DNA of 64,000 bases, from positions 1,054,001 through 1,118,000 of the forward strand of contig NC_015496.1 of the NCBI RefSeq assembly GCF_000212355.1, in the 5' to 3' direction. Shown piece by piece: positions 1 through 64,000 of the stretch (its first letter is position 1; each line of letters begins with the position of its first letter). Under the pieces are notes generated by a model. That model did not search any database. It saw nothing but the letters and a program-made list of their open reading frames with translations, and was not told the DNA's origin. The DNA is from Dokdonia sp. 4H-3-7-5 (GTDB lineage Bacteria; Bacteroidota; Bacteroidia; Flavobacteriales; Flavobacteriaceae). Position numbers and translations under genes: made by a program.

Positions 1-1073
1 ATAGGTTTCACTTCAAAATTTTCTTGTTCAAGCTTTCGCGAAAGCGTTCTAACCTTTTCATTACCCATCACCACAGCACAGTGTATGGCTGAATTACTTT
101 CTATGAATAAGCTATCAAGTTCGTGCTTTTGAATCAAACTGTTGAAATAAATTATAAGCTCTTGTAAATTTCCCACTGCTGGTAACTGTGCATCACTCCG
201 CACATCTAATTGCTCGTAAGCGGCCATTATTGTAGCAATGGCATGCGGTGGAAGTCCCGTGGTGTAAATAAATGATCTCGCAAAATTAATAAGGTAGGTG
301 CACAATGGCTCGCTGCATAAAATAGCTGCCCCATGTGCTCCCATGCCTTTACCAAAAGTAATAATACGAGCAAAAGTCTCGTTTTCTAACGCCAACTCCT
401 GCACTAAACCAAGTCCCTTTGTACCTATAACACCCGTTGCATGAGCTTCATCTACTATTAGGTAGATGTTATGTTTTTTACAAAGCTGAGTAATAGCCAT
501 GAGATCTGGCGTATCACCATCCATCGAAAAAACTGACTCCGTAACGAGGTATATCGCCGTTGTAGTTTCTTGATCATCTAGGTGATGCATCGCTTTAAGA
601 CGAGTGACTACAGTTTCTATATCTGCAATATCATTGTGTTTAAACTTATAACCTCTAGCAAGGCTCATCTGGATACCATCACGTATGCTAGCGTGTATAA
701 ACTCGTCGTAAAGAATGAGATCACCGCGCTGTGGCACGCTTTGAAAAAAACCAATATTTGCATCATAACCGCTATTAAATATAAGAGCAGTCTCACTATT
801 ATGAACACCAGCAATTAAGGTCTCTGCCTGACTATAAAGGGTATGATTACCAGATAACAGTCGACTGCCGGTGGCACCATTTGCAATAATTTGATGTTCG
901 TCTAAGATCTCTTGTGTTCGCTCTGCAATATTTCTAGCAATAGGAAGGCTACTAGAAAAACCCAAATAATCGTTAGATGAAAAATCCACCAGACCTAACG
1001 AAGTATTAAGTGTTCGCAAAGAATCACTGTCTCTGCGTATGCTAAGTTTTTTCTGTAGTTTTTCTGGTAACAT
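1..1073 (-). CDS. bioF: 8-amino-7-oxononanoate synthase (BioF), partial
   Basis: PLP-dependent fold-type I acyltransferase that condenses pimeloyl-thioester with L-alanine in biotin synthesis. I translated the minus strand from the ATG at 1073; the frame stays open through base 1, so the C-terminus lies outside the window. Visible family signatures are FSSNDYLGF near residue 31, DEAHATGVIG near 208 (PLP-ring Asp and following His) and the Schiff-base lysine region ITFGKGMGAHGA with Lys242. About 357 of the usual 380-390 residues are present. It diverges from the M61 peptidase across 85 bp. The palindromic repeat at 32-45 lies in frame and encodes LSRK. A related alpha-oxoamine synthase such as Kbl is possible, but the N-terminus looks like BioF. 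Confidence 0.85.
   Translation of the reverse strand, partial: MLPEKLQKKLSIRRDSDSLRTLNTSLGLVDFSSNDYLGFSSSLPIARNIAERTQEILDEHQIIANGATGSRLLSGNHTLYSQAETLIAGVHNSETALIFNSGYDANIGFFQSVPQRGDLILYDEFIHASIRDGIQMSLARGYKFKHNDIADIETVVTRLKAMHHLDDQETTTAIYLVTESVFSMDGDTPDLMAITQLCKKHNIYLIVDEAHATGVIGTKGLGLVQELALENETFARIITFGKGMGAHGAAILCSEPLCTYLINFARSFIYTTGLPPHAIATIMAAYEQLDVRSDAQLPAVGNLQELIIYFNSLIQKHELDSLFIESNSAIHCAVVMGNEKVRTLSRKLEQENFEVKP
32..45. repeat. GCTTTCGCGAAAGC palindrome, copy 1 (in bioF)
   Basis: Exact 14-bp palindrome inside the bioF reading frame, read as LSRK on the minus strand. Confidence 0.95.
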
Positions 1074-1158
1074 ATGGTAAAGATACTTCACGTGTTTGAC
1101 ATATATAACCCACGGAAGTGATCTTAGTTTCTTACTTTTAAATTCTAAATATTCTACT

Positions 1159-2931
1159 ATGAGATTTTTATGTTTCGCCCTTTTACTCACTAGCCTTTGT
1201 TATGGACAAACTAATGTGTACGAGATATCTTTTGATAACGCACACCACCATGAAGCGCAGATAGCTATCACTTTTCCTGAACTCAAGAAAAAGACCGTAG
1301 TGGTGCGCATGAGTAGATCCTCACCAGGACGCTACGCAATACATGAGTTTGCAAAAAACGTTTTTAATTTTAAGGCTACAAACAGTAAGGGAGAAGCGCT
1401 AGAAGCAACACGTCCAGATGCATACTCTTGGAAGATTAAAGATCATGATGGAGAGGTAAACGTGTCATACACACTATTTGCAAATAGAGCAGATGGTACC
1501 TACTCACAAGTAGATGAGTCGCACGCACATCTCAATATGCCAGCAACGTTCATGTTTATGGAAGGAGAAGACCACCGTCCAATTGAGATAAATTTTAAAC
1601 TAAGGAAAGATTTGAATTGGAAGGTAGCGAGCCAACTCAAAAAAATAGACGATGCACGTTACAGCGCACCAAACTTGCAGTACTTTTTAGACAGCCCTAC
1701 AGAGGTAAGCGATTACAAGCTTAGGGAATTTAAAGTAGATGGTCAGAACATACGTTTTGCATTACATAGTGATGACACCTCAGAAGATTTTGACACCTAT
1801 TGGGACAAGGTAAAAGCTATTGTACTGGCGCAAAAAGAGGTTTTTGGAACGTTGCCTACCTATGATTTTGGCGAGTACACTTTTCTTGCTTGTTATGCTC
1901 CTCACGTATCTGGAGATGGGATGGAACATCGCAACAGCACGATTCTTACAGACAGAGAGTCACTAGCAGCTGGAGGAATGGATGGAAATATAGGTACTGT
2001 ATCTCACGAGTTTTTCCACTCTTGGAATGTAGAGCGCATACGCCCTGCAGATTTAGAGCCTTTTGACTTTACAGCGGCCAATATGAGTGGCTCACTTTGG
2101 TTTGCCGAAGGTTTTACAAGCTATTACACAAATCTTATACTTGCCCGCGCCGGTGTTATCACTAGTGAAGACTATGTAAAAAGTCTCAACGGGACGTTTA
2201 ACTATGTATGGAACTCACCTGCACGTGACTATTTTAACCCGATTGAGATGAGCTACCAGGCGCCCTTTGTAGATGCCGCGACCTCTGTAGATCCCGTAAA
2301 TAGAAACAATACCTTTATCTCATATTACTCGTATGGAAGTGTACTCGGGCTTGCGCTTGACCTCTCACTACGCCAGCAAGGACTTAATCTTGACGACTAT
2401 TTCAAAGTGGTGTGGAATCAGTTTGGAAAAAAGGAAATCTCTTATTCCATACAAGATCTTGAGAATGTACTAGCTGAGTATGCGGGTGACGCTTTCGCGA
2501 AAACGTTCTTCTCTCAATATATTTATGATAGTCAAATGCCAGATTATCAAAACCTATTAACAAATGCGGGACTCACAATCACACAAGACGAAACAAAGCC
2601 GTACCTAGGAATACGAGTAAACGCCACCGAAACTGGTTTAAGAATTGCACGAGCTACCTCAAAAGGAACACCAGCCTATACAGCAGGCCTTAACGAAGGG
2701 GATCTTATTACTGCATTAGATGGCACGGAGTTAAGAACTAGTGAAGCTTATGAAGCCTATTTGAATTCGCTGTCCGTAGGACAGACTGTAGTTGCCAACT
2801 ATGAGCGATTTGGTAGAAAGCTTACAACTAAACTAACTGTAAGAGCAGATCCTACCTACGCAATAGCAATGGATCCAAAGCCAAGCAAAAAACCTAGCAA
2901 GCTCAGAAAATACTGGCTTCAAGAAAAATAA
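1159..2931 (+). CDS. M61 family (glycyl aminopeptidase-type) metallopeptidase with PDZ domain
   Basis: Predicted exported zinc peptidase. The start at 1159 gives a clean signal peptide (MRFLCFALLLTSLCYGQ); a longer reading from 1096 adds 21 residues that do not look conserved. The zinc site HEFFH is at residues 283-287, with the third ligand probably Glu317 in WFAEGFTSYY. The GMEHRNST segment before it (near 254) is typical of M61 enzymes. A PDZ domain occupies roughly residues 480-570 (KPYLGIRV..., then AGLNEGDLITALDG). Length (590 aa) is normal for bacterial M61 proteins. The gene is followed by its own terminator. Substrate unknown. A degenerate palindrome copy at 2491 encodes AFAK. Confidence 0.88.
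   Translation: MRFLCFALLLTSLCYGQTNVYEISFDNAHHHEAQIAITFPELKKKTVVVRMSRSSPGRYAIHEFAKNVFNFKATNSKGEALEATRPDAYSWKIKDHDGEVNVSYTLFANRADGTYSQVDESHAHLNMPATFMFMEGEDHRPIEINFKLRKDLNWKVASQLKKIDDARYSAPNLQYFLDSPTEVSDYKLREFKVDGQNIRFALHSDDTSEDFDTYWDKVKAIVLAQKEVFGTLPTYDFGEYTFLACYAPHVSGDGMEHRNSTILTDRESLAAGGMDGNIGTVSHEFFHSWNVERIRPADLEPFDFTAANMSGSLWFAEGFTSYYTNLILARAGVITSEDYVKSLNGTFNYVWNSPARDYFNPIEMSYQAPFVDAATSVDPVNRNNTFISYYSYGSVLGLALDLSLRQQGLNLDDYFKVVWNQFGKKEISYSIQDLENVLAEYAGDAFAKTFFSQYIYDSQMPDYQNLLTNAGLTITQDETKPYLGIRVNATETGLRIARATSKGTPAYTAGLNEGDLITALDGTELRTSEAYEAYLNSLSVGQTVVANYERFGRKLTTKLTVRADPTYAIAMDPKPSKKPSKLRKYWLQEK
2491..2504. repeat. Degenerate palindrome copy (GCTTTCGCGAAAAC, in M61 gene)
   Basis: One mismatch to GCTTTCGCGAAAGC; lies in the peptidase gene and is read as AFAKT. 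Confidence 0.7.
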
Positions 2932-2953
2932 AAAGGTAGCTTTTACAACTTAT

Positions 2954-2988
2954 ATCCCCAGTACTAAAACTAGTGTCGGGGATTTTTT
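2954..2988 (+). terminator. Rho-independent terminator after M61 peptidase
   Basis: Hairpin with an ATCCCC/GGGGAT outer stem, an inner ACTA/TAGT stem and two wobble pairs between them, followed by a run of six T. It lies 22 bp after the peptidase stop codon. Confidence 0.75.
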
Positions 2989-3009
2989 ATGTGTGATTTT
3001 TAAATAAAA

Positions 3010-3026
3010 TTATTGTTTTTCAATAA
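3010..3026. promoter_or_regulatory. Operator-like inverted repeat 1 (TTATTG-N5-CAATAA)
   Basis: Perfect 6-bp inverted repeat with a 5-bp spacer, overlapping the -33 TTG of the promoter before the DUF2975 genes. A second, nearly identical site lies 31 bp downstream. Probably bound by the small HTH protein at the end of this operon (inference). Confidence 0.55.
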
Positions 3027-3040
3027 TTTTTATATATTTG
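3013..3040 (+). promoter_or_regulatory. Bacteroidota-type promoter of the DUF2975-HTH operon
   Basis: TTG at 3013-3015, 17-bp spacer, then TATATTTG at 3033-3040, which matches the TAnnTTTG -7 element. The start codon is 22 bp downstream. Confidence 0.7.
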
Positions 3041-3057
3041 TTATTGTAAAACGATAA
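3041..3057. promoter_or_regulatory. Operator-like inverted repeat 2 (TTATTG-N5-CGATAA)
   Basis: Same 17-bp architecture as the site at 3010-3026, with one half-site difference. It covers the expected transcription start and ends 4 bp before the ATG. Confidence 0.55.
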
Positions 3058-3061
3058 TAAA

Positions 3062-3568
3062 ATGAAAAATTTAGCAATTCTCAGAAAACTGATTTCCATT
3101 TACTACTACCTAATGGTAATACTATTTGCGATAGGACTTATTACCATTCCATTGCTTCTATATCTAGGAAAGAAAACTGAGGTTTCTTTTTTTGGCGATC
3201 AAATAAACATACACTCGCTTTCCTCCACAAAAACTGCTATCGTTCTCTTTCTTATAGGCTCGCTATACTTGCTATACTTTCTATCCATTAGGTTGATTAA
3301 AAATACAGTGGATACCTTAGCTACTGGTGTATATTTTACACAAAAGGTTATCTCTAATTTTAAAAAAGCAGGCAACTACTTTATAGCGATTGGAATTGGA
3401 GCAACTATTGTCAAGATTATCGTAGACCTTCTTGTCCTGAGTGAATTAAAAATAAACATCGATGGAGGGATGCTTGTGTTTATTCTTTTTGGGCTTTTCT
3501 TTATGTTTTTGAGTGAAGCATTTGCAAAAGCACGGACTATCAATGAAGAAAACAATTTAACTATATAA
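3062..3568 (+). CDS. DUF2975 family membrane protein (first copy)
   Basis: A 168-aa integral membrane protein with about four hydrophobic segments (roughly residues 12-34, 55-80, 105-128 and 135-158). Arrangement and size fit the DUF2975 family, which is commonly encoded next to a small YozG-like HTH regulator, as here. Biochemical role unknown. It ends in the residues NNLTI, closely matched by the NDLTI end of the next protein, which suggests tandem duplication. First gene of a three-gene operon (gaps 9 and 3 bp). Confidence 0.75.
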   Translation: MKNLAILRKLISIYYYLMVILFAIGLITIPLLLYLGKKTEVSFFGDQINIHSLSSTKTAIVLFLIGSLYLLYFLSIRLIKNTVDTLATGVYFTQKVISNFKKAGNYFIAIGIGATIVKIIVDLLVLSELKINIDGGMLVFILFGLFFMFLSEAFAKARTINEENNLTI

Positions 3569-3577
3569 ACACATCAG

Positions 3578-4051
3578 ATGAAAAAAATTAAAATACTTTA
3601 CGTAGCTACCATTATTATGGCGGTTATGTATATAATAGGTTACTTAACCACATTTGTTGTACTAAGTAGAGCTTCGGCCAATAATGTTTATACAGGGAAA
3701 GATCTAGTATTTGGAAGCTATAATATGTACATAAGTGACGCGCAATCTCTACTAATTTTTATTGGCTTAATTGTCAGTATACTTAGTCTAAAAAGCATAA
3801 TTAAAGAGGGCTACTTTTCAATAAACGCCAAAAAATTAATGAGTATAGCAGGATACATCTTTTTCTTCTCAGGCGTCTTGATGACCGTTTTAGATATTAT
3901 AAGAGTTCAAAGTGGAGGCGACCCAAACATAATGATGGGAATTATTTTGATGGATTTTATGTTTGCATTACTTGGCTTTATAGTTCTAATTATTGCAGAT
4001 ATGGCACAAACTGGATATCAACTCAAATCTGAAAATGATCTAACTATATAA
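3578..4051 (+). CDS. DUF2975 family membrane protein (second copy)
   Basis: A 157-aa protein with four predicted membrane segments (about residues 5-28, 55-75, 88-108 and 122-142). It has the same length class, topology and C-terminal LTI ending as the upstream protein and I assign it to the same family, though overall identity is low. It sits 9 bp after the first copy and 3 bp before the HTH gene. Function unknown; co-transcription with the regulator suggests a regulator-linked membrane module. Confidence 0.65.
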   Translation: MKKIKILYVATIIMAVMYIIGYLTTFVVLSRASANNVYTGKDLVFGSYNMYISDAQSLLIFIGLIVSILSLKSIIKEGYFSINAKKLMSIAGYIFFFSGVLMTVLDIIRVQSGGDPNIMMGIILMDFMFALLGFIVLIIADMAQTGYQLKSENDLTI

Positions 4052-4054
4052 CCT

Positions 4055-4267
4055 ATGCCTATAACTATTAACTTAGACAAAGTACTGGCAGATCGTGAGA
4101 TGAGGAGTAAGGAGCTTGCAGAGATTGTAGGTATTACAGAAGCAAACCTCTCTATCCTTAAATCTGGTAAGGCAAAGGCAGTGCGTTTCTCTACGCTTGA
4201 GGCGATCTGTAAGGCCTTGGATTGTCAACCTGGAGATATACTAGAATATACCACAAAAGACACATAA
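4055..4267 (+). CDS. Small Cro/CI-type HTH regulator (YozG-like)
   Basis: A 70-aa protein that is essentially a single helix-turn-helix domain: MRSKELAEIVGITEANLSIL forms the first helices and recognition helix, and LEAICKALDCQPGDILEY is the classic end of small XRE-family proteins. Third gene of the DUF2975 operon. The two TTATTG-N5-CRATAA repeats at the operon promoter are the natural candidate binding sites, which would make it an autoregulator (inference). Confidence 0.85.
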   Translation: MPITINLDKVLADREMRSKELAEIVGITEANLSILKSGKAKAVRFSTLEAICKALDCQPGDILEYTTKDT

Positions 4268-4296
4268 TACATTTTAAAACTTTTTCTAAAACAAAA

Positions 4297-4329
4297 AAAG
4301 CCCAAATTCTAAGAAGAATTTGGGCTTTT
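4297..4329. terminator. Bidirectional terminator between the HTH gene and atpC
   Basis: Stem AAAGCCCAAATTCT/AGAATTTGGGCTTT with a 4-nt loop, flanked by A- and T-rich tracts, so it can end transcripts from both convergent genes. Confidence 0.88.
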
Positions 4330-4348
4330 AAACTTATTTCACTGCGCT

Positions 4349-4627
4349 TTAATCTGCTAGCACAATCACTTTATTGTTGTTCATCTCTACAGTGCCACTT
4401 GCAATTACAAGTGACCATTTACCGTCTGATGTTTTGGTAAATTTACCTTCCTGACCTGCAGCAATTGTAGGATTTCCTTCAAATTTTACAGTTCCTGCTC
4501 CTAGTAAAGAAACAGTTGCTGCGTGATTATCTAACATTTGGTATTCACCATTTACACCTGGTACAGTAACCGATGATACTTCACCGCTTACTAGAGATGC
4601 CTCTGGAGTTACAATTTCTAAATGCAT
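4349..4627 (-). CDS. atpC: F1Fo ATP synthase epsilon subunit (short form)
   Basis: Central-stalk epsilon subunit. The N-terminal beta-sandwich is clear (MHLEIVTPEASLVSGEVSSV, then PGVNGEYQMLDNHAA). The protein is only 92 aa, against about 130-140 aa in E. coli or Bacillus, and stops at the end of the beta-sandwich, so the two C-terminal helices that inhibit ATP hydrolysis elsewhere are absent. Short epsilon subunits are, as far as I recall, usual in Bacteroidota. It follows atpD by 48 bp, and that gap holds a palindromic repeat. Confidence 0.93.
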   Translation of the reverse strand: MHLEIVTPEASLVSGEVSSVTVPGVNGEYQMLDNHAATVSLLGAGTVKFEGNPTIAAGQEGKFTKTSDGKWSLVIASGTVEMNNNKVIVLAD

Positions 4628-4644
4628 AGTTTATAATTTATAGT

Positions 4645-4664
4645 ACGCTTTCGCGAAAGCGTAA
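4645..4664. repeat. Palindrome copy 2 (between atpD and atpC)
   Basis: The 14-bp core at 4648-4661 is extended by symmetric flanks to a 20-bp perfect palindrome. It lies within the 48-bp atpD-atpC intercistronic gap, so it should be transcribed as a hairpin in the atpDC mRNA. Confidence 0.95.
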
Positions 4665-4675
4665 TTAAAAATCTC

Positions 4676-6190
<1,515 letters not shown>

Positions 6191-6242
6191 CTATTTAATG
6201 TTTAGCGAAATAAAAGCGAAAAAATTATCGTTTTTCGTGGTG

Positions 6243-6273
6243 CAAAGATACTGTTTAATATTTTATACAAAAA
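6243..6273 (-). promoter_or_regulatory. Promoter of atpD-atpC
   Basis: On the minus strand TTTTTG (6268-6273), 17-bp spacer, then TATCTTTG (6243-6250), a full match to the Bacteroidota -7 element TAnnTTTG. The expected mRNA start leaves a leader of about 50 nt. The remaining stretch between here and the glmS terminator (6274-6382) shows nothing else I can support. Confidence 0.7.
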
Positions 6274-6382
6274 TGCAAAATGTAAGTTTTTATAAGCCTT
6301 TTCATGATATTCATAATTCAGCGATTAAAGAATATACACGGCGGCTGTAATAATTTGATTTTCTTTAAAATAGATGCAAAAG

Positions 6383-6420
6383 AAAAGGACTTATCCAGCT
6401 TCTAGCGAATAAGTCCTTTT
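6383..6420 (-). terminator. Terminator after glmS
   Basis: Perfect 12-bp stem AAAAGGACTTAT/ATAAGTCCTTTT around a 14-nt loop, about 70 bp downstream of the glmS stop, giving a U-run on the minus-strand transcript. Confidence 0.85.
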
Positions 6421-6491
6421 GTAAAAAAATAAATAATCTAGTTAGCCAGCATTCTAAAATGCCCTAAGCAAAACAGTAGATTATTAAAATA

Positions 6492-8339
6492 TTACTCCAC
6501 CGTAACCGATTTTGCCAAATTACGTGGTTGATCTACATTTTTACCAAGCATCAATGCTATGTGGTAAGATAATAACTGTAACGGTATAGTAGCCAAAATT
6601 GGAGTAAGTGGTTCTAGCGTTTCTGGAATCTCAATTACATGATCCGCAAGCCTCTTAACCTCCGTGTCACCTTCTGTAACAATACCGATAATCTTACCGC
6701 TACGTGCTTTAATTTCTTCTATATTACTTACTACCTTTTCGTAATGTCCTTTTTTCATTGCAATAACAAAAACTGGCATCATTTCATCTATAAGTGCAAT
6801 AGGTCCGTGCTTCATTTCTGCCGCCGGATAACCCTCTGCGTGGATGTAAGATATCTCCTTAAGCTTAAGAGCTCCTTCAAGTGCTACTGGAAAATTATAA
6901 CCACGCCCTAAATAAAGAGCGTTAGGTGCATCCTTATATTGCGCTGCAACAATCTCTGCTTGATCATTACATTTTAATGCTTTCTCAACTTTTTCAGGGA
7001 TACGCTCTAATTCTTGTAGATAACTTCTAAACTCAGAATCGGCCATTTTACCTGTTGCTTGAGCAAGTCTTAAGGCGATTAAAGTAAGTATTGTTATCTG
7101 AGTAGTAAAAGCCTTTGTAGATGCAACACCAATCTCTGGACCTGCATGTGTATATGCTCCTGCATCTGTTATTCTAGAAATAGAAGAACCTACAACATTA
7201 CAAACACCAAAAACAAACGCTCCTTGCTCTTTAGCAAGTTTAATTGCCGCCATTGTATCTGCAGTTTCTCCACTTTGAGAAATTGCTATGATAACATCAT
7301 CCTTAAAGACTACTGGGTTACGATATCTAAACTCTGAAGCATACTCCACCTCTACTGGTACACGAGCAAACTCTTCAAAAATATACTCAGCTACAAGTCC
7401 TGCGTGCCATGACGTACCACAAGCTATAATAATAATACGTCGAGCATTTTTAAACTTCTCTATATTATCATCAATACCTGCCATTTTGATAATACCCTCC
7501 TTAACAAGCATACGCCCACGAAAAGTATCCTTAATTGCCTGAGGCTGCTCGTAAATCTCCTTAAGCATAAAGTGATTATAACCACCTTTTTCTATTTGCT
7601 CAAGATTAAGCTTTAACTCCTCTATATACGGATCAACTAAAGAATCATCTTTAATTTTACGTACTTTTAATTTCTTATGATTGCGTATTACCGCCATCTC
7701 ACCATCTTTAAGATAGATGGTCTTATTTGTGTACTCAATAAATGGCGTAGCATCTGAAGCAATGAAGAATTCATCTTCTCCCACTCCAATAGCAAGAGGA
7801 CTACCTAAACGGGCAACCACAATTTCGTCAGGTTTTGTTTTATCAAAAACCGCAATTGCATAAGCGCCTATGGTTTGGTTAAGTGCAATTTGCACCGCCT
7901 TCCCTAGCTTAACTCCTTCATTTTTCTTTACATCTTCAATTAAGTTTACCAATACTTCTGTATCAGTATCTGATTGAAAAGTGTAACCACGTTTTATAAG
8001 CTCTTGACGCAAAGCGTCATAGTTTTCTATAATTCCATTATGAATGATTACCAACTCTCCAGAATTGGACAAATGCGGATGGCTATTCACATCATTAGGA
8101 ACGCCATGTGTTGCCCACCTTGTGTGCCCAATACCTATACCACCAGTCGTAGAAATTTCTGACTCTAGCTTAGTACGCAAATCAGCAACTTTACCTTTTG
8201 TTTTAGAGAACTTTAAATCAGTACCATCATATAATGCAATTCCCGCACTATCATAACCCCTGTATTCTAGTCTCTCTAAACCCTGAACAACTACTGGATA
8301 GGCATCTCTATGCCCTATATAACCAACTATTCCACACAT
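6492..8339 (-). CDS. glmS: Glutamine--fructose-6-phosphate aminotransferase (isomerizing)
   Basis: Makes glucosamine-6-phosphate from fructose-6-phosphate and glutamine, the first step toward UDP-GlcNAc for peptidoglycan. The N-terminal glutaminase begins MCGIVGYIGHRDA with the nucleophilic Cys after Met1, followed by GIGHTRWATHG. Two SIS sugar-binding domains follow (ACGTSWHAG, then the C-terminal AAEMKHGPIALID region), ending with the usual LAKSVTVE. At 615 aa it is full length. It is the last gene of a minus-strand cluster with the starch-synthase-like gene and the DUF4270 gene (gaps 7 and 11 bp). Confidence 0.98.
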   Translation of the reverse strand: MCGIVGYIGHRDAYPVVVQGLERLEYRGYDSAGIALYDGTDLKFSKTKGKVADLRTKLESEISTTGGIGIGHTRWATHGVPNDVNSHPHLSNSGELVIIHNGIIENYDALRQELIKRGYTFQSDTDTEVLVNLIEDVKKNEGVKLGKAVQIALNQTIGAYAIAVFDKTKPDEIVVARLGSPLAIGVGEDEFFIASDATPFIEYTNKTIYLKDGEMAVIRNHKKLKVRKIKDDSLVDPYIEELKLNLEQIEKGGYNHFMLKEIYEQPQAIKDTFRGRMLVKEGIIKMAGIDDNIEKFKNARRIIIIACGTSWHAGLVAEYIFEEFARVPVEVEYASEFRYRNPVVFKDDVIIAISQSGETADTMAAIKLAKEQGAFVFGVCNVVGSSISRITDAGAYTHAGPEIGVASTKAFTTQITILTLIALRLAQATGKMADSEFRSYLQELERIPEKVEKALKCNDQAEIVAAQYKDAPNALYLGRGYNFPVALEGALKLKEISYIHAEGYPAAEMKHGPIALIDEMMPVFVIAMKKGHYEKVVSNIEEIKARSGKIIGIVTEGDTEVKRLADHVIEIPETLEPLTPILATIPLQLLSYHIALMLGKNVDQPRNLAKSVTVE

Positions 8340-8350
8340 ACTTTAAATTA

Positions 8351-10108
8351 TTACAATCCTAAAGCTAAACCACAAGGGCTGTTAGGATCAATTTCTTCTG
8401 TTATTGTATAATACAATCTTAATCTTAATTTCTTCTCTTCATCAGAACTCGCAGTTCCATGTAGTATAGTTCCCTCTGGTGAGATTACTCCAGAAAACGG
8501 AACTCTCTGCCCATCTTGAATACCTCCCGTCCCACCTATCAAGGCAGTATTATCAATAGTGACATTCTGAGAGACAGATAAAGCTAATCTCACATTTGTA
8601 GAATCATTTTTAATGATATTATTTATGTGCTGGGTAAGACGTATTCTATAGCTAACTCCGTTACTTGAAAGATCACCGTCAACTTCTCTGGAAAGTCTTC
8701 CCAAGTGGTTTGTTCTCGTATTAACAGCTCCACCTTCGCCAGTTGTATTATCAATAAGTGCATCTAGCAAGGTAGCATTATTATCATAATCATATATAAA
8801 TACTCTCTCTGGCTCTAATTCTCCATTACTACCAGCACTTAATTCATCTTGTTGAACGTAAAATTGCAAGTTTGCTTCATTTACAATTATATTACAAGCT
8901 CTTAGAGCCTCTAGCTGATCTGCAACACCATTATCGTCCTCATCTGCACCAAATAAATCAATTAAAGCAATACTACCATCACCTCCTTTTAGATATAAAT
9001 TTTCTTCACCATCAATTACATTTTGAGAATCATTAAAACTAGTAGATCCTATAGGGCTCTGACTAAAATCGTTGTCGTAAGCGATTGCGCGAACACCAGA
9101 AGACCTTAAAGAAATATTCCCAGTTCCTGTTGAGACTGTTTCTCCAGAGTCATCTGTTGTAGAATCTTCATTAGTAAAAGAATAATATATAGTGACGTTC
9201 AAGTTTGCTACATCAAATAAAATAGCACTCCCCTTATCATCTATAGCTTCTGCTTTAAGATATAACCCTCTAAAATAATCATTGAATGTATTTTGATTTA
9301 ACAAAGTACCTTGACCTTCTTGGTCAATAATTGCCTGTTTCCAATAATCCAAAACAGCGGCATCGGCAGCATTGCCATTTGTGTACGAAAGTCTAATTCT
9401 AGGACTTAATCTATCCACATCATTAGTTCCATCTGGATTACCAGCATCGTCAAGATTTGGCGTAGTTAATATGATTTCGCTAGCATCTAGCACAAAACCC
9501 TCTTCTTGCATACCACCAGTACCCTCATCGCGAACCTCAAATAACAAGTCTCCTTCTACTCCTTGAAATTCAGAAATTTCATTAGAATAATATATTGCTG
9601 AGCTTTCAAAGTCTTCTGCAGGGTCTAGACTATTTAAAAAGAAATTTGATCTGTAAACAGATAATTTCATTTGACCTGGAGTGTTACCAAAAATAGAGTC
9701 TAAAGTATACGTTGAATTTCCATCTGTATCTGTTTCTTCTAATGAAGAATAATACGGAAGTGAAAAAACTACAGAATCAATTTCAGTTTCATCACCAAAA
9801 TCAGGATTATTACTCGATAAAGAAACTTGAGTTAGTAATGAGCTAGTAGTTGATCCATAAGTTGGGTCTTTATAAAAACCAACAACTCCAACGGACGTAC
9901 CGCTAGTTTGAACCCCATTAAAGCCTGAAGCATCGGCATAATTACGACTGTAAGCCGCTATTTTTAAATCTTGAGCAAGCTCTGTATCAAAATTGACCTC
10001 TCCCACAATACTAGTTCCAATAGAACCAAACTCGTCCTCACAGGAAATAATCAACAGCGCAAGTGCCAAAACCATGGCTGCTTGCTTAAGCATTTTATTC
10101 AATCTCAT
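8351..10108 (-). CDS. DUF4270 family lipoprotein
   Basis: A 585-aa predicted outer-membrane or surface lipoprotein. Signal sequence with lipobox LIISC (Cys23 from the first Met; a start at MLKQAA is also possible). The rest is Asp/Ser/Thr-rich and predicted beta-strand, as in DUF4270 proteins, which as I recall often lie beside glmS and a starch-synthase-domain gene in Flavobacteriaceae. A calcium-loop-like segment, DEDDNGVADQLE, is visible mid-protein. Function unknown; the operon suggests an envelope role. Confidence 0.8.
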   Translation of the reverse strand: MRLNKMLKQAAMVLALALLIISCEDEFGSIGTSIVGEVNFDTELAQDLKIAAYSRNYADASGFNGVQTSGTSVGVVGFYKDPTYGSTTSSLLTQVSLSSNNPDFGDETEIDSVVFSLPYYSSLEETDTDGNSTYTLDSIFGNTPGQMKLSVYRSNFFLNSLDPAEDFESSAIYYSNEISEFQGVEGDLLFEVRDEGTGGMQEEGFVLDASEIILTTPNLDDAGNPDGTNDVDRLSPRIRLSYTNGNAADAAVLDYWKQAIIDQEGQGTLLNQNTFNDYFRGLYLKAEAIDDKGSAILFDVANLNVTIYYSFTNEDSTTDDSGETVSTGTGNISLRSSGVRAIAYDNDFSQSPIGSTSFNDSQNVIDGEENLYLKGGDGSIALIDLFGADEDDNGVADQLEALRACNIIVNEANLQFYVQQDELSAGSNGELEPERVFIYDYDNNATLLDALIDNTTGEGGAVNTRTNHLGRLSREVDGDLSSNGVSYRIRLTQHINNIIKNDSTNVRLALSVSQNVTIDNTALIGGTGGIQDGQRVPFSGVISPEGTILHGTASSDEEKKLRLRLYYTITEEIDPNSPCGLALGL

Positions 10109-10115
10109 AATTAGT

Positions 10116-10928
10116 CTATTCTTCTAAAACTTGAGTAGTGTAAAAATCTTCGTAAGCCTGAGGAAATTCCTCTTTCTTCTTATACGGCAAAACAGGAATT
10201 TTAGTCGTATTAAGGATTTTCATTAAGTTTTCATTTAATTCTTGAGAACCTACGATTGCAGCATCACTATTCTTGATAGTAACCTTCATTAGATTTTCAT
10301 AAGTAGGATCTTCTAGTTCTTTGATAGTCTCTGGATCAATTCCATCAAAAGCAACTTTATTAAGAAGCTCTTCATTGAGAGCCCCTTCAAATCCTTGATT
10401 ATATATAGAAGTTACTATTTTACTTTGTGCAAATAATGGTTCACTTGCATAGTAATGCTTAAGGTATAATGGCAGTAAAGATGCTAGCCATCCCTGAACA
10501 TGAATAATATCTGGCGCCCAGTTCAGTTTTTTTACCGTCTCCACAACACCTTTTGCAAAGAATATAGCACGCTCGTCGTTATCAGGAAAAAGATTTCCAT
10601 CTTCATCTGTAAACGTAGCTTTACGCTTAAAATACTCTTCGTTATCTATAAAATATACCTGAATACGCTCCTTAGGTATAGAAGCAACCTTGATAATAAG
10701 TGGCATATCAAAATCATTGATAACCAAGTTCATTCCAGATAATCTAATTACTTCGTGTAGTTGATGTCTACGCTCATTAATATTACCGTAACGCGGCATA
10801 AATATGCGTATTTGCCCACCCTTGGAATTAACCATTTGAGGAGCTTCAAACGACATAGAGGCAATCTCGGTCTCTGGGAGGTATGGAATCACTTCAGATG
10901 ACACGTACAATATCCTCTTATCTTTCAT
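10116..10928 (-). CDS. Glycogen/starch synthase N-terminal-domain protein
   Basis: 270 aa, corresponding only to the N-terminal Rossmann half of a GT5 glycogen synthase (full GlgA is about 470-500 aa). Family features: LYVSSEVIPY at the start, PDIIHVQGWLASLLP near residue 138 and TSIYNQGFEG. The ADP-glucose-binding K-x-G-G-L motif expected near residue 15 is replaced by PETEIAS, and the C-terminal GT-B half is missing, so a standard glycogen synthase reaction is unlikely. The ORF is intact and heads a conserved-looking operon with DUF4270 and glmS, so I do not call it a pseudogene. True function unknown. Confidence 0.75.
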   Translation of the reverse strand: MKDKRILYVSSEVIPYLPETEIASMSFEAPQMVNSKGGQIRIFMPRYGNINERRHQLHEVIRLSGMNLVINDFDMPLIIKVASIPKERIQVYFIDNEEYFKRKATFTDEDGNLFPDNDERAIFFAKGVVETVKKLNWAPDIIHVQGWLASLLPLYLKHYYASEPLFAQSKIVTSIYNQGFEGALNEELLNKVAFDGIDPETIKELEDPTYENLMKVTIKNSDAAIVGSQELNENLMKILNTTKIPVLPYKKKEEFPQAYEDFYTTQVLEE

Positions 10929-10968
10929 ATATGTAAAAATTAGGTTGTTAATCTATTCAAAAAACACG

Positions 10969-10976
10969 CAAAAGTA
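10969..10976 (-). promoter_or_regulatory. -7 promoter element for the starch-synthase-like/DUF4270/glmS operon
   Basis: TACTTTTG on the minus strand, 40 bp upstream of the first ATG, matching TAnnTTTG. I see no convincing -33 TTG. Confidence 0.5.
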
Positions 10977-11007
10977 CAAATTTTTACGCACTTAGTCTTA
11001 ATATTAG

Positions 11008-11015
11008 TAAGTTTG
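11008..11015 (+). promoter_or_regulatory. -7 promoter element for panC
   Basis: TAAGTTTG matches TAnnTTTG and lies 23 bp before the panC GTG, back to back with the divergent minus-strand promoter. Confidence 0.5.
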
Positions 11016-11038
11016 CATCCCGTTAAAATTATAATAAA

Positions 11039-11887
11039 GTGCAAGCAATAACAGCTCATAAACAGATTTCTAAAATCGTTCATCAAGCAAAAAGCAATGG
11101 CAAATCCGTAGGTTTTGTCCCTACAATGGGCGCCCTACATCATGGACATGCATCACTTATTGATTATGCATTCAAAGATTGTGCCCTAATCATAGTAAGC
11201 ATTTTTGTTAATCCTACACAATTCAATAACGCCTCAGACTTAGACAAGTATCCTCGCACTCTCGATAAAGATCTAGACTTTCTAGCCCATTATGGAGATA
11301 AGGTAATAGTATACGCACCAACGGCTACAGAAGTCTATGGGAATGAAGTTTCATCTACCCCTTATAACTTTGGAACCATAGAGAAGGTTATGGAGGGAGA
11401 GCACAGACCAGGACATTTTGATGGTGTAGGCACTGTTTTAAATCTTCTTTTTAGACAAGTAAATCCGGATAAAGCGTATTTTGGAGAGAAAGATTATCAA
11501 CAGCTTGCCATTGTGCGTAAGCTTGTAGAAAAAGAAAAGCTACCTATAGAAATTATAGGCTGCCCTATACATAGACAAGAAGACGGCCTTGCCATGAGCA
11601 GTCGCAACGCACGACTTACTGAGAATCAACTTGCTATCGCGCCTTTTATTTATGAAGTGCTGCGGTATGTGAAGAGTAATTTTGACAGACACTCTGCGAT
11701 ACAATTGAGAAGGTATGTTTCAGCGGCTTTTGAGAAAAAGGAAGGTCTCGAGCTTGAATACTTTGAGATTGCAAATATTAAAAATTTAAGTACGCTTTCG
11801 CGAAAGCGTAAAAACCAACAATACCGAGCTTTTCTTGCCGTTTATGCTGGTGAGATTAGACTTATAGATAATATAGCCCTAAATTAA
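11039..11887 (+). CDS. panC: Pantothenate synthetase
   Basis: Joins pantoate and beta-alanine with ATP to give pantothenate (CoA pathway). Starts with GTG at 11039, the only start giving the full N-terminus. Nucleotidyltransferase signatures: PTMGALHHGH at residues 28-37, FVNPTQF near 56, GEKDYQQL and MSSRNARL. At 282 aa it is normal length. Next to panD, 21 bp downstream, it covers two consecutive needs: beta-alanine supply and condensation. An exact palindrome copy near the 3' end encodes LSRK. Confidence 0.96.
   Translation: MQAITAHKQISKIVHQAKSNGKSVGFVPTMGALHHGHASLIDYAFKDCALIIVSIFVNPTQFNNASDLDKYPRTLDKDLDFLAHYGDKVIVYAPTATEVYGNEVSSTPYNFGTIEKVMEGEHRPGHFDGVGTVLNLLFRQVNPDKAYFGEKDYQQLAIVRKLVEKEKLPIEIIGCPIHRQEDGLAMSSRNARLTENQLAIAPFIYEVLRYVKSNFDRHSAIQLRRYVSAAFEKKEGLELEYFEIANIKNLSTLSRKRKNQQYRAFLAVYAGEIRLIDNIALN
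11791..11810. repeat. Palindrome copy 3 (in panC)
   Basis: 20-bp perfect palindrome (core 11794-11807) within the panC frame, read as STLSRKR near the C-terminus. Confidence 0.95.
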
Positions 11888-11896
11888 ACTTATTAT

Positions 11897-11904
11897 TACC
11901 TTTG
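11897..11904 (+). promoter_or_regulatory. Possible internal promoter element just before panD
   Basis: TACCTTTG is a full match to TAnnTTTG but ends only 4 bp before the panD ATG. If used, the transcript would begin at or near the start codon (leaderless). Confidence 0.4.
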
Positions 11905-11908
11905 CCCT

Positions 11909-12259
11909 ATGCTAGTAAATGTTGTAAAATCAAAAATACACCGCGTTAAAGTAACGGGTGCCGAGTTACATTATATAGGAAGTATTACCATTGATGAAGA
12001 CTTGATGGACGCTTCAAATATAATTGAAGGAGAACGCGTACAAATTGTAAATGTTACAAACGGAGAACGTCTTGAGACGTATGCAATCCCTGGACCAAGA
12101 AAGAGTGGAGAAATCACCTTAAACGGCGCGGCTGCTCGTAAAGTTGCAAAAGGTGACACGCTTATCTTAATTGTATACGCCTTTATGGAAGTAGAAGAAG
12201 CAAAAAAGTTTAAACCTACTTTATGCTTTCCTAATGAAGAAACAAACTTGCTCAACTAA
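11909..12259 (+). CDS. panD: Aspartate 1-decarboxylase
   Basis: Pyruvoyl enzyme that makes beta-alanine from aspartate for pantothenate synthesis. The self-cleavage site Gly24-Ser25 (YIGSITID) is intact; KSKIHR at the N-terminus and the [13 protein letters not shown] and [17 protein letters not shown] segments are typical. At 116 aa it is full length. It follows panC closely and precedes a flippase-like gene by 2 bp. Confidence 0.97.
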
Positions 12260-12261
12260 CG

Positions 12262-13218
12262 TTGATAAGTAATAAACATAAAAGTCTCGCACTTAAAATT
12301 ATACTCCCACTTGTGGGAGTTTTTTTGGTTTGGTACCAACTCAGTAAAATGACTGCGATAGAGCGCAGCGATATGTGGGAAGCAATAAAAATGGTTAATC
12401 CATTATGGATTCTTATCTCGCTGCTATTTGGTTTGTTAAGTCATTTTTCAAGAGCCTACCGTTGGAAGTTTCTCTTAGAACCGCTAGGATACAAGCCTAA
12501 GTTTACTACCAGTTTTATGGCTATTATGATTGGCTATTTTGCAAATACCTTCATCATTAGATCTGGCGAAGTTTTACGAGGCGTAAGCCTTTCTAAAACA
12601 GACAACATTCCTTTTGAAAAAGCCTTCGGAACTATTGTAGCAGAGCGTATTGCAGATCTTATCGTACTGCTTCTCATTATGACTACAGCCGTAGTTTTAC
12701 AATCTACAGCGCTCATAGCTTACTTTAAAGACAATGCGAACCCCACTGGATTCATTATACTAATTGCTGTAGGTCTTACTGCTGGAATTTTTGGTTTGCG
12801 ATTACTTAAAAAGTCGTCACATCCTTTTATTCAGAAAATCAGAAACTTTGGACTCGGACTTCTTGATGGAGTAAAAAGTATTTTAAACATGCAGCATAAC
12901 ATTGCATTTATACTACATACTGTTTTTATATGGGGAATGTATGTAGGCATGTTTTGGATCATGAAATTTACGGTGCCTGGAACCGCTGAAGCGCCATTAG
13001 GAGTTATTCTTGCTTCCTTTGTAATAGGTGCATTTGCAATGAGTGCTACAAATGCAGGAATGGGATTATACCCCATAGCTATGGCGGCAATATTCACTTT
13101 TTTTGGATTTGAGGATGGTGCAACATTTGGCTGGCTCCTCTGGGGAACTCAAACTATTTTTAATGTAATTATAGGAGGCATTTGCGCACTTATCTTGCTA
13201 CTCATTAAAAGACGGTGA
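12262..13218 (+). CDS. UPF0104/LPG-synthase-TM-type flippase-like membrane protein
   Basis: 318-aa polytopic membrane protein of the lysylphosphatidylglycerol synthase transmembrane region family (YbhN-like), with about 8 hydrophobic segments. Family features: SHFSRAYRWKFLLEPLGYKP near residue 60, FRSGEVLRG-type segment (IIRSGEVLRGVSL) and RIADLIVLLL. The start is TTG at 12262, 2 bp after the panD stop; no later ATG preserves the first membrane segment. It lacks the aminoacyl-transferase domain of MprF. Probably envelope lipid handling, substrate unknown. Confidence 0.82.
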   Translation: MISNKHKSLALKIILPLVGVFLVWYQLSKMTAIERSDMWEAIKMVNPLWILISLLFGLLSHFSRAYRWKFLLEPLGYKPKFTTSFMAIMIGYFANTFIIRSGEVLRGVSLSKTDNIPFEKAFGTIVAERIADLIVLLLIMTTAVVLQSTALIAYFKDNANPTGFIILIAVGLTAGIFGLRLLKKSSHPFIQKIRNFGLGLLDGVKSILNMQHNIAFILHTVFIWGMYVGMFWIMKFTVPGTAEAPLGVILASFVIGAFAMSATNAGMGLYPIAMAAIFTFFGFEDGATFGWLLWGTQTIFNVIIGGICALILLLIKRR

Positions 13219-13229
13219 TTTTTTATATT

Positions 13230-13260
13230 TTAGGACTATCCTAATAACTAAAAAGTTATT
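13230..13260. other. Two adjacent perfect hairpins before the esterase-fold gene
   Basis: TTAGGA-CTA-TCCTAA (13230-13244) is followed immediately by AATAACT-AAAA-AGTTATT (13243-13260, sharing two bases). They fill most of the 47-bp gap and end 5 bp before the ATG. No T-run follows, so this is not a simple terminator. Confidence 0.6.
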
Positions 13261-13265
13261 CCCAC

Positions 13266-14411
13266 ATGAAAACAAACCTACTTACCCTAATACTCTGTAT
13301 TTACAGTGTACTAGCTTCTTCTCAAATTGATTATGAAGAGATTCAATCAGAAATTCTAGGCACAGCCAGACAGCTTAAAATACAGTTACCTCGCAATTAT
13401 GACGAGAATATAGAAAAATCATATCCTGTAATTGTAGTTATGGATGGTGACTACCTATTTGAACCCGTGGCTGGTAATGTAGATTATTATAGCTACTGGG
13501 AAGAAATGCCACAAGTAATTGTAGTAGGCATTAATCAAGTAGACAGTAGAGATGATGACACCTTTTATGATGATGTAAGCAACCTCCCATCTGATACTGG
13601 AGCTTCATTCTTTGAATTTTTAGGCTTAGAAGTAATGCCTTATCTCGATGAAAATTACAGAACTAGTACGTTTAGAATCGCAGTAGGTCATGATATGACA
13701 GCAAATTTTATGAATTACTATTTAATGAAAGATCCCGCACTTTTTCAAGGATACATTTCTTTAAGTCCAGATCTAGCACCACAAATGGAAGAGCGCCTTG
13801 TTGCTAGATTAGGGCAGGCACAGCAAAAAATATTCTATTACCTCGCAACAGCAAGTGACGACATAAGTGTACTACGCGACCCTATTATCCAACTAGACGT
13901 TCAGATTAAACAAGTACAAAATGAGAATGTTCAATATACTTTTGACAATTTTGACGGAGCAACGCACTACTCACTCGTGGGTCGCGCTATACCAAAGGCA
14001 CTAGAAAACATGTTTTCTATTTATCGCCCTATTAGTAAAAAAGAGTACAAAGAGAAGATACTACCTAGCGAGTCTCCTTTTAATTATCTCATAGATAAGT
14101 ATGCAACGGTAAAAACGCTTTTTGGCCTAGATGACCCTATACGTGTTAATGATTACGTTGCAACAGCCACAGCTTTAGAAAAAAAAGCCGACTGGGAAGG
14201 TCTGGCTAGTTTAGGACAGCTAGCTCGTAAGCAATACCCAGAGACTATGCTAGGTAATTACTACCTAGCTCTATCTCTAGAAAAGGCTGGGGAACCTAAG
14301 AAAGCGATGCGCACTTATCAAAATGCATTTCTTTTAGAAGAAGTATCATTTCTTACTAAAGATTTAATGCTTGATCGAGCAAATAAAATTAAAGAGGATT
14401 TTGGGTATTAA
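13266..14411 (+). CDS. Esterase-fold (putative esterase D) exported protein with altered nucleophile site
   Basis: 381 aa with a signal peptide (cleavage probable after LASS). Residues ~25-260 resemble the Esterase_D alpha/beta-hydrolase family (YPVIVVMDGDYLF near 53-65, ISLSPDLAP after the elbow, GATHYSL supplying a likely catalytic His). The nucleophile elbow G-x-S-x-G reads GHDMT (141-145), so Ser is replaced by Asp143 and the last Gly by Thr. The C-terminal ~90 residues look TPR-like (NYYLALSLEKAGEPKKAMRTY). Probably either non-catalytic or of changed chemistry; start ATG fits the signal peptide. Confidence 0.75.
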   Translation: MKTNLLTLILCIYSVLASSQIDYEEIQSEILGTARQLKIQLPRNYDENIEKSYPVIVVMDGDYLFEPVAGNVDYYSYWEEMPQVIVVGINQVDSRDDDTFYDDVSNLPSDTGASFFEFLGLEVMPYLDENYRTSTFRIAVGHDMTANFMNYYLMKDPALFQGYISLSPDLAPQMEERLVARLGQAQQKIFYYLATASDDISVLRDPIIQLDVQIKQVQNENVQYTFDNFDGATHYSLVGRAIPKALENMFSIYRPISKKEYKEKILPSESPFNYLIDKYATVKTLFGLDDPIRVNDYVATATALEKKADWEGLASLGQLARKQYPETMLGNYYLALSLEKAGEPKKAMRTYQNAFLLEEVSFLTKDLMLDRANKIKEDFGY

Positions 14412-14517
14412 TTACCCTACGGATTTATGTATTGTAGAAGAAAAACTCAAGAAATCATTTACTTACTAAAATAGCTTTCCATACCTCAATCCACACTGTA
14501 ATGTGCAAAGCATAAAA

Positions 14518-14533
14518 ATCTCAATTATGAGAT
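14518..14533. repeat. Short inverted repeat ATCTCA-ATTA-TGAGAT
   Basis: Perfect 6-bp arms in the noncoding gap before the LuxR-type gene. Role unknown; could be a protein site or chance. Confidence 0.4.
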
Positions 14534-14540
14534 GCAAAAC

Positions 14541-14564
14541 ACCTATACTCTTGGTATAGGTTTT
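14541..14564 (+). terminator. Terminator after the esterase-fold gene
   Basis: Perfect 8-bp stem ACCTATAC/GTATAGGT, loop TCTTG, then TTTT; located 130 bp after the stop codon. Confidence 0.65.
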
Positions 14565-14639
14565 ACCTAAACCACCGCTTTTGGTGCAAATAATAGGGAT
14601 TACACTAAAAATGTACCCAAAGTATCATATCCTGAGACA

Positions 14640-16070
14640 TTGAGAAATACGGCTTATATATTATTACTATCAATTCTTTTCTTAAGCCATTTTTTTGCAC
14701 ACAGTCAAGAAATAGATAAAGCACTAACAATCTCTTCATTTTCTTACGTAAGAGACATAGATCATATAATCACAAAATCTACAGTAGACTCAAAAGAATT
14801 TGAGCCAGTTAATGAAAAAGATCTCAACTGGGGAAGTGAGAACGGATGGTACTGGTTTAAAATATCTGTTAATGTTAGTTCGGGTAACGAGGGGTTATAT
14901 CATTTTAAAATACCCTCAATCCATGTTAAAAGTTTTTCGTTATTTATGGCCAATTATAATAACATAATTCACCTAGGCACTTCTGGAAATGACATACCAA
15001 TTCACAAGAAACCAGAGCTAGAAAGGCTAACAAGCGTTCCTACCTATATGAGAGAAGGTATTAATACTTTTTATATCCAAACCTTCTTTTGGCATGAAGC
15101 CTACTTCCCACTTACCATTATTAACGACAACACTTATCTACGCAGCAACATCAATTCAGTTGGATTCTCTGGAGCATACTTTGGTTTTGCATCATTAGTT
15201 ATTATCCTTAACATATTTATGTTCTTTACTTTTAAGGAACGGGTTTATATCTACTATGTACTTTTTCTGTTTGTTACCTCTGCATCTATTTTTTACGATG
15301 ATGGATTCTTTTCCTACTTCTTTCCTGATCTTATCACACACTATGATTTCATTGAGATGCTTTTACATTGGTTATGCGGTTTAATGGCCACCCTTTTTAG
15401 TTTTACTTTTTTGAGAATAGGCACCATACTTCCACGCATAAAAATCTGGTTCTATCTCGCATTAATTATCTCGGCAGGACTTTACATAAGCAGTCTCATA
15501 TTTGAAAATTTTTACTTGTTTAGTATTGCCGGTTACGTGCTTTCTTCTCTACTTATAGGATGCTGGGTGCTCTGCTGGTACGTTGCTACAAAATATACCT
15601 ATGCCTATATAATAGTAGTTGCATATCTCATTCTACTTTTTTCATCTATTGCTCATTTTGCTCTTCCTGTAACCGGGTTCCAGTTTATTAACATCACTTC
15701 AAATGAAGTAAAATTAGGAGGGATTACAGAAATGCTTGTCCTAAGCGCAGCACTTTTATATCGATTCAAATATTTGAAAAAAGAGAATCATGACATCAGA
15801 AAAAAGCTAGAGCATTATGTAAAAGAACTACAGGCTACAGCAGACACAAAAGAAAGAACTTTACAAGAAAGTGTCGCTCAACTAAGCACAACACACAATT
15901 TATCAAAGCGCGAGACCGAAGTACTTCTTGAACTATCTAAGGGCTACACAAATAAACAGATAGGTGAAGAACTTCATATATCAATTGCCACTGTAAAGTT
16001 CCATACTAGTAATATTTATGCGAAACTTGACGTCTCAAATCGATCAGAAGTGATTGAAAAAATAAGTTAA
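14640..16070 (+). CDS. 7TM-DISM membrane-bound LuxR-type transcriptional regulator
   Basis: 476-aa one-component regulator. Order: signal peptide (residues 1-22), extracellular 7TMR-DISMED2-like sensor (about 25-165, with WGSENGWYWFKI), seven predicted membrane segments (about 175-375), a short coiled coil (about 380-415) and a C-terminal LuxR/GerE HTH (about 418-476: LSKRETEVLLELSKGYTNKQ, then ATVKFHTSNIYAKL). Ligand sensing outside is therefore joined to DNA binding without a kinase. Start is TTG at 14640; the next ATG would remove the signal peptide and part of the sensor. Target genes unknown. Confidence 0.85.
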   Translation: MRNTAYILLLSILFLSHFFAHSQEIDKALTISSFSYVRDIDHIITKSTVDSKEFEPVNEKDLNWGSENGWYWFKISVNVSSGNEGLYHFKIPSIHVKSFSLFMANYNNIIHLGTSGNDIPIHKKPELERLTSVPTYMREGINTFYIQTFFWHEAYFPLTIINDNTYLRSNINSVGFSGAYFGFASLVIILNIFMFFTFKERVYIYYVLFLFVTSASIFYDDGFFSYFFPDLITHYDFIEMLLHWLCGLMATLFSFTFLRIGTILPRIKIWFYLALIISAGLYISSLIFENFYLFSIAGYVLSSLLIGCWVLCWYVATKYTYAYIIVVAYLILLFSSIAHFALPVTGFQFINITSNEVKLGGITEMLVLSAALLYRFKYLKKENHDIRKKLEHYVKELQATADTKERTLQESVAQLSTTHNLSKRETEVLLELSKGYTNKQIGEELHISIATVKFHTSNIYAKLDVSNRSEVIEKIS

Positions 16071-16077
16071 AGGAAAA

Positions 16078-16095
16078 ACGCTTTCGCGAAAGCGT
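16078..16095. repeat. Palindrome copy 4 (intergenic, before radA)
   Basis: 18-bp perfect palindrome ACGCTTTCGCGAAAGCGT, 7 bp after the LuxR-type gene stop. It is followed by A residues on the plus strand, so it does not look like a terminator. Confidence 0.95.
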
Positions 16096-16201
16096 AAAAA
16101 ACACCTCTACTTCATACTCCTTCATCAACACTGATTTTAATCAAATATTCCATATCAAAACAAGGGATGATTTGCTAAATTAGCCTAAAGTTTAACTCTC
16201 A

Positions 16202-17572
16202 ATGGCCAAAATAAAAACTACCTTTTTCTGTCAAAACTGTGGCACACAGCATGCCAAATGGCAAGGCCAGTGTAATGCTTGTAAGCAGTGGAATACCATT
16301 GTTGAGGAGGTTGTACAAAAAGCAGATAAAAAGGACTGGAAGTCTGAAACCGCCAAGGTTTCTGGACTTACACGCACCAGCAAACCCCTTAAGATTGCCG
16401 ATATTTCTACCGCTTCTGAGGCTAGAATGAATACTAAAAACGGCGAACTTAACCGTGTTCTAGGTGGTGGCTTAGTTCCTGGATCGCTTACTCTTCTGGG
16501 TGGAGAACCTGGAATAGGAAAAAGTACTTTGCTACTACAGATATCCCTAGCGCTACCTTACAAAACACTCTACGTTTCTGGAGAGGAAAGTCAGCAGCAA
16601 ATAAAAATGCGTGCAGAGCGTATTAATCCAGAAAGCGACCAGTGTTATATCCTTACAGAGACAAAAACTCAAAATATCTTTAGGCACATAGAAGAGATGC
16701 AGCCAGATATTGTGATTGTAGACTCCATACAAACACTGCATTCTGACCATATAGAAAGTACCGCTGGAAGTATCTCACAAATACGTGAGACTACTTCAGA
16801 GCTGATACGATTTGCTAAGGAAACTGCAACACCTGTAATTCTTATAGGTCACATCACAAAAGATGGAAACATCGCTGGTCCAAAAATTCTTGAGCATATG
16901 GTCGATACCGTTCTCCAGTTTGAAGGAGATCGTAACCATGTTTATAGAATTTTAAGGGCGCATAAAAACCGTTTTGGAAGTACTAGCGAACTAGGCATCT
17001 ATGAGATGCAGGGCTCAGGATTAAGAGAGGTGAGTAATCCAAGCGAGATTCTCATTTCAAAAAATGACGAAGACTTGAGCGGTACAGCAATCGCAACCAC
17101 AATGGAAGGTATGCGACCGCTCATGATAGAAATTCAAGCACTTGTGAGTACCGCAGTATATGGAACACCACAACGTAGCTCGACAGGATATAATGTTAAG
17201 CGACTCAATATGCTTCTTGCTGTATTAGAAAAACGCGCAGGCTTTAAACTAGGTGCAAAAGATGTTTTTCTCAACGTGACGGGAGGGATCACTGTAGATG
17301 ATCCTGCTATAGATCTGGCAGTGGTAGCGGCTGTTTTATCAAGCAATGTAGATATCCCAGTAGATAAATCCATGTGTTTTGCGGCAGAGATAGGTCTTGC
17401 TGGAGAAGTACGCCCTGTAAACCGTATTGAACAACGCATTGTCGAGGCAGAAAAACTAGGTTTTACAAGCATCGTGATTTCAAAATATTGCAAAATACCT
17501 GATACTAATTATCACATCAATGTGATTAAAGTAGCCAAAGTTCATGATGTCGTGAGACACCTTTTTGGATAA
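16202..17572 (+). CDS. radA: DNA repair protein RadA
   Basis: RecA-like branch-migration ATPase of recombinational repair. N-terminal C4 zinc finger (Cys10, 13, 24, 27), Walker A GEPGIGKST at 101-109, the RadA-specific KNRFG motif at 255-259 and a C-terminal Lon-protease-like domain (about 290-456, with GGITVDDPAIDLAV). At 456 aa it is standard length. Stands alone between two intergenic regions. Confidence 0.97.
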   Translation: MAKIKTTFFCQNCGTQHAKWQGQCNACKQWNTIVEEVVQKADKKDWKSETAKVSGLTRTSKPLKIADISTASEARMNTKNGELNRVLGGGLVPGSLTLLGGEPGIGKSTLLLQISLALPYKTLYVSGEESQQQIKMRAERINPESDQCYILTETKTQNIFRHIEEMQPDIVIVDSIQTLHSDHIESTAGSISQIRETTSELIRFAKETATPVILIGHITKDGNIAGPKILEHMVDTVLQFEGDRNHVYRILRAHKNRFGSTSELGIYEMQGSGLREVSNPSEILISKNDEDLSGTAIATTMEGMRPLMIEIQALVSTAVYGTPQRSSTGYNVKRLNMLLAVLEKRAGFKLGAKDVFLNVTGGITVDDPAIDLAVVAAVLSSNVDIPVDKSMCFAAEIGLAGEVRPVNRIEQRIVEAEKLGFTSIVISKYCKIPDTNYHINVIKVAKVHDVVRHLFG

Positions 17573-17634
17573 GCTACTAGATAAACGAGCATCATTTTAC
17601 AGCAGTCTTTAAAAACGTTCACATATAATCAATT

Positions 17635-17655
17635 GCGTCAACATCTGACTGACGC
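17635..17655. repeat. Inverted repeat GCGTCA-N9-TGACGC before M23 gene
   Basis: Perfect 6-bp arms, 39 bp upstream of the M23 lipoprotein start. A related TTGCGTC arm occurs in the inverted repeat at 19980-19997. Confidence 0.4.
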
Positions 17656-17693
17656 TTACATGCACATGGCATCTTTTCTGCATAGTGACTGCT

Positions 17694-18839
17694 ATGTTTA
17701 AAAAGATACTATACACCTTATTACTTCTTGCCATAATAAGCTGTAATCAAATTCAAAAAGCCACAGACGCCATCACGCAACCCTCGGCTCGCGAAGTTTA
17801 CGCTCGGGGCTTCAAGAAAGATGATAGTATTTATAAATCATGGGATTCCGCTTTCGCGAAAGCGTATCAAAAAAATTTACTGCCTAAAGACCAAAACGTA
17901 CTCTCGGGTCTTCCGTATACCACTGTAGGGACTTATTCTTCCAACAATTTGATTCCCTACCGCTATACATTCACACTCGCTGCAGGTGAGATTTTTCATG
18001 CAGAAATTGACAACAATGTAGACTCAACCGCCATATTTCTTGATCTTTTCACATGGAAGAAGGATTCTATAATGAATTCAACGCCTAGATTATCCAATGC
18101 TTCTAATGAGAAAAAAATTACTACCGAAATTAAGGCTTCAGGATTATACACACTACTTATACAGCCTGAAATAAGCACAAACTCGTCCTTTGCATTAAAA
18201 ATTTATACAGCACCACAATACAGCTTTCCAGTAAGTGGAAAAAGCAACAAGGCCGTTCAAAGCTTTTGGGGTGCTTCTAGAAGTGGTGGAAAGCGTAGCC
18301 ATGAGGGTGTAGATATTTTTGCATCTCGAGGGACTCCGGTTATAGCGATTACCGATGGTATTGTCTCATCCACAGGTAATCGCGGTCTAGGAGGTAAACA
18401 GGTGTGGTTACGTGACGGTATTTTTGGTCAGTCGCTATATTATGCGCACCTAGATAGCATCATCGCTACTACTGGACAGCGCGTGAAAATAGGAGATACG
18501 CTCGGATTAGTAGGCAATACTGGGAATGCCAAAACGACACCTCCACATTTACATTTTGGCATTTATAATCGTACGGGAGCTATTAACCCATATCCATATA
18601 TTAAAAAAACGGAAATACCCGCAATTTTAGATTCGCTATCTAGCAAATTAGGAGTTCTTATAAACAATGGTACGATGCGATTATCACCAACTTCAACTTC
18701 AGAAAAAATTGGCACATTAAAGAGAAAGGATACTGTCTTGTTGCTAGAAAAAACAGGCAATTGGTTTCATGTACGTGCTCATGATAGTTTACAAGGATAT
18801 CTATATAAAACGGCTATAAAGTCCATTCCATCTACATGA
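17694..18839 (+). CDS. M23 family peptidoglycan endopeptidase lipoprotein with SH3 domain
   Basis: 381-aa lipoprotein; ATG at 17694 gives a clean SP-II signal with lipobox IISC (Cys17), preferred over a GTG three codons upstream. The LytM/M23 zinc site is intact: H-x3-D at His203/Asp207 (SHEGVDIFAS) and HLH at 285-287. A bacterial SH3-type domain forms the last ~60 residues (GTLKRKDTVLLLEKTGNWFH). Probably trims cell-wall cross-links from the outer-membrane side. An exact palindrome copy encodes AFAKA at residues 53-57. Confidence 0.9.
   Translation: MFKKILYTLLLLAIISCNQIQKATDAITQPSAREVYARGFKKDDSIYKSWDSAFAKAYQKNLLPKDQNVLSGLPYTTVGTYSSNNLIPYRYTFTLAAGEIFHAEIDNNVDSTAIFLDLFTWKKDSIMNSTPRLSNASNEKKITTEIKASGLYTLLIQPEISTNSSFALKIYTAPQYSFPVSGKSNKAVQSFWGASRSGGKRSHEGVDIFASRGTPVIAITDGIVSSTGNRGLGGKQVWLRDGIFGQSLYYAHLDSIIATTGQRVKIGDTLGLVGNTGNAKTTPPHLHFGIYNRTGAINPYPYIKKTEIPAILDSLSSKLGVLINNGTMRLSPTSTSEKIGTLKRKDTVLLLEKTGNWFHVRAHDSLQGYLYKTAIKSIPST
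17850..17863. repeat. Palindrome copy 5 (in M23 gene)
   Basis: Exact 14-bp core in frame, read as AFAKA in the region between the lipid anchor and the catalytic domain. Confidence 0.95.
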
Positions 18840-18855
18840 TTTTATGTAGATAATT

Positions 18856-18873
18856 ACGCTTTCGCGAAAGCGT
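18856..18873. repeat. Palindrome copy 6 (between convergent genes)
   Basis: 18-bp perfect palindrome in the gap between the M23 gene and the convergent aldo/keto reductase gene. Confidence 0.95.
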
Positions 18874-18880
18874 GAAAAGA

Positions 18881-18910
18881 AAAAGGCACGCTTTACAGCG
18901 CACCTTTTTT
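18881..18910. terminator. Weak bidirectional terminator
   Basis: AAAAGGCACGC pairs with GCGCACCTTTT apart from two internal mismatches; A- and T-tracts flank it between convergent genes. Confidence 0.5.
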
Positions 18911-18931
18911 ACATACTCCAATTTTCTTTTA

Positions 18932-19966
18932 TCATGGTGCAGGATTCGGTATTGCTGTGTGCACCTCGTCTATGGCTTTTAAAACCTCTTCAGAGAGTGT
19001 CACATCTGCACTACCGATGTTTTCTTTAAGTTGCTCCATACTTGTAGCCCCTATAATATTACCAGTTACAAAAGGTCTATCTGTCACAAATGCAAGTGCC
19101 ATTTGTGTAAGACTTAATCCATGCTCATCTGCAATATTTTTATAACGACGTGTTGCTTCAAAAGCATTATCGTTGTGATAGCGATTGTAGTTAGGGAACA
19201 GAGTCACACGCGCATCTTCTGGATACCCGTCTAGATATTTTCCTGTAAGTTGCCCAAAACCAAGAGGAGAATACGGCAGTAAACCTACATCCTCGCGATG
19301 TAAGCCTTCTGTAAGACCTATCTCATCCTTTCTATTAAGAAGGTTATAAGGATTTTGAACGGTTACAACCTTTGGCGCACCTTTTCTAGCTTCTTCTACA
19401 AAACGCATCAAGCCAAAAGGAGACTCGTTAGACAGCCCTATATTTCTAATTTTTCCTTGTTTTACATAGGTGTCTAGAGATTCAAGAATCTCTGCAATAT
19501 TATCATTCCACTGCTCATCACCATTATGAACATATCCTAATTTTCCAAAGAAATTTGTGTTACGTTCTGGCCAGTGCAGTTGGTATAAATCAAGATAATC
19601 GGTTTGGAGGCGTTTTAAACTCTTATGCAATGCATCATCAATAGCTTCTTTAGAAAACCCAAGATTATCTCTTACAGAAGCAAATGTTGGGCTAGGTCCA
19701 GTAATCTTTGAAGCAAGAACAATCTGATCTCGGTTCTTATTTTTGGCTAGCCAGTTTCCTATCACCTTTTCTGTAGCACCGTACGTTTTCTCTTGAAAAG
19801 GCACGCTATACATCTCTGCCGTATCAATAAAGTTTACGCCTTGTGTAAGTGCATAATCCATTTGCTCATGACCTTCAGCTTCCGTGTTCTGGCGACCCCA
19901 AGTCATTGACCCCAAACAAATTTTTGAGACTTTTATATCTGTATTTGGTATTGTTGTGTATTTCAT
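18932..19966 (-). CDS. Aldo/keto reductase (Tas-like)
   Basis: 344-aa NADPH-dependent oxidoreductase with the (beta/alpha)8 fold. Catalytic tetrad visible: Asp48 and Tyr53 (FIDTAEMYSVP), Lys87 (LASKITG) and His131 (LYQLHWPER). The SVPFQEKTYGATEKVIGNWL stretch and overall length match the E. coli Tas subgroup. Substrate not predictable. Transcribed alone, 60 bp downstream of the OmpA-type gene, with an inverted repeat in that gap. Confidence 0.88.
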   Translation of the reverse strand: MKYTTIPNTDIKVSKICLGSMTWGRQNTEAEGHEQMDYALTQGVNFIDTAEMYSVPFQEKTYGATEKVIGNWLAKNKNRDQIVLASKITGPSPTFASVRDNLGFSKEAIDDALHKSLKRLQTDYLDLYQLHWPERNTNFFGKLGYVHNGDEQWNDNIAEILESLDTYVKQGKIRNIGLSNESPFGLMRFVEEARKGAPKVVTVQNPYNLLNRKDEIGLTEGLHREDVGLLPYSPLGFGQLTGKYLDGYPEDARVTLFPNYNRYHNDNAFEATRRYKNIADEHGLSLTQMALAFVTDRPFVTGNIIGATSMEQLKENIGSADVTLSEEVLKAIDEVHTAIPNPAP

Positions 19967-19979
19967 AAGTATTGGATTT

Positions 19980-19997
19980 GACGCAAATCATTGCGTC
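19980..19997. promoter_or_regulatory. Inverted repeat GACGCAA-ATCA-TTGCGTC upstream of the aldo/keto reductase
   Basis: Perfect 7-bp arms 13 bp before the aldo/keto reductase ATG. The position suits an operator or a 5'-leader hairpin; no U-run follows on the minus strand, so it is a poor terminator. Confidence 0.45.
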
Positions 19998-20026
19998 TTT
20001 ATACAACTATAGAACTCTCGTTTTAT

Positions 20027-21019
20027 CTAATCAATATCATTAAGCAAAGCCGTCACCTCATCAAGTTTAGGTGTTAAGATTACTTCTATACGTCTATTTT
20101 TTGCTTTATTCTCTGCTGTATCATTTTCGGCTACGGGAGCATATTCTCCACGGCCCGCTGCTGTTAGATTCTTAGGGTCTATATCTCTGTTTGTGCGTAA
20201 AATTTCAACAATAGCTGTTGCTCTTTTTGCAGAGAGGTCCCAGTTTCCAGCTAGATTTCCGCTGCCTCCGTAAGGCACATTATCTGTGTGTCCCTCGATA
20301 AGCACAGCGATGTCGGGATTATCTGCTAGCACGCTACCTAATTGCTTTACCGCCTTTGTTCCGTTTGCGCCTACTGTCCAGCTACCAGAATCAAATAAAA
20401 GCTTGTTTTCTAGCGACACATATACCTTACCATCACGTTGCTCTACGGTAAGTCCTTTTCCTTCAAAGTCTGTAAGTGCTTTTGAGATAGATTCTTTAAG
20501 CACTCTCATTGTAGCATCTTTTGCTGCAATGACACCTTCTAGCTCATCTACTCTCGCAGAGCGTTCTGCTAGATCCTTTTGTAACTTTTCAAGACGAGTA
20601 CGTTCTGCTTCAAGAGCAGCAGTTTTTTCGGCAAGATCGTTTTGTTTTGTTTCTAGTTCGGCTAGAAGTTGTCTGTTTTTCTGAGAATTTTCGGCTATAG
20701 TCGCACTACTATTAGATTCTAGTGCATTATAACTTGCTTGTAGTTGCTCTAGATTAGCTTTCGCGGAAGCGTTCTCACCTTCTAACTCCTCTACCCTAGT
20801 CATACTTGTGGCTAAGTCTTTTGAGACCTTATCATAAATCTCGTTCCTTTTATCGAGCTCAGCTTTCAGGTCCTTAACATTATCTTCAAGGCTACGATTA
20901 TCCTTGCGCAACCTGCTATAGCTTGCTTCAAGATCTTTAAACTTTTTTGCAGGAACACAAGAAGTAAGTGCGCTTATCGCAAGTATTATAAGAAGGGATT
21001 TTTTAAACATTGTATTCAT
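20027..21019 (-). CDS. OmpA-family peptidoglycan-binding lipoprotein
   Basis: 330 aa: signal with lipobox LTSC (Cys21), a long coiled coil (about residues 28-175, heptad-rich with many Glu/Lys), then an OmpA_C domain (about 200-320) with VLIEGHTDNVPYGG, NWDLSAKRATAIVEIL and AAGRGEYAPV, plus the NRRIEVIL end. It probably tethers the outer membrane to peptidoglycan. It lies 5 bp downstream of the exonuclease III gene, so co-transcribed. A second Met at residue 4 could also be the start. Confidence 0.88.
   Translation of the reverse strand: MNTMFKKSLLIILAISALTSCVPAKKFKDLEASYSRLRKDNRSLEDNVKDLKAELDKRNEIYDKVSKDLATSMTRVEELEGENASAKANLEQLQASYNALESNSSATIAENSQKNRQLLAELETKQNDLAEKTAALEAERTRLEKLQKDLAERSARVDELEGVIAAKDATMRVLKESISKALTDFEGKGLTVEQRDGKVYVSLENKLLFDSGSWTVGANGTKAVKQLGSVLADNPDIAVLIEGHTDNVPYGGSGNLAGNWDLSAKRATAIVEILRTNRDIDPKNLTAAGRGEYAPVAENDTAENKAKNRRIEVILTPKLDEVTALLNDID
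20757..20770. repeat. Degenerate palindrome copy (GCTTTCGCGGAAGC, in OmpA-type gene)
   Basis: One mismatch to the 14-bp core; read as ASAKA in the coiled coil. Confidence 0.7.
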
Positions 21020-21024
21020 TTGTT

Positions 21025-21789
21025 TTAAGATAATTTTAGTTCTACCATATGCGGGCAGTGGTCACTGTGCACAGCATCAGAGAGAATAACAGCACGTTCT
21101 ATATTATTTTTAAGAGGCTCGCTTACCATGTTATAATCAATGCGCCATCCTTTGTTATTTGCTCGCGCATTTGCACGATAACTCCACCATGTGTAGTTGT
21201 CTGGCTCTTTGTTAAGATGACGGAAAGAATCTATAAAACCACTATCCATAAAGTTACTTATCCATTCACGCTCTACGGGTAAAAATCCGCTCACGTTTTT
21301 ATTACGTACGGGATCGTGAATATCTATAGCTTCGTGACAAATATTATAATCTCCACCTATCACAAGATTTGGAACATCCTGCTTAATCTTGTTTACATAA
21401 TCTTGTAATAACGACATGTATTCCAGTTTATGCTCTAAACGGGCAATATTTGTTCCTGATGGCAAGTACATGCTCATCACAGAAACATCGTCAAAGTCAA
21501 CTCTTATATTTCTACCTTCAAAATCCATGGATTCGATTCCCGTTCCATAAACTACATTTTTAGGTGTTTTCTTTGTGAGAATAGCCACACCACTGTATCC
21601 TTTCTTTTGTGCGCTAAACCAGTAATGCTCATATCCTAGACTTTCAAAAACTGCTGTATCTACTTGGTCTGGCGTTGCTTTTGTCTCTTGCAACAGCACC
21701 ACATCTGGATCTGTATGTTGCAACCAGGTGGCAAAATCTTTGCGTAAAGCTGCACGGATACCGTTTACATTATAAGAGATAATTTTCAT
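21025..21789 (-). CDS. xth: Exodeoxyribonuclease III
   Basis: 254-aa AP endonuclease/3'-5' exonuclease of base-excision repair (EEP fold). Active-site segments: SYNVNGIRAA (Asn8), LLQETKA (Glu35), GGDYNICH (Asp and Asn) and the C-terminal SDHCPHM (Asp-His). Length normal. Heads a two-gene unit with the OmpA-type lipoprotein. Confidence 0.94.
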   Translation of the reverse strand: MKIISYNVNGIRAALRKDFATWLQHTDPDVVLLQETKATPDQVDTAVFESLGYEHYWFSAQKKGYSGVAILTKKTPKNVVYGTGIESMDFEGRNIRVDFDDVSVMSMYLPSGTNIARLEHKLEYMSLLQDYVNKIKQDVPNLVIGGDYNICHEAIDIHDPVRNKNVSGFLPVEREWISNFMDSGFIDSFRHLNKEPDNYTWWSYRANARANNKGWRIDYNMVSEPLKNNIERAVILSDAVHSDHCPHMVELKLS

Positions 21790-21858
21790 AGTATGCTGTA
21801 TTGGACTGCTAAGTTATAAATTAGGTTTTTCCACACCTCGTAAAAAACTTATAAAGTT

Positions 21859-21866
21859 TACCTTTG
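21859..21866 (+). promoter_or_regulatory. -7 promoter element before the large outer-membrane protein gene
   Basis: TACCTTTG, full match to TAnnTTTG, 41 bp upstream of the ATG at 21908. Confidence 0.5.
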
Positions 21867-21907
21867 AGTCATTGTAATATTTACCTCAGCCTAGAGTTTT
21901 ACTATTG

Positions 21908-24900
21908 ATGCGCGTATTTTACACAGTTCTTTTACTATTATGCACCAGTGCTGTTCTAGCACAACAAACGCGTACCAAAAGAATTGTAGTAAGAGACTCT
22001 GTACTTTTAGATTCTGTAAGTATTAATCCATCCTTATTTAAAATTACCACGCTACAAGGCACAAGGATAGACAGTACAGCTTATAGTGTTGATTATGGAA
22101 AAAGTATCATTACGCTTAGCGCGAAAAATGGAGCACTTCCAGATTCTCTCATTGTAACGTATAAAGTTTATCCAGATTTTCTCACGCGTGCTTACTCTCA
22201 GTATGACCCTAGCCAGATTGTGACGAGTACTGGGAGCCTTAATAAGGTGATAAGCCTAGGTGAGGACAGGAGAACAAATACTGTCACTCCATTTTCTGGC
22301 CTTAACGTGAGCGGAAGTATACTGAGAGGAGTCGCTGTAGGCAATAGTCAAAACAGCACCTTAAACTCAGAGCTTGACTTACAAATAAGTGGAAAGCTAA
22401 GTGAGCGCGTTACCTTACGCGCTTCTATACAAGATGCAAATATACCTAGCCAGCAAGGCGGATACTCTCAAAATCTAGATGAGTTTGACCAGGTTTTTAT
22501 CGAGCTATTTTCTGATAATTGGAATATAAGAGCTGGTGATATTAATCTAGAAAACAAGGACACCTATTTTGGTAGGTTTACAAAGAAAATTCAAGGCTTA
22601 TCCTTAGGTGGAACCTTGAATCACTCAGATGATAAACAAACAGACTTACATGCTTCTGGAGCTTTAGTGCGAGGTGTTTTTACACAAAGCACTTTTACAG
22701 GGCAAGAAGGCAATCAAGGTCCTTATAAACTCACTGGACCTAATGGTGAGTTGTTTGTTTTGGTCGTTTCGGGTAGTGAGACTGTTTATGTAAACGGCAT
22801 TCCGCTCACACGTGGAGAAAGCGAAGACTATATTATCGATTATAATGCTGGAGAGATTCGATTTAATGCGACTTATCCCATCACTAGTGAAATGCGCATT
22901 AATGTTGCCTATCAATTTTCTGAACGTCGTTACACTCGCTTTCTGGCGTATGGAGGAGGAAGCTTTCGCGAAAGCGATAAACTCAAAATATCTGCTCACG
23001 TATACTCAGAAAGTGATGCTAAGAATCAACCACTACAACAAAATCTCACCTCCGAACAGGTTGCTATTTTACAAGGTGCTGGTGATGATATGCAAGAAAT
23101 GATTGCCCCTAGCGCAATCTCAGACACCTTTGATGAAAATAAGATTCTCTACAGACAGATTGTTGTAAATGGCGTCGAAGCTTTTGAATTTAGCGCTGAT
23201 CCTGAAGAAGATTTGTTTCAAGTACGTTTTACTAATGTAGGAGAAAACCAAGGAGATTACATTTTAAGCACGACAAATACTTTACAGCGTACATTTCAAT
23301 ATGTTGCCCCTATTAATGGTATTTCGCAAGGTTCTTTTGCTCCTCAAGTACAACTTTTTGCTCCTACCGTATTACAATTAGGCGTAGTAAATGGAAGCTA
23401 TACGCCCTCAGAAAAAACTACGATAAACTTTGAAGCTGCGGGAAGTAACAATGACACCAACACATTCTCTACGCTAGATGATGATGACAATAATGGTTAT
23501 GCTGTACATGTAGACGTAAATCAGCTGCTATATAAAACGGATAGTTTATCCAGCTTTCGTACTTTTGGGAGTTGGGATTTTATACAAGAAGATTTTAGAA
23601 GTATTGAAGGGCTCTACAATATAGAATTTAACCGAGATTGGAATGTCGAGAACTCACTAGCACAAGCGGGTGGAACCTTATTAGGAACTCAACATTTTAC
23701 TACGGTAGGACTCAATTATGCTCATGCAAAACATGGTGCAATTACCTATCAATTTCAACATCTAAATTTTCAAGATGCTTATAATGGTTTCAGACACAGC
23801 TTAAATGCCAACTGGGAACTAGGCAAATTGAGAACTGCGATTAATGCAAGTACGCTTAGTACAGATGATGTACAACTCAATACAGACTTTACACGAGCAG
23901 ACGTAAATGCAATTTATGGTTTCAAAAAATCATGGATAGGCGCTTCATTTAATATGGAGGACAACGTTAGAGTCACAAAGAGGAATGACTCTATAACGGC
24001 AAATAGTCAGCGATTTAGTGCTTACAAAGCTTTTGCTGGCGTGGGAGACAGCACAAACGTCTATATGGAAGCTGGATATAAATATCGTGTAAATGATAGT
24101 GTGCGACTTAATCGCATAGCACGTGTAAATACATCCAATACATATTACTTAAAATCTCAATTAATAAAGAATGAGAAAACCAACGTTTCGCTCTTTTTGA
24201 ATTATCGTAATCTCAGCTATGAGGATCAACGAGAAGATGAGAATTCGCTCAACTCAAGATTGCTGTATAATCAACGATTTGCAAATGATATCATCCGTCT
24301 CAATACTGTTTTTGAAACCAATAGTGGTACTCAACCTCAGCAAGAATTTACTTTTATTCAAGTAGACGAAGGTCAAGGAACACATACATGGAATGATTAC
24401 AACGGAGATGGCATACAAGAGCTAGATGAGTTTGAGATAGCCCAGTTTCAAGATCAAGCAGATTATGTGAGAATATTACTGCCCAACCAAGTATTTGTAA
24501 GAACTCACCAAAACAGATTAAGCCAGCAACTCACATTACAACCTGGACAATGGTCTGGACTTAAGGGAATAAAAAAGTTCCTCTCTCACTTCTACAATCA
24601 ATCTAGCTACATCTTAGATAAACGAGTGTTGCGCACTGATAACGATTTTAGTCTCAACCCATTTAATGAGGATGAGAATGAAATAGGAGCCACGGTTAAC
24701 TTTAGAAATACGCTATTCTATAATAGAGGAAAGCAACGTTACACGACCTCCTATTCATATCTATCAAATACATCAAAAATTCTTCTTTCTACGGGGTTGC
24801 AGGAAAGTATGATACAAAGTCATCAACTTAACTTTTTACACAAAGTAAAGGAGAGTTGGCTTTTTAATGTTCAAGGAGATCTAGGTGCAACAGAAAGTAA

Positions 24901-25333
24901 TACAGAAAACTTTGTCTCTCGTAATTTTAACATCGATAATATCGGCATTAATCCTAAGCTCTCATATCTTTTTGGCAAACAGTCGAGAGTTTCGCTATTT
25001 TATGAATATCAAAATAAGAATAACACATCAGGAGAGCAGGAACAGCTTGACCAGCAGAATCTTGGCATCTCCTTTGCATTAGCAGATTTAGAAAAAGTAT
25101 CTTTAACTGGGGAGTTTACGTATATCAATAACGATTTTCGCGGAAGCGCATTTAGTCCAGTTGCATATCAGATATTAGAAGGATTACAACCAGGAACAAA
25201 TTTTACTTGGAATGCTATTGCACAAAAAAGGATCACCAAATTTTTAGATTTGAATGTATCATATTTTGGGCGTAAAAGTGAAGAAACACGAACGATTCAC
25301 ACAGGTAATATCCAGATTAAGGCTTTCTTCTAA
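21908..25333 (+). CDS. Large outer-membrane beta-barrel protein, SprA-like N-terminal features
   Basis: 1141 aa with a signal peptide (MRVFYTVLLLLCTSAVLAQ). The segment around residues 265-345 (GPNGELFVLVVSGSETVYV..., YIIDYNAGEIRFN) recalls a motif I associate with SprA/T9SS-type outer-membrane proteins. The remaining ~750 residues are alternating polar/hydrophobic strands ending in Phe, as expected for an outer-membrane barrel. An EF-hand-like loop, DYNGDGIQELDE, is at residues 830-841. I cannot name the family; transport or envelope assembly is a guess. The ATG at 21908 follows an in-frame TTG. Confidence 0.6.
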   Translation: MRVFYTVLLLLCTSAVLAQQTRTKRIVVRDSVLLDSVSINPSLFKITTLQGTRIDSTAYSVDYGKSIITLSAKNGALPDSLIVTYKVYPDFLTRAYSQYDPSQIVTSTGSLNKVISLGEDRRTNTVTPFSGLNVSGSILRGVAVGNSQNSTLNSELDLQISGKLSERVTLRASIQDANIPSQQGGYSQNLDEFDQVFIELFSDNWNIRAGDINLENKDTYFGRFTKKIQGLSLGGTLNHSDDKQTDLHASGALVRGVFTQSTFTGQEGNQGPYKLTGPNGELFVLVVSGSETVYVNGIPLTRGESEDYIIDYNAGEIRFNATYPITSEMRINVAYQFSERRYTRFLAYGGGSFRESDKLKISAHVYSESDAKNQPLQQNLTSEQVAILQGAGDDMQEMIAPSAISDTFDENKILYRQIVVNGVEAFEFSADPEEDLFQVRFTNVGENQGDYILSTTNTLQRTFQYVAPINGISQGSFAPQVQLFAPTVLQLGVVNGSYTPSEKTTINFEAAGSNNDTNTFSTLDDDDNNGYAVHVDVNQLLYKTDSLSSFRTFGSWDFIQEDFRSIEGLYNIEFNRDWNVENSLAQAGGTLLGTQHFTTVGLNYAHAKHGAITYQFQHLNFQDAYNGFRHSLNANWELGKLRTAINASTLSTDDVQLNTDFTRADVNAIYGFKKSWIGASFNMEDNVRVTKRNDSITANSQRFSAYKAFAGVGDSTNVYMEAGYKYRVNDSVRLNRIARVNTSNTYYLKSQLIKNEKTNVSLFLNYRNLSYEDQREDENSLNSRLLYNQRFANDIIRLNTVFETNSGTQPQQEFTFIQVDEGQGTHTWNDYNGDGIQELDEFEIAQFQDQADYVRILLPNQVFVRTHQNRLSQQLTLQPGQWSGLKGIKKFLSHFYNQSSYILDKRVLRTDNDFSLNPFNEDENEIGATVNFRNTLFYNRGKQRYTTSYSYLSNTSKILLSTGLQESMIQSHQLNFLHKVKESWLFNVQGDLGATESNTENFVSRNFNIDNIGINPKLSYLFGKQSRVSLFYEYQNKNNTSGEQEQLDQQNLGISFALADLEKVSLTGEFTYINNDFRGSAFSPVAYQILEGLQPGTNFTWNAIAQKRITKFLDLNVSYFGRKSEETRTIHTGNIQIKAFF
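22962..22975. repeat. Palindrome copy 7 (in large outer-membrane protein gene)
   Basis: Exact 14-bp core read in a third frame, as SFRES. Confidence 0.95.
25134..25147. repeat. Degenerate palindrome copy (ATTTTCGCGGAAGC)
   Basis: Three mismatches to the core; read as DFRGS near the 3' end of the same gene. May be a decayed copy or chance. Confidence 0.4.
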
Positions 25334-25371
25334 ATTTTGACGACCTTTAAGGAAACGAAAACTACCTAATT

Positions 25372-25713
25372 ATGAGAACAAGATTATACATTACAGGTAT
25401 GTCACTTGTGGCAATCATAGCTTTTTCTTGCCGTGGTCAAGAAGCAGTTGCTACAGAGGATACCAAAACAGCACTTATGGATTTTGACACAACTGGATAT
25501 ACTTCTGGAACAATCGTACAATCTAAGGCAGAAGGCGATTGCGAGTGGACTATTAAACTTGAGGATGGACGTCATTTTGACCCCATGACGATAGACAAAG
25601 ATTTTATGAAGGATGGAGCCAGCGTTTGGTTCAAGTATACTCCACAACGCCGTATGAATAGATGTGACAAAGCTAGCCCTATAGGGATTACGGAAATGAA
25701 GATGAATATGTAG
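25372..25713 (+). CDS. Small uncharacterised lipoprotein
   Basis: 113 aa with a lipobox-like IAFSC (Cys20) after a hydrophobic stretch; the mature part has two further Cys (CEW and RCDKA) and is predicted beta-rich, ending in basic and Met-rich residues. I do not recognise the family. It lies 38 bp after the large outer-membrane protein gene with no terminator between, so probably co-transcribed, and is followed by a strong terminator. Confidence 0.7.
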   Translation: MRTRLYITGMSLVAIIAFSCRGQEAVATEDTKTALMDFDTTGYTSGTIVQSKAEGDCEWTIKLEDGRHFDPMTIDKDFMKDGASVWFKYTPQRRMNRCDKASPIGITEMKMNM

Positions 25714-25740
25714 ACTAGGACGACATTTATTTATTTTCAT

Positions 25741-25780
25741 AAAAAAAGCTCAACAAGTAATTACTTGTTGAGCTTTTTTT
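25741..25780. terminator. Bidirectional terminator (perfect 40-bp palindrome)
   Basis: AAAAAAAGCTCAACAAGTAA is followed directly by its reverse complement. It separates the small lipoprotein gene from the convergent T9SS protein gene. Confidence 0.92.
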
Positions 25781-25821
25781 CAATTATTGTATATAGCTTA
25801 TAAACTAACTGCAACAGATAT

Positions 25822-28488
25822 TTATCTAACTACTATCTTCTCAACTAATTTAGATCCACCATCTATATCAGTAAACTGAACGATATAAACACCAGCTGTA
25901 ACGTATGACATGTCTAAATCATATTTATAACTGTTGCCCTCCTTATTGAGGTTGTTGTGGGCAAGTCTTTGTCCAAGGGTATTGAAAACAGAAATAGCCG
26001 CTCTTCCTTCGAAAGGTGTATTTACATTGATGTCAAAATATTTATTATCTGTACTTGTAATATTTAAAGAGGTTTCTAAAAATACATTATTCTCTATTGC
26101 TAACACCTCTGGAGTAAAGGTTGCTGTATAATCGTTTGTTCTTCCATACTGAAGATCATCACAAGGGTCATTGACATCGCCAGCACCACTTTCATCTTCC
26201 CCCCTTACACGCATAGTCAATGGACCCGCAGTAAGCTGTGCCATATCAAAGCCTGTAACATCAATTGAAAATTCAAAATCAGTATTTTCTGCCGCTACCT
26301 GCCCCGAAGATACAAGCTCATCCTCACTAAATGTTGCATCGTCATTTATGTCAATCCAAATTGCAAATGCAGAGTCATCAAAGCCCACTTGGAGAATTCC
26401 AGATAATGACTCTGGACTATCGAATGCAAATTCAATACTTGAATCATCACTATAACCCGAAGCTGTACAATTTGTAACTAGGTCATTTTGATTAGCTAAT
26501 GTAATGGTAGTTACACCGTCACCAAAACCTGCACAATCTCCGTCAGGCTGACATGCAAGTCCCACAGTATTTGTTGCGACACATACCAATGAATCATTTT
26601 CTACATTACTATCATTACTTAGCATAGTCGACACATTTAATGTATAATCACCTGGCTCAGATAGATCTGCACCTTGAGCAAATGTAAACTCAGCACTTAG
26701 TCCTGGCTCAATAGTCCCAGTGAAAGTTTCAACTACTACTGTGCCATCATTTATGCTGTACTGGACTGTTGGGTTTGCTATTGCATTTGAACCATAATTT
26801 CTAATGGTAACAATAATATCCTCATCATCTGTATACTCTCCATCTCCTACAGGAGTCACAATACTAAAAACACTGAGATCATCTGGTTGAGCCGCATCCA
26901 ATGTGAAATTAGCAACTACATCTCTACGAGATGGATCAAATTGCTCTGTTATAAACCAAAAAGATTCATTTTCTGGATCAAGCGTTAAATGCACATAATC
27001 TGCAAACCTATCTGTAGGAGAGGCTACTGTACTTTTGAAGAGTTCTTGCTCAAATACTGTCATTACACCTAATGGATCACCATCAAAACGCCCAGTATAA
27101 TTCATTGCAATACGATCTTCATCTGATGATGATATATAACCCATAGCAATATTTCCCTGTGAATCCATCGCCATACTTCCTTGATATGCGTTACGCTTTC
27201 CTGGAGTTACATAAGTACCTTCTTGATAGATAGTCCATGGTTGACCATCACCATCTTGTCTTAATTCATACCATCTTATTCCCGCCTTTTCACCTGGGTC
27301 TAAAACATCTACAACAAAGTTCATAATCACAGTATTGTAGGTAGGAAAACGCCTATATTGTACTTGATTCATCATTGTGGCTTGCAGTGCATCTACATCT
27401 GGCCCACCTCCACCTTGTGGTATATTTGAGAACGAACCACCATCAAAAACGCTTACAAAATCTGCCGTTGTAATCTCTTGAGCAAGTTCTATACTTGCAT
27501 TTGCAGCATCTGACCAATCTATAGTAGCCTCCCAAACTTTTAAATGATCGTCATCAACTCCGCCCCAAGCATCGTCTTGTAAATAAACAACTGGTACTGG
27601 TGTTCCAGCAGGCACACTCTCATCTCCTGTGGTATGAAAACCTTGAGGACTGTAAAATCCGTTCCTTTGTATACCTGGTAGCCCAAAGGTTACAAATTGT
27701 GCAGCTTCATCGTTTAACATCTTATTACGTTCAAGTAAAAATACCTGCTCCGTAGTTGAACTTATATTTGCAGTAACGACATAAGATTCTCCAAATACAG
27801 AGAATTTTGTATAATCAGGAAAAGCTCCCGCATTGAATTGAGCCTCATAAACATACCAAGGGTCATTAACTGGATCTGGACCTGCAGATATAGCTACATC
27901 AAACCCATTGCCTCCAGGGGCACCTCCATTACGAAATTCCGTTATTACATATCTCCCTCTCGGTTTGCCTGCACCATTATCGACATTTGCATCAAAGAAA
28001 ACAATTGGATCTCCCGTTGAATTTCCTGGAAACAGTGTACTTAAGTTCATTTCTGGAGTAGCATCGGTCCCATCTTTATTAAATATTTTAAATCCTACAT
28101 TCCAAGCAGCTATGTAATGGTTTGGCCCAGCCGCACCGGTTGGGTCTGATGGTGTAGAAGTAGATATATCTGCAACAAAGGTAGTAAGCGGTGCTTTTGT
28201 GTGTGTCATACTGATTTCTTGACTACGCTGAGCATTCACAAGTGGATCATTGCCTGTTGATCCTTTTCCTGGAACAACATTTGGAGTACCGATACCCTTG
28301 GCACGGCCAAGTTTTGGAGTTTCATCTGCATATATAAGTGTCCCTGCTTTAATTTGATCTGCGATACTCGGTATTACAACAGGAGCAGAAAGTAACCCAC
28401 TTTTACTGGCTTTATTAGTTTGCTGTGCAGATACTCCTAAGCTAAACGCTAAGAGACCTGCAACCAACATTGAGTAAATTTGTTTCAT
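25822..28488 (-). CDS. T9SS-exported protein with CARDB-like and GEVED domains
   Basis: 888 aa, start at 28488 giving signal peptide MKQIYSMLVAGLLAFSLGVSA; the frame extends upstream but without a signal-like N-terminus. The central region (about 90-560) is a large extracellular domain with repeated metal-loop-like Asp/Gly segments. It is followed by a CARDB-like Ig domain (about 570-660), a GEVED domain (about 670-800, WIDINDDATFSEDEL and RVRGEDESG) and a C-terminal type A T9SS sorting domain (FNTLGQRL... AGVYIVQF... KIVVR). Secreted or surface-anchored; enzymatic activity not recognised. Confidence 0.85.
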   Translation of the reverse strand: MKQIYSMLVAGLLAFSLGVSAQQTNKASKSGLLSAPVVIPSIADQIKAGTLIYADETPKLGRAKGIGTPNVVPGKGSTGNDPLVNAQRSQEISMTHTKAPLTTFVADISTSTPSDPTGAAGPNHYIAAWNVGFKIFNKDGTDATPEMNLSTLFPGNSTGDPIVFFDANVDNGAGKPRGRYVITEFRNGGAPGGNGFDVAISAGPDPVNDPWYVYEAQFNAGAFPDYTKFSVFGESYVVTANISSTTEQVFLLERNKMLNDEAAQFVTFGLPGIQRNGFYSPQGFHTTGDESVPAGTPVPVVYLQDDAWGGVDDDHLKVWEATIDWSDAANASIELAQEITTADFVSVFDGGSFSNIPQGGGGPDVDALQATMMNQVQYRRFPTYNTVIMNFVVDVLDPGEKAGIRWYELRQDGDGQPWTIYQEGTYVTPGKRNAYQGSMAMDSQGNIAMGYISSSDEDRIAMNYTGRFDGDPLGVMTVFEQELFKSTVASPTDRFADYVHLTLDPENESFWFITEQFDPSRRDVVANFTLDAAQPDDLSVFSIVTPVGDGEYTDDEDIIVTIRNYGSNAIANPTVQYSINDGTVVVETFTGTIEPGLSAEFTFAQGADLSEPGDYTLNVSTMLSNDSNVENDSLVCVATNTVGLACQPDGDCAGFGDGVTTITLANQNDLVTNCTASGYSDDSSIEFAFDSPESLSGILQVGFDDSAFAIWIDINDDATFSEDELVSSGQVAAENTDFEFSIDVTGFDMAQLTAGPLTMRVRGEDESGAGDVNDPCDDLQYGRTNDYTATFTPEVLAIENNVFLETSLNITSTDNKYFDINVNTPFEGRAAISVFNTLGQRLAHNNLNKEGNSYKYDLDMSYVTAGVYIVQFTDIDGGSKLVEKIVVR

Positions 28489-28558
28489 AATGTAGTTTTT
28501 TAGTGGTTTGCTTGTTAAAAAGATATTAAAAATACAAAAATCTGAATCCAAAGCATAA

Positions 28559-28585
28559 AAAAACACCCATGAAATGAGTGTTTTT
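28559..28585 (-). terminator. Terminator after glyS
   Basis: AAAAACACCCAT pairs with ATGAGTGTTTTT except one mismatch, 22 bp downstream of the glyS stop. Confidence 0.7.
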
Positions 28586-28606
28586 GGTATATATCAATAA
28601 TTAGAT

Positions 28607-30142
28607 TTAGGCTGTCCAATGTCTAAAATTCACTTTCTTATTAAGGATGTCTGGTAAATCTGTGATTAACACACGTTGTTGCTCCATCGTGTCTCTGTCT
28701 CTTACAGTTACCATATTGTCTTCTAGCGTATCATGATCTACGGTAATACAAAGTGGTGTTCCTGCCGCATCTTGACGTCTATAACGACGACCTACTGCAT
28801 CTTTTTCATCGTAAGCTACGCGATAATCGTATTTCAAATCATCTATAATTTTTTGTGCCACTTCTGGTAGTCCATCTTTCTTTACTAATGGTAAAATAGC
28901 TGCTTTTACGGGCGCTAAGATTGCAGGTAGTTTTAACACCACTCTTGACGTTCCGTTTTCTAATTCTTCATCCTGAAGTGAAGCAGAGAATACTGCCAAA
29001 AACATTCTATCAAGCCCTATAGATGTTTCTACCACATAAGGCACATAACTCTCATTGAGCTCTGGATCAAAAAATTGTAATTTCTTTCCAGAATGCTCTT
29101 CATGTGCTTTAAGATCAAAGTCTGTTCTAGAGTGTATTCCTTCAAGCTCTTTAAACCCAAATGGAAAGTTGAATTCTATGTCTGTTGCTGCATTTGCATA
29201 ATGCGCAAGTTTCTCATGATCGTGAAAACGATAATTCTCTTCTCCAAGGCCTAATGATTTATGCCATTTTAAACGTGTCTCTTTCCAGTGCTCGTACCAC
29301 TTCATTTCTTCTCCTGGGCGTACAAAAAATTGCATTTCCATTTGTTCAAATTCTCGCATACGAAAGATAAACTGACGCGCAACAATCTCGTTTCTAAATG
29401 CTTTTCCTGTTTGAGCAATTCCGAAAGGAATTTTCATACGCCCTGTTTTTTGGACGTTTAAGAAATTTACAAAGATACCTTGAGCCGTTTCTGGACGTAA
29501 GTACAAATCTGTCGCTGTCTCTGCAGATGCTCCTAGTTTTGTGCCAAACATCAAATTGAACTGGCGTACATCTGTCCAGTTTTTTGATCCAGACTCTGGA
29601 CATCCTATTTCCAGTTCTTCTATAAGTGCTTTTACTGCTGGTAGATCTTCTGCATCTAGATATTGCGCAAGTCGTGCGGTTGCACTTTTTTGCTTCTCGC
29701 GATATCCCATAACTCTAGGATTTGTCGCTTCATATTGCACTCTATCAAAGCTTTCTCCAAAACGTTTTGCAGCCTTAGCAATTTCTTTCTCTGCTTTCTG
29801 ATTGAGCTTTTCTGCATAATCTTCAACGAGTACATCTGCACGGTAGCGCTTCTTTGAATCCTTATTATCAATAAGTGGATCAGAAAATGCGTCTACGTGA
29901 CCAGAAGCTTTCCATGTAGTAGGGTGCATAAATATTGCGGCATCTAGACCTACAATATTTTGGTTCATTTGCACCATACTCTTCCACCAGTACTCGCGTA
30001 TGTTTTTCTTAAGTTCAACACCGTTTTGACCGTAGTCATACACAGCACTTAGGCCATCATAAATCTCACTACTACCAAAGATGTAGCCGTATTCTTTTGC
30101 GTGAGATATTACTTTTTTAAAATGATCGTCCTGTTGAGCCAT
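28607..30142 (-). CDS. glyS: Glycine--tRNA ligase (single-chain, dimeric type)
   Basis: Class II synthetase charging tRNA-Gly, 511 aa, of the alpha2 type rather than the alpha/beta two-gene type. Motifs: GSSEIYDGLSAVYDYGQNGV near residue 19, YLRPETAQGIFVNF (motif 2 region), IPFGIAQTGKAFRNEI and the C-terminal anticodon-binding domain (LPLVKKDGLPEVAQKIIDDL). The palindrome copy at 30191 is 48 bp upstream of its ATG. Confidence 0.97.
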   Translation of the reverse strand: MAQQDDHFKKVISHAKEYGYIFGSSEIYDGLSAVYDYGQNGVELKKNIREYWWKSMVQMNQNIVGLDAAIFMHPTTWKASGHVDAFSDPLIDNKDSKKRYRADVLVEDYAEKLNQKAEKEIAKAAKRFGESFDRVQYEATNPRVMGYREKQKSATARLAQYLDAEDLPAVKALIEELEIGCPESGSKNWTDVRQFNLMFGTKLGASAETATDLYLRPETAQGIFVNFLNVQKTGRMKIPFGIAQTGKAFRNEIVARQFIFRMREFEQMEMQFFVRPGEEMKWYEHWKETRLKWHKSLGLGEENYRFHDHEKLAHYANAATDIEFNFPFGFKELEGIHSRTDFDLKAHEEHSGKKLQFFDPELNESYVPYVVETSIGLDRMFLAVFSASLQDEELENGTSRVVLKLPAILAPVKAAILPLVKKDGLPEVAQKIIDDLKYDYRVAYDEKDAVGRRYRRQDAAGTPLCITVDHDTLEDNMVTVRDRDTMEQQRVLITDLPDILNKKVNFRHWTA

Positions 30143-30190
30143 AGTTTGTAGATTAATTATGCAATCTATTAATATTGATGAGGTATAAGG

Positions 30191-30212
30191 TTACGCTTTC
30201 GCGAAAGCGTAA
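30191..30212. repeat. Palindrome copy 8 (upstream of glyS)
   Basis: Longest form: core 30195-30208 extended symmetrically to 22 bp with TTAC/GTAA ends. Confidence 0.95.
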
Positions 30213-30266
30213 AAACCTCTCAAACCAATAAAATAAAGTTATTTGTTTCTGTTTGTAACAAGCTGT

Positions 30267-30315
30267 AAAAATAGCAATCCCTCCGAAATAACGGAAATTG
30301 CGATTGCCCTATTTT
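30267..30315 (-). terminator. Terminator overlapping the stop of the coiled-coil protein gene
   Basis: On the minus strand AAAATAG-GG-CAATC pairs with GATTG-CTATTTT around a loop containing a small CCG/CGG stem, then a T-run. The arm begins inside the last codons. Confidence 0.65.
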
Positions 30316-31190
30316 AAAGAAAGTATGGTAGAGAGTAGCATGGAGCCTTCGTGGTAGACATTTATAGTGTAATCACCACCTTCCATCTGCTGCACAGGTA
30401 GAACAAGCTCGCAGATGGTATATGCGGTTTTATTAAATGCAATCGTAGTTTTTGTATTGTAGCGCACCACAGATCCGTCTTCAAACTTTTCATTACGTTC
30501 TACACCAATCATGCGACCTTGGCCATTTAATACTTGTACGTAAAAAGATTTATTCTCTGCCTCTGCAAGTTGATTGTCGTTTACGGTAAAACACACCTGT
30601 ATCATCTCAACGCGACTTGCTCTAGAAGTCATAAAAAACTTACCGCTATTGCGCTGGATCACTCCTCTTGCTGCGAGATTACTTACTGTAAGACGTGCTC
30701 CTTGTGTAAGTCTCTCTGCTAGATCTCTATTAGATTTCTGTATGCTGTCTTGAGATTTTGTCGCTAGGTCTAGCGCTTTTTGTGTTTCTTGCTGTAGTGC
30801 AACAAGACGTTTTGTTTCTAATTGTAAGCTATCATTTGCACTTATAAAAAACTCTCGCTCTCGACGCAGTCTTTGTATTTCCATTTGAAACTGCTGCATT
30901 TTTGATCTACTCAAGTCGTCGTCTCTTAGTGTTTCCTTGAGTTGTAGGAGTCTTGATTGCGCTTGTTTAAGCGCTCCTTTTAACGCATCTCTCTCTTTTA
31001 TAAGGGTGCTGTATTTTGACAACTCTTCATCCAGCTGTGCTGTAACTCTTTCTTTATCATTCACTAGCTGTGCCTCACGTTGCTGCACTTCATTTTGAAA
31101 ATTATAGGTATGAAATCCTAGGCCCGCTACAACTAAGCAGAGTAAGATTACAAGGAGTAATAAGGTGTTATTGGTACTTTTAGTACGCAT
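30309..31190 (-). CDS. Membrane-anchored coiled-coil protein, unknown function
   Basis: 293 aa from ATG 31190 (an in-frame GTG lies 6 codons upstream). One N-terminal membrane segment (about residues 9-29), a long coiled coil (about 32-175) and a C-terminal beta-rich domain (about 190-293) with SRASRVEMIQVCFTVNDN. Architecture suggests a periplasmic protein with a single anchor. I recognise it only as a conserved-looking Bacteroidota hypothetical. Transcribed alone and divergent from the ComF-like gene. Confidence 0.7.
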   Translation of the reverse strand: MRTKSTNNTLLLLVILLCLVVAGLGFHTYNFQNEVQQREAQLVNDKERVTAQLDEELSKYSTLIKERDALKGALKQAQSRLLQLKETLRDDDLSRSKMQQFQMEIQRLRREREFFISANDSLQLETKRLVALQQETQKALDLATKSQDSIQKSNRDLAERLTQGARLTVSNLAARGVIQRNSGKFFMTSRASRVEMIQVCFTVNDNQLAEAENKSFYVQVLNGQGRMIGVERNEKFEDGSVVRYNTKTTIAFNKTAYTICELVLPVQQMEGGDYTINVYHEGSMLLSTILSLK

Positions 31191-31245
31191 AGATGTTCTA
31201 TTATTCACATAAAGGGGTTAATTTAGAAAAAAAAAGTATAAGCCA

Positions 31246-31926
31246 TTGCTACAATCGCTCCGTTCTCTATTTTTTCCAGAAACCTGTAAATCTTGTGACA
31301 GCGAACTCATCGCTGCCGAAAATATGATATGTACACATTGTAGGCATACATTACCTCTCACAGATTTTCATAGGTACAACGACCCTGCAATTAAAAAAGT
31401 ATTTTATGGACGCCTCAATATAGAAAATGCAACAGCATTATTTTATTTTGAAAAGAAAGGTCCTGTGCAAGAACTCATGCATAATCTCAAATACAGAGGA
31501 CAGCATGAGATAAGCGGCTTTCTAGGAGCATGGCTAGGTGAAGATCTTAAAATTCTTGAAGAATATAGTCGTATAGATGCAGTAGTTCCAGTACCTATAC
31601 ACCCAAAGAAGAAAAGAAAAAGAGGGTACAATCAAGTGGAAGGCTTTGGTAAATCACTAGCTAAAGCATTAGATGCTCATTATGTAGATGATGTGCTTGT
31701 CAAATCAAAAAACACAAAAACGCAAGTATTTAAAGGTCGTTTTACACGTAGTGATGAAGTACTTGATGCTTTTTCAATTGTAATGAATAGCAATCTTGAA
31801 GGTAAACATATCATACTATGTGATGATATCTTAACGACTGGAGCAACTTTAGAATCATGTGCATTACAACTTCTTAAAATACCTAATATTAAATTAAGTA
31901 TTGCTGTGATGGCAATAGCACAATAG
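31246..31926 (+). CDS. ComF-family phosphoribosyltransferase-like protein
   Basis: 226 aa. N-terminal zinc-ribbon-like Cys pairs (CKSC and CTHC), the ComF middle motif PVPIHPKKKRKRGYNQVEGF, and the PRPP loop IILCDDILTTGATLESC near the C-terminus. The family includes ComFC, needed for DNA uptake in transformation. TTG start at 31246 places the typical SLFFPETC opening at the N-terminus. Separated from the next gene by 41 bp. Confidence 0.88.
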   Translation: MLQSLRSLFFPETCKSCDSELIAAENMICTHCRHTLPLTDFHRYNDPAIKKVFYGRLNIENATALFYFEKKGPVQELMHNLKYRGQHEISGFLGAWLGEDLKILEEYSRIDAVVPVPIHPKKKRKRGYNQVEGFGKSLAKALDAHYVDDVLVKSKNTKTQVFKGRFTRSDEVLDAFSIVMNSNLEGKHIILCDDILTTGATLESCALQLLKIPNIKLSIAVMAIAQ

Positions 31927-31967
31927 GTATTTCGTTTTGGTTAAAATAATTGTTTCTTTGTAGTCGC

Positions 31968-33632
31968 ATGACAGATAATCCTTGGTATCATTTTAATAGA
32001 AGACGCGTAGCTACATTTATAGTAGTTATGGTGAGTATGGCACTTACTCTCGTAAACTGTGCAAAACGCGGATCTCCTACAGGTGGACCTATGGATAGTT
32101 TGCCTCCAGTTTTTGTAAAGTCTACACCTCCTAACTTTACTACAAACTTTGAAGGAGACGAAATACGTATTTATTTTGATGAGTATGTAAAACTCAAAGA
32201 TCTTAGGAAACAACTTATTATCTCGCCTCCTATTATCAATAGAGTAATCTCTCCACAGGGGTCTGCATCAAAATACATAGAGATTAAAATCCAAGATACA
32301 CTTGCTCCTAATACGACCTATGTTTTCAATTTTGGGCTTAGCATTGTGGATAATAATGAAGGAAACCCTTTTCCTTCGTTTAAGTATGTGATGTCTACAG
32401 GAGACTATATAGATAGCCTTACTGTGTCTGGAACAATTGTAGATGCGATCTTAGACAAGCCTGATAATTTTGTAACCGTGATGCTTTATGAAGCAGATAG
32501 CACGTATACAGATTCTACTATTTACAATAAGCCTCCATTATATGTTACAAACACTTTAGATAGCCTCAACACGTTTAAACTAGACTATCTAAAACCTGGA
32601 ACGTATGCGCTTGTAGCTTTAAAAGATGAAGACGCAAATTATACTTTTCAACCTAAAAAAGATAAGGTTGCTTTTATAGAAGATTTTGTAACGGTCCCAA
32701 CTGACTCGTCTTATACACTAAAGTTATTTTCAGAAACACCCTCTTATAAAGCCTCCCGCCCTAAACATGCTGCCGAGGGTAAAATAGCTTTTGGTATTAG
32801 TGGTTATACAGATAGCATCGCTATAAACCTCTTAACGGATGTGGGAAATAATCACGAAACCACCATCACAAAAAAAGGAGAGGACACTTTATATTACTGG
32901 TACAAGCCACGAGTATCACTTGACTCGCTCGTCTTTAATGTAACTGCACCAGGTTATAGTGACACCCTGCAGGCTAGAATACGTAAGCCAAAATTAGACT
33001 CTCTAGCCTTTTCTTCAAAATATCGCAATGCTGTGTTGTTAGACAAACCGTATCGCATACTCAGCAATATTCCAATAGACACCATTAATGAGTCTTTAAT
33101 AACCGTTGTAAAAGACTCTATCGAGATTCCTTTTACATATTCTTTACAAGATAACAGGACCTCTCTAGATATTGATTTTGAGAAAGAGGAAAAAGCTAGT
33201 TATAGTATCAAAGCACTACCCAATGCGATTACAGATTTTTTTGGACAACAAAATGATACTCTTTTCTACAAAGCAAATACTAAGGAGTTCTCAGATTATG
33301 GAGATATAGAGCTCACCCTAAAAAACGCAAATAACTTTCCTTACATCATCCAGTTAATGGATAAAAGTGATGAGGTTATAGAGACGCAATATTCCCTTCA
33401 AGAAACCGTTTTTAACTTCAAACTCCTCAAACCAGGCTCGTATAAAATACGCCTAATAGAGGATGCCAATAATAACCGTCTTTTTGACTCAGGAAATTAT
33501 TTGCAGAAAAAACAACCAGAAGTAATTATCAATTTCCCTGGAGAAATTGATGTACGTCCCAGTTGGTTTGCCAAAGAAACATTTGAGCTACTTCCTAAGA
33601 AGACAAAGGTTAAGGATACTATTCAAGAGTAA
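31968..33632 (+). CDS. Ig-like (Big_5/SbsA-type) domain lipoprotein
   Basis: 554 aa from ATG 31968 (a TTG six codons upstream is less likely). Signal sequence with lipobox LVNC (near residue 27), then GSPTGGPMDSLPPVFVKSTP and an N-terminal Big_5-type domain (FEGDEIRIYFDEYVKLKDL). The rest is beta-rich with Lys/Asp/Thr-rich strands and a CARDB/carboxypeptidase-regulatory-like segment (YLKPGTYALVALKDEDANYTF). Outer-membrane lipoprotein of unknown function. Its last 14 bp overlap the end of the convergent amidase gene. Confidence 0.8.
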   Translation: MTDNPWYHFNRRRVATFIVVMVSMALTLVNCAKRGSPTGGPMDSLPPVFVKSTPPNFTTNFEGDEIRIYFDEYVKLKDLRKQLIISPPIINRVISPQGSASKYIEIKIQDTLAPNTTYVFNFGLSIVDNNEGNPFPSFKYVMSTGDYIDSLTVSGTIVDAILDKPDNFVTVMLYEADSTYTDSTIYNKPPLYVTNTLDSLNTFKLDYLKPGTYALVALKDEDANYTFQPKKDKVAFIEDFVTVPTDSSYTLKLFSETPSYKASRPKHAAEGKIAFGISGYTDSIAINLLTDVGNNHETTITKKGEDTLYYWYKPRVSLDSLVFNVTAPGYSDTLQARIRKPKLDSLAFSSKYRNAVLLDKPYRILSNIPIDTINESLITVVKDSIEIPFTYSLQDNRTSLDIDFEKEEKASYSIKALPNAITDFFGQQNDTLFYKANTKEFSDYGDIELTLKNANNFPYIIQLMDKSDEVIETQYSLQETVFNFKLLKPGSYKIRLIEDANNNRLFDSGNYLQKKQPEVIINFPGEIDVRPSWFAKETFELLPKKTKVKDTIQE

Positions 33633-34398
33633 ATCTGTCTTTGTCTTCTAGAAAAGGCAGTTTACTTCTCGTATTCTTAATATGCGTTTTAGTTAATGTC
33701 GTAGTCACTACACCTTCTTGAGTATGAGCTGTGACTATCTCTTCTCCTAAGACATTATATACAGCAGAGTGCCCTATATATTCAAGGTTATTACCGTCTA
33801 CTCCCACGCGATTTACCCCAATGCAATAAGACATGTTTTCTATAGCTCTAGCTTTAAGTAGCGTATCCCAAGCAGCTATTCTAGTTTTTGGCCAATTTGC
33901 AACGTAAATAATGAGATCATAATCAAATGTATTACGCGCATACACCGGAAAACGCAAGTCATAACAAATCTGTGGAAAAATCTTCCAGCCTTTATAATCG
34001 ATAAGTACCTGTTCATTACCTGCTTTATACTGCTCTCCCTCGCCAGCCATATTAAATGTATGGCGTTTATTATAGCTCGTTATTTCACCTTCTGGAGTGA
34101 CAAATAAAAACCGATTGTAATAGAGACCTTCTTCACTTATTATTAAACTTCCGCAGATGGCTGCTTGTGACTTTAAGGCCTGGCGCTTCATCCACTGGAC
34201 AGTATCTCCATCCATAGTTTCGGCTAGGGATTGCGGACTCATAGAAAACCCAGTGGTAAACATCTCTGGTAGTACAATAAGGTGAGTTCCTTCAGGCACC
34301 TTTGCCATCAATGTTCCTTGATGTGCTCTATTACGATTTGCGTCTTCCCAATAAAGCGAAGTTTGTATAAGACTTACTTGTAATGTTTCTGATTTCAT
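33619..34398 (-). CDS. Omega-amidase / nitrilase-superfamily amidohydrolase (YafV-like)
   Basis: 259 aa from ATG 34398. Nitrilase triad visible: Glu45 (VLPEMF), Lys111 (YNKRHTF) and Cys145 (QICYDLRFP). The FTTGFSM segment and length fit YafV/omega-amidase enzymes that hydrolyse 2-oxoglutaramate or 2-oxosuccinamate, including the product of methionine aminotransferase action with glutamine. A YbdL-like methionine aminotransferase is encoded 4.6 kb away. Confidence 0.85.
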   Translation of the reverse strand: MKSETLQVSLIQTSLYWEDANRNRAHQGTLMAKVPEGTHLIVLPEMFTTGFSMSPQSLAETMDGDTVQWMKRQALKSQAAICGSLIISEEGLYYNRFLFVTPEGEITSYNKRHTFNMAGEGEQYKAGNEQVLIDYKGWKIFPQICYDLRFPVYARNTFDYDLIIYVANWPKTRIAAWDTLLKARAIENMSYCIGVNRVGVDGNNLEYIGHSAVYNVLGEEIVTAHTQEGVVTTTLTKTHIKNTRSKLPFLEDKDRFTLE

Positions 34399-34465
34399 AG
34401 TATAAAGATACATTTATGGTAGAACTTTCCATCTGTACTATCTTTACAATGAATACGTACACGCT

Positions 34466-36376
34466 ATGCAAAACACAATTGCTCAAAGAATCTATGATTT
34501 TTTAAAACAGTTTCCACCATTTCAATTTATGGCCGAAGGTGATTTGCTGGATATTTGTAGCCAAGCTTCTGTACTTTACTTGGATAAGGATGAAGTCATT
34601 TTTAATCGTGATCAAGCTTATAATGATCGTTTTTATATCGTTCAGCAAGGGGCTATAAAACTCACTAGACCATCCAAGGATGTGATTAAGGTGGTAGACA
34701 TTTGCGATGAAGGAGACCTTTTTGGTCTTAAAGTAACCTCTACAGATACTTATAGAACGACTGCTACGGCAAAGGAAGAGACGATACTCTATACATTACC
34801 TATGGAGGAGTTTTCCGCTTTCGCGAAAGCGAACAAAGCCATTTCAAACTACCTTATCGCTAGCTTTGCATCAAACATAAAAGATCCATATACCTTACAG
34901 CAAAGTGGCTCTTTACTGAACACCTATGAGCCCGAACGTAGCGCACATTTATTAGGGTTAGAACAAGCACGATATAGCACATCTATCATCACTTGCTCTC
35001 CAGAAACTTCCATACAAGAAGCAGCAAGATTGATGCAACAACATCGTATAGGATGTTTAGTAATTACAGTCAATGCAGTTCCAGTAGGTGTTCTCACAAA
35101 TCGAGAATTGCGCAATGCTATTGCAAATAATATTATCTCTAGTGATCACGTAGTAGGTGATGCAATGATTACTCAGGTTGTCTGTGCCGTTACAAAAGTA
35201 ACCGTAGCTCAAGCGCAACTTATACTCCTCAAAAATGGAATAAGTCATCTCATAATTACCGAGGACGGTACAGCTAGCACAAAGGTAGTAGGTCTGTTAA
35301 GTAAACATGATATTGTGGTAGCTTACGGTAACAGTCCCGCCGAACTCGTAAAGGAAATAAAACGAGCAAAAAAAACCAAAATGCTACGATTTACTTGGGA
35401 AAAAGCAACACTTCTTCTTGGGCGCTACCTAGACCAAAACTTACCTATATCACATATTCTTAATATTTTTTCTGAGCTTAAAGATGCTCTCATGCAACGC
35501 ACTATGGAGCTCTCATTAAGTAAGATGGCACATAATCCTCCAGTATCATTTACATGGCTTGCATTAGGAAGTCAAGGTCGAGAGGAGCAATTACTCTATA
35601 CAGATCAAGATAACGCTCTTATTTATGAGGATGTGTCACCAGAAACTAATGAGGCGACTAAAAATTACTTTCTGCATCTAGCAAATAGGATGAATAAACG
35701 CCTTCATAAAATAGGTTATGATTACTGCCCTGCAGATATGATGGGAAGTAATCCGCTATACTGTTTATCACTTTCTGAATGGAAAGCGCAGTTTTCTACA
35801 TGGGTTAAAGATCCATCTCCAGAAAGCATGTTGCTATCGGGAATATTCTTTGACTATAGAATGGTCTATGGAACTCAGGAATTAGTAGGAGAACTTACCG
35901 CCTCTATTTATGACCAGCTATCTACATCTTCTGTCTTTTTTAGATTTATGGCAAAGGATGCACTTAAAAACCCGCCGCCGGTGAGTTTCTTTCGCAACTT
36001 TCTTGTGGAGTCAGATGGTGCACATAAAGATGAATTTGATATAAAAAACCGAGCTATGGCTCCATTAATAAGTGGCGCCAGAGTGCTTTCTCTTTACCAT
36101 AACCTACGCAACATAAATCATACCTCAGAACGTTTTGAAAAGCTTGCAGAGCTAGAACCTCAAAACAAAGAACTCTTTGAAAGCTGCGCATACGCATTTA
36201 AAGCACTTCTTAAATTTAGAGTCAAACAAGGGTTGCGCAACGATGATAGCGGCCGCTTCATTAAACTAGCAGATTTATCTAAAGAGGAACGTCTCAAACT
36301 AAAACGATGCTTTAAGCCACTGCGCGATTTACAAGAAGTGGTACGTGTACGCTTTCAAACTCAAAATTTGAGCTAG
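34466..36376 (+). CDS. cNMP-binding/CBS/DUF294 nucleotidyltransferase-like protein
   Basis: 636-aa cytosolic regulator. Domains: cyclic-nucleotide-binding-like (about 15-125), two CBS motifs (about 172-290), a DUF294 nucleotidyltransferase-like core with GSQGREE at 368-374 and Asp380/Asp382 (GlnD-like G-S-x-x-R-x-E and D-x-D), and a C-terminal DUF294 helical domain. The metal-binding residues are kept, so catalysis is possible. The next two genes abut it with no intergenic base. Palindrome copy in frame (AFAKA, residues 118-122) lies just after the cNMP domain. Confidence 0.88.
   Translation: MQNTIAQRIYDFLKQFPPFQFMAEGDLLDICSQASVLYLDKDEVIFNRDQAYNDRFYIVQQGAIKLTRPSKDVIKVVDICDEGDLFGLKVTSTDTYRTTATAKEETILYTLPMEEFSAFAKANKAISNYLIASFASNIKDPYTLQQSGSLLNTYEPERSAHLLGLEQARYSTSIITCSPETSIQEAARLMQQHRIGCLVITVNAVPVGVLTNRELRNAIANNIISSDHVVGDAMITQVVCAVTKVTVAQAQLILLKNGISHLIITEDGTASTKVVGLLSKHDIVVAYGNSPAELVKEIKRAKKTKMLRFTWEKATLLLGRYLDQNLPISHILNIFSELKDALMQRTMELSLSKMAHNPPVSFTWLALGSQGREEQLLYTDQDNALIYEDVSPETNEATKNYFLHLANRMNKRLHKIGYDYCPADMMGSNPLYCLSLSEWKAQFSTWVKDPSPESMLLSGIFFDYRMVYGTQELVGELTASIYDQLSTSSVFFRFMAKDALKNPPPVSFFRNFLVESDGAHKDEFDIKNRAMAPLISGARVLSLYHNLRNINHTSERFEKLAELEPQNKELFESCAYAFKALLKFRVKQGLRNDDSGRFIKLADLSKEERLKLKRCFKPLRDLQEVVRVRFQTQNLS
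34817..34830. repeat. Palindrome copy 9 (in CBS/DUF294 gene)
   Basis: Exact 14-bp core, read as AFAKA. Confidence 0.95.
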
Positions 36377-37075
36377 ATGGGATTATTTACTACATCACCT
36401 CAAAGAGATTATCCTTCCTTCTGGACACAGTATCTTGCTGCTTTTGCTCAGGAGAGAAGTCAGGCAGGCTTTTTAGGTAGTACTCTAGATGGAAAAAAGC
36501 TTCATACCACTCGTTTTGTAGTATTTGACACCGAAACTACGGGTTTACATTATAAAGAAGATCGTATTCTATCTATAGGAGCGGTAACCGTGATTAATAA
36601 TGAGATTTCTATAGCACAGAGCTTAGAGCTATACCTCAAACAAGATATATACAAGCCTGAAAGTGCAAAAATACACGGCATCCTCCGCAATGGAAGTTAT
36701 GAGCAAGTAAATGAACAAGAGGCCATAGAAAAGTGCTTAGAGTTTATAGGAACAGATATTCTCATAGGGCACCACATAGGTTTTGACGTTGCAGTAATTA
36801 ATTCAGCCCTCAAACGTGCTCAGCTGGGAAAATTAAAAAACAGAGTACTCGATACAGAAACGTTGTACAAAAGACTTGTGCATCCTATAAACAGACCTTT
36901 ACAAGAAAAAAGGTACACGCTAGATGAACTTGCCGAGGCTCTCAAAATCCCTTTGCACGATAGACATACCTCTGCCGGAGATGCGCTTATTACAGCCATT
37001 GCTTTCATAAAAATCGTAAAGCGATTAAACAGCGATGGGTCACTTACCGTTAAACAATTATTCAGAAAAAACTAA
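36377..37075 (+). CDS. DEDDh 3'-5' exonuclease (DNA polymerase III epsilon-like)
   Basis: 232 aa. Exo I VVFDTETTG (Asp51, Glu53), Exo II HHIGFDVAVIN, and Exo III with HDRHTSAGDALITA (His and Asp). Stand-alone proofreading-type exonuclease, not a full polymerase subunit. Its ATG follows the TAG of the CBS/DUF294 gene directly (TAGATG), implying translational coupling. CBS-DUF294/exonuclease pairs are, as I recall, common partners in Bacteroidota and Proteobacteria. Confidence 0.88.
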   Translation: MGLFTTSPQRDYPSFWTQYLAAFAQERSQAGFLGSTLDGKKLHTTRFVVFDTETTGLHYKEDRILSIGAVTVINNEISIAQSLELYLKQDIYKPESAKIHGILRNGSYEQVNEQEAIEKCLEFIGTDILIGHHIGFDVAVINSALKRAQLGKLKNRVLDTETLYKRLVHPINRPLQEKRYTLDELAEALKIPLHDRHTSAGDALITAIAFIKIVKRLNSDGSLTVKQLFRKN

Positions 37076-37738
37076 ATGATTACAAAAGACACACTTTTCG
37101 TTTTTGATATTGATGGAACACTTACAGATAGTATCCCAACATATCTCCCTGTTATAACCAAAGTTCTAGCAGATATAGGACTTCAAGATATAGACACCGA
37201 TTATGACAACTATCTACACCATACAGATCTGTATGCGCTAGAATATAATTACGAGCGTACTTTTAACAAGAAAGCTCCAGCCAACTTAAGATATGAGCTA
37301 GATCATTTATTAGGCGAAGAATTATCTAAATGTAACCCTGTGAGTGAAATCCCAGGGGCGCGTTCGTTATTATTAAAATTGCAAGAAATGCATATTCCAT
37401 TTGCTTATGGAACGGGTGCTTTTCCAAAAGCTACTGCTATAAAAATGGAGGGCTCTCAAGTTCCTTTTATTCCTGAAGTGCTTGCAACTTCGTTACATAA
37501 TATTTCTCGAGTGGGGTTTGTAAAAGAAGCAATACAGAAGTCTGAAGAATATTACAATAGAACGTCCTTTGATAATATCATTGCTGTAGGTGATGGGCTT
37601 TGGGATTTAAAAGCCGCACAAGAACTCGATATTTCGTTTTTGGGTATAGGCACAAAAAATCGTGAAGCGATGCTAGATAATGGCTGTAAGAATTGGGTAG
37701 AAGATTATAGAAAATTTGACCTAAACTCACTAAAGTAA
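37076..37738 (+). CDS. HAD-superfamily hydrolase (phosphatase-like)
   Basis: 220 aa. Motif I FVFDIDGTLTDS (Asp11, Asp13), helical cap, motif III Lys region and motif IV VGDGLWDLKAA. Likely a small-molecule phosphatase of the phosphoglycolate phosphatase-like group; substrate unknown. Its ATG follows the exonuclease TAA directly, making it the third gene of the coupled trio. Confidence 0.85.
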   Translation: MITKDTLFVFDIDGTLTDSIPTYLPVITKVLADIGLQDIDTDYDNYLHHTDLYALEYNYERTFNKKAPANLRYELDHLLGEELSKCNPVSEIPGARSLLLKLQEMHIPFAYGTGAFPKATAIKMEGSQVPFIPEVLATSLHNISRVGFVKEAIQKSEEYYNRTSFDNIIAVGDGLWDLKAAQELDISFLGIGTKNREAMLDNGCKNWVEDYRKFDLNSLK

Positions 37739-37782
37739 GATGTGAAAACTATTTATGCTTGAGACTGTTTTTGACGGGTCAC

Positions 37783-37796
37783 ATTTTCGCGAAAGC
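37783..37796. repeat. Degenerate palindrome copy (ATTTTCGCGAAAGC)
   Basis: Two mismatches in one arm; lies between the HAD and convergent ankyrin genes. Confidence 0.6.
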
Positions 37797-37814
37797 GGCA
37801 TAGCAGCAACAAAT

Positions 37815-38285
37815 CTATTTTTCCTCTAAGATTTCCATCAGGTTTGTAGATCCTTGCATTTTTGCATGATCAAAAGCGGTGTTACCTTTTTCATCTTTAT
37901 GAGACAAGTTGGCACCATTTTCAATAAGCATTTGTGCTATTTCTGACTGCGCAAAAGTAGCTGCATAAATGAGGGCTGTAGCATGATTAAGATTAACAGC
38001 ATTTACATCTGCCCCACTCTCGATAAGTAGTTTTGCAATTACTGGGTATCCTTTAAAACAAACACCCATAAGCGCAGTGTTACCAGAACTATCCTTTGCA
38101 TTAAGATCTGGCTTTTGCTTTAAAATAGCCTCGCTTATGTCCTGATTTCCGTAGTAAGTGGCAAGTAATAAAGGGGTAGAACCGCGTTGATCTTTAATAT
38201 TTACAAGTTCTGGATGAGCAGTAATAATTGCTTGCACCATCTCTAGATCTCCGTTGCGTATTGCGTCAAATAATTTGTCATTCAT
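37815..38285 (-). CDS. Ankyrin-repeat protein
   Basis: 156 aa with no signal peptide and about four ankyrin repeats: RGSTPLLLATYYGNQDISEA, SGNTALMGVCFKGYPVIAKL, NHATALIYAATFAQSEIAQM, and a final KGNTAFDHAKMQGSTN. A protein-binding scaffold, partner unknown. Small ankyrin proteins elsewhere accompany catalases, but katG here is 6 kb away, so that link is only suggestive. Confidence 0.9.
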   Translation of the reverse strand: MNDKLFDAIRNGDLEMVQAIITAHPELVNIKDQRGSTPLLLATYYGNQDISEAILKQKPDLNAKDSSGNTALMGVCFKGYPVIAKLLIESGADVNAVNLNHATALIYAATFAQSEIAQMLIENGANLSHKDEKGNTAFDHAKMQGSTNLMEILEEK

Positions 38286-38444
38286 AACTTACAGTCTATA
38301 CTTTGTGAAGCACCTTACCTACTTGCTCCGAAAACATAAAGATAAAAACAAAAATGATATACTCAGTTTTATTTAACGTCTCTTGATAGAATTGATATTT
38401 ATATGTTGCTATAGCTGTTTAATTAATTGTTAATTATAATTATC

Positions 38445-38467
38445 TTAAGACCTCTACTAGGCCTTAA
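38445..38467. other. Hairpin TTAAGACCT-CTACT-AGGCCTTAA before the DUF1440 gene
   Basis: 9-bp arms with a single mismatch, 33 bp upstream of the ATG. No T-run follows on the plus strand. Could be an operator or a leader hairpin. The rest of 38286-38500 is AT-rich and shows nothing further. Confidence 0.45.
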
Positions 38468-38500
38468 AAAGTACTTTAGGGTCATAAAACACTAACTACT

Positions 38501-39013
38501 ATGAGTAATACTGCACTTTCTAACTGGCTTGAAAAAGATAATATAGCATCTACCGCTACTCGCGGAGTGATTGCTGGAGTATTAGGTGGTCTAGCAGGTA
38601 CCATTGTTAAAAGCGCTATAGAACGAGTATTACCAGTAAGACAACCCAATACTGAGAGTGCACAACTTAAGCTAGTAGATAACATCTCTGAGAAGCTTAC
38701 CGGAGAACCTGTGAGCACATCAAATCGTGATCTCGCAGAACAATTAGTTAATATCCCTATTGGCCTTACATTAGGAGCTAGTTTAGGCTATGCAAAGCGT
38801 GATAGACCAGAAACCAACCTTGTAGAGGGAGCGCTCTTTGGAACTACGGCATATCTAGCAACACATGAAACCTCACTACCATTAATGGGTCTAGAAGACG
38901 AGCCTAAAGATATACCAGTAAAATTACAAGCAAATGAATTTCTTGCACATGTAGCCTTTGGGGTTACAGCAGAGCTTATACGTGGATGGGTTGCTCGTAA
39001 ACTAGACGACTAG
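38501..39013 (+). CDS. YagU-like (DUF1440) membrane protein
   Basis: 170 aa with Gly/Ala-rich hydrophobic stretches (RGVIAGVLGGLAGTIVKSAI near residue 22, IPIGLTLGASLGYA near 87, EGALFGTTAYLATHE) and a C-terminal VAFGVTAELIRGWVARKL. Pattern fits the DUF1440/YagU inner-membrane family, whose E. coli member is linked to acid tolerance. Its stop codon overlaps that of the convergent aminotransferase gene by 4 bp. Confidence 0.65.
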   Translation: MSNTALSNWLEKDNIASTATRGVIAGVLGGLAGTIVKSAIERVLPVRQPNTESAQLKLVDNISEKLTGEPVSTSNRDLAEQLVNIPIGLTLGASLGYAKRDRPETNLVEGALFGTTAYLATHETSLPLMGLEDEPKDIPVKLQANEFLAHVAFGVTAELIRGWVARKLDD

Positions 39014-40152
39014 ATACTAGTTAAAATTTCGGCAGCTTTTTTGAGTGTTTCGTCATCTTTGGCAACACAAAATCGTAGCATTTTAAAATCTTCTTGATCC
39101 ACATTAAATACCGACGTTGGTATAGACGCTAGTTTATAGTCTATGGTTAACGCTTTCGCGAAAGCGGTATCACTCTCATTAGTAATAGCAGAATAATCCA
39201 GCATCTGAAAGTAGGTGCCTGCGGCAGGCTTTGCTGTAAATCGCGAACCTTCAATTAGGTTTAAAAACAAATCTCTTTTCTGCTGATAAAAATCGTTGAG
39301 TTCTAGATAATGACTAGGCTCCTTGAGGTACTGAGCAAAGGCTTTTTGTGATGGATGGTGTACAGAAAACACATTAAACTGATGTACTTTTTGAAACTCT
39401 GCCATCAACTCTTTTGGAGCAACTGTATATCCCATTTTCCATCCTGTGTTATGAAAAGTCTTCCCAAAGGATGCCGTAATAAAACTGCGTGCTCTTAATG
39501 CTGGGTAACGAGCCACACTCTCATGACGCTTGCCATCAAAGACTATATGCTCATACACCTCATCACTCAATAATATTATATCTGTACCTTCAAGAATGCG
39601 CTCTAACTCCAGCATATCTTCTTTATCAAGAATAGTACCCGTAGGATTGTGCGGAGTATTAATGAATATCATTTTAGTCTTAGGCGTGATAGCATCTTCC
39701 ACCGATTTCCAGTTTACTTTATAATCTGGTGCTTTGAGTTGGATAGGGACTACTTTACCGCCATTTACAATTACTGCAGGCTCATAACAATCATAAGCTG
39801 GCTTTAATATAATTACTTCATCATCTGTACGTATAAAAGCAGATACGATTGTGTAAATAGCTTGGGTAGCTCCAGCAGTTACTGTAACTTCTGTCTCAGG
39901 ATGATAATCACTTCCATATAAGGTATTGAGCTTTTGAGTGATTTGTTCTCGCAAGCTGTAAACACCTTGCATAGGAGCATACTGATTATACCCATCACTC
40001 ATTGCTTTCGTAACTAGCTGTTGCAGTTTTGGATCACTATCAAAGCCCGGAAATCCTTGTGCAAGATTAATGGCTTGATGTTCGTGAGCCATCTTACTCA
40101 TCACCGTAAAAATGGTAGTACTAACGTCAGGAAGTTTTGAATGAAAGTGCAT
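39010..40152 (-). CDS. Methionine aminotransferase (YbdL-like, PLP-dependent)
   Basis: 380-aa fold-type I aminotransferase. INLAQGFPGFD near residue 28, TPHNPTGT near 165, DEVYEHIVFDG and the PLP lysine in SFGKTFHNTGWKMGY. These match the YbdL/kynurenine-aminotransferase group that transaminates methionine and aromatic amino acids. It pairs metabolically with the omega-amidase at 33.6 kb. A palindrome copy encodes AFAKA. Confidence 0.9.
   Translation of the reverse strand: MHFHSKLPDVSTTIFTVMSKMAHEHQAINLAQGFPGFDSDPKLQQLVTKAMSDGYNQYAPMQGVYSLREQITQKLNTLYGSDYHPETEVTVTAGATQAIYTIVSAFIRTDDEVIILKPAYDCYEPAVIVNGGKVVPIQLKAPDYKVNWKSVEDAITPKTKMIFINTPHNPTGTILDKEDMLELERILEGTDIILLSDEVYEHIVFDGKRHESVARYPALRARSFITASFGKTFHNTGWKMGYTVAPKELMAEFQKVHQFNVFSVHHPSQKAFAQYLKEPSHYLELNDFYQQKRDLFLNLIEGSRFTAKPAAGTYFQMLDYSAITNESDTAFAKALTIDYKLASIPTSVFNVDQEDFKMLRFCVAKDDETLKKAAEILTSI
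39151..39166. repeat. Palindrome copy 10 (in aminotransferase gene)
   Basis: 16-bp perfect palindrome (core 39152-39165), read as AFAKA on the minus strand. Confidence 0.95.
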
Positions 40153-40242
40153 GTATTATCTTTGGATTAAAGATAAGGCATCTCAAAAGATTACATACAA
40201 ATTTTGTAGTATAGGACTCTTAAGTCCGCACAAGGCACTACA

Positions 40243-40809
40243 TTATTTACCCATTTCTTGAGCGGTCTTCTCTAGTTCTGTATACCACTCTTCTCCAAAT
40301 TTACGTATCAATGCATCTTTAGTAAATTTATAAACAGGCACAGATAGTTCTTTCCCTAGAGAACAAGCATCACTACAGATAGGCCAGCGATGATAATTTA
40401 CTGCCGAAAATGAGCTGTATTTTTGCACACGAATAGGGTACAAATGGCAAGAAATAGGTTTGCGCCACGACACTTCACCAGCATTGTAAGCATCCTCTAT
40501 ACCGCAGCTTGCCCATCCTTTATCATTGAAGGTCACATAAGCACACTCGGCTCCATTTACCAGTGGTGTCTCTAGCTCACCGTCACGCACAATACTCGTT
40601 CCTTGCTCCTCAATTGCCGCAATTCCTTCTGGACGTAGAAAAGGCTTTACTTTATCGTAAATATCTGCCATGATGGTAACCTCATCTTCTTCAAGTGGCG
40701 CGCCAGCTTCACCTGCGATGCAGCACTCTCCTTTACAAGCATTAAGATTACAGACAAAATCTTTTTCGATAATGTCTTCAGAAACGATGGTTTTTTTGAG
40801 TTGGAACAT
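40243..40809 (-). CDS. DUF3109 family Cys-rich protein
   Basis: 188 aa with eight conserved-looking cysteines, including CNLNACKGECC near the N-terminus and CSDAC near residue 145. This spacing is that of the CxnCC/DUF3109 family, suspected to bind a metal or Fe-S cluster. No signal peptide. Own -7 element TATCTTTG at 40817-40824. Function unknown. Confidence 0.85.
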   Translation of the reverse strand: MFQLKKTIVSEDIIEKDFVCNLNACKGECCIAGEAGAPLEEDEVTIMADIYDKVKPFLRPEGIAAIEEQGTSIVRDGELETPLVNGAECAYVTFNDKGWASCGIEDAYNAGEVSWRKPISCHLYPIRVQKYSSFSAVNYHRWPICSDACSLGKELSVPVYKFTKDALIRKFGEEWYTELEKTAQEMGK

Positions 40810-40816
40810 AGTTGGG

Positions 40817-40824
40817 CAAAGATA
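40817..40824 (-). promoter_or_regulatory. -7 promoter element for DUF3109 gene
   Basis: TATCTTTG on the minus strand, 7 bp before the ATG, so the leader would be extremely short or absent. Confidence 0.45.
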
Positions 40825-40883
40825 CTTGGAAAGTATGAAGTAAGAATGTGTGAGTAGCGAGATTATTAATGGTTATATAAAAT

Positions 40884-40903
40884 TACGCTTTCGCGAAAGC
40901 GTA
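40884..40903. repeat. Palindrome copy 11 (between acyl-CoA synthetase and DUF3109 genes)
   Basis: 20-bp perfect palindrome (core 40887-40900) 14 bp after the acyl-CoA synthetase stop on the minus strand. Confidence 0.95.
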
Positions 40904-40917
40904 GCATCTCACATTAA

Positions 40918-42714
40918 CTACTCTGCATACATCTTATCAATAAGTGCTTTGTATTTTTTCTGAACTATTTTTCTTTTAATTTTTAAGGTAGGCGTTATTT
41001 CCCCTTCTTCTATACTGAACTCACGAGGAAGCAGCGTAAACTTTTTTATCTTCTCAAAAGCTGAGAATTCTTGCTGTAGCTCGTCAAAACGTTTTTCAAA
41101 AAGTGCTACAACCTTATTGTCCTTAATGAGCTCTTCCATACTCTCAAATGAGATATTGTGCTCATTTGCATACTTCTTCAAATTCTCAAAATTAGGAACC
41201 GCAAGTGCTGTTACATATTTTTGCTGATCTCCAATTACTGCAAGTTGCTCAATAAGCGAATCACTGATAAGCGCTGTTTCTAATTTTTGAGGAGCTATAT
41301 ATTTACCTCCAGATGTTTTCATTAAATCCTTGATTCTATCTGTGATGTATAGATTTCCATGCTCATCTAGTCTTCCTGCATCACCTGTACAAAACCATCC
41401 GTCCTTAAAAACCTGAGCTGTTGCTTCTGGCTTTTTATAGTAGCCTTGCATGACTCCAGGGCCTTTTACAAGGATTTCATCATTATCTCCTATTTTAATC
41501 TCAGTACCTTCTATGCTTTTTCCAGCAGAGTTGAATTCAAAATTTGTGTATCCAAATAAAGATACTGTTGCGGTCGTTTCTGTGAGTCCGTAGCCACATT
41601 TTACATCAAGACCAAAGGAGTGAAAAAATGAAACCATATCTGCCGCAAGTGGCGCTCCACCACAAGGCATAAATTTAATACGCCCTCCAAAGAGTGCACG
41701 CAACTTGCTCAATACAATCTTATCGGCAATTTTATATTTTAGATTTAGTCCTAGTGGCACTTTTTTCTCAAGCCTTTGGTGCTGATTATAGTAGTTATCA
41801 CCTACACTTAGTGCCCAGCTTGCAAGTTTCTGCTTTGTAGGCGTAGCCTCCTTTGTTTTCGCTTGTATAGCTGCATAAATTTTTTCAAAAATACGAGGCA
41901 CTGTACACATCACCGTTGGTCGCACTTCTTTGAGAACCTCTGCAATTTTCTTTGGATCTTGATTAAAATACACTTCAATCCCCATGTGCAAACAGAAAAA
42001 CACCCAACTACGCTCAAAAATATGACTGAGTGGTAAAAAGCTTAATGACACATCTTGATCTGATATATCAAGTTCATATTTATGCGCTGCAAGAGAAGCT
42101 CCTATATTAGCATGGCCTATCATCACACCTTTAGGTTCTCCAGTGGTTCCTGAAGTATAGATAATACTTGCTAGATCTTTTACATCAAGGTCTTGCTGTC
42201 TTTTTAAATAGATGTCTTCAATTTCTTGGGTAGGGCTAGTAGCAACAAAGTCTTCTAAATACATAGAAGAAACAGAGGGTTGTAACTTAATGGTATCTGT
42301 AAGAGCTACAATAAGCTTTAAGTATGAAGAGCTTTCTAGAAGTTCATAAGCCTGATCGTATTCATGCTGATTACCCACAAAAAGCAAGCTTACCTCAGCA
42401 TCATTTATCACATAGTCTACTTCCTTTGTAGAGCATGTTGCATAGATAGGTACCGTTACTGCTCTTATGCTCATTATCGCAAGGTCTGCAATAATCCAGT
42501 TAGGCATATTTTCGGCAAAAATGGCTACGTTATGCTGTGTTTCAACACCAAACTGCAGTAAACCTTTGGCAAGATTTTCAACACGGTAATACATATTTTT
42601 CCAGCTTATACCTTCCCAAGTATTAAGTGTCTCATTCTTTACATAAAGCGCATTCTTGTTTTCAAAGCATAGCGCATTTTCCTTGACATTTACTACTAGA
42701 TGTTTGTAATCCAT
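40918..42714 (-). CDS. Long-chain acyl-CoA synthetase
   Basis: 598-aa AMP-forming ligase that activates fatty acids with ATP and CoA. AMP-binding P-loop SIIYTSGTTGEPKGVMIGH near residue 190, GYGLTETTATVS near 370, WFCTGDAGRLDEHGNLYITDR near 440 and the Lys-containing C-terminus TPTLKIKRKIV. Length is typical for FadD15/FAA-type enzymes. Transcribed alone. Confidence 0.92.
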   Translation of the reverse strand: MDYKHLVVNVKENALCFENKNALYVKNETLNTWEGISWKNMYYRVENLAKGLLQFGVETQHNVAIFAENMPNWIIADLAIMSIRAVTVPIYATCSTKEVDYVINDAEVSLLFVGNQHEYDQAYELLESSSYLKLIVALTDTIKLQPSVSSMYLEDFVATSPTQEIEDIYLKRQQDLDVKDLASIIYTSGTTGEPKGVMIGHANIGASLAAHKYELDISDQDVSLSFLPLSHIFERSWVFFCLHMGIEVYFNQDPKKIAEVLKEVRPTVMCTVPRIFEKIYAAIQAKTKEATPTKQKLASWALSVGDNYYNQHQRLEKKVPLGLNLKYKIADKIVLSKLRALFGGRIKFMPCGGAPLAADMVSFFHSFGLDVKCGYGLTETTATVSLFGYTNFEFNSAGKSIEGTEIKIGDNDEILVKGPGVMQGYYKKPEATAQVFKDGWFCTGDAGRLDEHGNLYITDRIKDLMKTSGGKYIAPQKLETALISDSLIEQLAVIGDQQKYVTALAVPNFENLKKYANEHNISFESMEELIKDNKVVALFEKRFDELQQEFSAFEKIKKFTLLPREFSIEEGEITPTLKIKRKIVQKKYKALIDKMYAE

Positions 42715-42924
42715 AAACTGTAATTAATTACGATATTTAATCATTGAGGTTTTCCAAAATTAAACATTAATAGACCGTTTCTTCTTTTATTGGCCTTAGT
42801 AGCGTATAATAACACGCTTTTATTAACCTCTGTTAATAGAAGTGAAGCATCCTAGCAGAAAACCTTATATTTATCTACCATACGGTTGTATTTAACACAG
42901 CAACAATTCTTAAAATCGTCTTCT

Positions 42925-44424
42925 ATGAAACTCTGGCCTCTCTGTCTCTTATTTACTGCTTTTATAGGTGTTGCTCAACCTCCCGTAGATGCACTTATAG
43001 ATCAAAATCTCAAGAAAACTCTTATTGAACACAAAGCCTTTGTGAGCATTCCTAACTTGCCTTCAAACCCGGCTTTAATGCTAGAAAATATTGCCTTTGT
43101 AGAAGAGCGTTACAAGGCGCTAGATTTCACAACTAGCTTACTAGAAACTAGTACGCTCCCTATTCTTCTCGTAGAGAAAGAGTACAACCCAAATTACAAA
43201 ACAGTACTCTTTTATGTTCATATAGATGGACAGGCAGTAAACCCTGCAACATGGGATCAAGAAGACCCTTTCACTCCTGTACTCAAGGTGAAAAACAGCT
43301 CTGGGGATTATAAAGCGATTTCTTGGGATCACCTAGACACTAAAATTGATAATGACTGGCGTATTTTTGGCCGAGCCGCTGCAGATGATAAGGCACCTAT
43401 CATGATGTTTATTACTGCGCTACAACTTTTAAAAGAGCAACAAAAAGAACCTACTTTTAATATCAAGGTGATTTTTGATCCCGAAGAGGAATATAACTCG
43501 ACTGCTTTACTTTCTACTCTAGACACTTATAAAAGTAGATATGCTGCAGATTATTTTGTGGTAATGGATGGTCCTGCTCATGATTCTAATAAGCCCACAC
43601 TTACCTTTGGCTGTAGAGGAATTGCCACTGCTGCAATCACCACCTACGGTGCCCGCCTACCTCAACATAGTGGTCATTATGGCAACTATGCACCTAACCC
43701 AGTTTTTAGACTTGCAAACCTACTAACTACAATGAAAGATGATGATGGAAAAGTCTTAATAGAAAATTATTATGATGGAATTACCATTACTCCAGAAACG
43801 GCTCAAGTACTCTCTTCTGTACCTTTTGACGCAACTGATTTTAATAAAAAATTAGGTGTTCACACCGCCGAAAAAGTTGGAAACTCATATCAAGAAGCGC
43901 TGCAATTTCCTTCTCTTAACGTTAGACAAATAGGGACCTCGTGGACAGGTGAAGGTCTCAAAACGGTAGTTCCAGAGTATGCCATTGCAAACCTTGACAT
44001 ACGCCTTGTTCCAGAAACAGATGGTGATGCACAACTAGAAAAGATTAAAAAGCACATCACTAAACAAGGTTATCACCTTATAGATCGAGCACCCACGGAG
44101 GAGGAAAGACTTGCTTATCCTAAAATAGCCACGTTTACAGGTAAAACTTCTGTAAATGCATTTAGAACAGATCCAGATGATGCTTTTGGCAAAAAAATGA
44201 GGAAAGCACTATCACAATCTTTTGGTGAAGAACCTATTACAATTAGAATGATGGGTGGCACCGTGCCTATTGTTCCCGTGATTAAAGCGCTAGATGTTCC
44301 TACAGTTATACTTCCGCTGGTTAATATGGATAACAATCAGCACAATCCTAATGAGAATATACGCATAGGGAATATTAGACAAGGTATTAAGGTATGTCTA
44401 GCATTACTTGAAACAGCTTTTTAG
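42925..44424 (+). CDS. M20 family zinc peptidase (exported)
   Basis: 499 aa from ATG 42925, giving the signal peptide MKLWPLCLLFTAFIGVAQ. Di-zinc M20 features: FYVHIDGQ (His and Asp), GRAAADDKAPI, the catalytic Glu region FDPEEEYNS, MDGPAH, and a C-terminal PLVNMDNNQHNPNENIR (His ligand). Resembles carnosinase/dipeptidase-like M20 enzymes. Followed by a strong terminator. Confidence 0.88.
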   Translation: MKLWPLCLLFTAFIGVAQPPVDALIDQNLKKTLIEHKAFVSIPNLPSNPALMLENIAFVEERYKALDFTTSLLETSTLPILLVEKEYNPNYKTVLFYVHIDGQAVNPATWDQEDPFTPVLKVKNSSGDYKAISWDHLDTKIDNDWRIFGRAAADDKAPIMMFITALQLLKEQQKEPTFNIKVIFDPEEEYNSTALLSTLDTYKSRYAADYFVVMDGPAHDSNKPTLTFGCRGIATAAITTYGARLPQHSGHYGNYAPNPVFRLANLLTTMKDDDGKVLIENYYDGITITPETAQVLSSVPFDATDFNKKLGVHTAEKVGNSYQEALQFPSLNVRQIGTSWTGEGLKTVVPEYAIANLDIRLVPETDGDAQLEKIKKHITKQGYHLIDRAPTEEERLAYPKIATFTGKTSVNAFRTDPDDAFGKKMRKALSQSFGEEPITIRMMGGTVPIVPVIKALDVPTVILPLVNMDNNQHNPNENIRIGNIRQGIKVCLALLETAF

Positions 44425-44440
44425 GAAGGTTTTTGTGTTG

Positions 44441-44458
44441 TTACGCTTTCGCGAAAGC
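44441..44458. repeat. Palindrome copy 12 (after M20 gene)
   Basis: Exact core at 44445-44458 with an asymmetric 3' flank, 21 bp beyond the M20 coding end. Confidence 0.95.
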
Positions 44459-44535
44459 ATACTAATATGCACAACTGCATCCTTTAAAATTTAGAGCTAT
44501 TTACCACATTATTGAAGAAATATTGCATAAAAAGC

Positions 44536-44568
44536 AAAACGTCCAACTTATAACAAGTTGGACGTTTT
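44536..44568. terminator. Bidirectional terminator between M20 and katG genes
   Basis: Perfect 14-bp stem AAAACGTCCAACTT/AAGTTGGACGTTTT with a 5-nt loop between convergent genes, flanked on either side by a palindrome copy. Confidence 0.9.
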
Positions 44569-44580
44569 TATTGTATACTT

Positions 44581-44598
44581 ACGCTTTCGCGAAAGCGT
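44581..44598. repeat. Palindrome copy 13 (after katG)
   Basis: 18-bp perfect palindrome, 8 bp beyond the katG stop. Confidence 0.95.
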
Positions 44599-44605
44599 GA
44601 TTTAT

Positions 44606-46870
<2,265 letters not shown>

Positions 46871-46885
46871 TCACGTAACTATAGT

Positions 46886-46900
46886 TTATCATTAGAATAA
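46886..46900. promoter_or_regulatory. PerR/Fur-box-like site upstream of katG
   Basis: TTATCATTAGAATAA matches 12 of the 14 defined positions of the Bacillus PerR box TTATAAT-N-ATTATAA. AT-rich DNA makes such matches easy, so this is tentative. The remainder of 46823-47056 shows nothing else. Confidence 0.35.
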
Positions 46901-47056
46901 GTTAATGTTCAATAGTCAAAAACTATAATTCTAATTTTCACCAAAAATTACATACCATTTTTAATAAATTGTTACTAACTAATTAATAGTGCCTTAAGTT
47001 ACGTATTGTATTTGTAATTCTACAACAGAATGTATTATGTATCCTTTAAATAAGGG

Positions 47057-47064
47057 TACCTTTG
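47057..47064 (+). promoter_or_regulatory. -7 promoter element for marC-family gene
   Basis: TACCTTTG, full match to TAnnTTTG, 24 bp before the ATG. Confidence 0.5.
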
Positions 47065-47088
47065 GGCGTATTTTAAAACGGTTATGCA

Positions 47089-47673
47089 ATGAATATAGAT
47101 ATAAAGGAAATACTTACGGCGGCAATGGTACTTTTTGCTGTAATCGATATTATAGGTAGTATTCCTATTATATTAAAGTTACGCAAAAAAGCAGGTCATA
47201 TTCAAAGTGAAAAAGCAGCATTAGTCGCGCTTATCGTAATGATTTTATTTGTATTTGTAGGAGAGAGTATATTAAGTCTCATAGGTGTAAATGTGTATGA
47301 GTTTGCTGTGGCTGGTTCTTTTATCCTATTCTTTATAGCCCTAGAAATGATTCTGGGTGTTAGTATTTTTAAGGATGATGATGGTATAAGTGCAAAGACG
47401 GTCTCTGTATTTCCACTTGCCTTTCCATTAGTAGCAGGACCCGGCACTCTTACTTCGCTTCTCGCATTACGTGCAGAATATGACCTTAGTAATATAATAA
47501 TAGCTGTCATACTTAACATATTACTAGTGTACATAGTCTTAAAAACCTCTAAACATATTGAGCGCTTTTTAGGAAAGAACGGTATTGCTGTAATACATAA
47601 AGTTTTTGGTGTAATTTTGTTAGCAATCGCTGTGAAGTTATTTACAGCAAATATTCAAGAACTATTTAAGTAA
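47089..47673 (+). CDS. MarC family integral membrane protein
   Basis: 194 aa with six predicted membrane segments. Family features include AVIDIIGSIPIILKL near residue 17 and FPLAFPLVAGPGTLTSLL near 105. Despite the name, MarC proteins have no proven role in antibiotic resistance; transport is assumed. A 64-aa membrane protein gene follows by 4 bp. Confidence 0.9.
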   Translation: MNIDIKEILTAAMVLFAVIDIIGSIPIILKLRKKAGHIQSEKAALVALIVMILFVFVGESILSLIGVNVYEFAVAGSFILFFIALEMILGVSIFKDDDGISAKTVSVFPLAFPLVAGPGTLTSLLALRAEYDLSNIIIAVILNILLVYIVLKTSKHIERFLGKNGIAVIHKVFGVILLAIAVKLFTANIQELFK

Positions 47674-47677
47674 ATCT

Positions 47678-47872
47678 ATGAAGTTTATAATCCCTATTGG
47701 AATTTTACTGGCGCTGGGCCTTCTTATTTACAATGTAACATTACTCGACTTTTCTAATCTTCTTGAAGGAGAAAGTAGCATTGCTCTAATAGGAGTTATA
47801 GCGTGCTTATGTGCAATACTCTTATTGCTTATTTTACGTACCTCCCGCAAGATTGCAGAGAAACATAAATAA
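47678..47872 (+). CDS. Small two-TM membrane protein
   Basis: 64 aa with two hydrophobic segments (about residues 4-24 and 37-54) and a basic C-terminus (RTSRKIAEKHK). Spacing of 4 bp from the MarC-family gene indicates co-transcription. No family recognised. Confidence 0.65.
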   Translation: MKFIIPIGILLALGLLIYNVTLLDFSNLLEGESSIALIGVIACLCAILLLLILRTSRKIAEKHK

Positions 47873-47879
47873 GATATAA

Positions 47880-48173
47880 TTACATCAAATAGATAATGTA
47901 AGGATTATAAATCTCATAAATAATCCCAGCTATTAATGTAAGTATTGCTAGTGCCGTAAAAGCAATATGCAACTTTTGATACCATAGATTACGACGTAAT
48001 TTCCAAATGAGTTTCTCATCATTTAGATTTTCTATTTGAGCTAGAATAATTGGTGGCTTCAAGTAAAAAGGACTTACGGATATACCATGTCGTATAAGCA
48101 ATGCAGCACTATTATCTAGCAATCTAAATATGATTGCGACAATATAAATATATATAGCTACTACCATTAACAT
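47880..48173 (-). CDS. Small membrane protein downstream of the S41 protease
   Basis: 97 aa with hydrophobic segments at about residues 2-17 and 70-90 and a polar, charged centre (LNDEKLIWKLRRNLW). Starts 3 bp after the S41 protease stop, third gene of a minus-strand operon. A second Met two codons in is an alternative start. Family unknown. Confidence 0.65.
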   Translation of the reverse strand: MLMVVAIYIYIVAIIFRLLDNSAALLIRHGISVSPFYLKPPIILAQIENLNDEKLIWKLRRNLWYQKLHIAFTALAILTLIAGIIYEIYNPYIIYLM

Positions 48174-48176
48174 AGG

Positions 48177-49766
48177 TTATCCTTTTTCACGAGTAAGTTC
48201 TATCACTTTTTGAATTACGGCATCTTCTTTATTTACCATCATCTCAAATGCATTATTATCAAAAAGCTGTCTAGCCATAGTAGCTTTGAGATATTTCTTG
48301 TACAAGTCTCTATATTTACTTGCTTTCAAATTAATCTGCCTAAACTGTGCGAAAGATATAAAATCTTCTACTACCTGATCTGATATGATAACCTCTTCTT
48401 GAAATTGTTCCATACTGAGGCTATTATAATAAGTTCTATCTTTCTCTAATTGCTCAAAAATAAACAAGCGCATATATCCAGAACGCAATACATAATTGAG
48501 ATGTTCTACTTCATAGTCTGTATTTTTAGGGACAAAAATATCTGGTATGATACCTCCTCCTCCATAAACAATTTTACCCTTAGGAGTTCTAAATTTGAGA
48601 GAATCTGCAACTTTAATGCTATCGACACTGCGTAACTCGCCGTTTTCATATCTATTGAGATAATCTTCAAAATAATCTTTATCTCCTAATTCATAAGGCT
48701 TTTGTATGGAGCGACCCGTAGGTGTATAATAACGGGCGATTGTCAATCTCACTGCACTCCCGTCTCCTAAATCCATTTCTCTCTGCACAAGCCCTTTACC
48801 AAAAGATCTACGTCCCACTATTACTCCTTTATCATTGTCTTGCAATGCTCCCGCGACAATCTCACTAGCACTTGCAGAGTTTTCATTTATAAGGATAAAG
48901 ACTTCTCCGTCTTCAAAAACACCGCCATCATCAGTATAGCTATTAGATATCTTTCCTGTTTTATTCTTTGTAAACAGTATGAGTTTATCCTCTTCTAAAA
49001 ACTCATTTACCACTCCCTCTGCGCTAGAGATATATCCTCCTGGATTATCTCTTAAATCTAACGCTATTTTTGACGCACCCTTACCTTTAAGGTCTAAAAG
49101 CGCCTTTCTGAACTCTTCGTGAGTAGACTCTGCAAAACGATTAATTTTAATATACCCAAGATTATCAGTAAGCATATAACTTCCTACAACACTAAAAATA
49201 GGCACGTGATCACGCTCAAAATTAAAAGACATAAGTTTTTTAACTCCAGGTCTTTTTATCTTAATTTCAATAGGTGTTCTTGCTTTACCCTTTAAAATAC
49301 TAGATAGAGAGTCATCTGTAATTTCTTTAGTGGATAAATTGATGCCATCGGCATAGACAATACGGTCTCCACCTTTAATCCCAGCACGATAACTAGGGCC
49401 ACCTTTAATAGCCTGTATTACTGCCAGCGAGTCGTTATATGGATAAAAGCTTACTCCAATCCCCACAAAATCACCTTTCATATTCTCCTCCATAGCGCTA
49501 TATTCATCTGGTGGAATATAAGTAGAATGTGGATCAAGATTATCCAAGATACCATTTACGGTTACATCTACTATGCTATCAGTGTTTATAACATCTACAT
49601 ATTCATAATCTATATAATCTATGAGCTTATTAAGTTTATCCTTTTTTGCATTTGATGTAAACAACGCGGTATCCTTATATCCAAAATCTAATAAACTCCC
49701 GAGCATGATGCCTAGAGCAATGCCTAAACCAAAAAGTAGAGGAATATATTTGCGTTGTATTTTCAT
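48177..49766 (-). CDS. S41 family C-terminal processing protease (CtpA-like)
   Basis: 529 aa: N-terminal membrane anchor (about residues 8-28), PDZ domain (about 90-170, GGPSYRAGIKGGDRIVYADG) and the S41 catalytic domain with the Ser in NENSASASEI and the Lys in RRSFGKGLVQ, a Ser-Lys dyad. Acts in the periplasm on envelope proteins. Its ATG abuts the stop of the upstream deaminase gene. Confidence 0.93.
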   Translation of the reverse strand: MKIQRKYIPLLFGLGIALGIMLGSLLDFGYKDTALFTSNAKKDKLNKLIDYIDYEYVDVINTDSIVDVTVNGILDNLDPHSTYIPPDEYSAMEENMKGDFVGIGVSFYPYNDSLAVIQAIKGGPSYRAGIKGGDRIVYADGINLSTKEITDDSLSSILKGKARTPIEIKIKRPGVKKLMSFNFERDHVPIFSVVGSYMLTDNLGYIKINRFAESTHEEFRKALLDLKGKGASKIALDLRDNPGGYISSAEGVVNEFLEEDKLILFTKNKTGKISNSYTDDGGVFEDGEVFILINENSASASEIVAGALQDNDKGVIVGRRSFGKGLVQREMDLGDGSAVRLTIARYYTPTGRSIQKPYELGDKDYFEDYLNRYENGELRSVDSIKVADSLKFRTPKGKIVYGGGGIIPDIFVPKNTDYEVEHLNYVLRSGYMRLFIFEQLEKDRTYYNSLSMEQFQEEVIISDQVVEDFISFAQFRQINLKASKYRDLYKKYLKATMARQLFDNNAFEMMVNKEDAVIQKVIELTREKG

Positions 49767-50195
49767 TTATGAATCGATGTCTTGAAGATGTACTATCTCA
49801 ACGCCTGCTTTTTCTAAAAATTTTACACCCGTGAGATCTTTATATGCATTATGATAAACCACACGCTTAATACCTGCCTGATGTACTAATTTACTACAAT
49901 CCTTGCAAGGACTTAATGTGATATATAGAGTAGCCCCATGACAAGATTGTGTGGAACTGGCAACCTTTAAAATTGCGTTTGCCTCAGCGTGTAATACATA
50001 CCACTTCGTATTATTTTCGTCATCTTCACAAACGTTTTCAAAACCAGTTGGTGTTCCATTATAACCGTCAGAAATGATCATCTTATCTTTTACAATAATT
50101 GCTCCCACTTGCTTACGGTTGCAGTATGACAGTTTTCCCCATTCCCGAGCCATTCTCAAGTAAGCGATGTCATATTTATGTTGTTTTGAAGCCAT
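49767..50195 (-). CDS. dCMP deaminase family protein
   Basis: 142 aa zinc cytidine-deaminase fold. HAEANAIL supplies the His ligand and catalytic Glu, and SPCKDCSKL the two Cys ligands. The N-terminal YLRMAREWGKLSYCNRKQVG segment is that of deoxycytidylate deaminases, which feed dTMP synthesis from dCMP. First gene of the operon with the S41 protease, a pairing without an obvious metabolic link. Confidence 0.9.
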   Translation of the reverse strand: MASKQHKYDIAYLRMAREWGKLSYCNRKQVGAIIVKDKMIISDGYNGTPTGFENVCEDDENNTKWYVLHAEANAILKVASSTQSCHGATLYITLSPCKDCSKLVHQAGIKRVVYHNAYKDLTGVKFLEKAGVEIVHLQDIDS

Positions 50196-50216
50196 TAATA
50201 GTTGTGATATCTGTTG

Positions 50217-50238
50217 TTACGCTTTCGCGAAAGCGTAA
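50217..50238. repeat. Palindrome copy 14 (upstream of dCMP deaminase gene)
   Basis: 22-bp perfect palindrome (core 50221-50234) 21 bp upstream of the deaminase ATG, in the likely promoter or leader. Confidence 0.95.
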
Positions 50239-50292
50239 AAAAATATAATATATAACTTATTTACACACTTCTAAAAGCATGTAAAACAATAA

Positions 50293-50886
50293 TTAAAAAT
50301 TTATACTAGATAGTGCCGTTTTAAACACAGGAATAGCGACACCAATTACTACAGATGAAATAACCATCACCCAATCCCTTAGTGAGAATCTAAAGATTGC
50401 TTGGCCTATAAAACTTATAACAAGTACAACAAATACAATAATTAATTGCGCAGCTTCAATACCTAAGGTGTATTCTATTAATGGTAGCAACTTACTTTCT
50501 GAACTTGATGTCATCATTTTAAAATACGTAGAAAAACCTAGCCCATGTATTAAACCAAAAAATAATGCTGCAAAAAGGTGAATTCCAATCTTCTGATTAC
50601 GATTCTTTTTACCAGCCGTAAATATATTATATAAAGCCGTTATTAATATGGTAATAGGTATTAACAACTCTACTAGTGATGAGTTAACTCTAACCACACC
50701 ATACGCCGAGAGCGCGAGCGAAAGTGTATGCCCTAATGTGAAGATTGTTACCAGTGTCAATAATTTTTTCCAATTAGAAAATAAGTATGGAACAGTGAGA
50801 ACTATTAAAAAAAGTATATGATCATAAGCGTTCCAATCTAGTACGTGGAAAAGGCCTTCTTTAAAATAAAATACGAATGAATCCAT
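50293..50886 (-). CDS. HupE/UreJ family membrane protein
   Basis: 197 aa with six predicted membrane segments. His-rich family signatures: HVLDWNAYDHILFLIVL near residue 15, FTLGHTLSLAL near 50 and FFGLIHGLGFSTYF near 113. HupE/UreJ proteins are Ni or Co permease candidates, but no hydrogenase or urease gene is in this window. Possible minus-strand -7 element TACATTTG at 50911-50918. Confidence 0.85.
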   Translation of the reverse strand: MDSFVFYFKEGLFHVLDWNAYDHILFLIVLTVPYLFSNWKKLLTLVTIFTLGHTLSLALSAYGVVRVNSSLVELLIPITILITALYNIFTAGKKNRNQKIGIHLFAALFFGLIHGLGFSTYFKMMTSSSESKLLPLIEYTLGIEAAQLIIVFVVLVISFIGQAIFRFSLRDWVMVISSVVIGVAIPVFKTALSSINF

Positions 50887-50910
50887 CTAAAAAAATTAGG
50901 GGGTTTTTAT

Positions 50911-50918
50911 CAAATGTA
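50911..50918 (-). promoter_or_regulatory. -7 promoter element for HupE/UreJ gene
   Basis: TACATTTG on the minus strand, 24 bp before the ATG. Confidence 0.5.
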
Positions 50919-50944
50919 CAAATTAAAAATCTTGATTAAATGGC

Positions 50945-50952
50945 TATCTTTG
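50945..50952 (+). promoter_or_regulatory. -7 promoter element for TerB-like gene
   Basis: TATCTTTG, 23 bp before the ATG at 50976. It lies downstream of an earlier in-frame ATG (50940), which argues for the later start. Confidence 0.55.
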
Positions 50953-50975
50953 AAGCTTACTTTAAATTAAAAAAT

Positions 50976-51404
50976 ATGTCTTTTTCAGATTTATATGATA
51001 GCGGGTTCCGCAAGAGAAATGAAGATCACTTTGCATCTATTGTGAGAGTGGCAATGGATGATGGTGTAATTTCAGATAAAGAAAAAGCTTTTTTAGACAG
51101 GCTTGCTCGTAATCTTTCTATATCTGCAGAGGATTATGAAATTATTTTAGGAGATTATATGTCTCACCCTATTAACCCTCCTACTACTTATGATAGAAGA
51201 TTAGAGCGTTTATACGATCTTACTCGTATGATTCACATTGATCATGATTTTGAGGAAGAAGAGCCTCTTTTAATAAGACTTTCTATAGGTTTAGGTTTTG
51301 CTACAAGTAATGCACCTTATGTTGCACATAAAGCACTTACTCTTGTAAGAGAAGGTACTGATCTTGATACATTTCAAGATGAAATCAAAAATATGAGCCG
51401 CTAG
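50976..51404 (+). CDS. TerB-like protein
   Basis: 142 aa, all-helical, resembling the TerB tellurite-resistance domain fold: FASIVRVAMDDGVISDKEKA with the acidic DDGVISDKE loop typical of TerB metal binding, and a second acidic DHDFEEEEP segment. The start at 50976 is preferred because the promoter lies between it and the earlier ATG. No other ter genes are present, so tellurite resistance should not be assumed. Confidence 0.8.
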   Translation: MSFSDLYDSGFRKRNEDHFASIVRVAMDDGVISDKEKAFLDRLARNLSISAEDYEIILGDYMSHPINPPTTYDRRLERLYDLTRMIHIDHDFEEEEPLLIRLSIGLGFATSNAPYVAHKALTLVREGTDLDTFQDEIKNMSR

Positions 51405-51421
51405 ATTGTAGCTTTTATCAT

Positions 51422-51470
51422 AAATCAAAAAGGGGGAAGATCTTTATGAGATCTTCCCCCTTTTTGATTT
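51422..51470. terminator. Bidirectional terminator with a 22-bp perfect stem
   Basis: AAATCAAAAAGGGGGAAGAT (continuing CT) pairs fully with the downstream arm around loop TTATG. It separates the TerB-like gene from the convergent kinase gene. Confidence 0.93.
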
Positions 51471-51480
51471 TATAGAATTT

Positions 51481-53052
51481 TTATTCTTCCTCTTCATCTA
51501 GAGAAGCCACCTCTTTACTTTTCCTTTTATACCTCGTTAAGAGTCTCTCTATTGTTTCAAAAAGAAGCTCTGCATCTATAGGCTTTGTTAAGTAAGCATT
51601 CATACCTGCCTCCTTTGCTGCATCTTGCTCTTCTTGAGCTGTTCTAGCAGTAAGCGCTATAATGGGCAGTTTACTTATTTTACTATTAGAATGACTTCGT
51701 ATCTGCACTGCAGTATCAAGCCCATCCATTATAGGCATCGTAAGATCAAGTATCACTAAATCATAAGTGTTTCTGTCTAAAAATTCTAGAACACGCTCAC
51801 CATCTTTTGCAATATCTATACTATAAGCACCATGGTCTACAAATAGACGAAGCATCAACAACTGATTCACCTCGACATCTTCTCCTAATAAAATACGTGG
51901 CTTTTTACCAGCAGCTTTATTATTCTTTGTCTTCTTAGCCTTTTCTTTCTTCTCTCGTTTCTGATTATGAGAAACTCCCATATATACCGTAAAACTAAAT
52001 GTAGATCCTTCCCCTTCCACACTACTTACCTCGAGATCACTCTCTAACAATTGCGTCAGTTGTTTTACGATACTAAGTCCTAATCCAGATCCTCCAAAGA
52101 GGCCTCTTTTTTCTAGCTGTGTAAAGCTGTCAAAAATACTGTCTATCTTCTCCTTTGGTATTCCTATTCCAGTATCTGTCACTTCAAAAGTTACAGGAAT
52201 TCTTCTGGCATTTTGAGAATCTGTTTTTACACAGAATTTTATATTTCCTTGATGCGTATATTTTAATGCATTCTCTAATAAGTTTACAAGGATTTGATTG
52301 ATTCTAAGATGATCGCCCACTAAGAAACGTGGAATCTTTGAGCCCATCTCAAACTCAAAAGAAAGTCTCTTCTCATCTGCTCTGAGTTGATAGGTTTTAC
52401 CTAAAACTTCTATAAATTCTTTGAAATCAAATCGTCTCTTCTTAATTTCTAGTTTGCCTGCTTCAATCTTAGATATATCCATCAAATCATCTAGAATAGT
52501 CACTAGATTCTTAGATGAGTCTTTTACAATATTGAGTATGTCTAACTGCTCTCTTGTAATATCAGTATTTTCTAAAACAGAAAGAAAACCTACAATACTA
52601 TTGAGAGGAGTACGTATTTCATGACTTACGTTTGCAAGAAATTTATTCTTGAAGCTACGCTGTATTTCTAGCTCTTGATTAAGCTCTTGAGTAATATTAA
52701 AACCTATTATAGACTCGTTACGCACTTGTTTAATCTGGTGTACCGTTTTATAGTGATCTGTAAGATCATTTAAAATTACGACTAACGTATCGTCATCTCT
52801 TAAGATGGTTTTTATATCTAAGAAATAAAGTCTGCCTAGCACTTCTACTTGAACACAAAAGAAAGTATGTTCTTTTTTTGTCTCCTCAAAGACGGTCATG
52901 AGTGAGTAGAAAAAAGGATGGAACTCTGTAATATCAGAGCCTTTAGTAATTGAGAATAGGTTTTGATCTGAGTCTTCTACCTTAAGTCCTCTATTAACAA
53001 TAAGTAGTTGTGTGGTTTTATTAAAAAAATCCTGTCTGAGGTTATCAAGCAT
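51481..53052 (-). CDS. Hybrid sensor histidine kinase (HisKA-HATPase-REC)
   Basis: 523 aa from ATG 53052, overlapping the GTPase stop by 8 bp. N-terminal PAS-like region (about 10-110), coiled linker, HisKA with His144 (NVSHEIRTPLNS), HATPase_c (NLLENALKY, DTGIGIP, GGSGLGLSIVK), a Lys-rich linker (365-385) and a C-terminal REC domain with phospho-acceptor Asp436 (ILDLTMP) and Lys490. No membrane segment, so a cytosolic sensor. Last gene of the four-gene GTPase operon, suggesting its input comes from, or goes to, the small GTPase. Confidence 0.93.
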   Translation of the reverse strand: MLDNLRQDFFNKTTQLLIVNRGLKVEDSDQNLFSITKGSDITEFHPFFYSLMTVFEETKKEHTFFCVQVEVLGRLYFLDIKTILRDDDTLVVILNDLTDHYKTVHQIKQVRNESIIGFNITQELNQELEIQRSFKNKFLANVSHEIRTPLNSIVGFLSVLENTDITREQLDILNIVKDSSKNLVTILDDLMDISKIEAGKLEIKKRRFDFKEFIEVLGKTYQLRADEKRLSFEFEMGSKIPRFLVGDHLRINQILVNLLENALKYTHQGNIKFCVKTDSQNARRIPVTFEVTDTGIGIPKEKIDSIFDSFTQLEKRGLFGGSGLGLSIVKQLTQLLESDLEVSSVEGEGSTFSFTVYMGVSHNQKREKKEKAKKTKNNKAAGKKPRILLGEDVEVNQLLMLRLFVDHGAYSIDIAKDGERVLEFLDRNTYDLVILDLTMPIMDGLDTAVQIRSHSNSKISKLPIIALTARTAQEEQDAAKEAGMNAYLTKPIDAELLFETIERLLTRYKRKSKEVASLDEEEE

Positions 53053-53539
53053 TTTCAAGCAATTGCGCTGCTACATCATTAAACAGCTGTTCAACATTTT
53101 CTCCGGTCTTTGCACTGGAAAGATAGCTATGTTGAACATCTTGCGCCTTAAGAGCTGCCATGATTTCATCCTTGTCGACTAAGTCTACTTTATTTCCGAT
53201 AATGTGCACAGGCACTTGGGGATACTTATCTTTTAGGTGACTTAAGTTATATTTCAAATCACTATATGTTACTGCTCTTGAGGCATCAAATACATAAATA
53301 AAGCTAGAAGCTCCCATTAAATACGATGGCCTGTATTTTGTAAAATCATCTGTTCCTTCAACATCCCATATAATAAGTGTTACCTTGTCAGAATTGATGT
53401 TTACTTCTTTCTTCATTATATGCACACCAATAGTAACTACATAGTTGTCTGAGAAATTATTCTCAACAAACCTGCGAAGCAGTGAAGACTTACCAACACC
53501 AAAATGTCCTAGTAATACTATTTTTTTAGATACGCTCAT
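53045..53539 (-). CDS. Ras/Rab-like small GTPase
   Basis: 164 aa. G1 GHFGVGKS (11-18), switch I Thr36 (VVTIGV), G3 DVEG at 59-62, G4 NKVD at 116-119, G5 SAK at 142-144. The position after G3 that holds Gln61 in Ras is Thr63, and the C-terminus lacks a prenylation Cys, so GTP hydrolysis probably relies on a partner. Overlaps its upstream neighbour by 14 bp and the kinase gene by 8 bp, indicating translational coupling. Resembles eukaryotic Rab proteins more than bacterial Era/Obg GTPases. Confidence 0.92.
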   Translation of the reverse strand: MSVSKKIVLLGHFGVGKSSLLRRFVENNFSDNYVVTIGVHIMKKEVNINSDKVTLIIWDVEGTDDFTKYRPSYLMGASSFIYVFDASRAVTYSDLKYNLSHLKDKYPQVPVHIIGNKVDLVDKDEIMAALKAQDVQHSYLSSAKTGENVEQLFNDVAAQLLENA

Positions 53540-54326
53540 CTGTAAAATACTCTTTTAATTTTTTGGTAAATTTCTGATTGTCACTTAAATCATCTTTGTT
53601 TATCACAAACTGAGCAAAGTCAAGTAACACATCATCAAGTTTATTTTTGTATTCATCATCATAAATACCGCTTAAAATTACGGCAATATAATATTCTGAG
53701 AAGTTTTGTAAATGAATAGTGTAGAGTTGATAATCTATCCTCTCTAATTCCATCTCCCCTCTCTCAAAAGCGTCTTCTGCAAAGCTTTTTATCGCCGTAA
53801 GCATACCCGCCATCATATCCTTGTCCATCGTTTTGGTTTTTGAATAGCTTGCTTTAAGCAATCCAGAACCTTTTTCTATTACAAGTATTTGTTCAATATA
53901 CGCTTTATATTCTTCTTTAAGTAGTGCCGCTGCGGTTGGCCTTTCTTTTCCCTTAGATTTAAATATATTTCTAAAAGAAAAAGCATTATCTATTTTCTTA
54001 CTTATAGAATCATTGAGTTTTTTTATTTCTGCTTGGATGTATTTTTTTATCATTTTACCCATAATAGGGTATAATGCTTCTACCACAGCATCCTGAGAAT
54101 TTTTAATTTCAGATTTTAAAGTTTGGGTGATGGTGGGCCCTAGAGTTTTGGGCATTTCTTCAACAAAGCTTAGCAAACGCTCATCTAAAATAGGGCCAAC
54201 TCTATCTGATAAATGTTGCTGCCTCTCTTCTAAGTCTTTAAGTTTTCTGTATATATCATTCTCAGGCTTTTTCTCATCTGTGAGTAAAAGCTCTTTTAAA
54301 ATTTCAAGACGTTCATCAGTTGTCAT
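53526..54326 (-). CDS. GTPase-operon protein, possible roadblock/longin-like domain
   Basis: 266 aa, no signal or membrane segment. N-terminal helical/coiled region (about 1-125), then about residues 143-240 with LVIEKGSGLLKASYSKTK, MMAGMLTAIKSFAEDAFERG and EYYIAVILSG. That pattern (short beta strands, helix, beta strands) recalls roadblock/longin-like domains found beside bacterial small GTPases, but I assign it from memory only. Probably a GAP, GEF or effector of the overlapping GTPase (inference). Confidence 0.6.
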   Translation of the reverse strand: MTTDERLEILKELLLTDEKKPENDIYRKLKDLEERQQHLSDRVGPILDERLLSFVEEMPKTLGPTITQTLKSEIKNSQDAVVEALYPIMGKMIKKYIQAEIKKLNDSISKKIDNAFSFRNIFKSKGKERPTAAALLKEEYKAYIEQILVIEKGSGLLKASYSKTKTMDKDMMAGMLTAIKSFAEDAFERGEMELERIDYQLYTIHLQNFSEYYIAVILSGIYDDEYKNKLDDVLLDFAQFVINKDDLSDNQKFTKKLKEYFTDERI

Positions 54327-54347
54327 TAAAAATTTTCAAAGATTGAT

Positions 54348-54698
54348 CTAAGCCTTTATATTCTCACCTAAACGTATGAGCATATCACCTAAGCTATCAC
54401 GGCTCACCTTTCTATTATCAAGATCTTGAGTTTTATCATCAAGTGCCTGTTCAAGATCCGAGATACGAATATTTACATCTGTACTCAGATTATCAATGGC
54501 AGTCATAATCTCTTTACGAGCGTCGTCTACATAAGAAAGCATTTCTTCACGTTTTTGCGTGATATCTGCCTTAAGCGTATCAAATTCGTGATTATATTCT
54601 TGAATATTTTCACCAAAAATGAGGTTTTTGATAGCCTCAATTTTAGAATTTGCAACATCAGGTAGTTGCTCGTTCTGTGTAGGGTCTTTTTTAGCCAT
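54348..54698 (-). CDS. Small coiled-coil protein heading the GTPase operon
   Basis: 116 aa, highly charged; heptad-like helices from about residues 35-105 (FDTLKADITQKREEMLSYVD, then IRISDLEQALDDKTQDLDNR). Soluble, no signal. No family recognised. It lies 21 bp before the roadblock-like gene and is preceded by a -7 element, so it is the first gene of the operon. Confidence 0.7.
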   Translation of the reverse strand: MAKKDPTQNEQLPDVANSKIEAIKNLIFGENIQEYNHEFDTLKADITQKREEMLSYVDDARKEIMTAIDNLSTDVNIRISDLEQALDDKTQDLDNRKVSRDSLGDMLIRLGENIKA

Positions 54699-54727
54699 AA
54701 TGGTAGTAGCCTTGATATTTGTTTAAT

Positions 54728-54735
54728 CAAATATA
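54728..54735 (-). promoter_or_regulatory. -7 promoter element for the GTPase operon
   Basis: TATATTTG on the minus strand, 29 bp before the first ATG, matching TAnnTTTG. Confidence 0.5.
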
Positions 54736-54782
54736 AAAAAAATACCCCGCCTTATGAGTTTTAATCTTTCTTAACTCATCAA

Positions 54783-55787
54783 TTAAGACTCCTTCATAAA
54801 ACTTTCGGCTTTTTCGACCATTAATTTACTACCACAAAAGAAGGGCACACGCTCATGTAATTCTGTAGGTTGTAAGTCTAAAATAGCTCCAAAACCGTCA
54901 CTTGCTTTTCCTCCTGCCTGCTCGGCTATAAAAGCCATAGGATTACATTCATACAGCAAACGTAGTTTACCATTGGCTGCTTTCGAGCTTTTTGGATACA
55001 TGTATATTCCACCTTTAATCATGTTTCTATGAATATCAGAAACTAATGACCCTATGTATCGGGAAGTATACGGACGGTCATCTTTCTCTTCTTGACAGTA
55101 TTTTATATATTTTTTCACTCCGTCTGGGAAGTGCACATAATTACCTTCATTTACAGAATAGATATTTCCTGTTTCTGGAAACTGCATATTAGGATGGGAA
55201 AGATAAAAGGTTCCAATGGCTGGATTAAGAGTAAATCCATTTACACCATGACCTGTAGTATATACAATCATTGTAGAAGTCCCATAAATAATATATCCCG
55301 CAGCTACTTGCTCTCTACCTTTTTGTAAAAAGTCCTCTATAGTCACAGGAGTTCCAGCGGGAGTCACACGTCTGTAAATTGAAAAAATTGTCCCTACAGA
55401 AACATTCACATCAATATTAGAAGAGCCATCTAAAGGATCCATAAGTAGTACATACTTATTATTGTTATCCTCGTTTTGACCTTGTATTGAAATAAAATCA
55501 TCATTTTCCTCACTCGCAATTCCACAAAGAATATTGCGGTTTGTGAGTGTACGTATAAAGGTATCATTTGCCATCACATCCAGCTTTTGCTGATCTTCAC
55601 CTTGGATGTTTGTCTCCCCAGCGGCACCCACTATATCTACAAGGCCAGCCTTGTTCACTTCGTGGTTTACTACTTTGGCCGCAAGGCGAATAGAGTTAAT
55701 TAATCGAGAAAGTTCTCCAGAAGAGTACTGGAACTCAGCTTGATTTTCAATGATAAACTCTCCTAATGTTTGGTTTTTTCTTGACAC
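54783..55787 (-). CDS. fbp: Fructose-1,6-bisphosphatase, class I
   Basis: 334-aa gluconeogenic phosphatase. Metal/substrate site [15 protein letters not shown] near residue 113, with [15 protein letters not shown] near 57 and [20 protein letters not shown] toward the C-terminus. GTG start at 55787; no upstream or near downstream ATG fits. Promoter at 55811-55841. Transcribed away from the GNAT gene. Confidence 0.96.
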
Positions 55788-55810
55788 GATACGTGTTTTT
55801 TGATTTAATG

Positions 55811-55841
55811 CAAAAGTAGCTTTAATCTTAACTTGCTACAA
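55811..55841 (-). promoter_or_regulatory. Promoter of fbp
   Basis: Minus-strand TTG (55839-55841), 20-bp spacer, TACTTTTG (55811-55818); 23 bp before the GTG start. Confidence 0.6.
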
Positions 55842-55909
55842 CGTTTTCGTTTAAGAATAGTTAATGTAATTATTTACCTTAGCGTCGCTTATAAAAAACA
55901 ACCCTGAAT

Positions 55910-56395
55910 ATGAAGATTAACATTCAAAGAGCAACACCGCAAGATATGCCCGCTGTGTTGGGCCTCATAAACGAACTAGCAGTTTATGAAAAAGAGCCTG
56001 ATGCGGTAAAGATTACAGAAAAAACACTCTTAGAAAACGGTTTTGGTGATCACCCTCTTTTTACTTGCTTCGTTGCAAAAACAGAAGCAGAGGTTGTAGG
56101 CATGGCTTTATGTTATTTCCGCTTTTCTACTTGGGATGGTAAGTCGCTACACTTAGAAGATCTCGTTGTGAAAGAGTCCTTACGTGGCAAAGGAGTAGGG
56201 CAACAGCTCTATGATCAGGTTATGATTTTTGGAGCAGAGAGCGGTGTAAAACGTGTAGAATGGGTTGTGCTAGACTGGAACACTAGCGCTATCGAGTTTT
56301 ACAAAAAAAGTAATGCAAAATTTTTAAAAGATTGGCATCTTGTACAGATGGATGAGCAACGTCTTAAAGATTACATTAAAAAAATTAATGCTTAA
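55910..56395 (+). CDS. GNAT family N-acetyltransferase
   Basis: 161 aa. Acetyl-CoA loop RGKGVGQQLYDQV near residue 90 and the WVVLDWNTSAIEFYKKSNAK end are typical of the diamine/thialysine acetyltransferase (SSAT-like) branch, as is the early VYEKEPDAV. Likely substrate an amino compound; not certain. Confidence 0.88.
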   Translation: MKINIQRATPQDMPAVLGLINELAVYEKEPDAVKITEKTLLENGFGDHPLFTCFVAKTEAEVVGMALCYFRFSTWDGKSLHLEDLVVKESLRGKGVGQQLYDQVMIFGAESGVKRVEWVVLDWNTSAIEFYKKSNAKFLKDWHLVQMDEQRLKDYIKKINA

Positions 56396-56423
56396 TAATT
56401 TTTGGCTCTGTTGTGATGAATTA

Positions 56424-56437
56424 GCTTTCGCGAAAGC
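56424..56437. repeat. Palindrome copy 15 (between GNAT and aspartate kinase genes)
   Basis: Exact 14-bp core in the 136-bp gap between two plus-strand genes. Confidence 0.95.
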
Positions 56438-56531
56438 GTAACAAAATCGATACAACCACAAATCACCATTTGTTTATTAATAAGCTCTCTCTTGAATGGA
56501 GCGACTCACCTAGAAAAGTAAGATTACCAAT

Positions 56532-57782
56532 ATGCAGGTATTTAAATTTGGCGGAGCATCTGTAAAAAATGCAGATGGCGTGAAGAATGTAGCAACGGTA
56601 CTACAAACTATGGGAGCTGGAGAAAAACTTGTTGTAGTCTCTGCAATGGGAAAAATGACTAATGCTATGGAGGCAATTGTTACAGCTTACTTTGATGATA
56701 AAAGCAGTCTTCCAGAACGTATAGAACACACGGTCGCTTATCACAAAGAGATTACTAATAATCTTTTTGAAAAAGGCGATGAAGTTTTTGAAAAGATAAA
56801 AGAACTTTTTGCAGAGCTCAAAGGTTTTCTTGCCTGGAACAAATCGCCAAAATATGATTTTGTTTATGATCAAATTGTGTGCTACGGCGAGCTTATATCT
56901 ACTACTATCATAAGTGCATACCTCAACAAGCAAGGACTTACAAATACCTGGATAGATGCGCGAGGTCTTATAAAAACAGACAGCAGTTATCGCGATGGAC
57001 GCGTAGACTGGAAGGCAACGAAAGCAGCGATAAAAGAGCATGTAGACCCAAGAGGACTTACCATTACTCAAGGGTTTATAGCATCAGACAGTAATAACTT
57101 TACAACCACATTAGGCAGAGAAGGATCTGATTATACTGGTGGCATATTTGCATACTGCCTCGATGCAGAAAATCTGACTATCTGGAAGGATGTTCCTGGT
57201 GTTTTAAATGGTGATCCTCGAGTTTTTAACAATACCGTTTTATTACATGAAATTCCATACGAAGAAGCCATTGAGCTTGCATTTTACGGAGCTTCTGTTA
57301 TTCATCCCAAAACGTTACAACCTTTACAGCGTAAAGAAATACCGCTTTATGTAAAATCCTTCCTCAACCCTACGGCTGCTGGCACCATGGTAAGTAGTGT
57401 GTCTACGCTAGCACCTATGGTGCCGTGTTATATAGTCAAGAAAAACCAAGTGCTCATATCACTATCTGCTCTAGATTTCTCTTTTATGGTAGAAGATAAT
57501 ATTGCAGAGGTTTTCCAGTTACTTTCTACTTACAAGCTTAAAGTTGACCTTATACAGAACTCTGCGATAAGCTTTTCTGTATGTGTAGACAACAAATTTA
57601 ATGGCTTAGAAAAACTTACAAATCAGCTTAAAGGAAAATTTAAAGTAAGTGTTACTGCAGGGGTTTCTCTTTATACAATAAGGCATTTTGTACAAGAAGC
57701 TCTTGATAAATTTCAAGAGGATAAAACAGTGCTTCTTAAGCAAGTCACTCAAAACACAGTGCAACTTGTAACACAAAACTAG
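56532..57782 (+). CDS. Aspartate kinase
   Basis: Phosphorylates aspartate, opening the Lys/Thr/Met/diaminopimelate pathway. 416 aa with kinase motif VFKFGGASVKNADGVKNV at the N-terminus, GREGSDYTGGIFA near 197 and a C-terminal ACT-type regulatory region (about 300-400). Monofunctional, as no homoserine dehydrogenase domain follows. Length is at the short end for the family. Confidence 0.92.
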   Translation: MQVFKFGGASVKNADGVKNVATVLQTMGAGEKLVVVSAMGKMTNAMEAIVTAYFDDKSSLPERIEHTVAYHKEITNNLFEKGDEVFEKIKELFAELKGFLAWNKSPKYDFVYDQIVCYGELISTTIISAYLNKQGLTNTWIDARGLIKTDSSYRDGRVDWKATKAAIKEHVDPRGLTITQGFIASDSNNFTTTLGREGSDYTGGIFAYCLDAENLTIWKDVPGVLNGDPRVFNNTVLLHEIPYEEAIELAFYGASVIHPKTLQPLQRKEIPLYVKSFLNPTAAGTMVSSVSTLAPMVPCYIVKKNQVLISLSALDFSFMVEDNIAEVFQLLSTYKLKVDLIQNSAISFSVCVDNKFNGLEKLTNQLKGKFKVSVTAGVSLYTIRHFVQEALDKFQEDKTVLLKQVTQNTVQLVTQN

Positions 57783-57834
57783 AAGTATGTTTTCTCTAGG
57801 TTAACAAAATGTAACTATAGCAAACCCTATTTGT

Positions 57835-57842
57835 TATATTTG
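57835..57842 (+). promoter_or_regulatory. -7 promoter element for the fused acyltransferase gene
   Basis: TATATTTG, 25 bp before the ATG at 57868. Confidence 0.5.
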
Positions 57843-57867
57843 CCTACTTAAAATAACCACAACAATA

Positions 57868-59682
57868 ATGGGTCTAGTCACCGCTAAAGAAGTTGCACGA
57901 GCTATAAACGTCGATAAATTCGGCTTTATAGGCACCTTTGCTGGGTGGTCATTAATGAAGATTCTTAAAATCTCTTCTCTCAATAAAGTTTACGACCGTA
58001 ATAAACATTTAGGAGATCTTGAGTTCCTTAATGCATTGCTTGATGAGTTTAATATTAAGTTTGAAATACCAGAAGAAGATTTAAAAAGACTACCTAAGGA
58101 CGGCGCATACGTAACCATATCAAATCATCCTCTAGGAGGAATAGATGGCATATTACTGCTCAAGTTAATGCTTGAACAACGTCCAGATTTTAAAATTATA
58201 GCAAACTTTTTACTACACCGCATAGAGCCACTTAAGCCTTATGTAATGCCAGTAAATCCCTTTGAAAACAAGAAGGATGTAAGGTCAAGTATCGCAGGTT
58301 TTAAAAGTGCGATATCTCACCTTAGAGACGGTCATCCTCTAGGTATTTTTCCTGCTGGAGAAGTCTCTACGTATAAGGATGATAAACTTATTATAGACAA
58401 GCCTTGGGAAGAAGCAGCTATGAAGCTGGTTAAAAAGGCAGAAGTCCCTATTGTACCCATATATTTTCATGCAAAAAACAGCAGACTGTTTTATCAACTA
58501 TCAAGCTTGAGCGATACACTTAGAACAGCTAAACTTCCTAGCGAACTCCTTACTCAAAAAAACCGAGTAATAAAGGTACGTATAGGAAATCCTATAAAGG
58601 TAACCGCTCAAAAGGAACACGAGTCACTAGCAGATTTTACAGAGTTTTTACGCAAGAAAACGTACATGCTGGCAAATTCCTTTGAGAAAAAGAATATTTT
58701 AAAAGACATCCCTCAAAAATTAAAACCGCCAAAGGAGCCGAAGAAGATTGTTACAGAAATGAGTAGCGACCTTATAGAAGACGAAATTTTACGCTTGCGC
58801 GAAAATGACCGTCGCCTCCTCACTAGTAAAAACTATGAAGTATATCTAGCTCCTGCTCAAGAGATGCCTAGCATTTTAAGAGAAATAGGGCGACTTAGAG
58901 AAATCACGTTTAGAGCCATAGGAGAAGGAACAAATGAGGCTATAGATCTAGACAAAATTGACAGATATTATTACCATATGTTTTTATGGGATAATGAAGC
59001 AAATGCACTTGCAGGAGCTTATAGAATGGGACTAGGATCAAAGATTTATAAGGAGCACGGTATAGATGGGTTTTATCTCCAAGATCTTTTCCGTTTTGAG
59101 CCAGAGCTGCACAAGATGATGAGTGAGAGTATTGAAATGGGTCGTGCCTTTATCATCAAAGAATATCAACAGAAACCTATGCCGCTTTTTCTTTTATGGA
59201 AAGGTATTGTACATACTACATTGCGCTTTCCAGAGCATAAATATCTCATAGGTGGGGTAAGTATTTCGAATCAATTTTCAAACTTCTCAAAGTCGATGAT
59301 GGTTGAATTTATGAAATCCCATTATTACGACCCTTATATCGCACAATATATACGTCCTAAAAAGGAATGGAAAGTAAAGCTCAAAGATGCCGATAAGGAG
59401 TTTGTTTTTGACGAAAGTAAAGCAGATCTAAATAAGTTTGATAAACTCATTGAAGAAATAGAACCAGGATCACTACGACTCCCTGTTCTCATTAAAAAAT
59501 ACATAAAGCAAAATGCAAAAGTTATTGCATTTAATGTAGATCCCCTATTTAATAATGCAATAGATGGTCTTATGTATATACGCATAGCAGATCTACCAGA
59601 GAGCACCGTAAAACCTGTTATGGAAGAGTTTCAAGAAGAGCTTGAAAAAAAATATAATCAACGTAATACAGAAGAGGAATAA
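57868..59682 (+). CDS. Fused PlsC-type O-acyltransferase / OlsB-like N-acyltransferase (OlsF-like)
   Basis: 604 aa with two acyltransferase halves. N-terminal half (about 40-280) is PlsC/OlsA-like: NHPLGGID at 86-93 (H-x4-D) and FPAGE at 161-165. C-terminal half (about 310-520) is GNAT-like, of the hemolysin/OlsB type (YRMGLGSKIYKEHGIDGFYL, EMGRAFIIKEYQQ). Such fusions (OlsF) make ornithine lipids from ornithine and two acyl chains; glycine or serine lipids are alternatives in Bacteroidota. Cytosolic membrane face expected. Transcribed alone. Confidence 0.8.
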   Translation: MGLVTAKEVARAINVDKFGFIGTFAGWSLMKILKISSLNKVYDRNKHLGDLEFLNALLDEFNIKFEIPEEDLKRLPKDGAYVTISNHPLGGIDGILLLKLMLEQRPDFKIIANFLLHRIEPLKPYVMPVNPFENKKDVRSSIAGFKSAISHLRDGHPLGIFPAGEVSTYKDDKLIIDKPWEEAAMKLVKKAEVPIVPIYFHAKNSRLFYQLSSLSDTLRTAKLPSELLTQKNRVIKVRIGNPIKVTAQKEHESLADFTEFLRKKTYMLANSFEKKNILKDIPQKLKPPKEPKKIVTEMSSDLIEDEILRLRENDRRLLTSKNYEVYLAPAQEMPSILREIGRLREITFRAIGEGTNEAIDLDKIDRYYYHMFLWDNEANALAGAYRMGLGSKIYKEHGIDGFYLQDLFRFEPELHKMMSESIEMGRAFIIKEYQQKPMPLFLLWKGIVHTTLRFPEHKYLIGGVSISNQFSNFSKSMMVEFMKSHYYDPYIAQYIRPKKEWKVKLKDADKEFVFDESKADLNKFDKLIEEIEPGSLRLPVLIKKYIKQNAKVIAFNVDPLFNNAIDGLMYIRIADLPESTVKPVMEEFQEELEKKYNQRNTEEE

Positions 59683-59717
59683 AAAAATTTTACTCCCCTC
59701 TCTATATAAATCTTATA

Positions 59718-60431
59718 CTATCTGTATTCTGGATTTTCAAAATTCCAGCGAGTACCATCATCCCAGTCACCTCGTGAATTTCCATAAGCTGGATATCCAC
59801 CTTGTGCTTTAAGCATACTTGCAAGATGCAATAGGTTGTATGTCATGAAGGTCGTATTACGATTTGTAAAGTCGTTATTTTTTGCTCCACTTTCTTCATC
59901 GTTATAACTAGCGCCAGGACCAGCCTCTCCTATCCATCCGCAATCTGCTTGTGGAGGGATGCTATACCCTATATGCTGTAAAGAATAAAGCGTACTCATG
60001 GCTACATGCTTAATACCATCTTCATTACCCGTGATAATACAACCTCCTACTTTGCCGTAAAAATAGTACTGACCTTTCTCATTGCGATTACCACTCTCCC
60101 CATATAACCGCTCTATAAGCTTTGTTGCTACAGATGACTTCTCACCTAACCAGATTGGAGTTCCTATCACAAGGATATCTGCCTCTTCTATTTTTTTAAA
60201 AATTTCTGGCCATTCATCTGTCTCTTCTCCATGTTCTGTCATGTCGTGATATACGCCATAGGCAACATCATGATTTACAAATCTTAAATATTCTACAGTA
60301 ACGCCTTCAGCTCGCATAATATCTATAGAGACATCCATGAGTGCCTTTGTATGACTCATGTGAGGTGTTTTTTTAAGCGTGCAATTTATATACAGCGCTT
60401 TTAGGCTTGAGAAATCAGGTTTTTCCTTCAT
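59718..60431 (-). CDS. Flavodoxin-like NAD(P)H-dependent FMN reductase family protein
   Basis: 237 aa flavodoxin fold. ALYINCTLKKTPHMSHTKAL forms the phosphate-binding loop, followed by ADILVIGTPIWLGEKSSVATKLIERL and GKVGGCIITGNEDG, typical flavin-binding loops. The C-terminal extension is Trp/Asn/Gly-rich. Probably a quinone or other oxidoreductase; substrate unknown. Confidence 0.85.
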   Translation of the reverse strand: MKEKPDFSSLKALYINCTLKKTPHMSHTKALMDVSIDIMRAEGVTVEYLRFVNHDVAYGVYHDMTEHGEETDEWPEIFKKIEEADILVIGTPIWLGEKSSVATKLIERLYGESGNRNEKGQYYFYGKVGGCIITGNEDGIKHVAMSTLYSLQHIGYSIPPQADCGWIGEAGPGASYNDEESGAKNNDFTNRNTTFMTYNLLHLASMLKAQGGYPAYGNSRGDWDDGTRWNFENPEYR

Positions 60432-60538
60432 ATCAACGATCTGACGTTTAAACTCTTAAAAACTTACATTTTTAGCACATAAATTATATTAAACTCAATT
60501 TATAAAAAACTCCAAATCTATGTTACAATAAATAGTAT

Positions 60539-60552
60539 GCTTTCGCGAAAGC
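60539..60552. repeat. Palindrome copy 16 (after response regulator gene)
   Basis: Exact 14-bp core, 9 bp beyond the end of the minus-strand response regulator gene. Confidence 0.95.
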
Positions 60553-60560
60553 GTAAAAAA

Positions 60561-60965
60561 TCAACCTTCCATTTGCGACATCAAATCGTTGAGCTTATCT
60601 TGAGTAATGGGCTTAACAATGAAGTTTTTTACGTTACTATAGGACTTGGCTTTTTCCTTATCTCTAGGGTCTATAGAACTTGTGACAATAAAGATGGTAA
60701 TTTTCTTAATCACCTTTATTGTAATAATACCGTCTAAAAATTGCCACCCATCCAGAATAGGCATGTTTATGTCTAACAGTATTACATCTGGAATTGCAGA
60801 CTCTACAGTACCTCTCAATACCGGAGCAAGGTGATTGAGCGCTTGTTCTCCATCATGAAAAATTAAAAACCCCTTACAGAAGTTACTCATTTTCATTAGT
60901 CGTTGTGCACCAAAAACAAAGATTGGGTCATCATCTATTATGCAGGCTATGTCTATTTGCTTCAT
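60561..60965 (-). CDS. Single-domain response regulator
   Basis: 134-aa receiver only. Acidic pocket Asp11-Asp12, phospho-acceptor Asp65 (LLDINMP), Thr95 and Lys118. No output domain, so it signals by protein contact. Overlaps the upstream kinase gene by four bases (ATGA), implying a cognate pair. Confidence 0.93.
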   Translation of the reverse strand: MKQIDIACIIDDDPIFVFGAQRLMKMSNFCKGFLIFHDGEQALNHLAPVLRGTVESAIPDVILLDINMPILDGWQFLDGIITIKVIKKITIFIVTSSIDPRDKEKAKSYSNVKNFIVKPITQDKLNDLMSQMEG

Positions 60966-62455
60966 CGTTTTAAATAAATTTTAAAAGTAGATCCTTCACC
61001 TACCGTACTTTCAACTTTTACACACCCTCCTAATGCTTCAATCTGGTTTTTTACAATATATAAGCCTAGACCTCTTGAACTTTCATTTCTATGAAAAGTC
61101 TTGTAGAGACCAAAAATTTTATTTCCGTGTAAATCTAAATCTATTCCAAGACCGTTATCTTTGAAGTGGATAATCGTATAGTCATCATTTTGAGAAGTAC
61201 TTATTACTACCTTTAAACACGTATCCTCGCGTCTATAGGTAATAGTATTAGATAAAATATTTAAGAAAATACTTCTTAAGTATTCTGGAATACCCATTAC
61301 TCTAAGCTCTGCAGGAATTTCTACTTTTACGCTGCCCCCCACCTCGTGAAATAATGTATTAAGACTTGCAAGTGTTTTATCTATAATTTGAACAATATTA
61401 ATCTCAACAAAATCTTCAGAAGTGACGTTTTCAAAAGATGATACTTCGCTCAAATTTTCAATAGTCTCTTCAAGATTTCCAAATGCATTCTCTAGCATTT
61501 GAAACACCGAAGATTCTTCTATTTTAGGAATATCCTGTTTTAAAAAAGTCAACAACATATCTAAATTACTCGTATGTGATCGTAGATTATGAGAAACAAT
61601 GTGTTTAAAATTTAATAATTTTTCATTTTGTCCTTCTGTTTTACTTAAAAGATCTTCAATTCTATGCTTTGCATTTTTAAGAGATGTTATATCTGTAATC
61701 TGGCATATGTAATAATCTGGATCCGACATCTCAGATTTCACTAATGAAACTGAAAGCAATCCCCATATAGTTTTACCTGTTTTATGTACAAAGCGTCTCT
61801 CCGCTTGATAATTTTCTATGTCTCCAGACAGTAGTTGGTCTGTGAGAATTTCATTGATAGGAACATCTCCTGGATAATTCAAATCATGAAGCTTTAACGT
61901 ATTAAATTCATCTACTGTATACCCAAAAATCTTAGAAACCTGAGGGTTAACTTGTATCCAATTTCCTACTAAAGAAACCAACGCAACTCCATTAGGAGCG
62001 TTAGTAAAAGTTTTCCTAAACTTTTGCTCTTTTTGCTTGAGCTCTAACTGCGCCTTTTTTTGAAAATCAATATCTTGAAAAACACCATATAATTTGACAC
62101 ATTTTCCCTTTTCAAGAACAGGAACCCCGACAGATCGGACCCATTTTTCTTTACCAGTAGCAGTCATAATTAAATAATGCCCATCAAATTTTTTTGAGTT
62201 AGACATAGCATCTTCAAAATCTCGCTGTATTTTTTCTCGGTGATAACCCTCTTTATAAAATTTTATAGCCTGAGTAAGGTTGGGCTGGAAGTCACTAGAA
62301 ACCCCGTGTATTTCTTTTGTACCTGCACTCCAGTACACCTTTTCTTCTCCCACATTAAACTCCCACATACCAATAGATGCCGCTTCTTGTAATAACAAAG
62401 ATGCGTTCTCATCAAATGATGGAAATAACGAAGCAGGGGAAGTAAAAATTTTCAT
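60962..62455 (-). CDS. PAS-domain sensor histidine kinase
   Basis: 497 aa, cytosolic, no membrane segments. PAS domains at about 20-130 and 145-260 (second with VNPQVSKIFGYTVDEF), coiled linker, dimerisation helix with His289 (IVSHNLRSHTSNLDML) and HATPase_c ending GLGLYIVKNQIEALGG. The His sits in the HNLRS variant common in Bacteroidota PAS kinases. Coupled by a 4-bp overlap to the response regulator. Confidence 0.93.
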   Translation of the reverse strand: MKIFTSPASLFPSFDENASLLLQEAASIGMWEFNVGEEKVYWSAGTKEIHGVSSDFQPNLTQAIKFYKEGYHREKIQRDFEDAMSNSKKFDGHYLIMTATGKEKWVRSVGVPVLEKGKCVKLYGVFQDIDFQKKAQLELKQKEQKFRKTFTNAPNGVALVSLVGNWIQVNPQVSKIFGYTVDEFNTLKLHDLNYPGDVPINEILTDQLLSGDIENYQAERRFVHKTGKTIWGLLSVSLVKSEMSDPDYYICQITDITSLKNAKHRIEDLLSKTEGQNEKLLNFKHIVSHNLRSHTSNLDMLLTFLKQDIPKIEESSVFQMLENAFGNLEETIENLSEVSSFENVTSEDFVEINIVQIIDKTLASLNTLFHEVGGSVKVEIPAELRVMGIPEYLRSIFLNILSNTITYRREDTCLKVVISTSQNDDYTIIHFKDNGLGIDLDLHGNKIFGLYKTFHRNESSRGLGLYIVKNQIEALGGCVKVESTVGEGSTFKIYLKR

Positions 62456-62642
62456 CTATAGGTTTGCCATAACATTCTGATTAACAGAACTATTATCCAC
62501 TTTAGTTAACTAAAATAGATAATTTAATTTTAATTTGCGTAGAATAGCTAACCCTTATTCATTTTTAAATTTATCATACTAGAAATAATTAACGCAGCAG
62601 AGCCATTATTAAAATAATTAAATTGCCGCTTAAATAGAATTT

Positions 62643-64000
62643 TTAAGAAATTCTAATGGCAATTTCTCTAATAACGTCAAGCAAGCGCTCTGTGTGTTTT
62701 GTTGTCGTAAAAGGGTTCATAAATGTGGTTCTTAAATAGAATTCTCCACGTAAAGAGGTTCCCACAATATAAAACTCTCCATCTTCTAGTAATGCTTTAC
62801 GTATGCTCTGGTTGACAAGATTAACATCACCAGCGCTCGCTTTATATCTAAAACACACTATATTTGAGACTGGATCTAGCGCTACTTCAAAATCTTCTTG
62901 CTTCTTCACTAAGGCAGCAAAATCCTTTCCCGCATCATAAAGCGTAGTAACAAAATCATCAAAAAACTGAACTCCATATGCATTTATAAGAGCATAAAAA
63001 CGCAAGCTCATCATACTTTTTGTACATTCAAAAGTCCTTTTGGCTAGGTTAAACCAGTCTGCATCTTCGTTCTTTTCCCAGAGATATTGTGCTTTTTGCT
63101 CAAACGTAGCGTAGCTAGCCGTACTTTCCTTAAAAATAACCGCCGTTGCCAGCGCACTTGTACCCATCATTTTATGACCGTCTATAATTATGGAATCGGC
63201 TTTATCTGCTCCATTTAATAGATGTTTGTATTTAGGAGAAAAAATAGCTGCTCCACCATGGGCTGCGTCTATGTGGAACCATATTTTTTTTGCTTTCGCG
63301 AAAGCGTGAATCGCTTCTAGATCATCGTAAACCCCAGTACTTGTGCTAGGAGCACTCCCCACAATAGCAATCACCTCATAACCTTTTGCTACAGCCGAAT
63401 CATAGTAAGTATCTAACAGTTCTGTGCGCATCTTGTAAGTGTCATCTGCAGGCACTTTTATAATGCCTTCACTCCCAAGGCCCATAATTCTAGCTGCTCT
63501 ATCTACGCAATAGTGCGCTTCCTCAGAAACCATAATGGCAAGTTTACTGCTGTGCCCTTCATTCCAAACATCACCTTCTGCCATCACTCTACGAGCAGCA
63601 AGTAAGGCTGTAAGGTTTGCGAGCGTTCCCCCAGAGGTTAGAAAACCGTCGCCATTATCGAAGCCAATAACTTTTGCAAACTGCTCGATAATCAATCGCT
63701 CCAGTGCAGTAGATGCTGCTCCCATCTCATATACTGCCATCCCATTATTAAGTTGCGCGCTCAATAGTGTGGCTAAAGCAGATACAGGCACCGTAGGTGC
63801 CACCTGATGACCTATATATTTAGGGTGGTGCGTGCGTATTGACCTCGCGATAACAGTCTTAAAAAAGTCTGAGGTTGTGTGATTAGATGAAATATACTCT
63901 TTCCAAAATTGATACTCATCTTCTGGTGTTGTCCACGTGATGACTTTCTCTGATTTTCCCGAGGTAGTGTCAGACAAGTATTGAGATATCTGATTTACTA
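62643..64000 (-). CDS. PLP-dependent group II decarboxylase, partial at N-terminus
   Basis: Fold-type I decarboxylase similar to diaminobutyrate/aspartate/tyrosine decarboxylases. FLTSGGTLANLTAL, HIDAAHGG (PLP Asp) and the lysine in IIDGHKMMG are visible. A TTG at 63977 could start it, but the frame is open to the right edge (upstream residues read VNQISQYLS, which fits the family), so the real start is probably outside the window. A palindrome copy encodes AFAKA. Substrate not determined. Confidence 0.88.
   Translation of the reverse strand, partial: VNQISQYLSDTTSGKSEKVITWTTPEDEYQFWKEYISSNHTTSDFFKTVIARSIRTHHPKYIGHQVAPTVPVSALATLLSAQLNNGMAVYEMGAASTALERLIIEQFAKVIGFDNGDGFLTSGGTLANLTALLAARRVMAEGDVWNEGHSSKLAIMVSEEAHYCVDRAARIMGLGSEGIIKVPADDTYKMRTELLDTYYDSAVAKGYEVIAIVGSAPSTSTGVYDDLEAIHAFAKAKKIWFHIDAAHGGAAIFSPKYKHLLNGADKADSIIIDGHKMMGTSALATAVIFKESTASYATFEQKAQYLWEKNEDADWFNLAKRTFECTKSMMSLRFYALINAYGVQFFDDFVTTLYDAGKDFAALVKKQEDFEVALDPVSNIVCFRYKASAGDVNLVNQSIRKALLEDGEFYIVGTSLRGEFYLRTTFMNPFTTTKHTERLLDVIREIAIRIS
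63292..63305. repeat. Palindrome copy 17 (in decarboxylase gene)
   Basis: Exact 14-bp core, read as AFAKA in IHAFAKAKK. Confidence 0.95.

Follow-up and report, generated by a model that had tools for sequence, protein, structure and literature searches.

The genome of Dokdonia sp. 4H-3-7-5 is marked throughout by a perfect 14-bp palindrome, GCTTTCGCGAAAGC, which forms the core of a larger element with about 20 bp of strand-skewed sequence on either side. We consider its best explanation to be a clade-specific self-DNA signal, acting in uptake or recombination and read by a putative dimeric factor (probability of about 0.42). The excess of copies is genome-wide and restricted to a clade, cores are conserved, arms are skewed, neighbouring copies exclude one another and intergenic positions are preferred. 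Statistics on the present genome come from the window (the whole 64-kb stretch of DNA analysed) and 20 sampled 20-kb stretches, together 464 kb with 117 sites, and genes were called with a simple longest-ORF script.

In the window we counted 17 exact copies, spanning positions 32-63305, and none in any of 100 dinucleotide shuffles. The preliminary description of this DNA had the same 17, and its split into ten intergenic and seven genic copies was recovered by simple ORF calling; where it had at least 4 degenerate copies, we found 3 with two or fewer mismatches (2491, 20757 and 37783). The symmetric extension that it described is real, with the consensus TTACGCTTTCGCGAAAGCGTAA, symmetric about the core. 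The sites, given without strand, are:

32..45, exact core within an ORF, LSRK frame
2491..2504, one-mismatch copy, its counterpart in relative G007 being exact
4647..4660, exact core, intergenic, 15 bp beyond the atpD stop
11794..11807, exact core within an ORF, LSRK frame, identical in 11/11 aligned relatives
16080..16093, exact core, intergenic, stop codon 9 bp before
17850..17863, exact core within an ORF, AFAKA frame
18858..18871, exact core, intergenic between convergent genes
20757..20770, one-mismatch copy from the mismatch scan
22962..22975, exact core within a large ORF, FRES frame, gap-free substitution in G004
30195..30208, exact core, intergenic
34817..34830, exact core within an ORF, AFAKA frame, identical in 6/6 aligned relatives
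37783..37796, two-mismatch copy from the mismatch scan, end variant ATTTTCGCGAAAGC
39152..39165, exact core within an ORF, AFAKA frame, absent from G016 and G003 through substitution
40887..40900, exact core, intergenic, with a single substitution in G012
44445..44458, exact core, intergenic between convergent genes
44583..44596, exact core, intergenic, in the same convergent region as the 44445..44458 copy
50221..50234, exact core, intergenic, intact with changed flanks in G008 and G007
50196..50259, the whole element as an example (core with 25 bp per side), left flank C-poor and G/T-rich, right flank G-poor and A-rich
56424..56437, exact core, intergenic, stop codon 28 bp before
60539..60552, exact core, intergenic, stop codon 8 bp before
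63292..63305, exact core within an ORF, AFAKA frame

The genome-wide count gave 757 copies in 3.39 Mb (about one per 4.5 kb) against 0 for a reversed-pattern control, and each of the 20 stretches sampled round the chromosome held 2-7 sites, none being empty. Thus neither outcome that the preliminary description had named as speaking against it, counts close to background or copies restricted to this region, was found. All 18 searched genomes of the genus Dokdonia had 369-905 copies each, two further genera of Flavobacteriaceae, one of them Nonlabens, had 408-664, and none of the other genomes in the family-wide sample of 397 had more than 19, making hundreds of copies specific to three genera among those sampled. 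The motif may have a single origin across these three; in a GlmS tree built from 29 of 30 rows (G019 was left out, its start not being located), only 38% of bootstrap trees showed a single change. Exact copies outnumbered one-mismatch copies by 117 to 12 in the sample of the present genome and by 26 to 9 in G230. Lone half-sites were near background (GCGAAAGC, 10 vs 6.2 expected; CGAAAGC, 21 vs 20.8), and both half-sites are needed.

Metal-resistance islands and temperate-phage contigs of other genera also bear sites, and copies have presumably been transferred into these genera. The motif may also tag DNA that has left the clade, as in metal-resistance islands elsewhere. A strict viral scan with the arm pattern returned three stretches on two contigs. 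Viral sites were taken from 17 loci chosen by eye, 3 of them found with a pattern that demands the arms, and skew after removal of these 3 was 0.28 (17 sites); in the other viral loci among the matches listed it was -0.02 (54 sites), so most of those listed look like chance.

At aligned orthologous positions, the mapping proposed in the preliminary description, cores were intact in 14/14 cases in G008 (background 0.45-0.53), 8/9 in G012 (0.47-0.56), 15/15 in G007 (0.23-0.36), 8/9 in G016 (0.06-0.11) and 7/8 in G003 (0.06-0.10). This conservation is strong both within genes and between them, and it holds even though coding copies form the majority of those sampled. The core at 4647..4660, for example, was intact in G008, G012, G007, G016, G003 and G017, and with small flank gaps in G004 and G013; it was not present in G014, G010, G015 and G011. 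None of 35 genic presence/absence alignments, whose counts are redundant across relatives, showed a clean insertion of the whole core (18 were gap-free substitutions and 17 had small gaps), and 32 intergenic orthologue alignments were gapped at the site.

Composition profiles of 114 of the 117 sites showed arms that are G/T-rich and C-poor 5' of the core and the complement 3' of it, in genic and intergenic copies alike, and on either strand of this element of about 60 bp the arm leading 5' into the core is the G/T-rich one. What the arms share across the set is a statistical composition and no fixed sequence, and no left-right covariation was found (z +1.7 intergenic, -1.8 genic), on which ground a hairpin or cruciform was rejected. 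In orthologues lacking the core the skew was reduced yet still present (n=26; 0.29 on the left and -0.20 on the right, compared with 0.42 and -0.46). Position -2 is mixed in Nonlabens (T 35, C 33 and A 26 of 98). Intergenic sites make up 53 of the 117, though intergenic DNA is 10% of the sequence; the 64 genic copies read mostly as Ala-Phe-Ala-Lys-Ala.

Gaps between sites were more even than random (CV 0.72 vs 0.99, P 0.0005, for the first 99 gaps, from the first 100 sites listed). With the genic or intergenic class of each site kept, only 4 pairs lay within 1 kb where 28.0 were expected; the copies at 44445 and 44583, 138 bp apart, are one of two pairs below 250 bp in the 464 kb. Pair correlation was 0.13-0.17 below 1 kb and 0.7-0.9 at 1 to 3 kb, with no preferred distance seen beyond the exclusion zone. 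The spacing, earlier called irregular, does vary from gap to gap, but it is not random, being more even than chance with repulsion below about 1 kb. Two other Dokdonia genomes were also evenly spaced (G016, CV 0.62; G010 contig C9, CV 0.55). The arms and the mutual exclusion had both been overlooked in the preliminary description. The site-poor gaps gave only partial support to an origin as foreign DNA: one (L322) has low GC, NACHT and DUF5655 proteins and 4 of 6 tested proteins with no Pfam match, another (L321) gave two ordinary-looking proteins and two with no match among four tested, and a third (L324) is a single ORF of about 10 kb.

As a self-DNA signal, the palindrome and its arms would be recognised by a dyad-symmetric dimeric DNA-binding factor during uptake or homologous recombination. 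A single copy on each few-kb fragment would suffice, so that copies arising through point mutation would be retained through selection and/or because DNA bearing a copy spreads preferentially in the population, and a nearby second copy would be redundant and decay. The protein, its part in uptake or recombination, the drive and the cross-genus transfer are inferred; the earlier suggestion of a protein site or uptake-type signal is probably right. In Neisseria it is a component of the type IV pilus that reads the uptake sequence. Among 14 carriers, the PF00437 type II/IV secretion-pilus ATPase was above cut-off in 5 and was not found above it in the present genome or 8 others, which leaves these without the classical uptake machine. 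ComEC was present in 14/14 carriers and does not discriminate, since 16/17 non-carriers also have it. No receptor was found. Even spacing of uptake sequences is attributed to Karlin in PMC1939737, which also describes known uptake signals as non-palindromic and uptake sequences as less even than expected of chromosome-compacting sequences; on that account, very strong exclusion could favour an architectural site. PMC7965970 reports that Riemerella columbina, which it assigns to Flavobacteriaceae, prefers its own DNA in uptake, and gives the motif as unknown.

An architectural site, at which a clade-specific dimeric nucleoid protein would bind, wrap or open the DNA by means of the arms and organise the chromosome in few-kb units, is a close rival, although we regard it as somewhat unlikely. 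The perfect dyad with symmetric arms, the sites in 20/20 sampled stretches, the strong exclusion and the core conservation in genic and intergenic copies all suit it, but sites on temperate-phage contigs and metal-resistance islands of other genera do not, nor does the lack of a preferred distance past the exclusion zone. We found no candidate architectural protein: the ParB family (PF02195) had one match in 13/14 carriers, hence no general Noc-type paralogue, and a Noc reading was dropped for want of a cognate second ParB, only G010 having two. We think it improbable that the element is a Chi-like recombination hotspot, orientation-independent through its palindrome and with the G/T-rich arm on the RecA-loading strand. 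RecA prefers G/T-rich strands, which the arm skew fits, copies occur on some phage contigs, and one site per 4.5 kb is near the density of E. coli Chi (81 in 350 kb); against this, E. coli Chi showed no arm skew and no exclusion (18 pairs below 1 kb among the 81 sites vs 19.8 expected, gene classes disregarded), and lone half-sites of our motif stay at background.

The likeness to HIP1 noted at the outset holds for density and symmetry, and HIPs co-occur with methyltransferases according to PMC4390886. A methyltransferase-linked iterated palindrome of that kind would account for a palindromic, highly iterated, clade-wide motif. It was weakened by TCGCGA outside the motif being at background in the window (9 vs 7.6 expected) and by the absence of the C5 DNA methyltransferase family from 8/14 carriers, the present genome included, which makes C5 methylation dispensable; 14 bp plus arms also far exceeds the usual methyltransferase site, and we hold this origin to be quite improbable. 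The self-spreading palindrome also proposed earlier, a REP/RAYT-like or MITE-like element inserting copies, would fit the high copy number, the intergenic preference and the gapped intergenic alignments, but we hold it to be highly improbable: the genic alignments hold no clean insertion, the arms share composition and not sequence, and the PF01797 Y1/RAYT transposase occurs in 4/14 carriers and was not found in 9/10 Dokdonia, including the present genome, or in G230. Equally little speaks for bidirectional terminators or RNA hairpins. Of 29 co-directional intergenic sites, 24 lie in the stop-proximal half, at a median of 15 bp past the stop, as terminators would; yet 64/117 sites are genic, the 3' flank is A/C-rich with no U-run and the arms do not covary, in agreement with the earlier statement that this is not a terminator set.

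Other genera were scanned for dialects. In a related genus (g96, via G116), a different iterated motif, CTTCGGAAATA, reached 310 copies in one genome (control 6) and 116 in another (control 2), and looks like a dialect of the motif. Even spacing of CTTCGGAAATA was not found by CV (0.86, P 0.14), and short gaps were weakly depleted (4 under 2 kb vs 8.7, P 0.04). A search by eye of seven single 20-kb stretches from other genera (G019, G023, G025, G031, G034, G035 and G070) found no comparable dispersed motif and turned up local repeats and a palindrome that we take to be parS-like. Three others (G127, G024 and G089, 80-140 kb each) gave weaker enrichments only, among them CTTCGGAA, enriched six-fold in G024 and taken to be a putative codon-like signal.

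In the literature searched, no paper contained CTTTCGCGAAAG and none linked "highly iterated palindrome" with Flavobacteria; ten papers containing TTTCGCGAAA, and five matches for Dokdonia with palindromes, were unrelated as judged by title. Among the matches listed, no title on uptake sequences in Flavobacteria or Bacteroidetes named such a motif, and the ten listed of 463 matches on competence made no mention of Dokdonia or Nonlabens. The signal is open to testing in culturable marine bacteria, and it offers a handle on how Flavobacteriaceae distinguish their own from foreign DNA and on what maintains highly iterated palindromes.

To our knowledge, few kinds of genome-wide iterated motif have been described (HIP, DUS/USS, Chi and architectural sites). 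With the DUS of Neisseria and the USS of Pasteurellaceae the element shares copy numbers in the hundreds, a leaning towards intergenic positions, even spacing, restriction to a clade and the presence of another iterated motif in a related genus; it differs in being palindromic with symmetric arms, in the 9/14 carriers with no PF00437 ATPase above cut-off and in having few one-mismatch copies in the present genome, the ratio for USS being less sharp than 117 to 12. Like HIP1 (GCGATCGC) and other cyanobacterial HIPs it is a genome-wide iterated palindrome, clade-wide, genic and intergenic, but it has 14 bp with skewed arms of about 20 bp where HIP1 is an octamer, it has no GATC, its inner TCGCGA alone is unenriched, the C5 methyltransferase is dispensable and copies strongly exclude one another. 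The remaining systems, like terminators, fit poorly. REP/RAYT elements are likewise short dispersed palindromes, but clean genic insertions (0/35) and, in 10/14 carriers, the transposase are missing here. Noc/parS sites are dimer-read palindromes with TTTC/GAAA half-sites, their spacing one base per half off from GCTTTCGCGAAAGC, whereas GCTTTCGCGAAAGC has hundreds of sites and leaves 0/20 sampled stretches empty, and 13/14 carriers have no second ParB. Chi sites (5-8 nt) are similar in density, clade-specific and G/T-preferring in strand, a preference carried by the arms in our element, but they are short and directional, stimulating recombination by RecBCD/AddAB, and E. coli Chi lacks exclusion and arm skew. 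The element mixes features of several of these kinds and matches none, and we tentatively propose that this dyad of about 60 bp may represent a new class of chromosome-wide site in Bacteroidota with a putative clade-specific dimeric reader, a pilus-independent mark of self for uptake or recombination, with dialects in neighbouring genera.

We confirmed the 17 exact copies of the 14-bp palindrome that the preliminary description had reported in the window, none of which arose in any of 100 dinucleotide shuffles, and the genome-wide counting that it had called for yielded 757 copies in the single contig of 3,389,993 bases, against 0 for the reversed control. Across a sample of 464 kb (the window and 20 stretches of 20 kb, the latter with 2-7 sites each), exact copies numbered 117 (0.0006 expected), one-mismatch copies 12 (0.03 expected) and two-mismatch copies 25 (0.6 expected). 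Both bases at one end were altered in 17 of these 25 (such as ATTTTCGCGAAAGC), including the one at window position 37783. Half-sites alone, off the known copies, were at background level (10 against 6.2 for GCGAAAGC and 21 against 20.8 for CGAAAGC). The extended consensus of the palindrome in Dokdonia was TTACGCTTTCGCGAAAGCGTAA; in Nonlabens, position -2 was mixed.

The flanks of the core followed a strand-symmetric rule, with about 20 bp on the 5' side being C-poor and G/T-rich and about 20 bp on the 3' side the complement. At arm positions 5-20, 873 G were counted against 260 C (232 arms, P = 8e-78), at genic and intergenic copies alike and also in named Dokdonia and Nonlabens loci, whereas six other palindromes gave control skews of 0.01-0.15 and lone TCGCGA gave -0.08. 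The end-altered two-mismatch variant formed a second tier, its arms being skewed, but less (0.26), and in genome G230 the skew was narrower (0.37 at positions 5-10, 0.07 at 11-20). Left and right arms do not covary, so they form a composition rule and not a stem.

Among 397 Flavobacteriaceae genomes, 80 had at least one copy, and hundreds of copies were found only in Dokdonia, in Nonlabens (578-664, 3 genomes) and in a third genus, g210 (408, 1 genome); the highest counts elsewhere were 19, 17 and 16. All 18 Dokdonia genomes had 369-905 copies, the two lowest counts coming from genomes that are 78% and 85% complete. In a phylum-wide draw, 22 of 395 genomes had a match, with more than 6 copies in the window's own genome only. 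Public genomes held at least 111 stretches with the palindrome, of which 80 were listed; among the matches listed, two or more sites occurred in Dokdonia, Nonlabens, "Flavobacteria bacterium BBFL7" and one uncultured Aquimarina. A GlmS tree (29 rows) placed the carrier genera within one starred group of 12, plus one non-carrier (G127). Two changes of carrier state were most parsimonious and a single change was obtained in 38% of bootstrap trees; carriage may have had one origin among these genera.

Copies outside the carriers included a pair 933 bp apart within a 406-codon ORF, which recurs in stretches from four further genera (L312-L315) and in contig L091 of Aquimarina, at the following positions:

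L312, 9431 and 10364, palindrome pair
L313, 3266 and 4199, palindrome pair
L314, 6588 and 7521, palindrome pair
L315, 16727 and 17660, palindrome pair
L091, 157 and 1090, palindrome pair
G200, contig C1, 311231 and 312164, the same pair

In L312 the ORF encodes an outer-membrane efflux protein and adjoins RND, P-type ATPase and multicopper-oxidase genes, a metal-resistance cluster, probably for copper. Since the genomes of L312-L315 have just 4-6 copies each in total and the arms of the island sites are skewed (0.43, 10 sites), the pair was apparently transferred from a carrier lineage. All six copies in G029 lie on contig C18 (82640-174379); this region may have been transferred, or the contig may be a contaminant. 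Most viral matches, among those listed, look like chance occurrences (arm skew -0.02 in 54 sites); 14 hand-picked AT-rich viral loci had a moderate skew (0.28, 17 sites), and picked contigs encoded a phage transposition family transposase (L225, L256) or an integrase (L216).

At aligned sites in relatives, the core was intact far more often than random 14-mers in the same alignments: 14/14 against 0.45-0.53 (G008), 8/9 against 0.47-0.56 (G012), 15/15 against 0.23-0.36 (G007; chance about 1.5e-8 by multiplying background rates), 8/9 against 0.06-0.11 (G016) and 7/8 against 0.06-0.10 (G003). The ten bases 5' of the core were less conserved than the core (71-92% identity in G008). Over 479 site-by-relative alignments from 13 genomes, redundant between relatives, 381 were exact, 15 had a single-base difference, 8 had two or three differences, 26 were gap-free with at least 4 differences and 49 were gapped. 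The genic subset comprised 18 gap-free alignments with at least 4 substitutions and 17 with small gaps; as none of these 35 had the whole core inserted, genic copies look like products of point mutation. Intergenic copies may have been gained by insertion (32 gapped alignments).

In the 464-kb sample, 53 of 117 sites were intergenic, against 10% of the sequence (P = 2e-22). Of the 29 that separate co-directional genes, 24 lay in the half closer to the stop codon (P = 0.0005). The 64 genic sites were read as AFAKA (41), LSRK (15) or FRES (8). Sites also avoided one another. The gap CV of the first 100 sites of the window's genome was 0.72 against a null of 0.99 (P = 0.0005), with 0.62 in G016 (66 gaps) and 0.55 in contig C9 of G010 (19 gaps). 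Preserving the genic or intergenic class of each site, we counted 4 pairs below 1 kb (28.0 expected) and 5 below 1.5 kb (39.5 expected). Pair correlation was 0.13-0.17 below 1 kb, 0.7-0.9 up to 3 kb and 0.8-1.3 farther out, without periodicity. One 14-kb interval between two sites (L322, genome 96901-111174, GC 0.33) encodes NACHT and DUF5655 proteins and has the look of a defence-type region or of acquired DNA; in L324, a gap without sites is occupied by one ORF roughly 10 kb long (128-10225).

Perfect symmetry without surplus half-sites suggests that the palindrome would be read by a dimer on double-stranded DNA. As exclusion spans 1-3 kb, one copy would be enough for such a stretch and a nearby second copy superfluous. 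The signal would act on each DNA fragment, as in uptake or recombination, or on each chromosomal domain, either of which predicts exclusion. Of the candidate readers, the ParB family had one match in 13 of 14 carriers and two in G010; Y1 transposase occurred, among carriers, only in G011 and three Nonlabens; PF00437 was above cut-off in 5/14 carriers and 4/18 non-carriers; ComEC was found in 14/14 carriers, both g96 genomes and 16/17 others; and C5 MTase was found in 6/14 carriers and absent from the window's genome. None of these accounts for the palindrome.

The related genus g96 iterates a non-palindromic motif, CTTCGGAAATA, genome-wide, with 310 copies in G116 and 116 in G326 counted over both strands (reversed control, 6 and 2), and it is iterated more weakly elsewhere (motif/control 39/10 in G141, 20/4 in G118 and 38/7 in G024). 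The spacing of CTTCGGAAATA gave a non-significant CV (P = 0.14) and a borderline result for short gaps (P = 0.04). In L316 and L377-L379 of G116, the stretches in which it was sampled, TTTCAGAAA was also over-represented (17 against 2.2, third-order model). This dialect-like motif, together with the own-DNA preference of Riemerella columbina described in PMC7965970, tilts us toward the palindrome being a self-DNA signal.

Full-text literature searches returned neither a report of the palindrome sequence nor work linking such a palindrome with Dokdonia or Flavobacteria. E. coli Chi, our control (81 sites in seven 50-kb stretches), had neither exclusion nor arm skew, whereas the palindrome has both. 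Its distribution is like that of uptake sequences, two of whose defining features it lacks, while its form is like that of HIPs. We file it among the iterated motifs, but under neither of these kinds.
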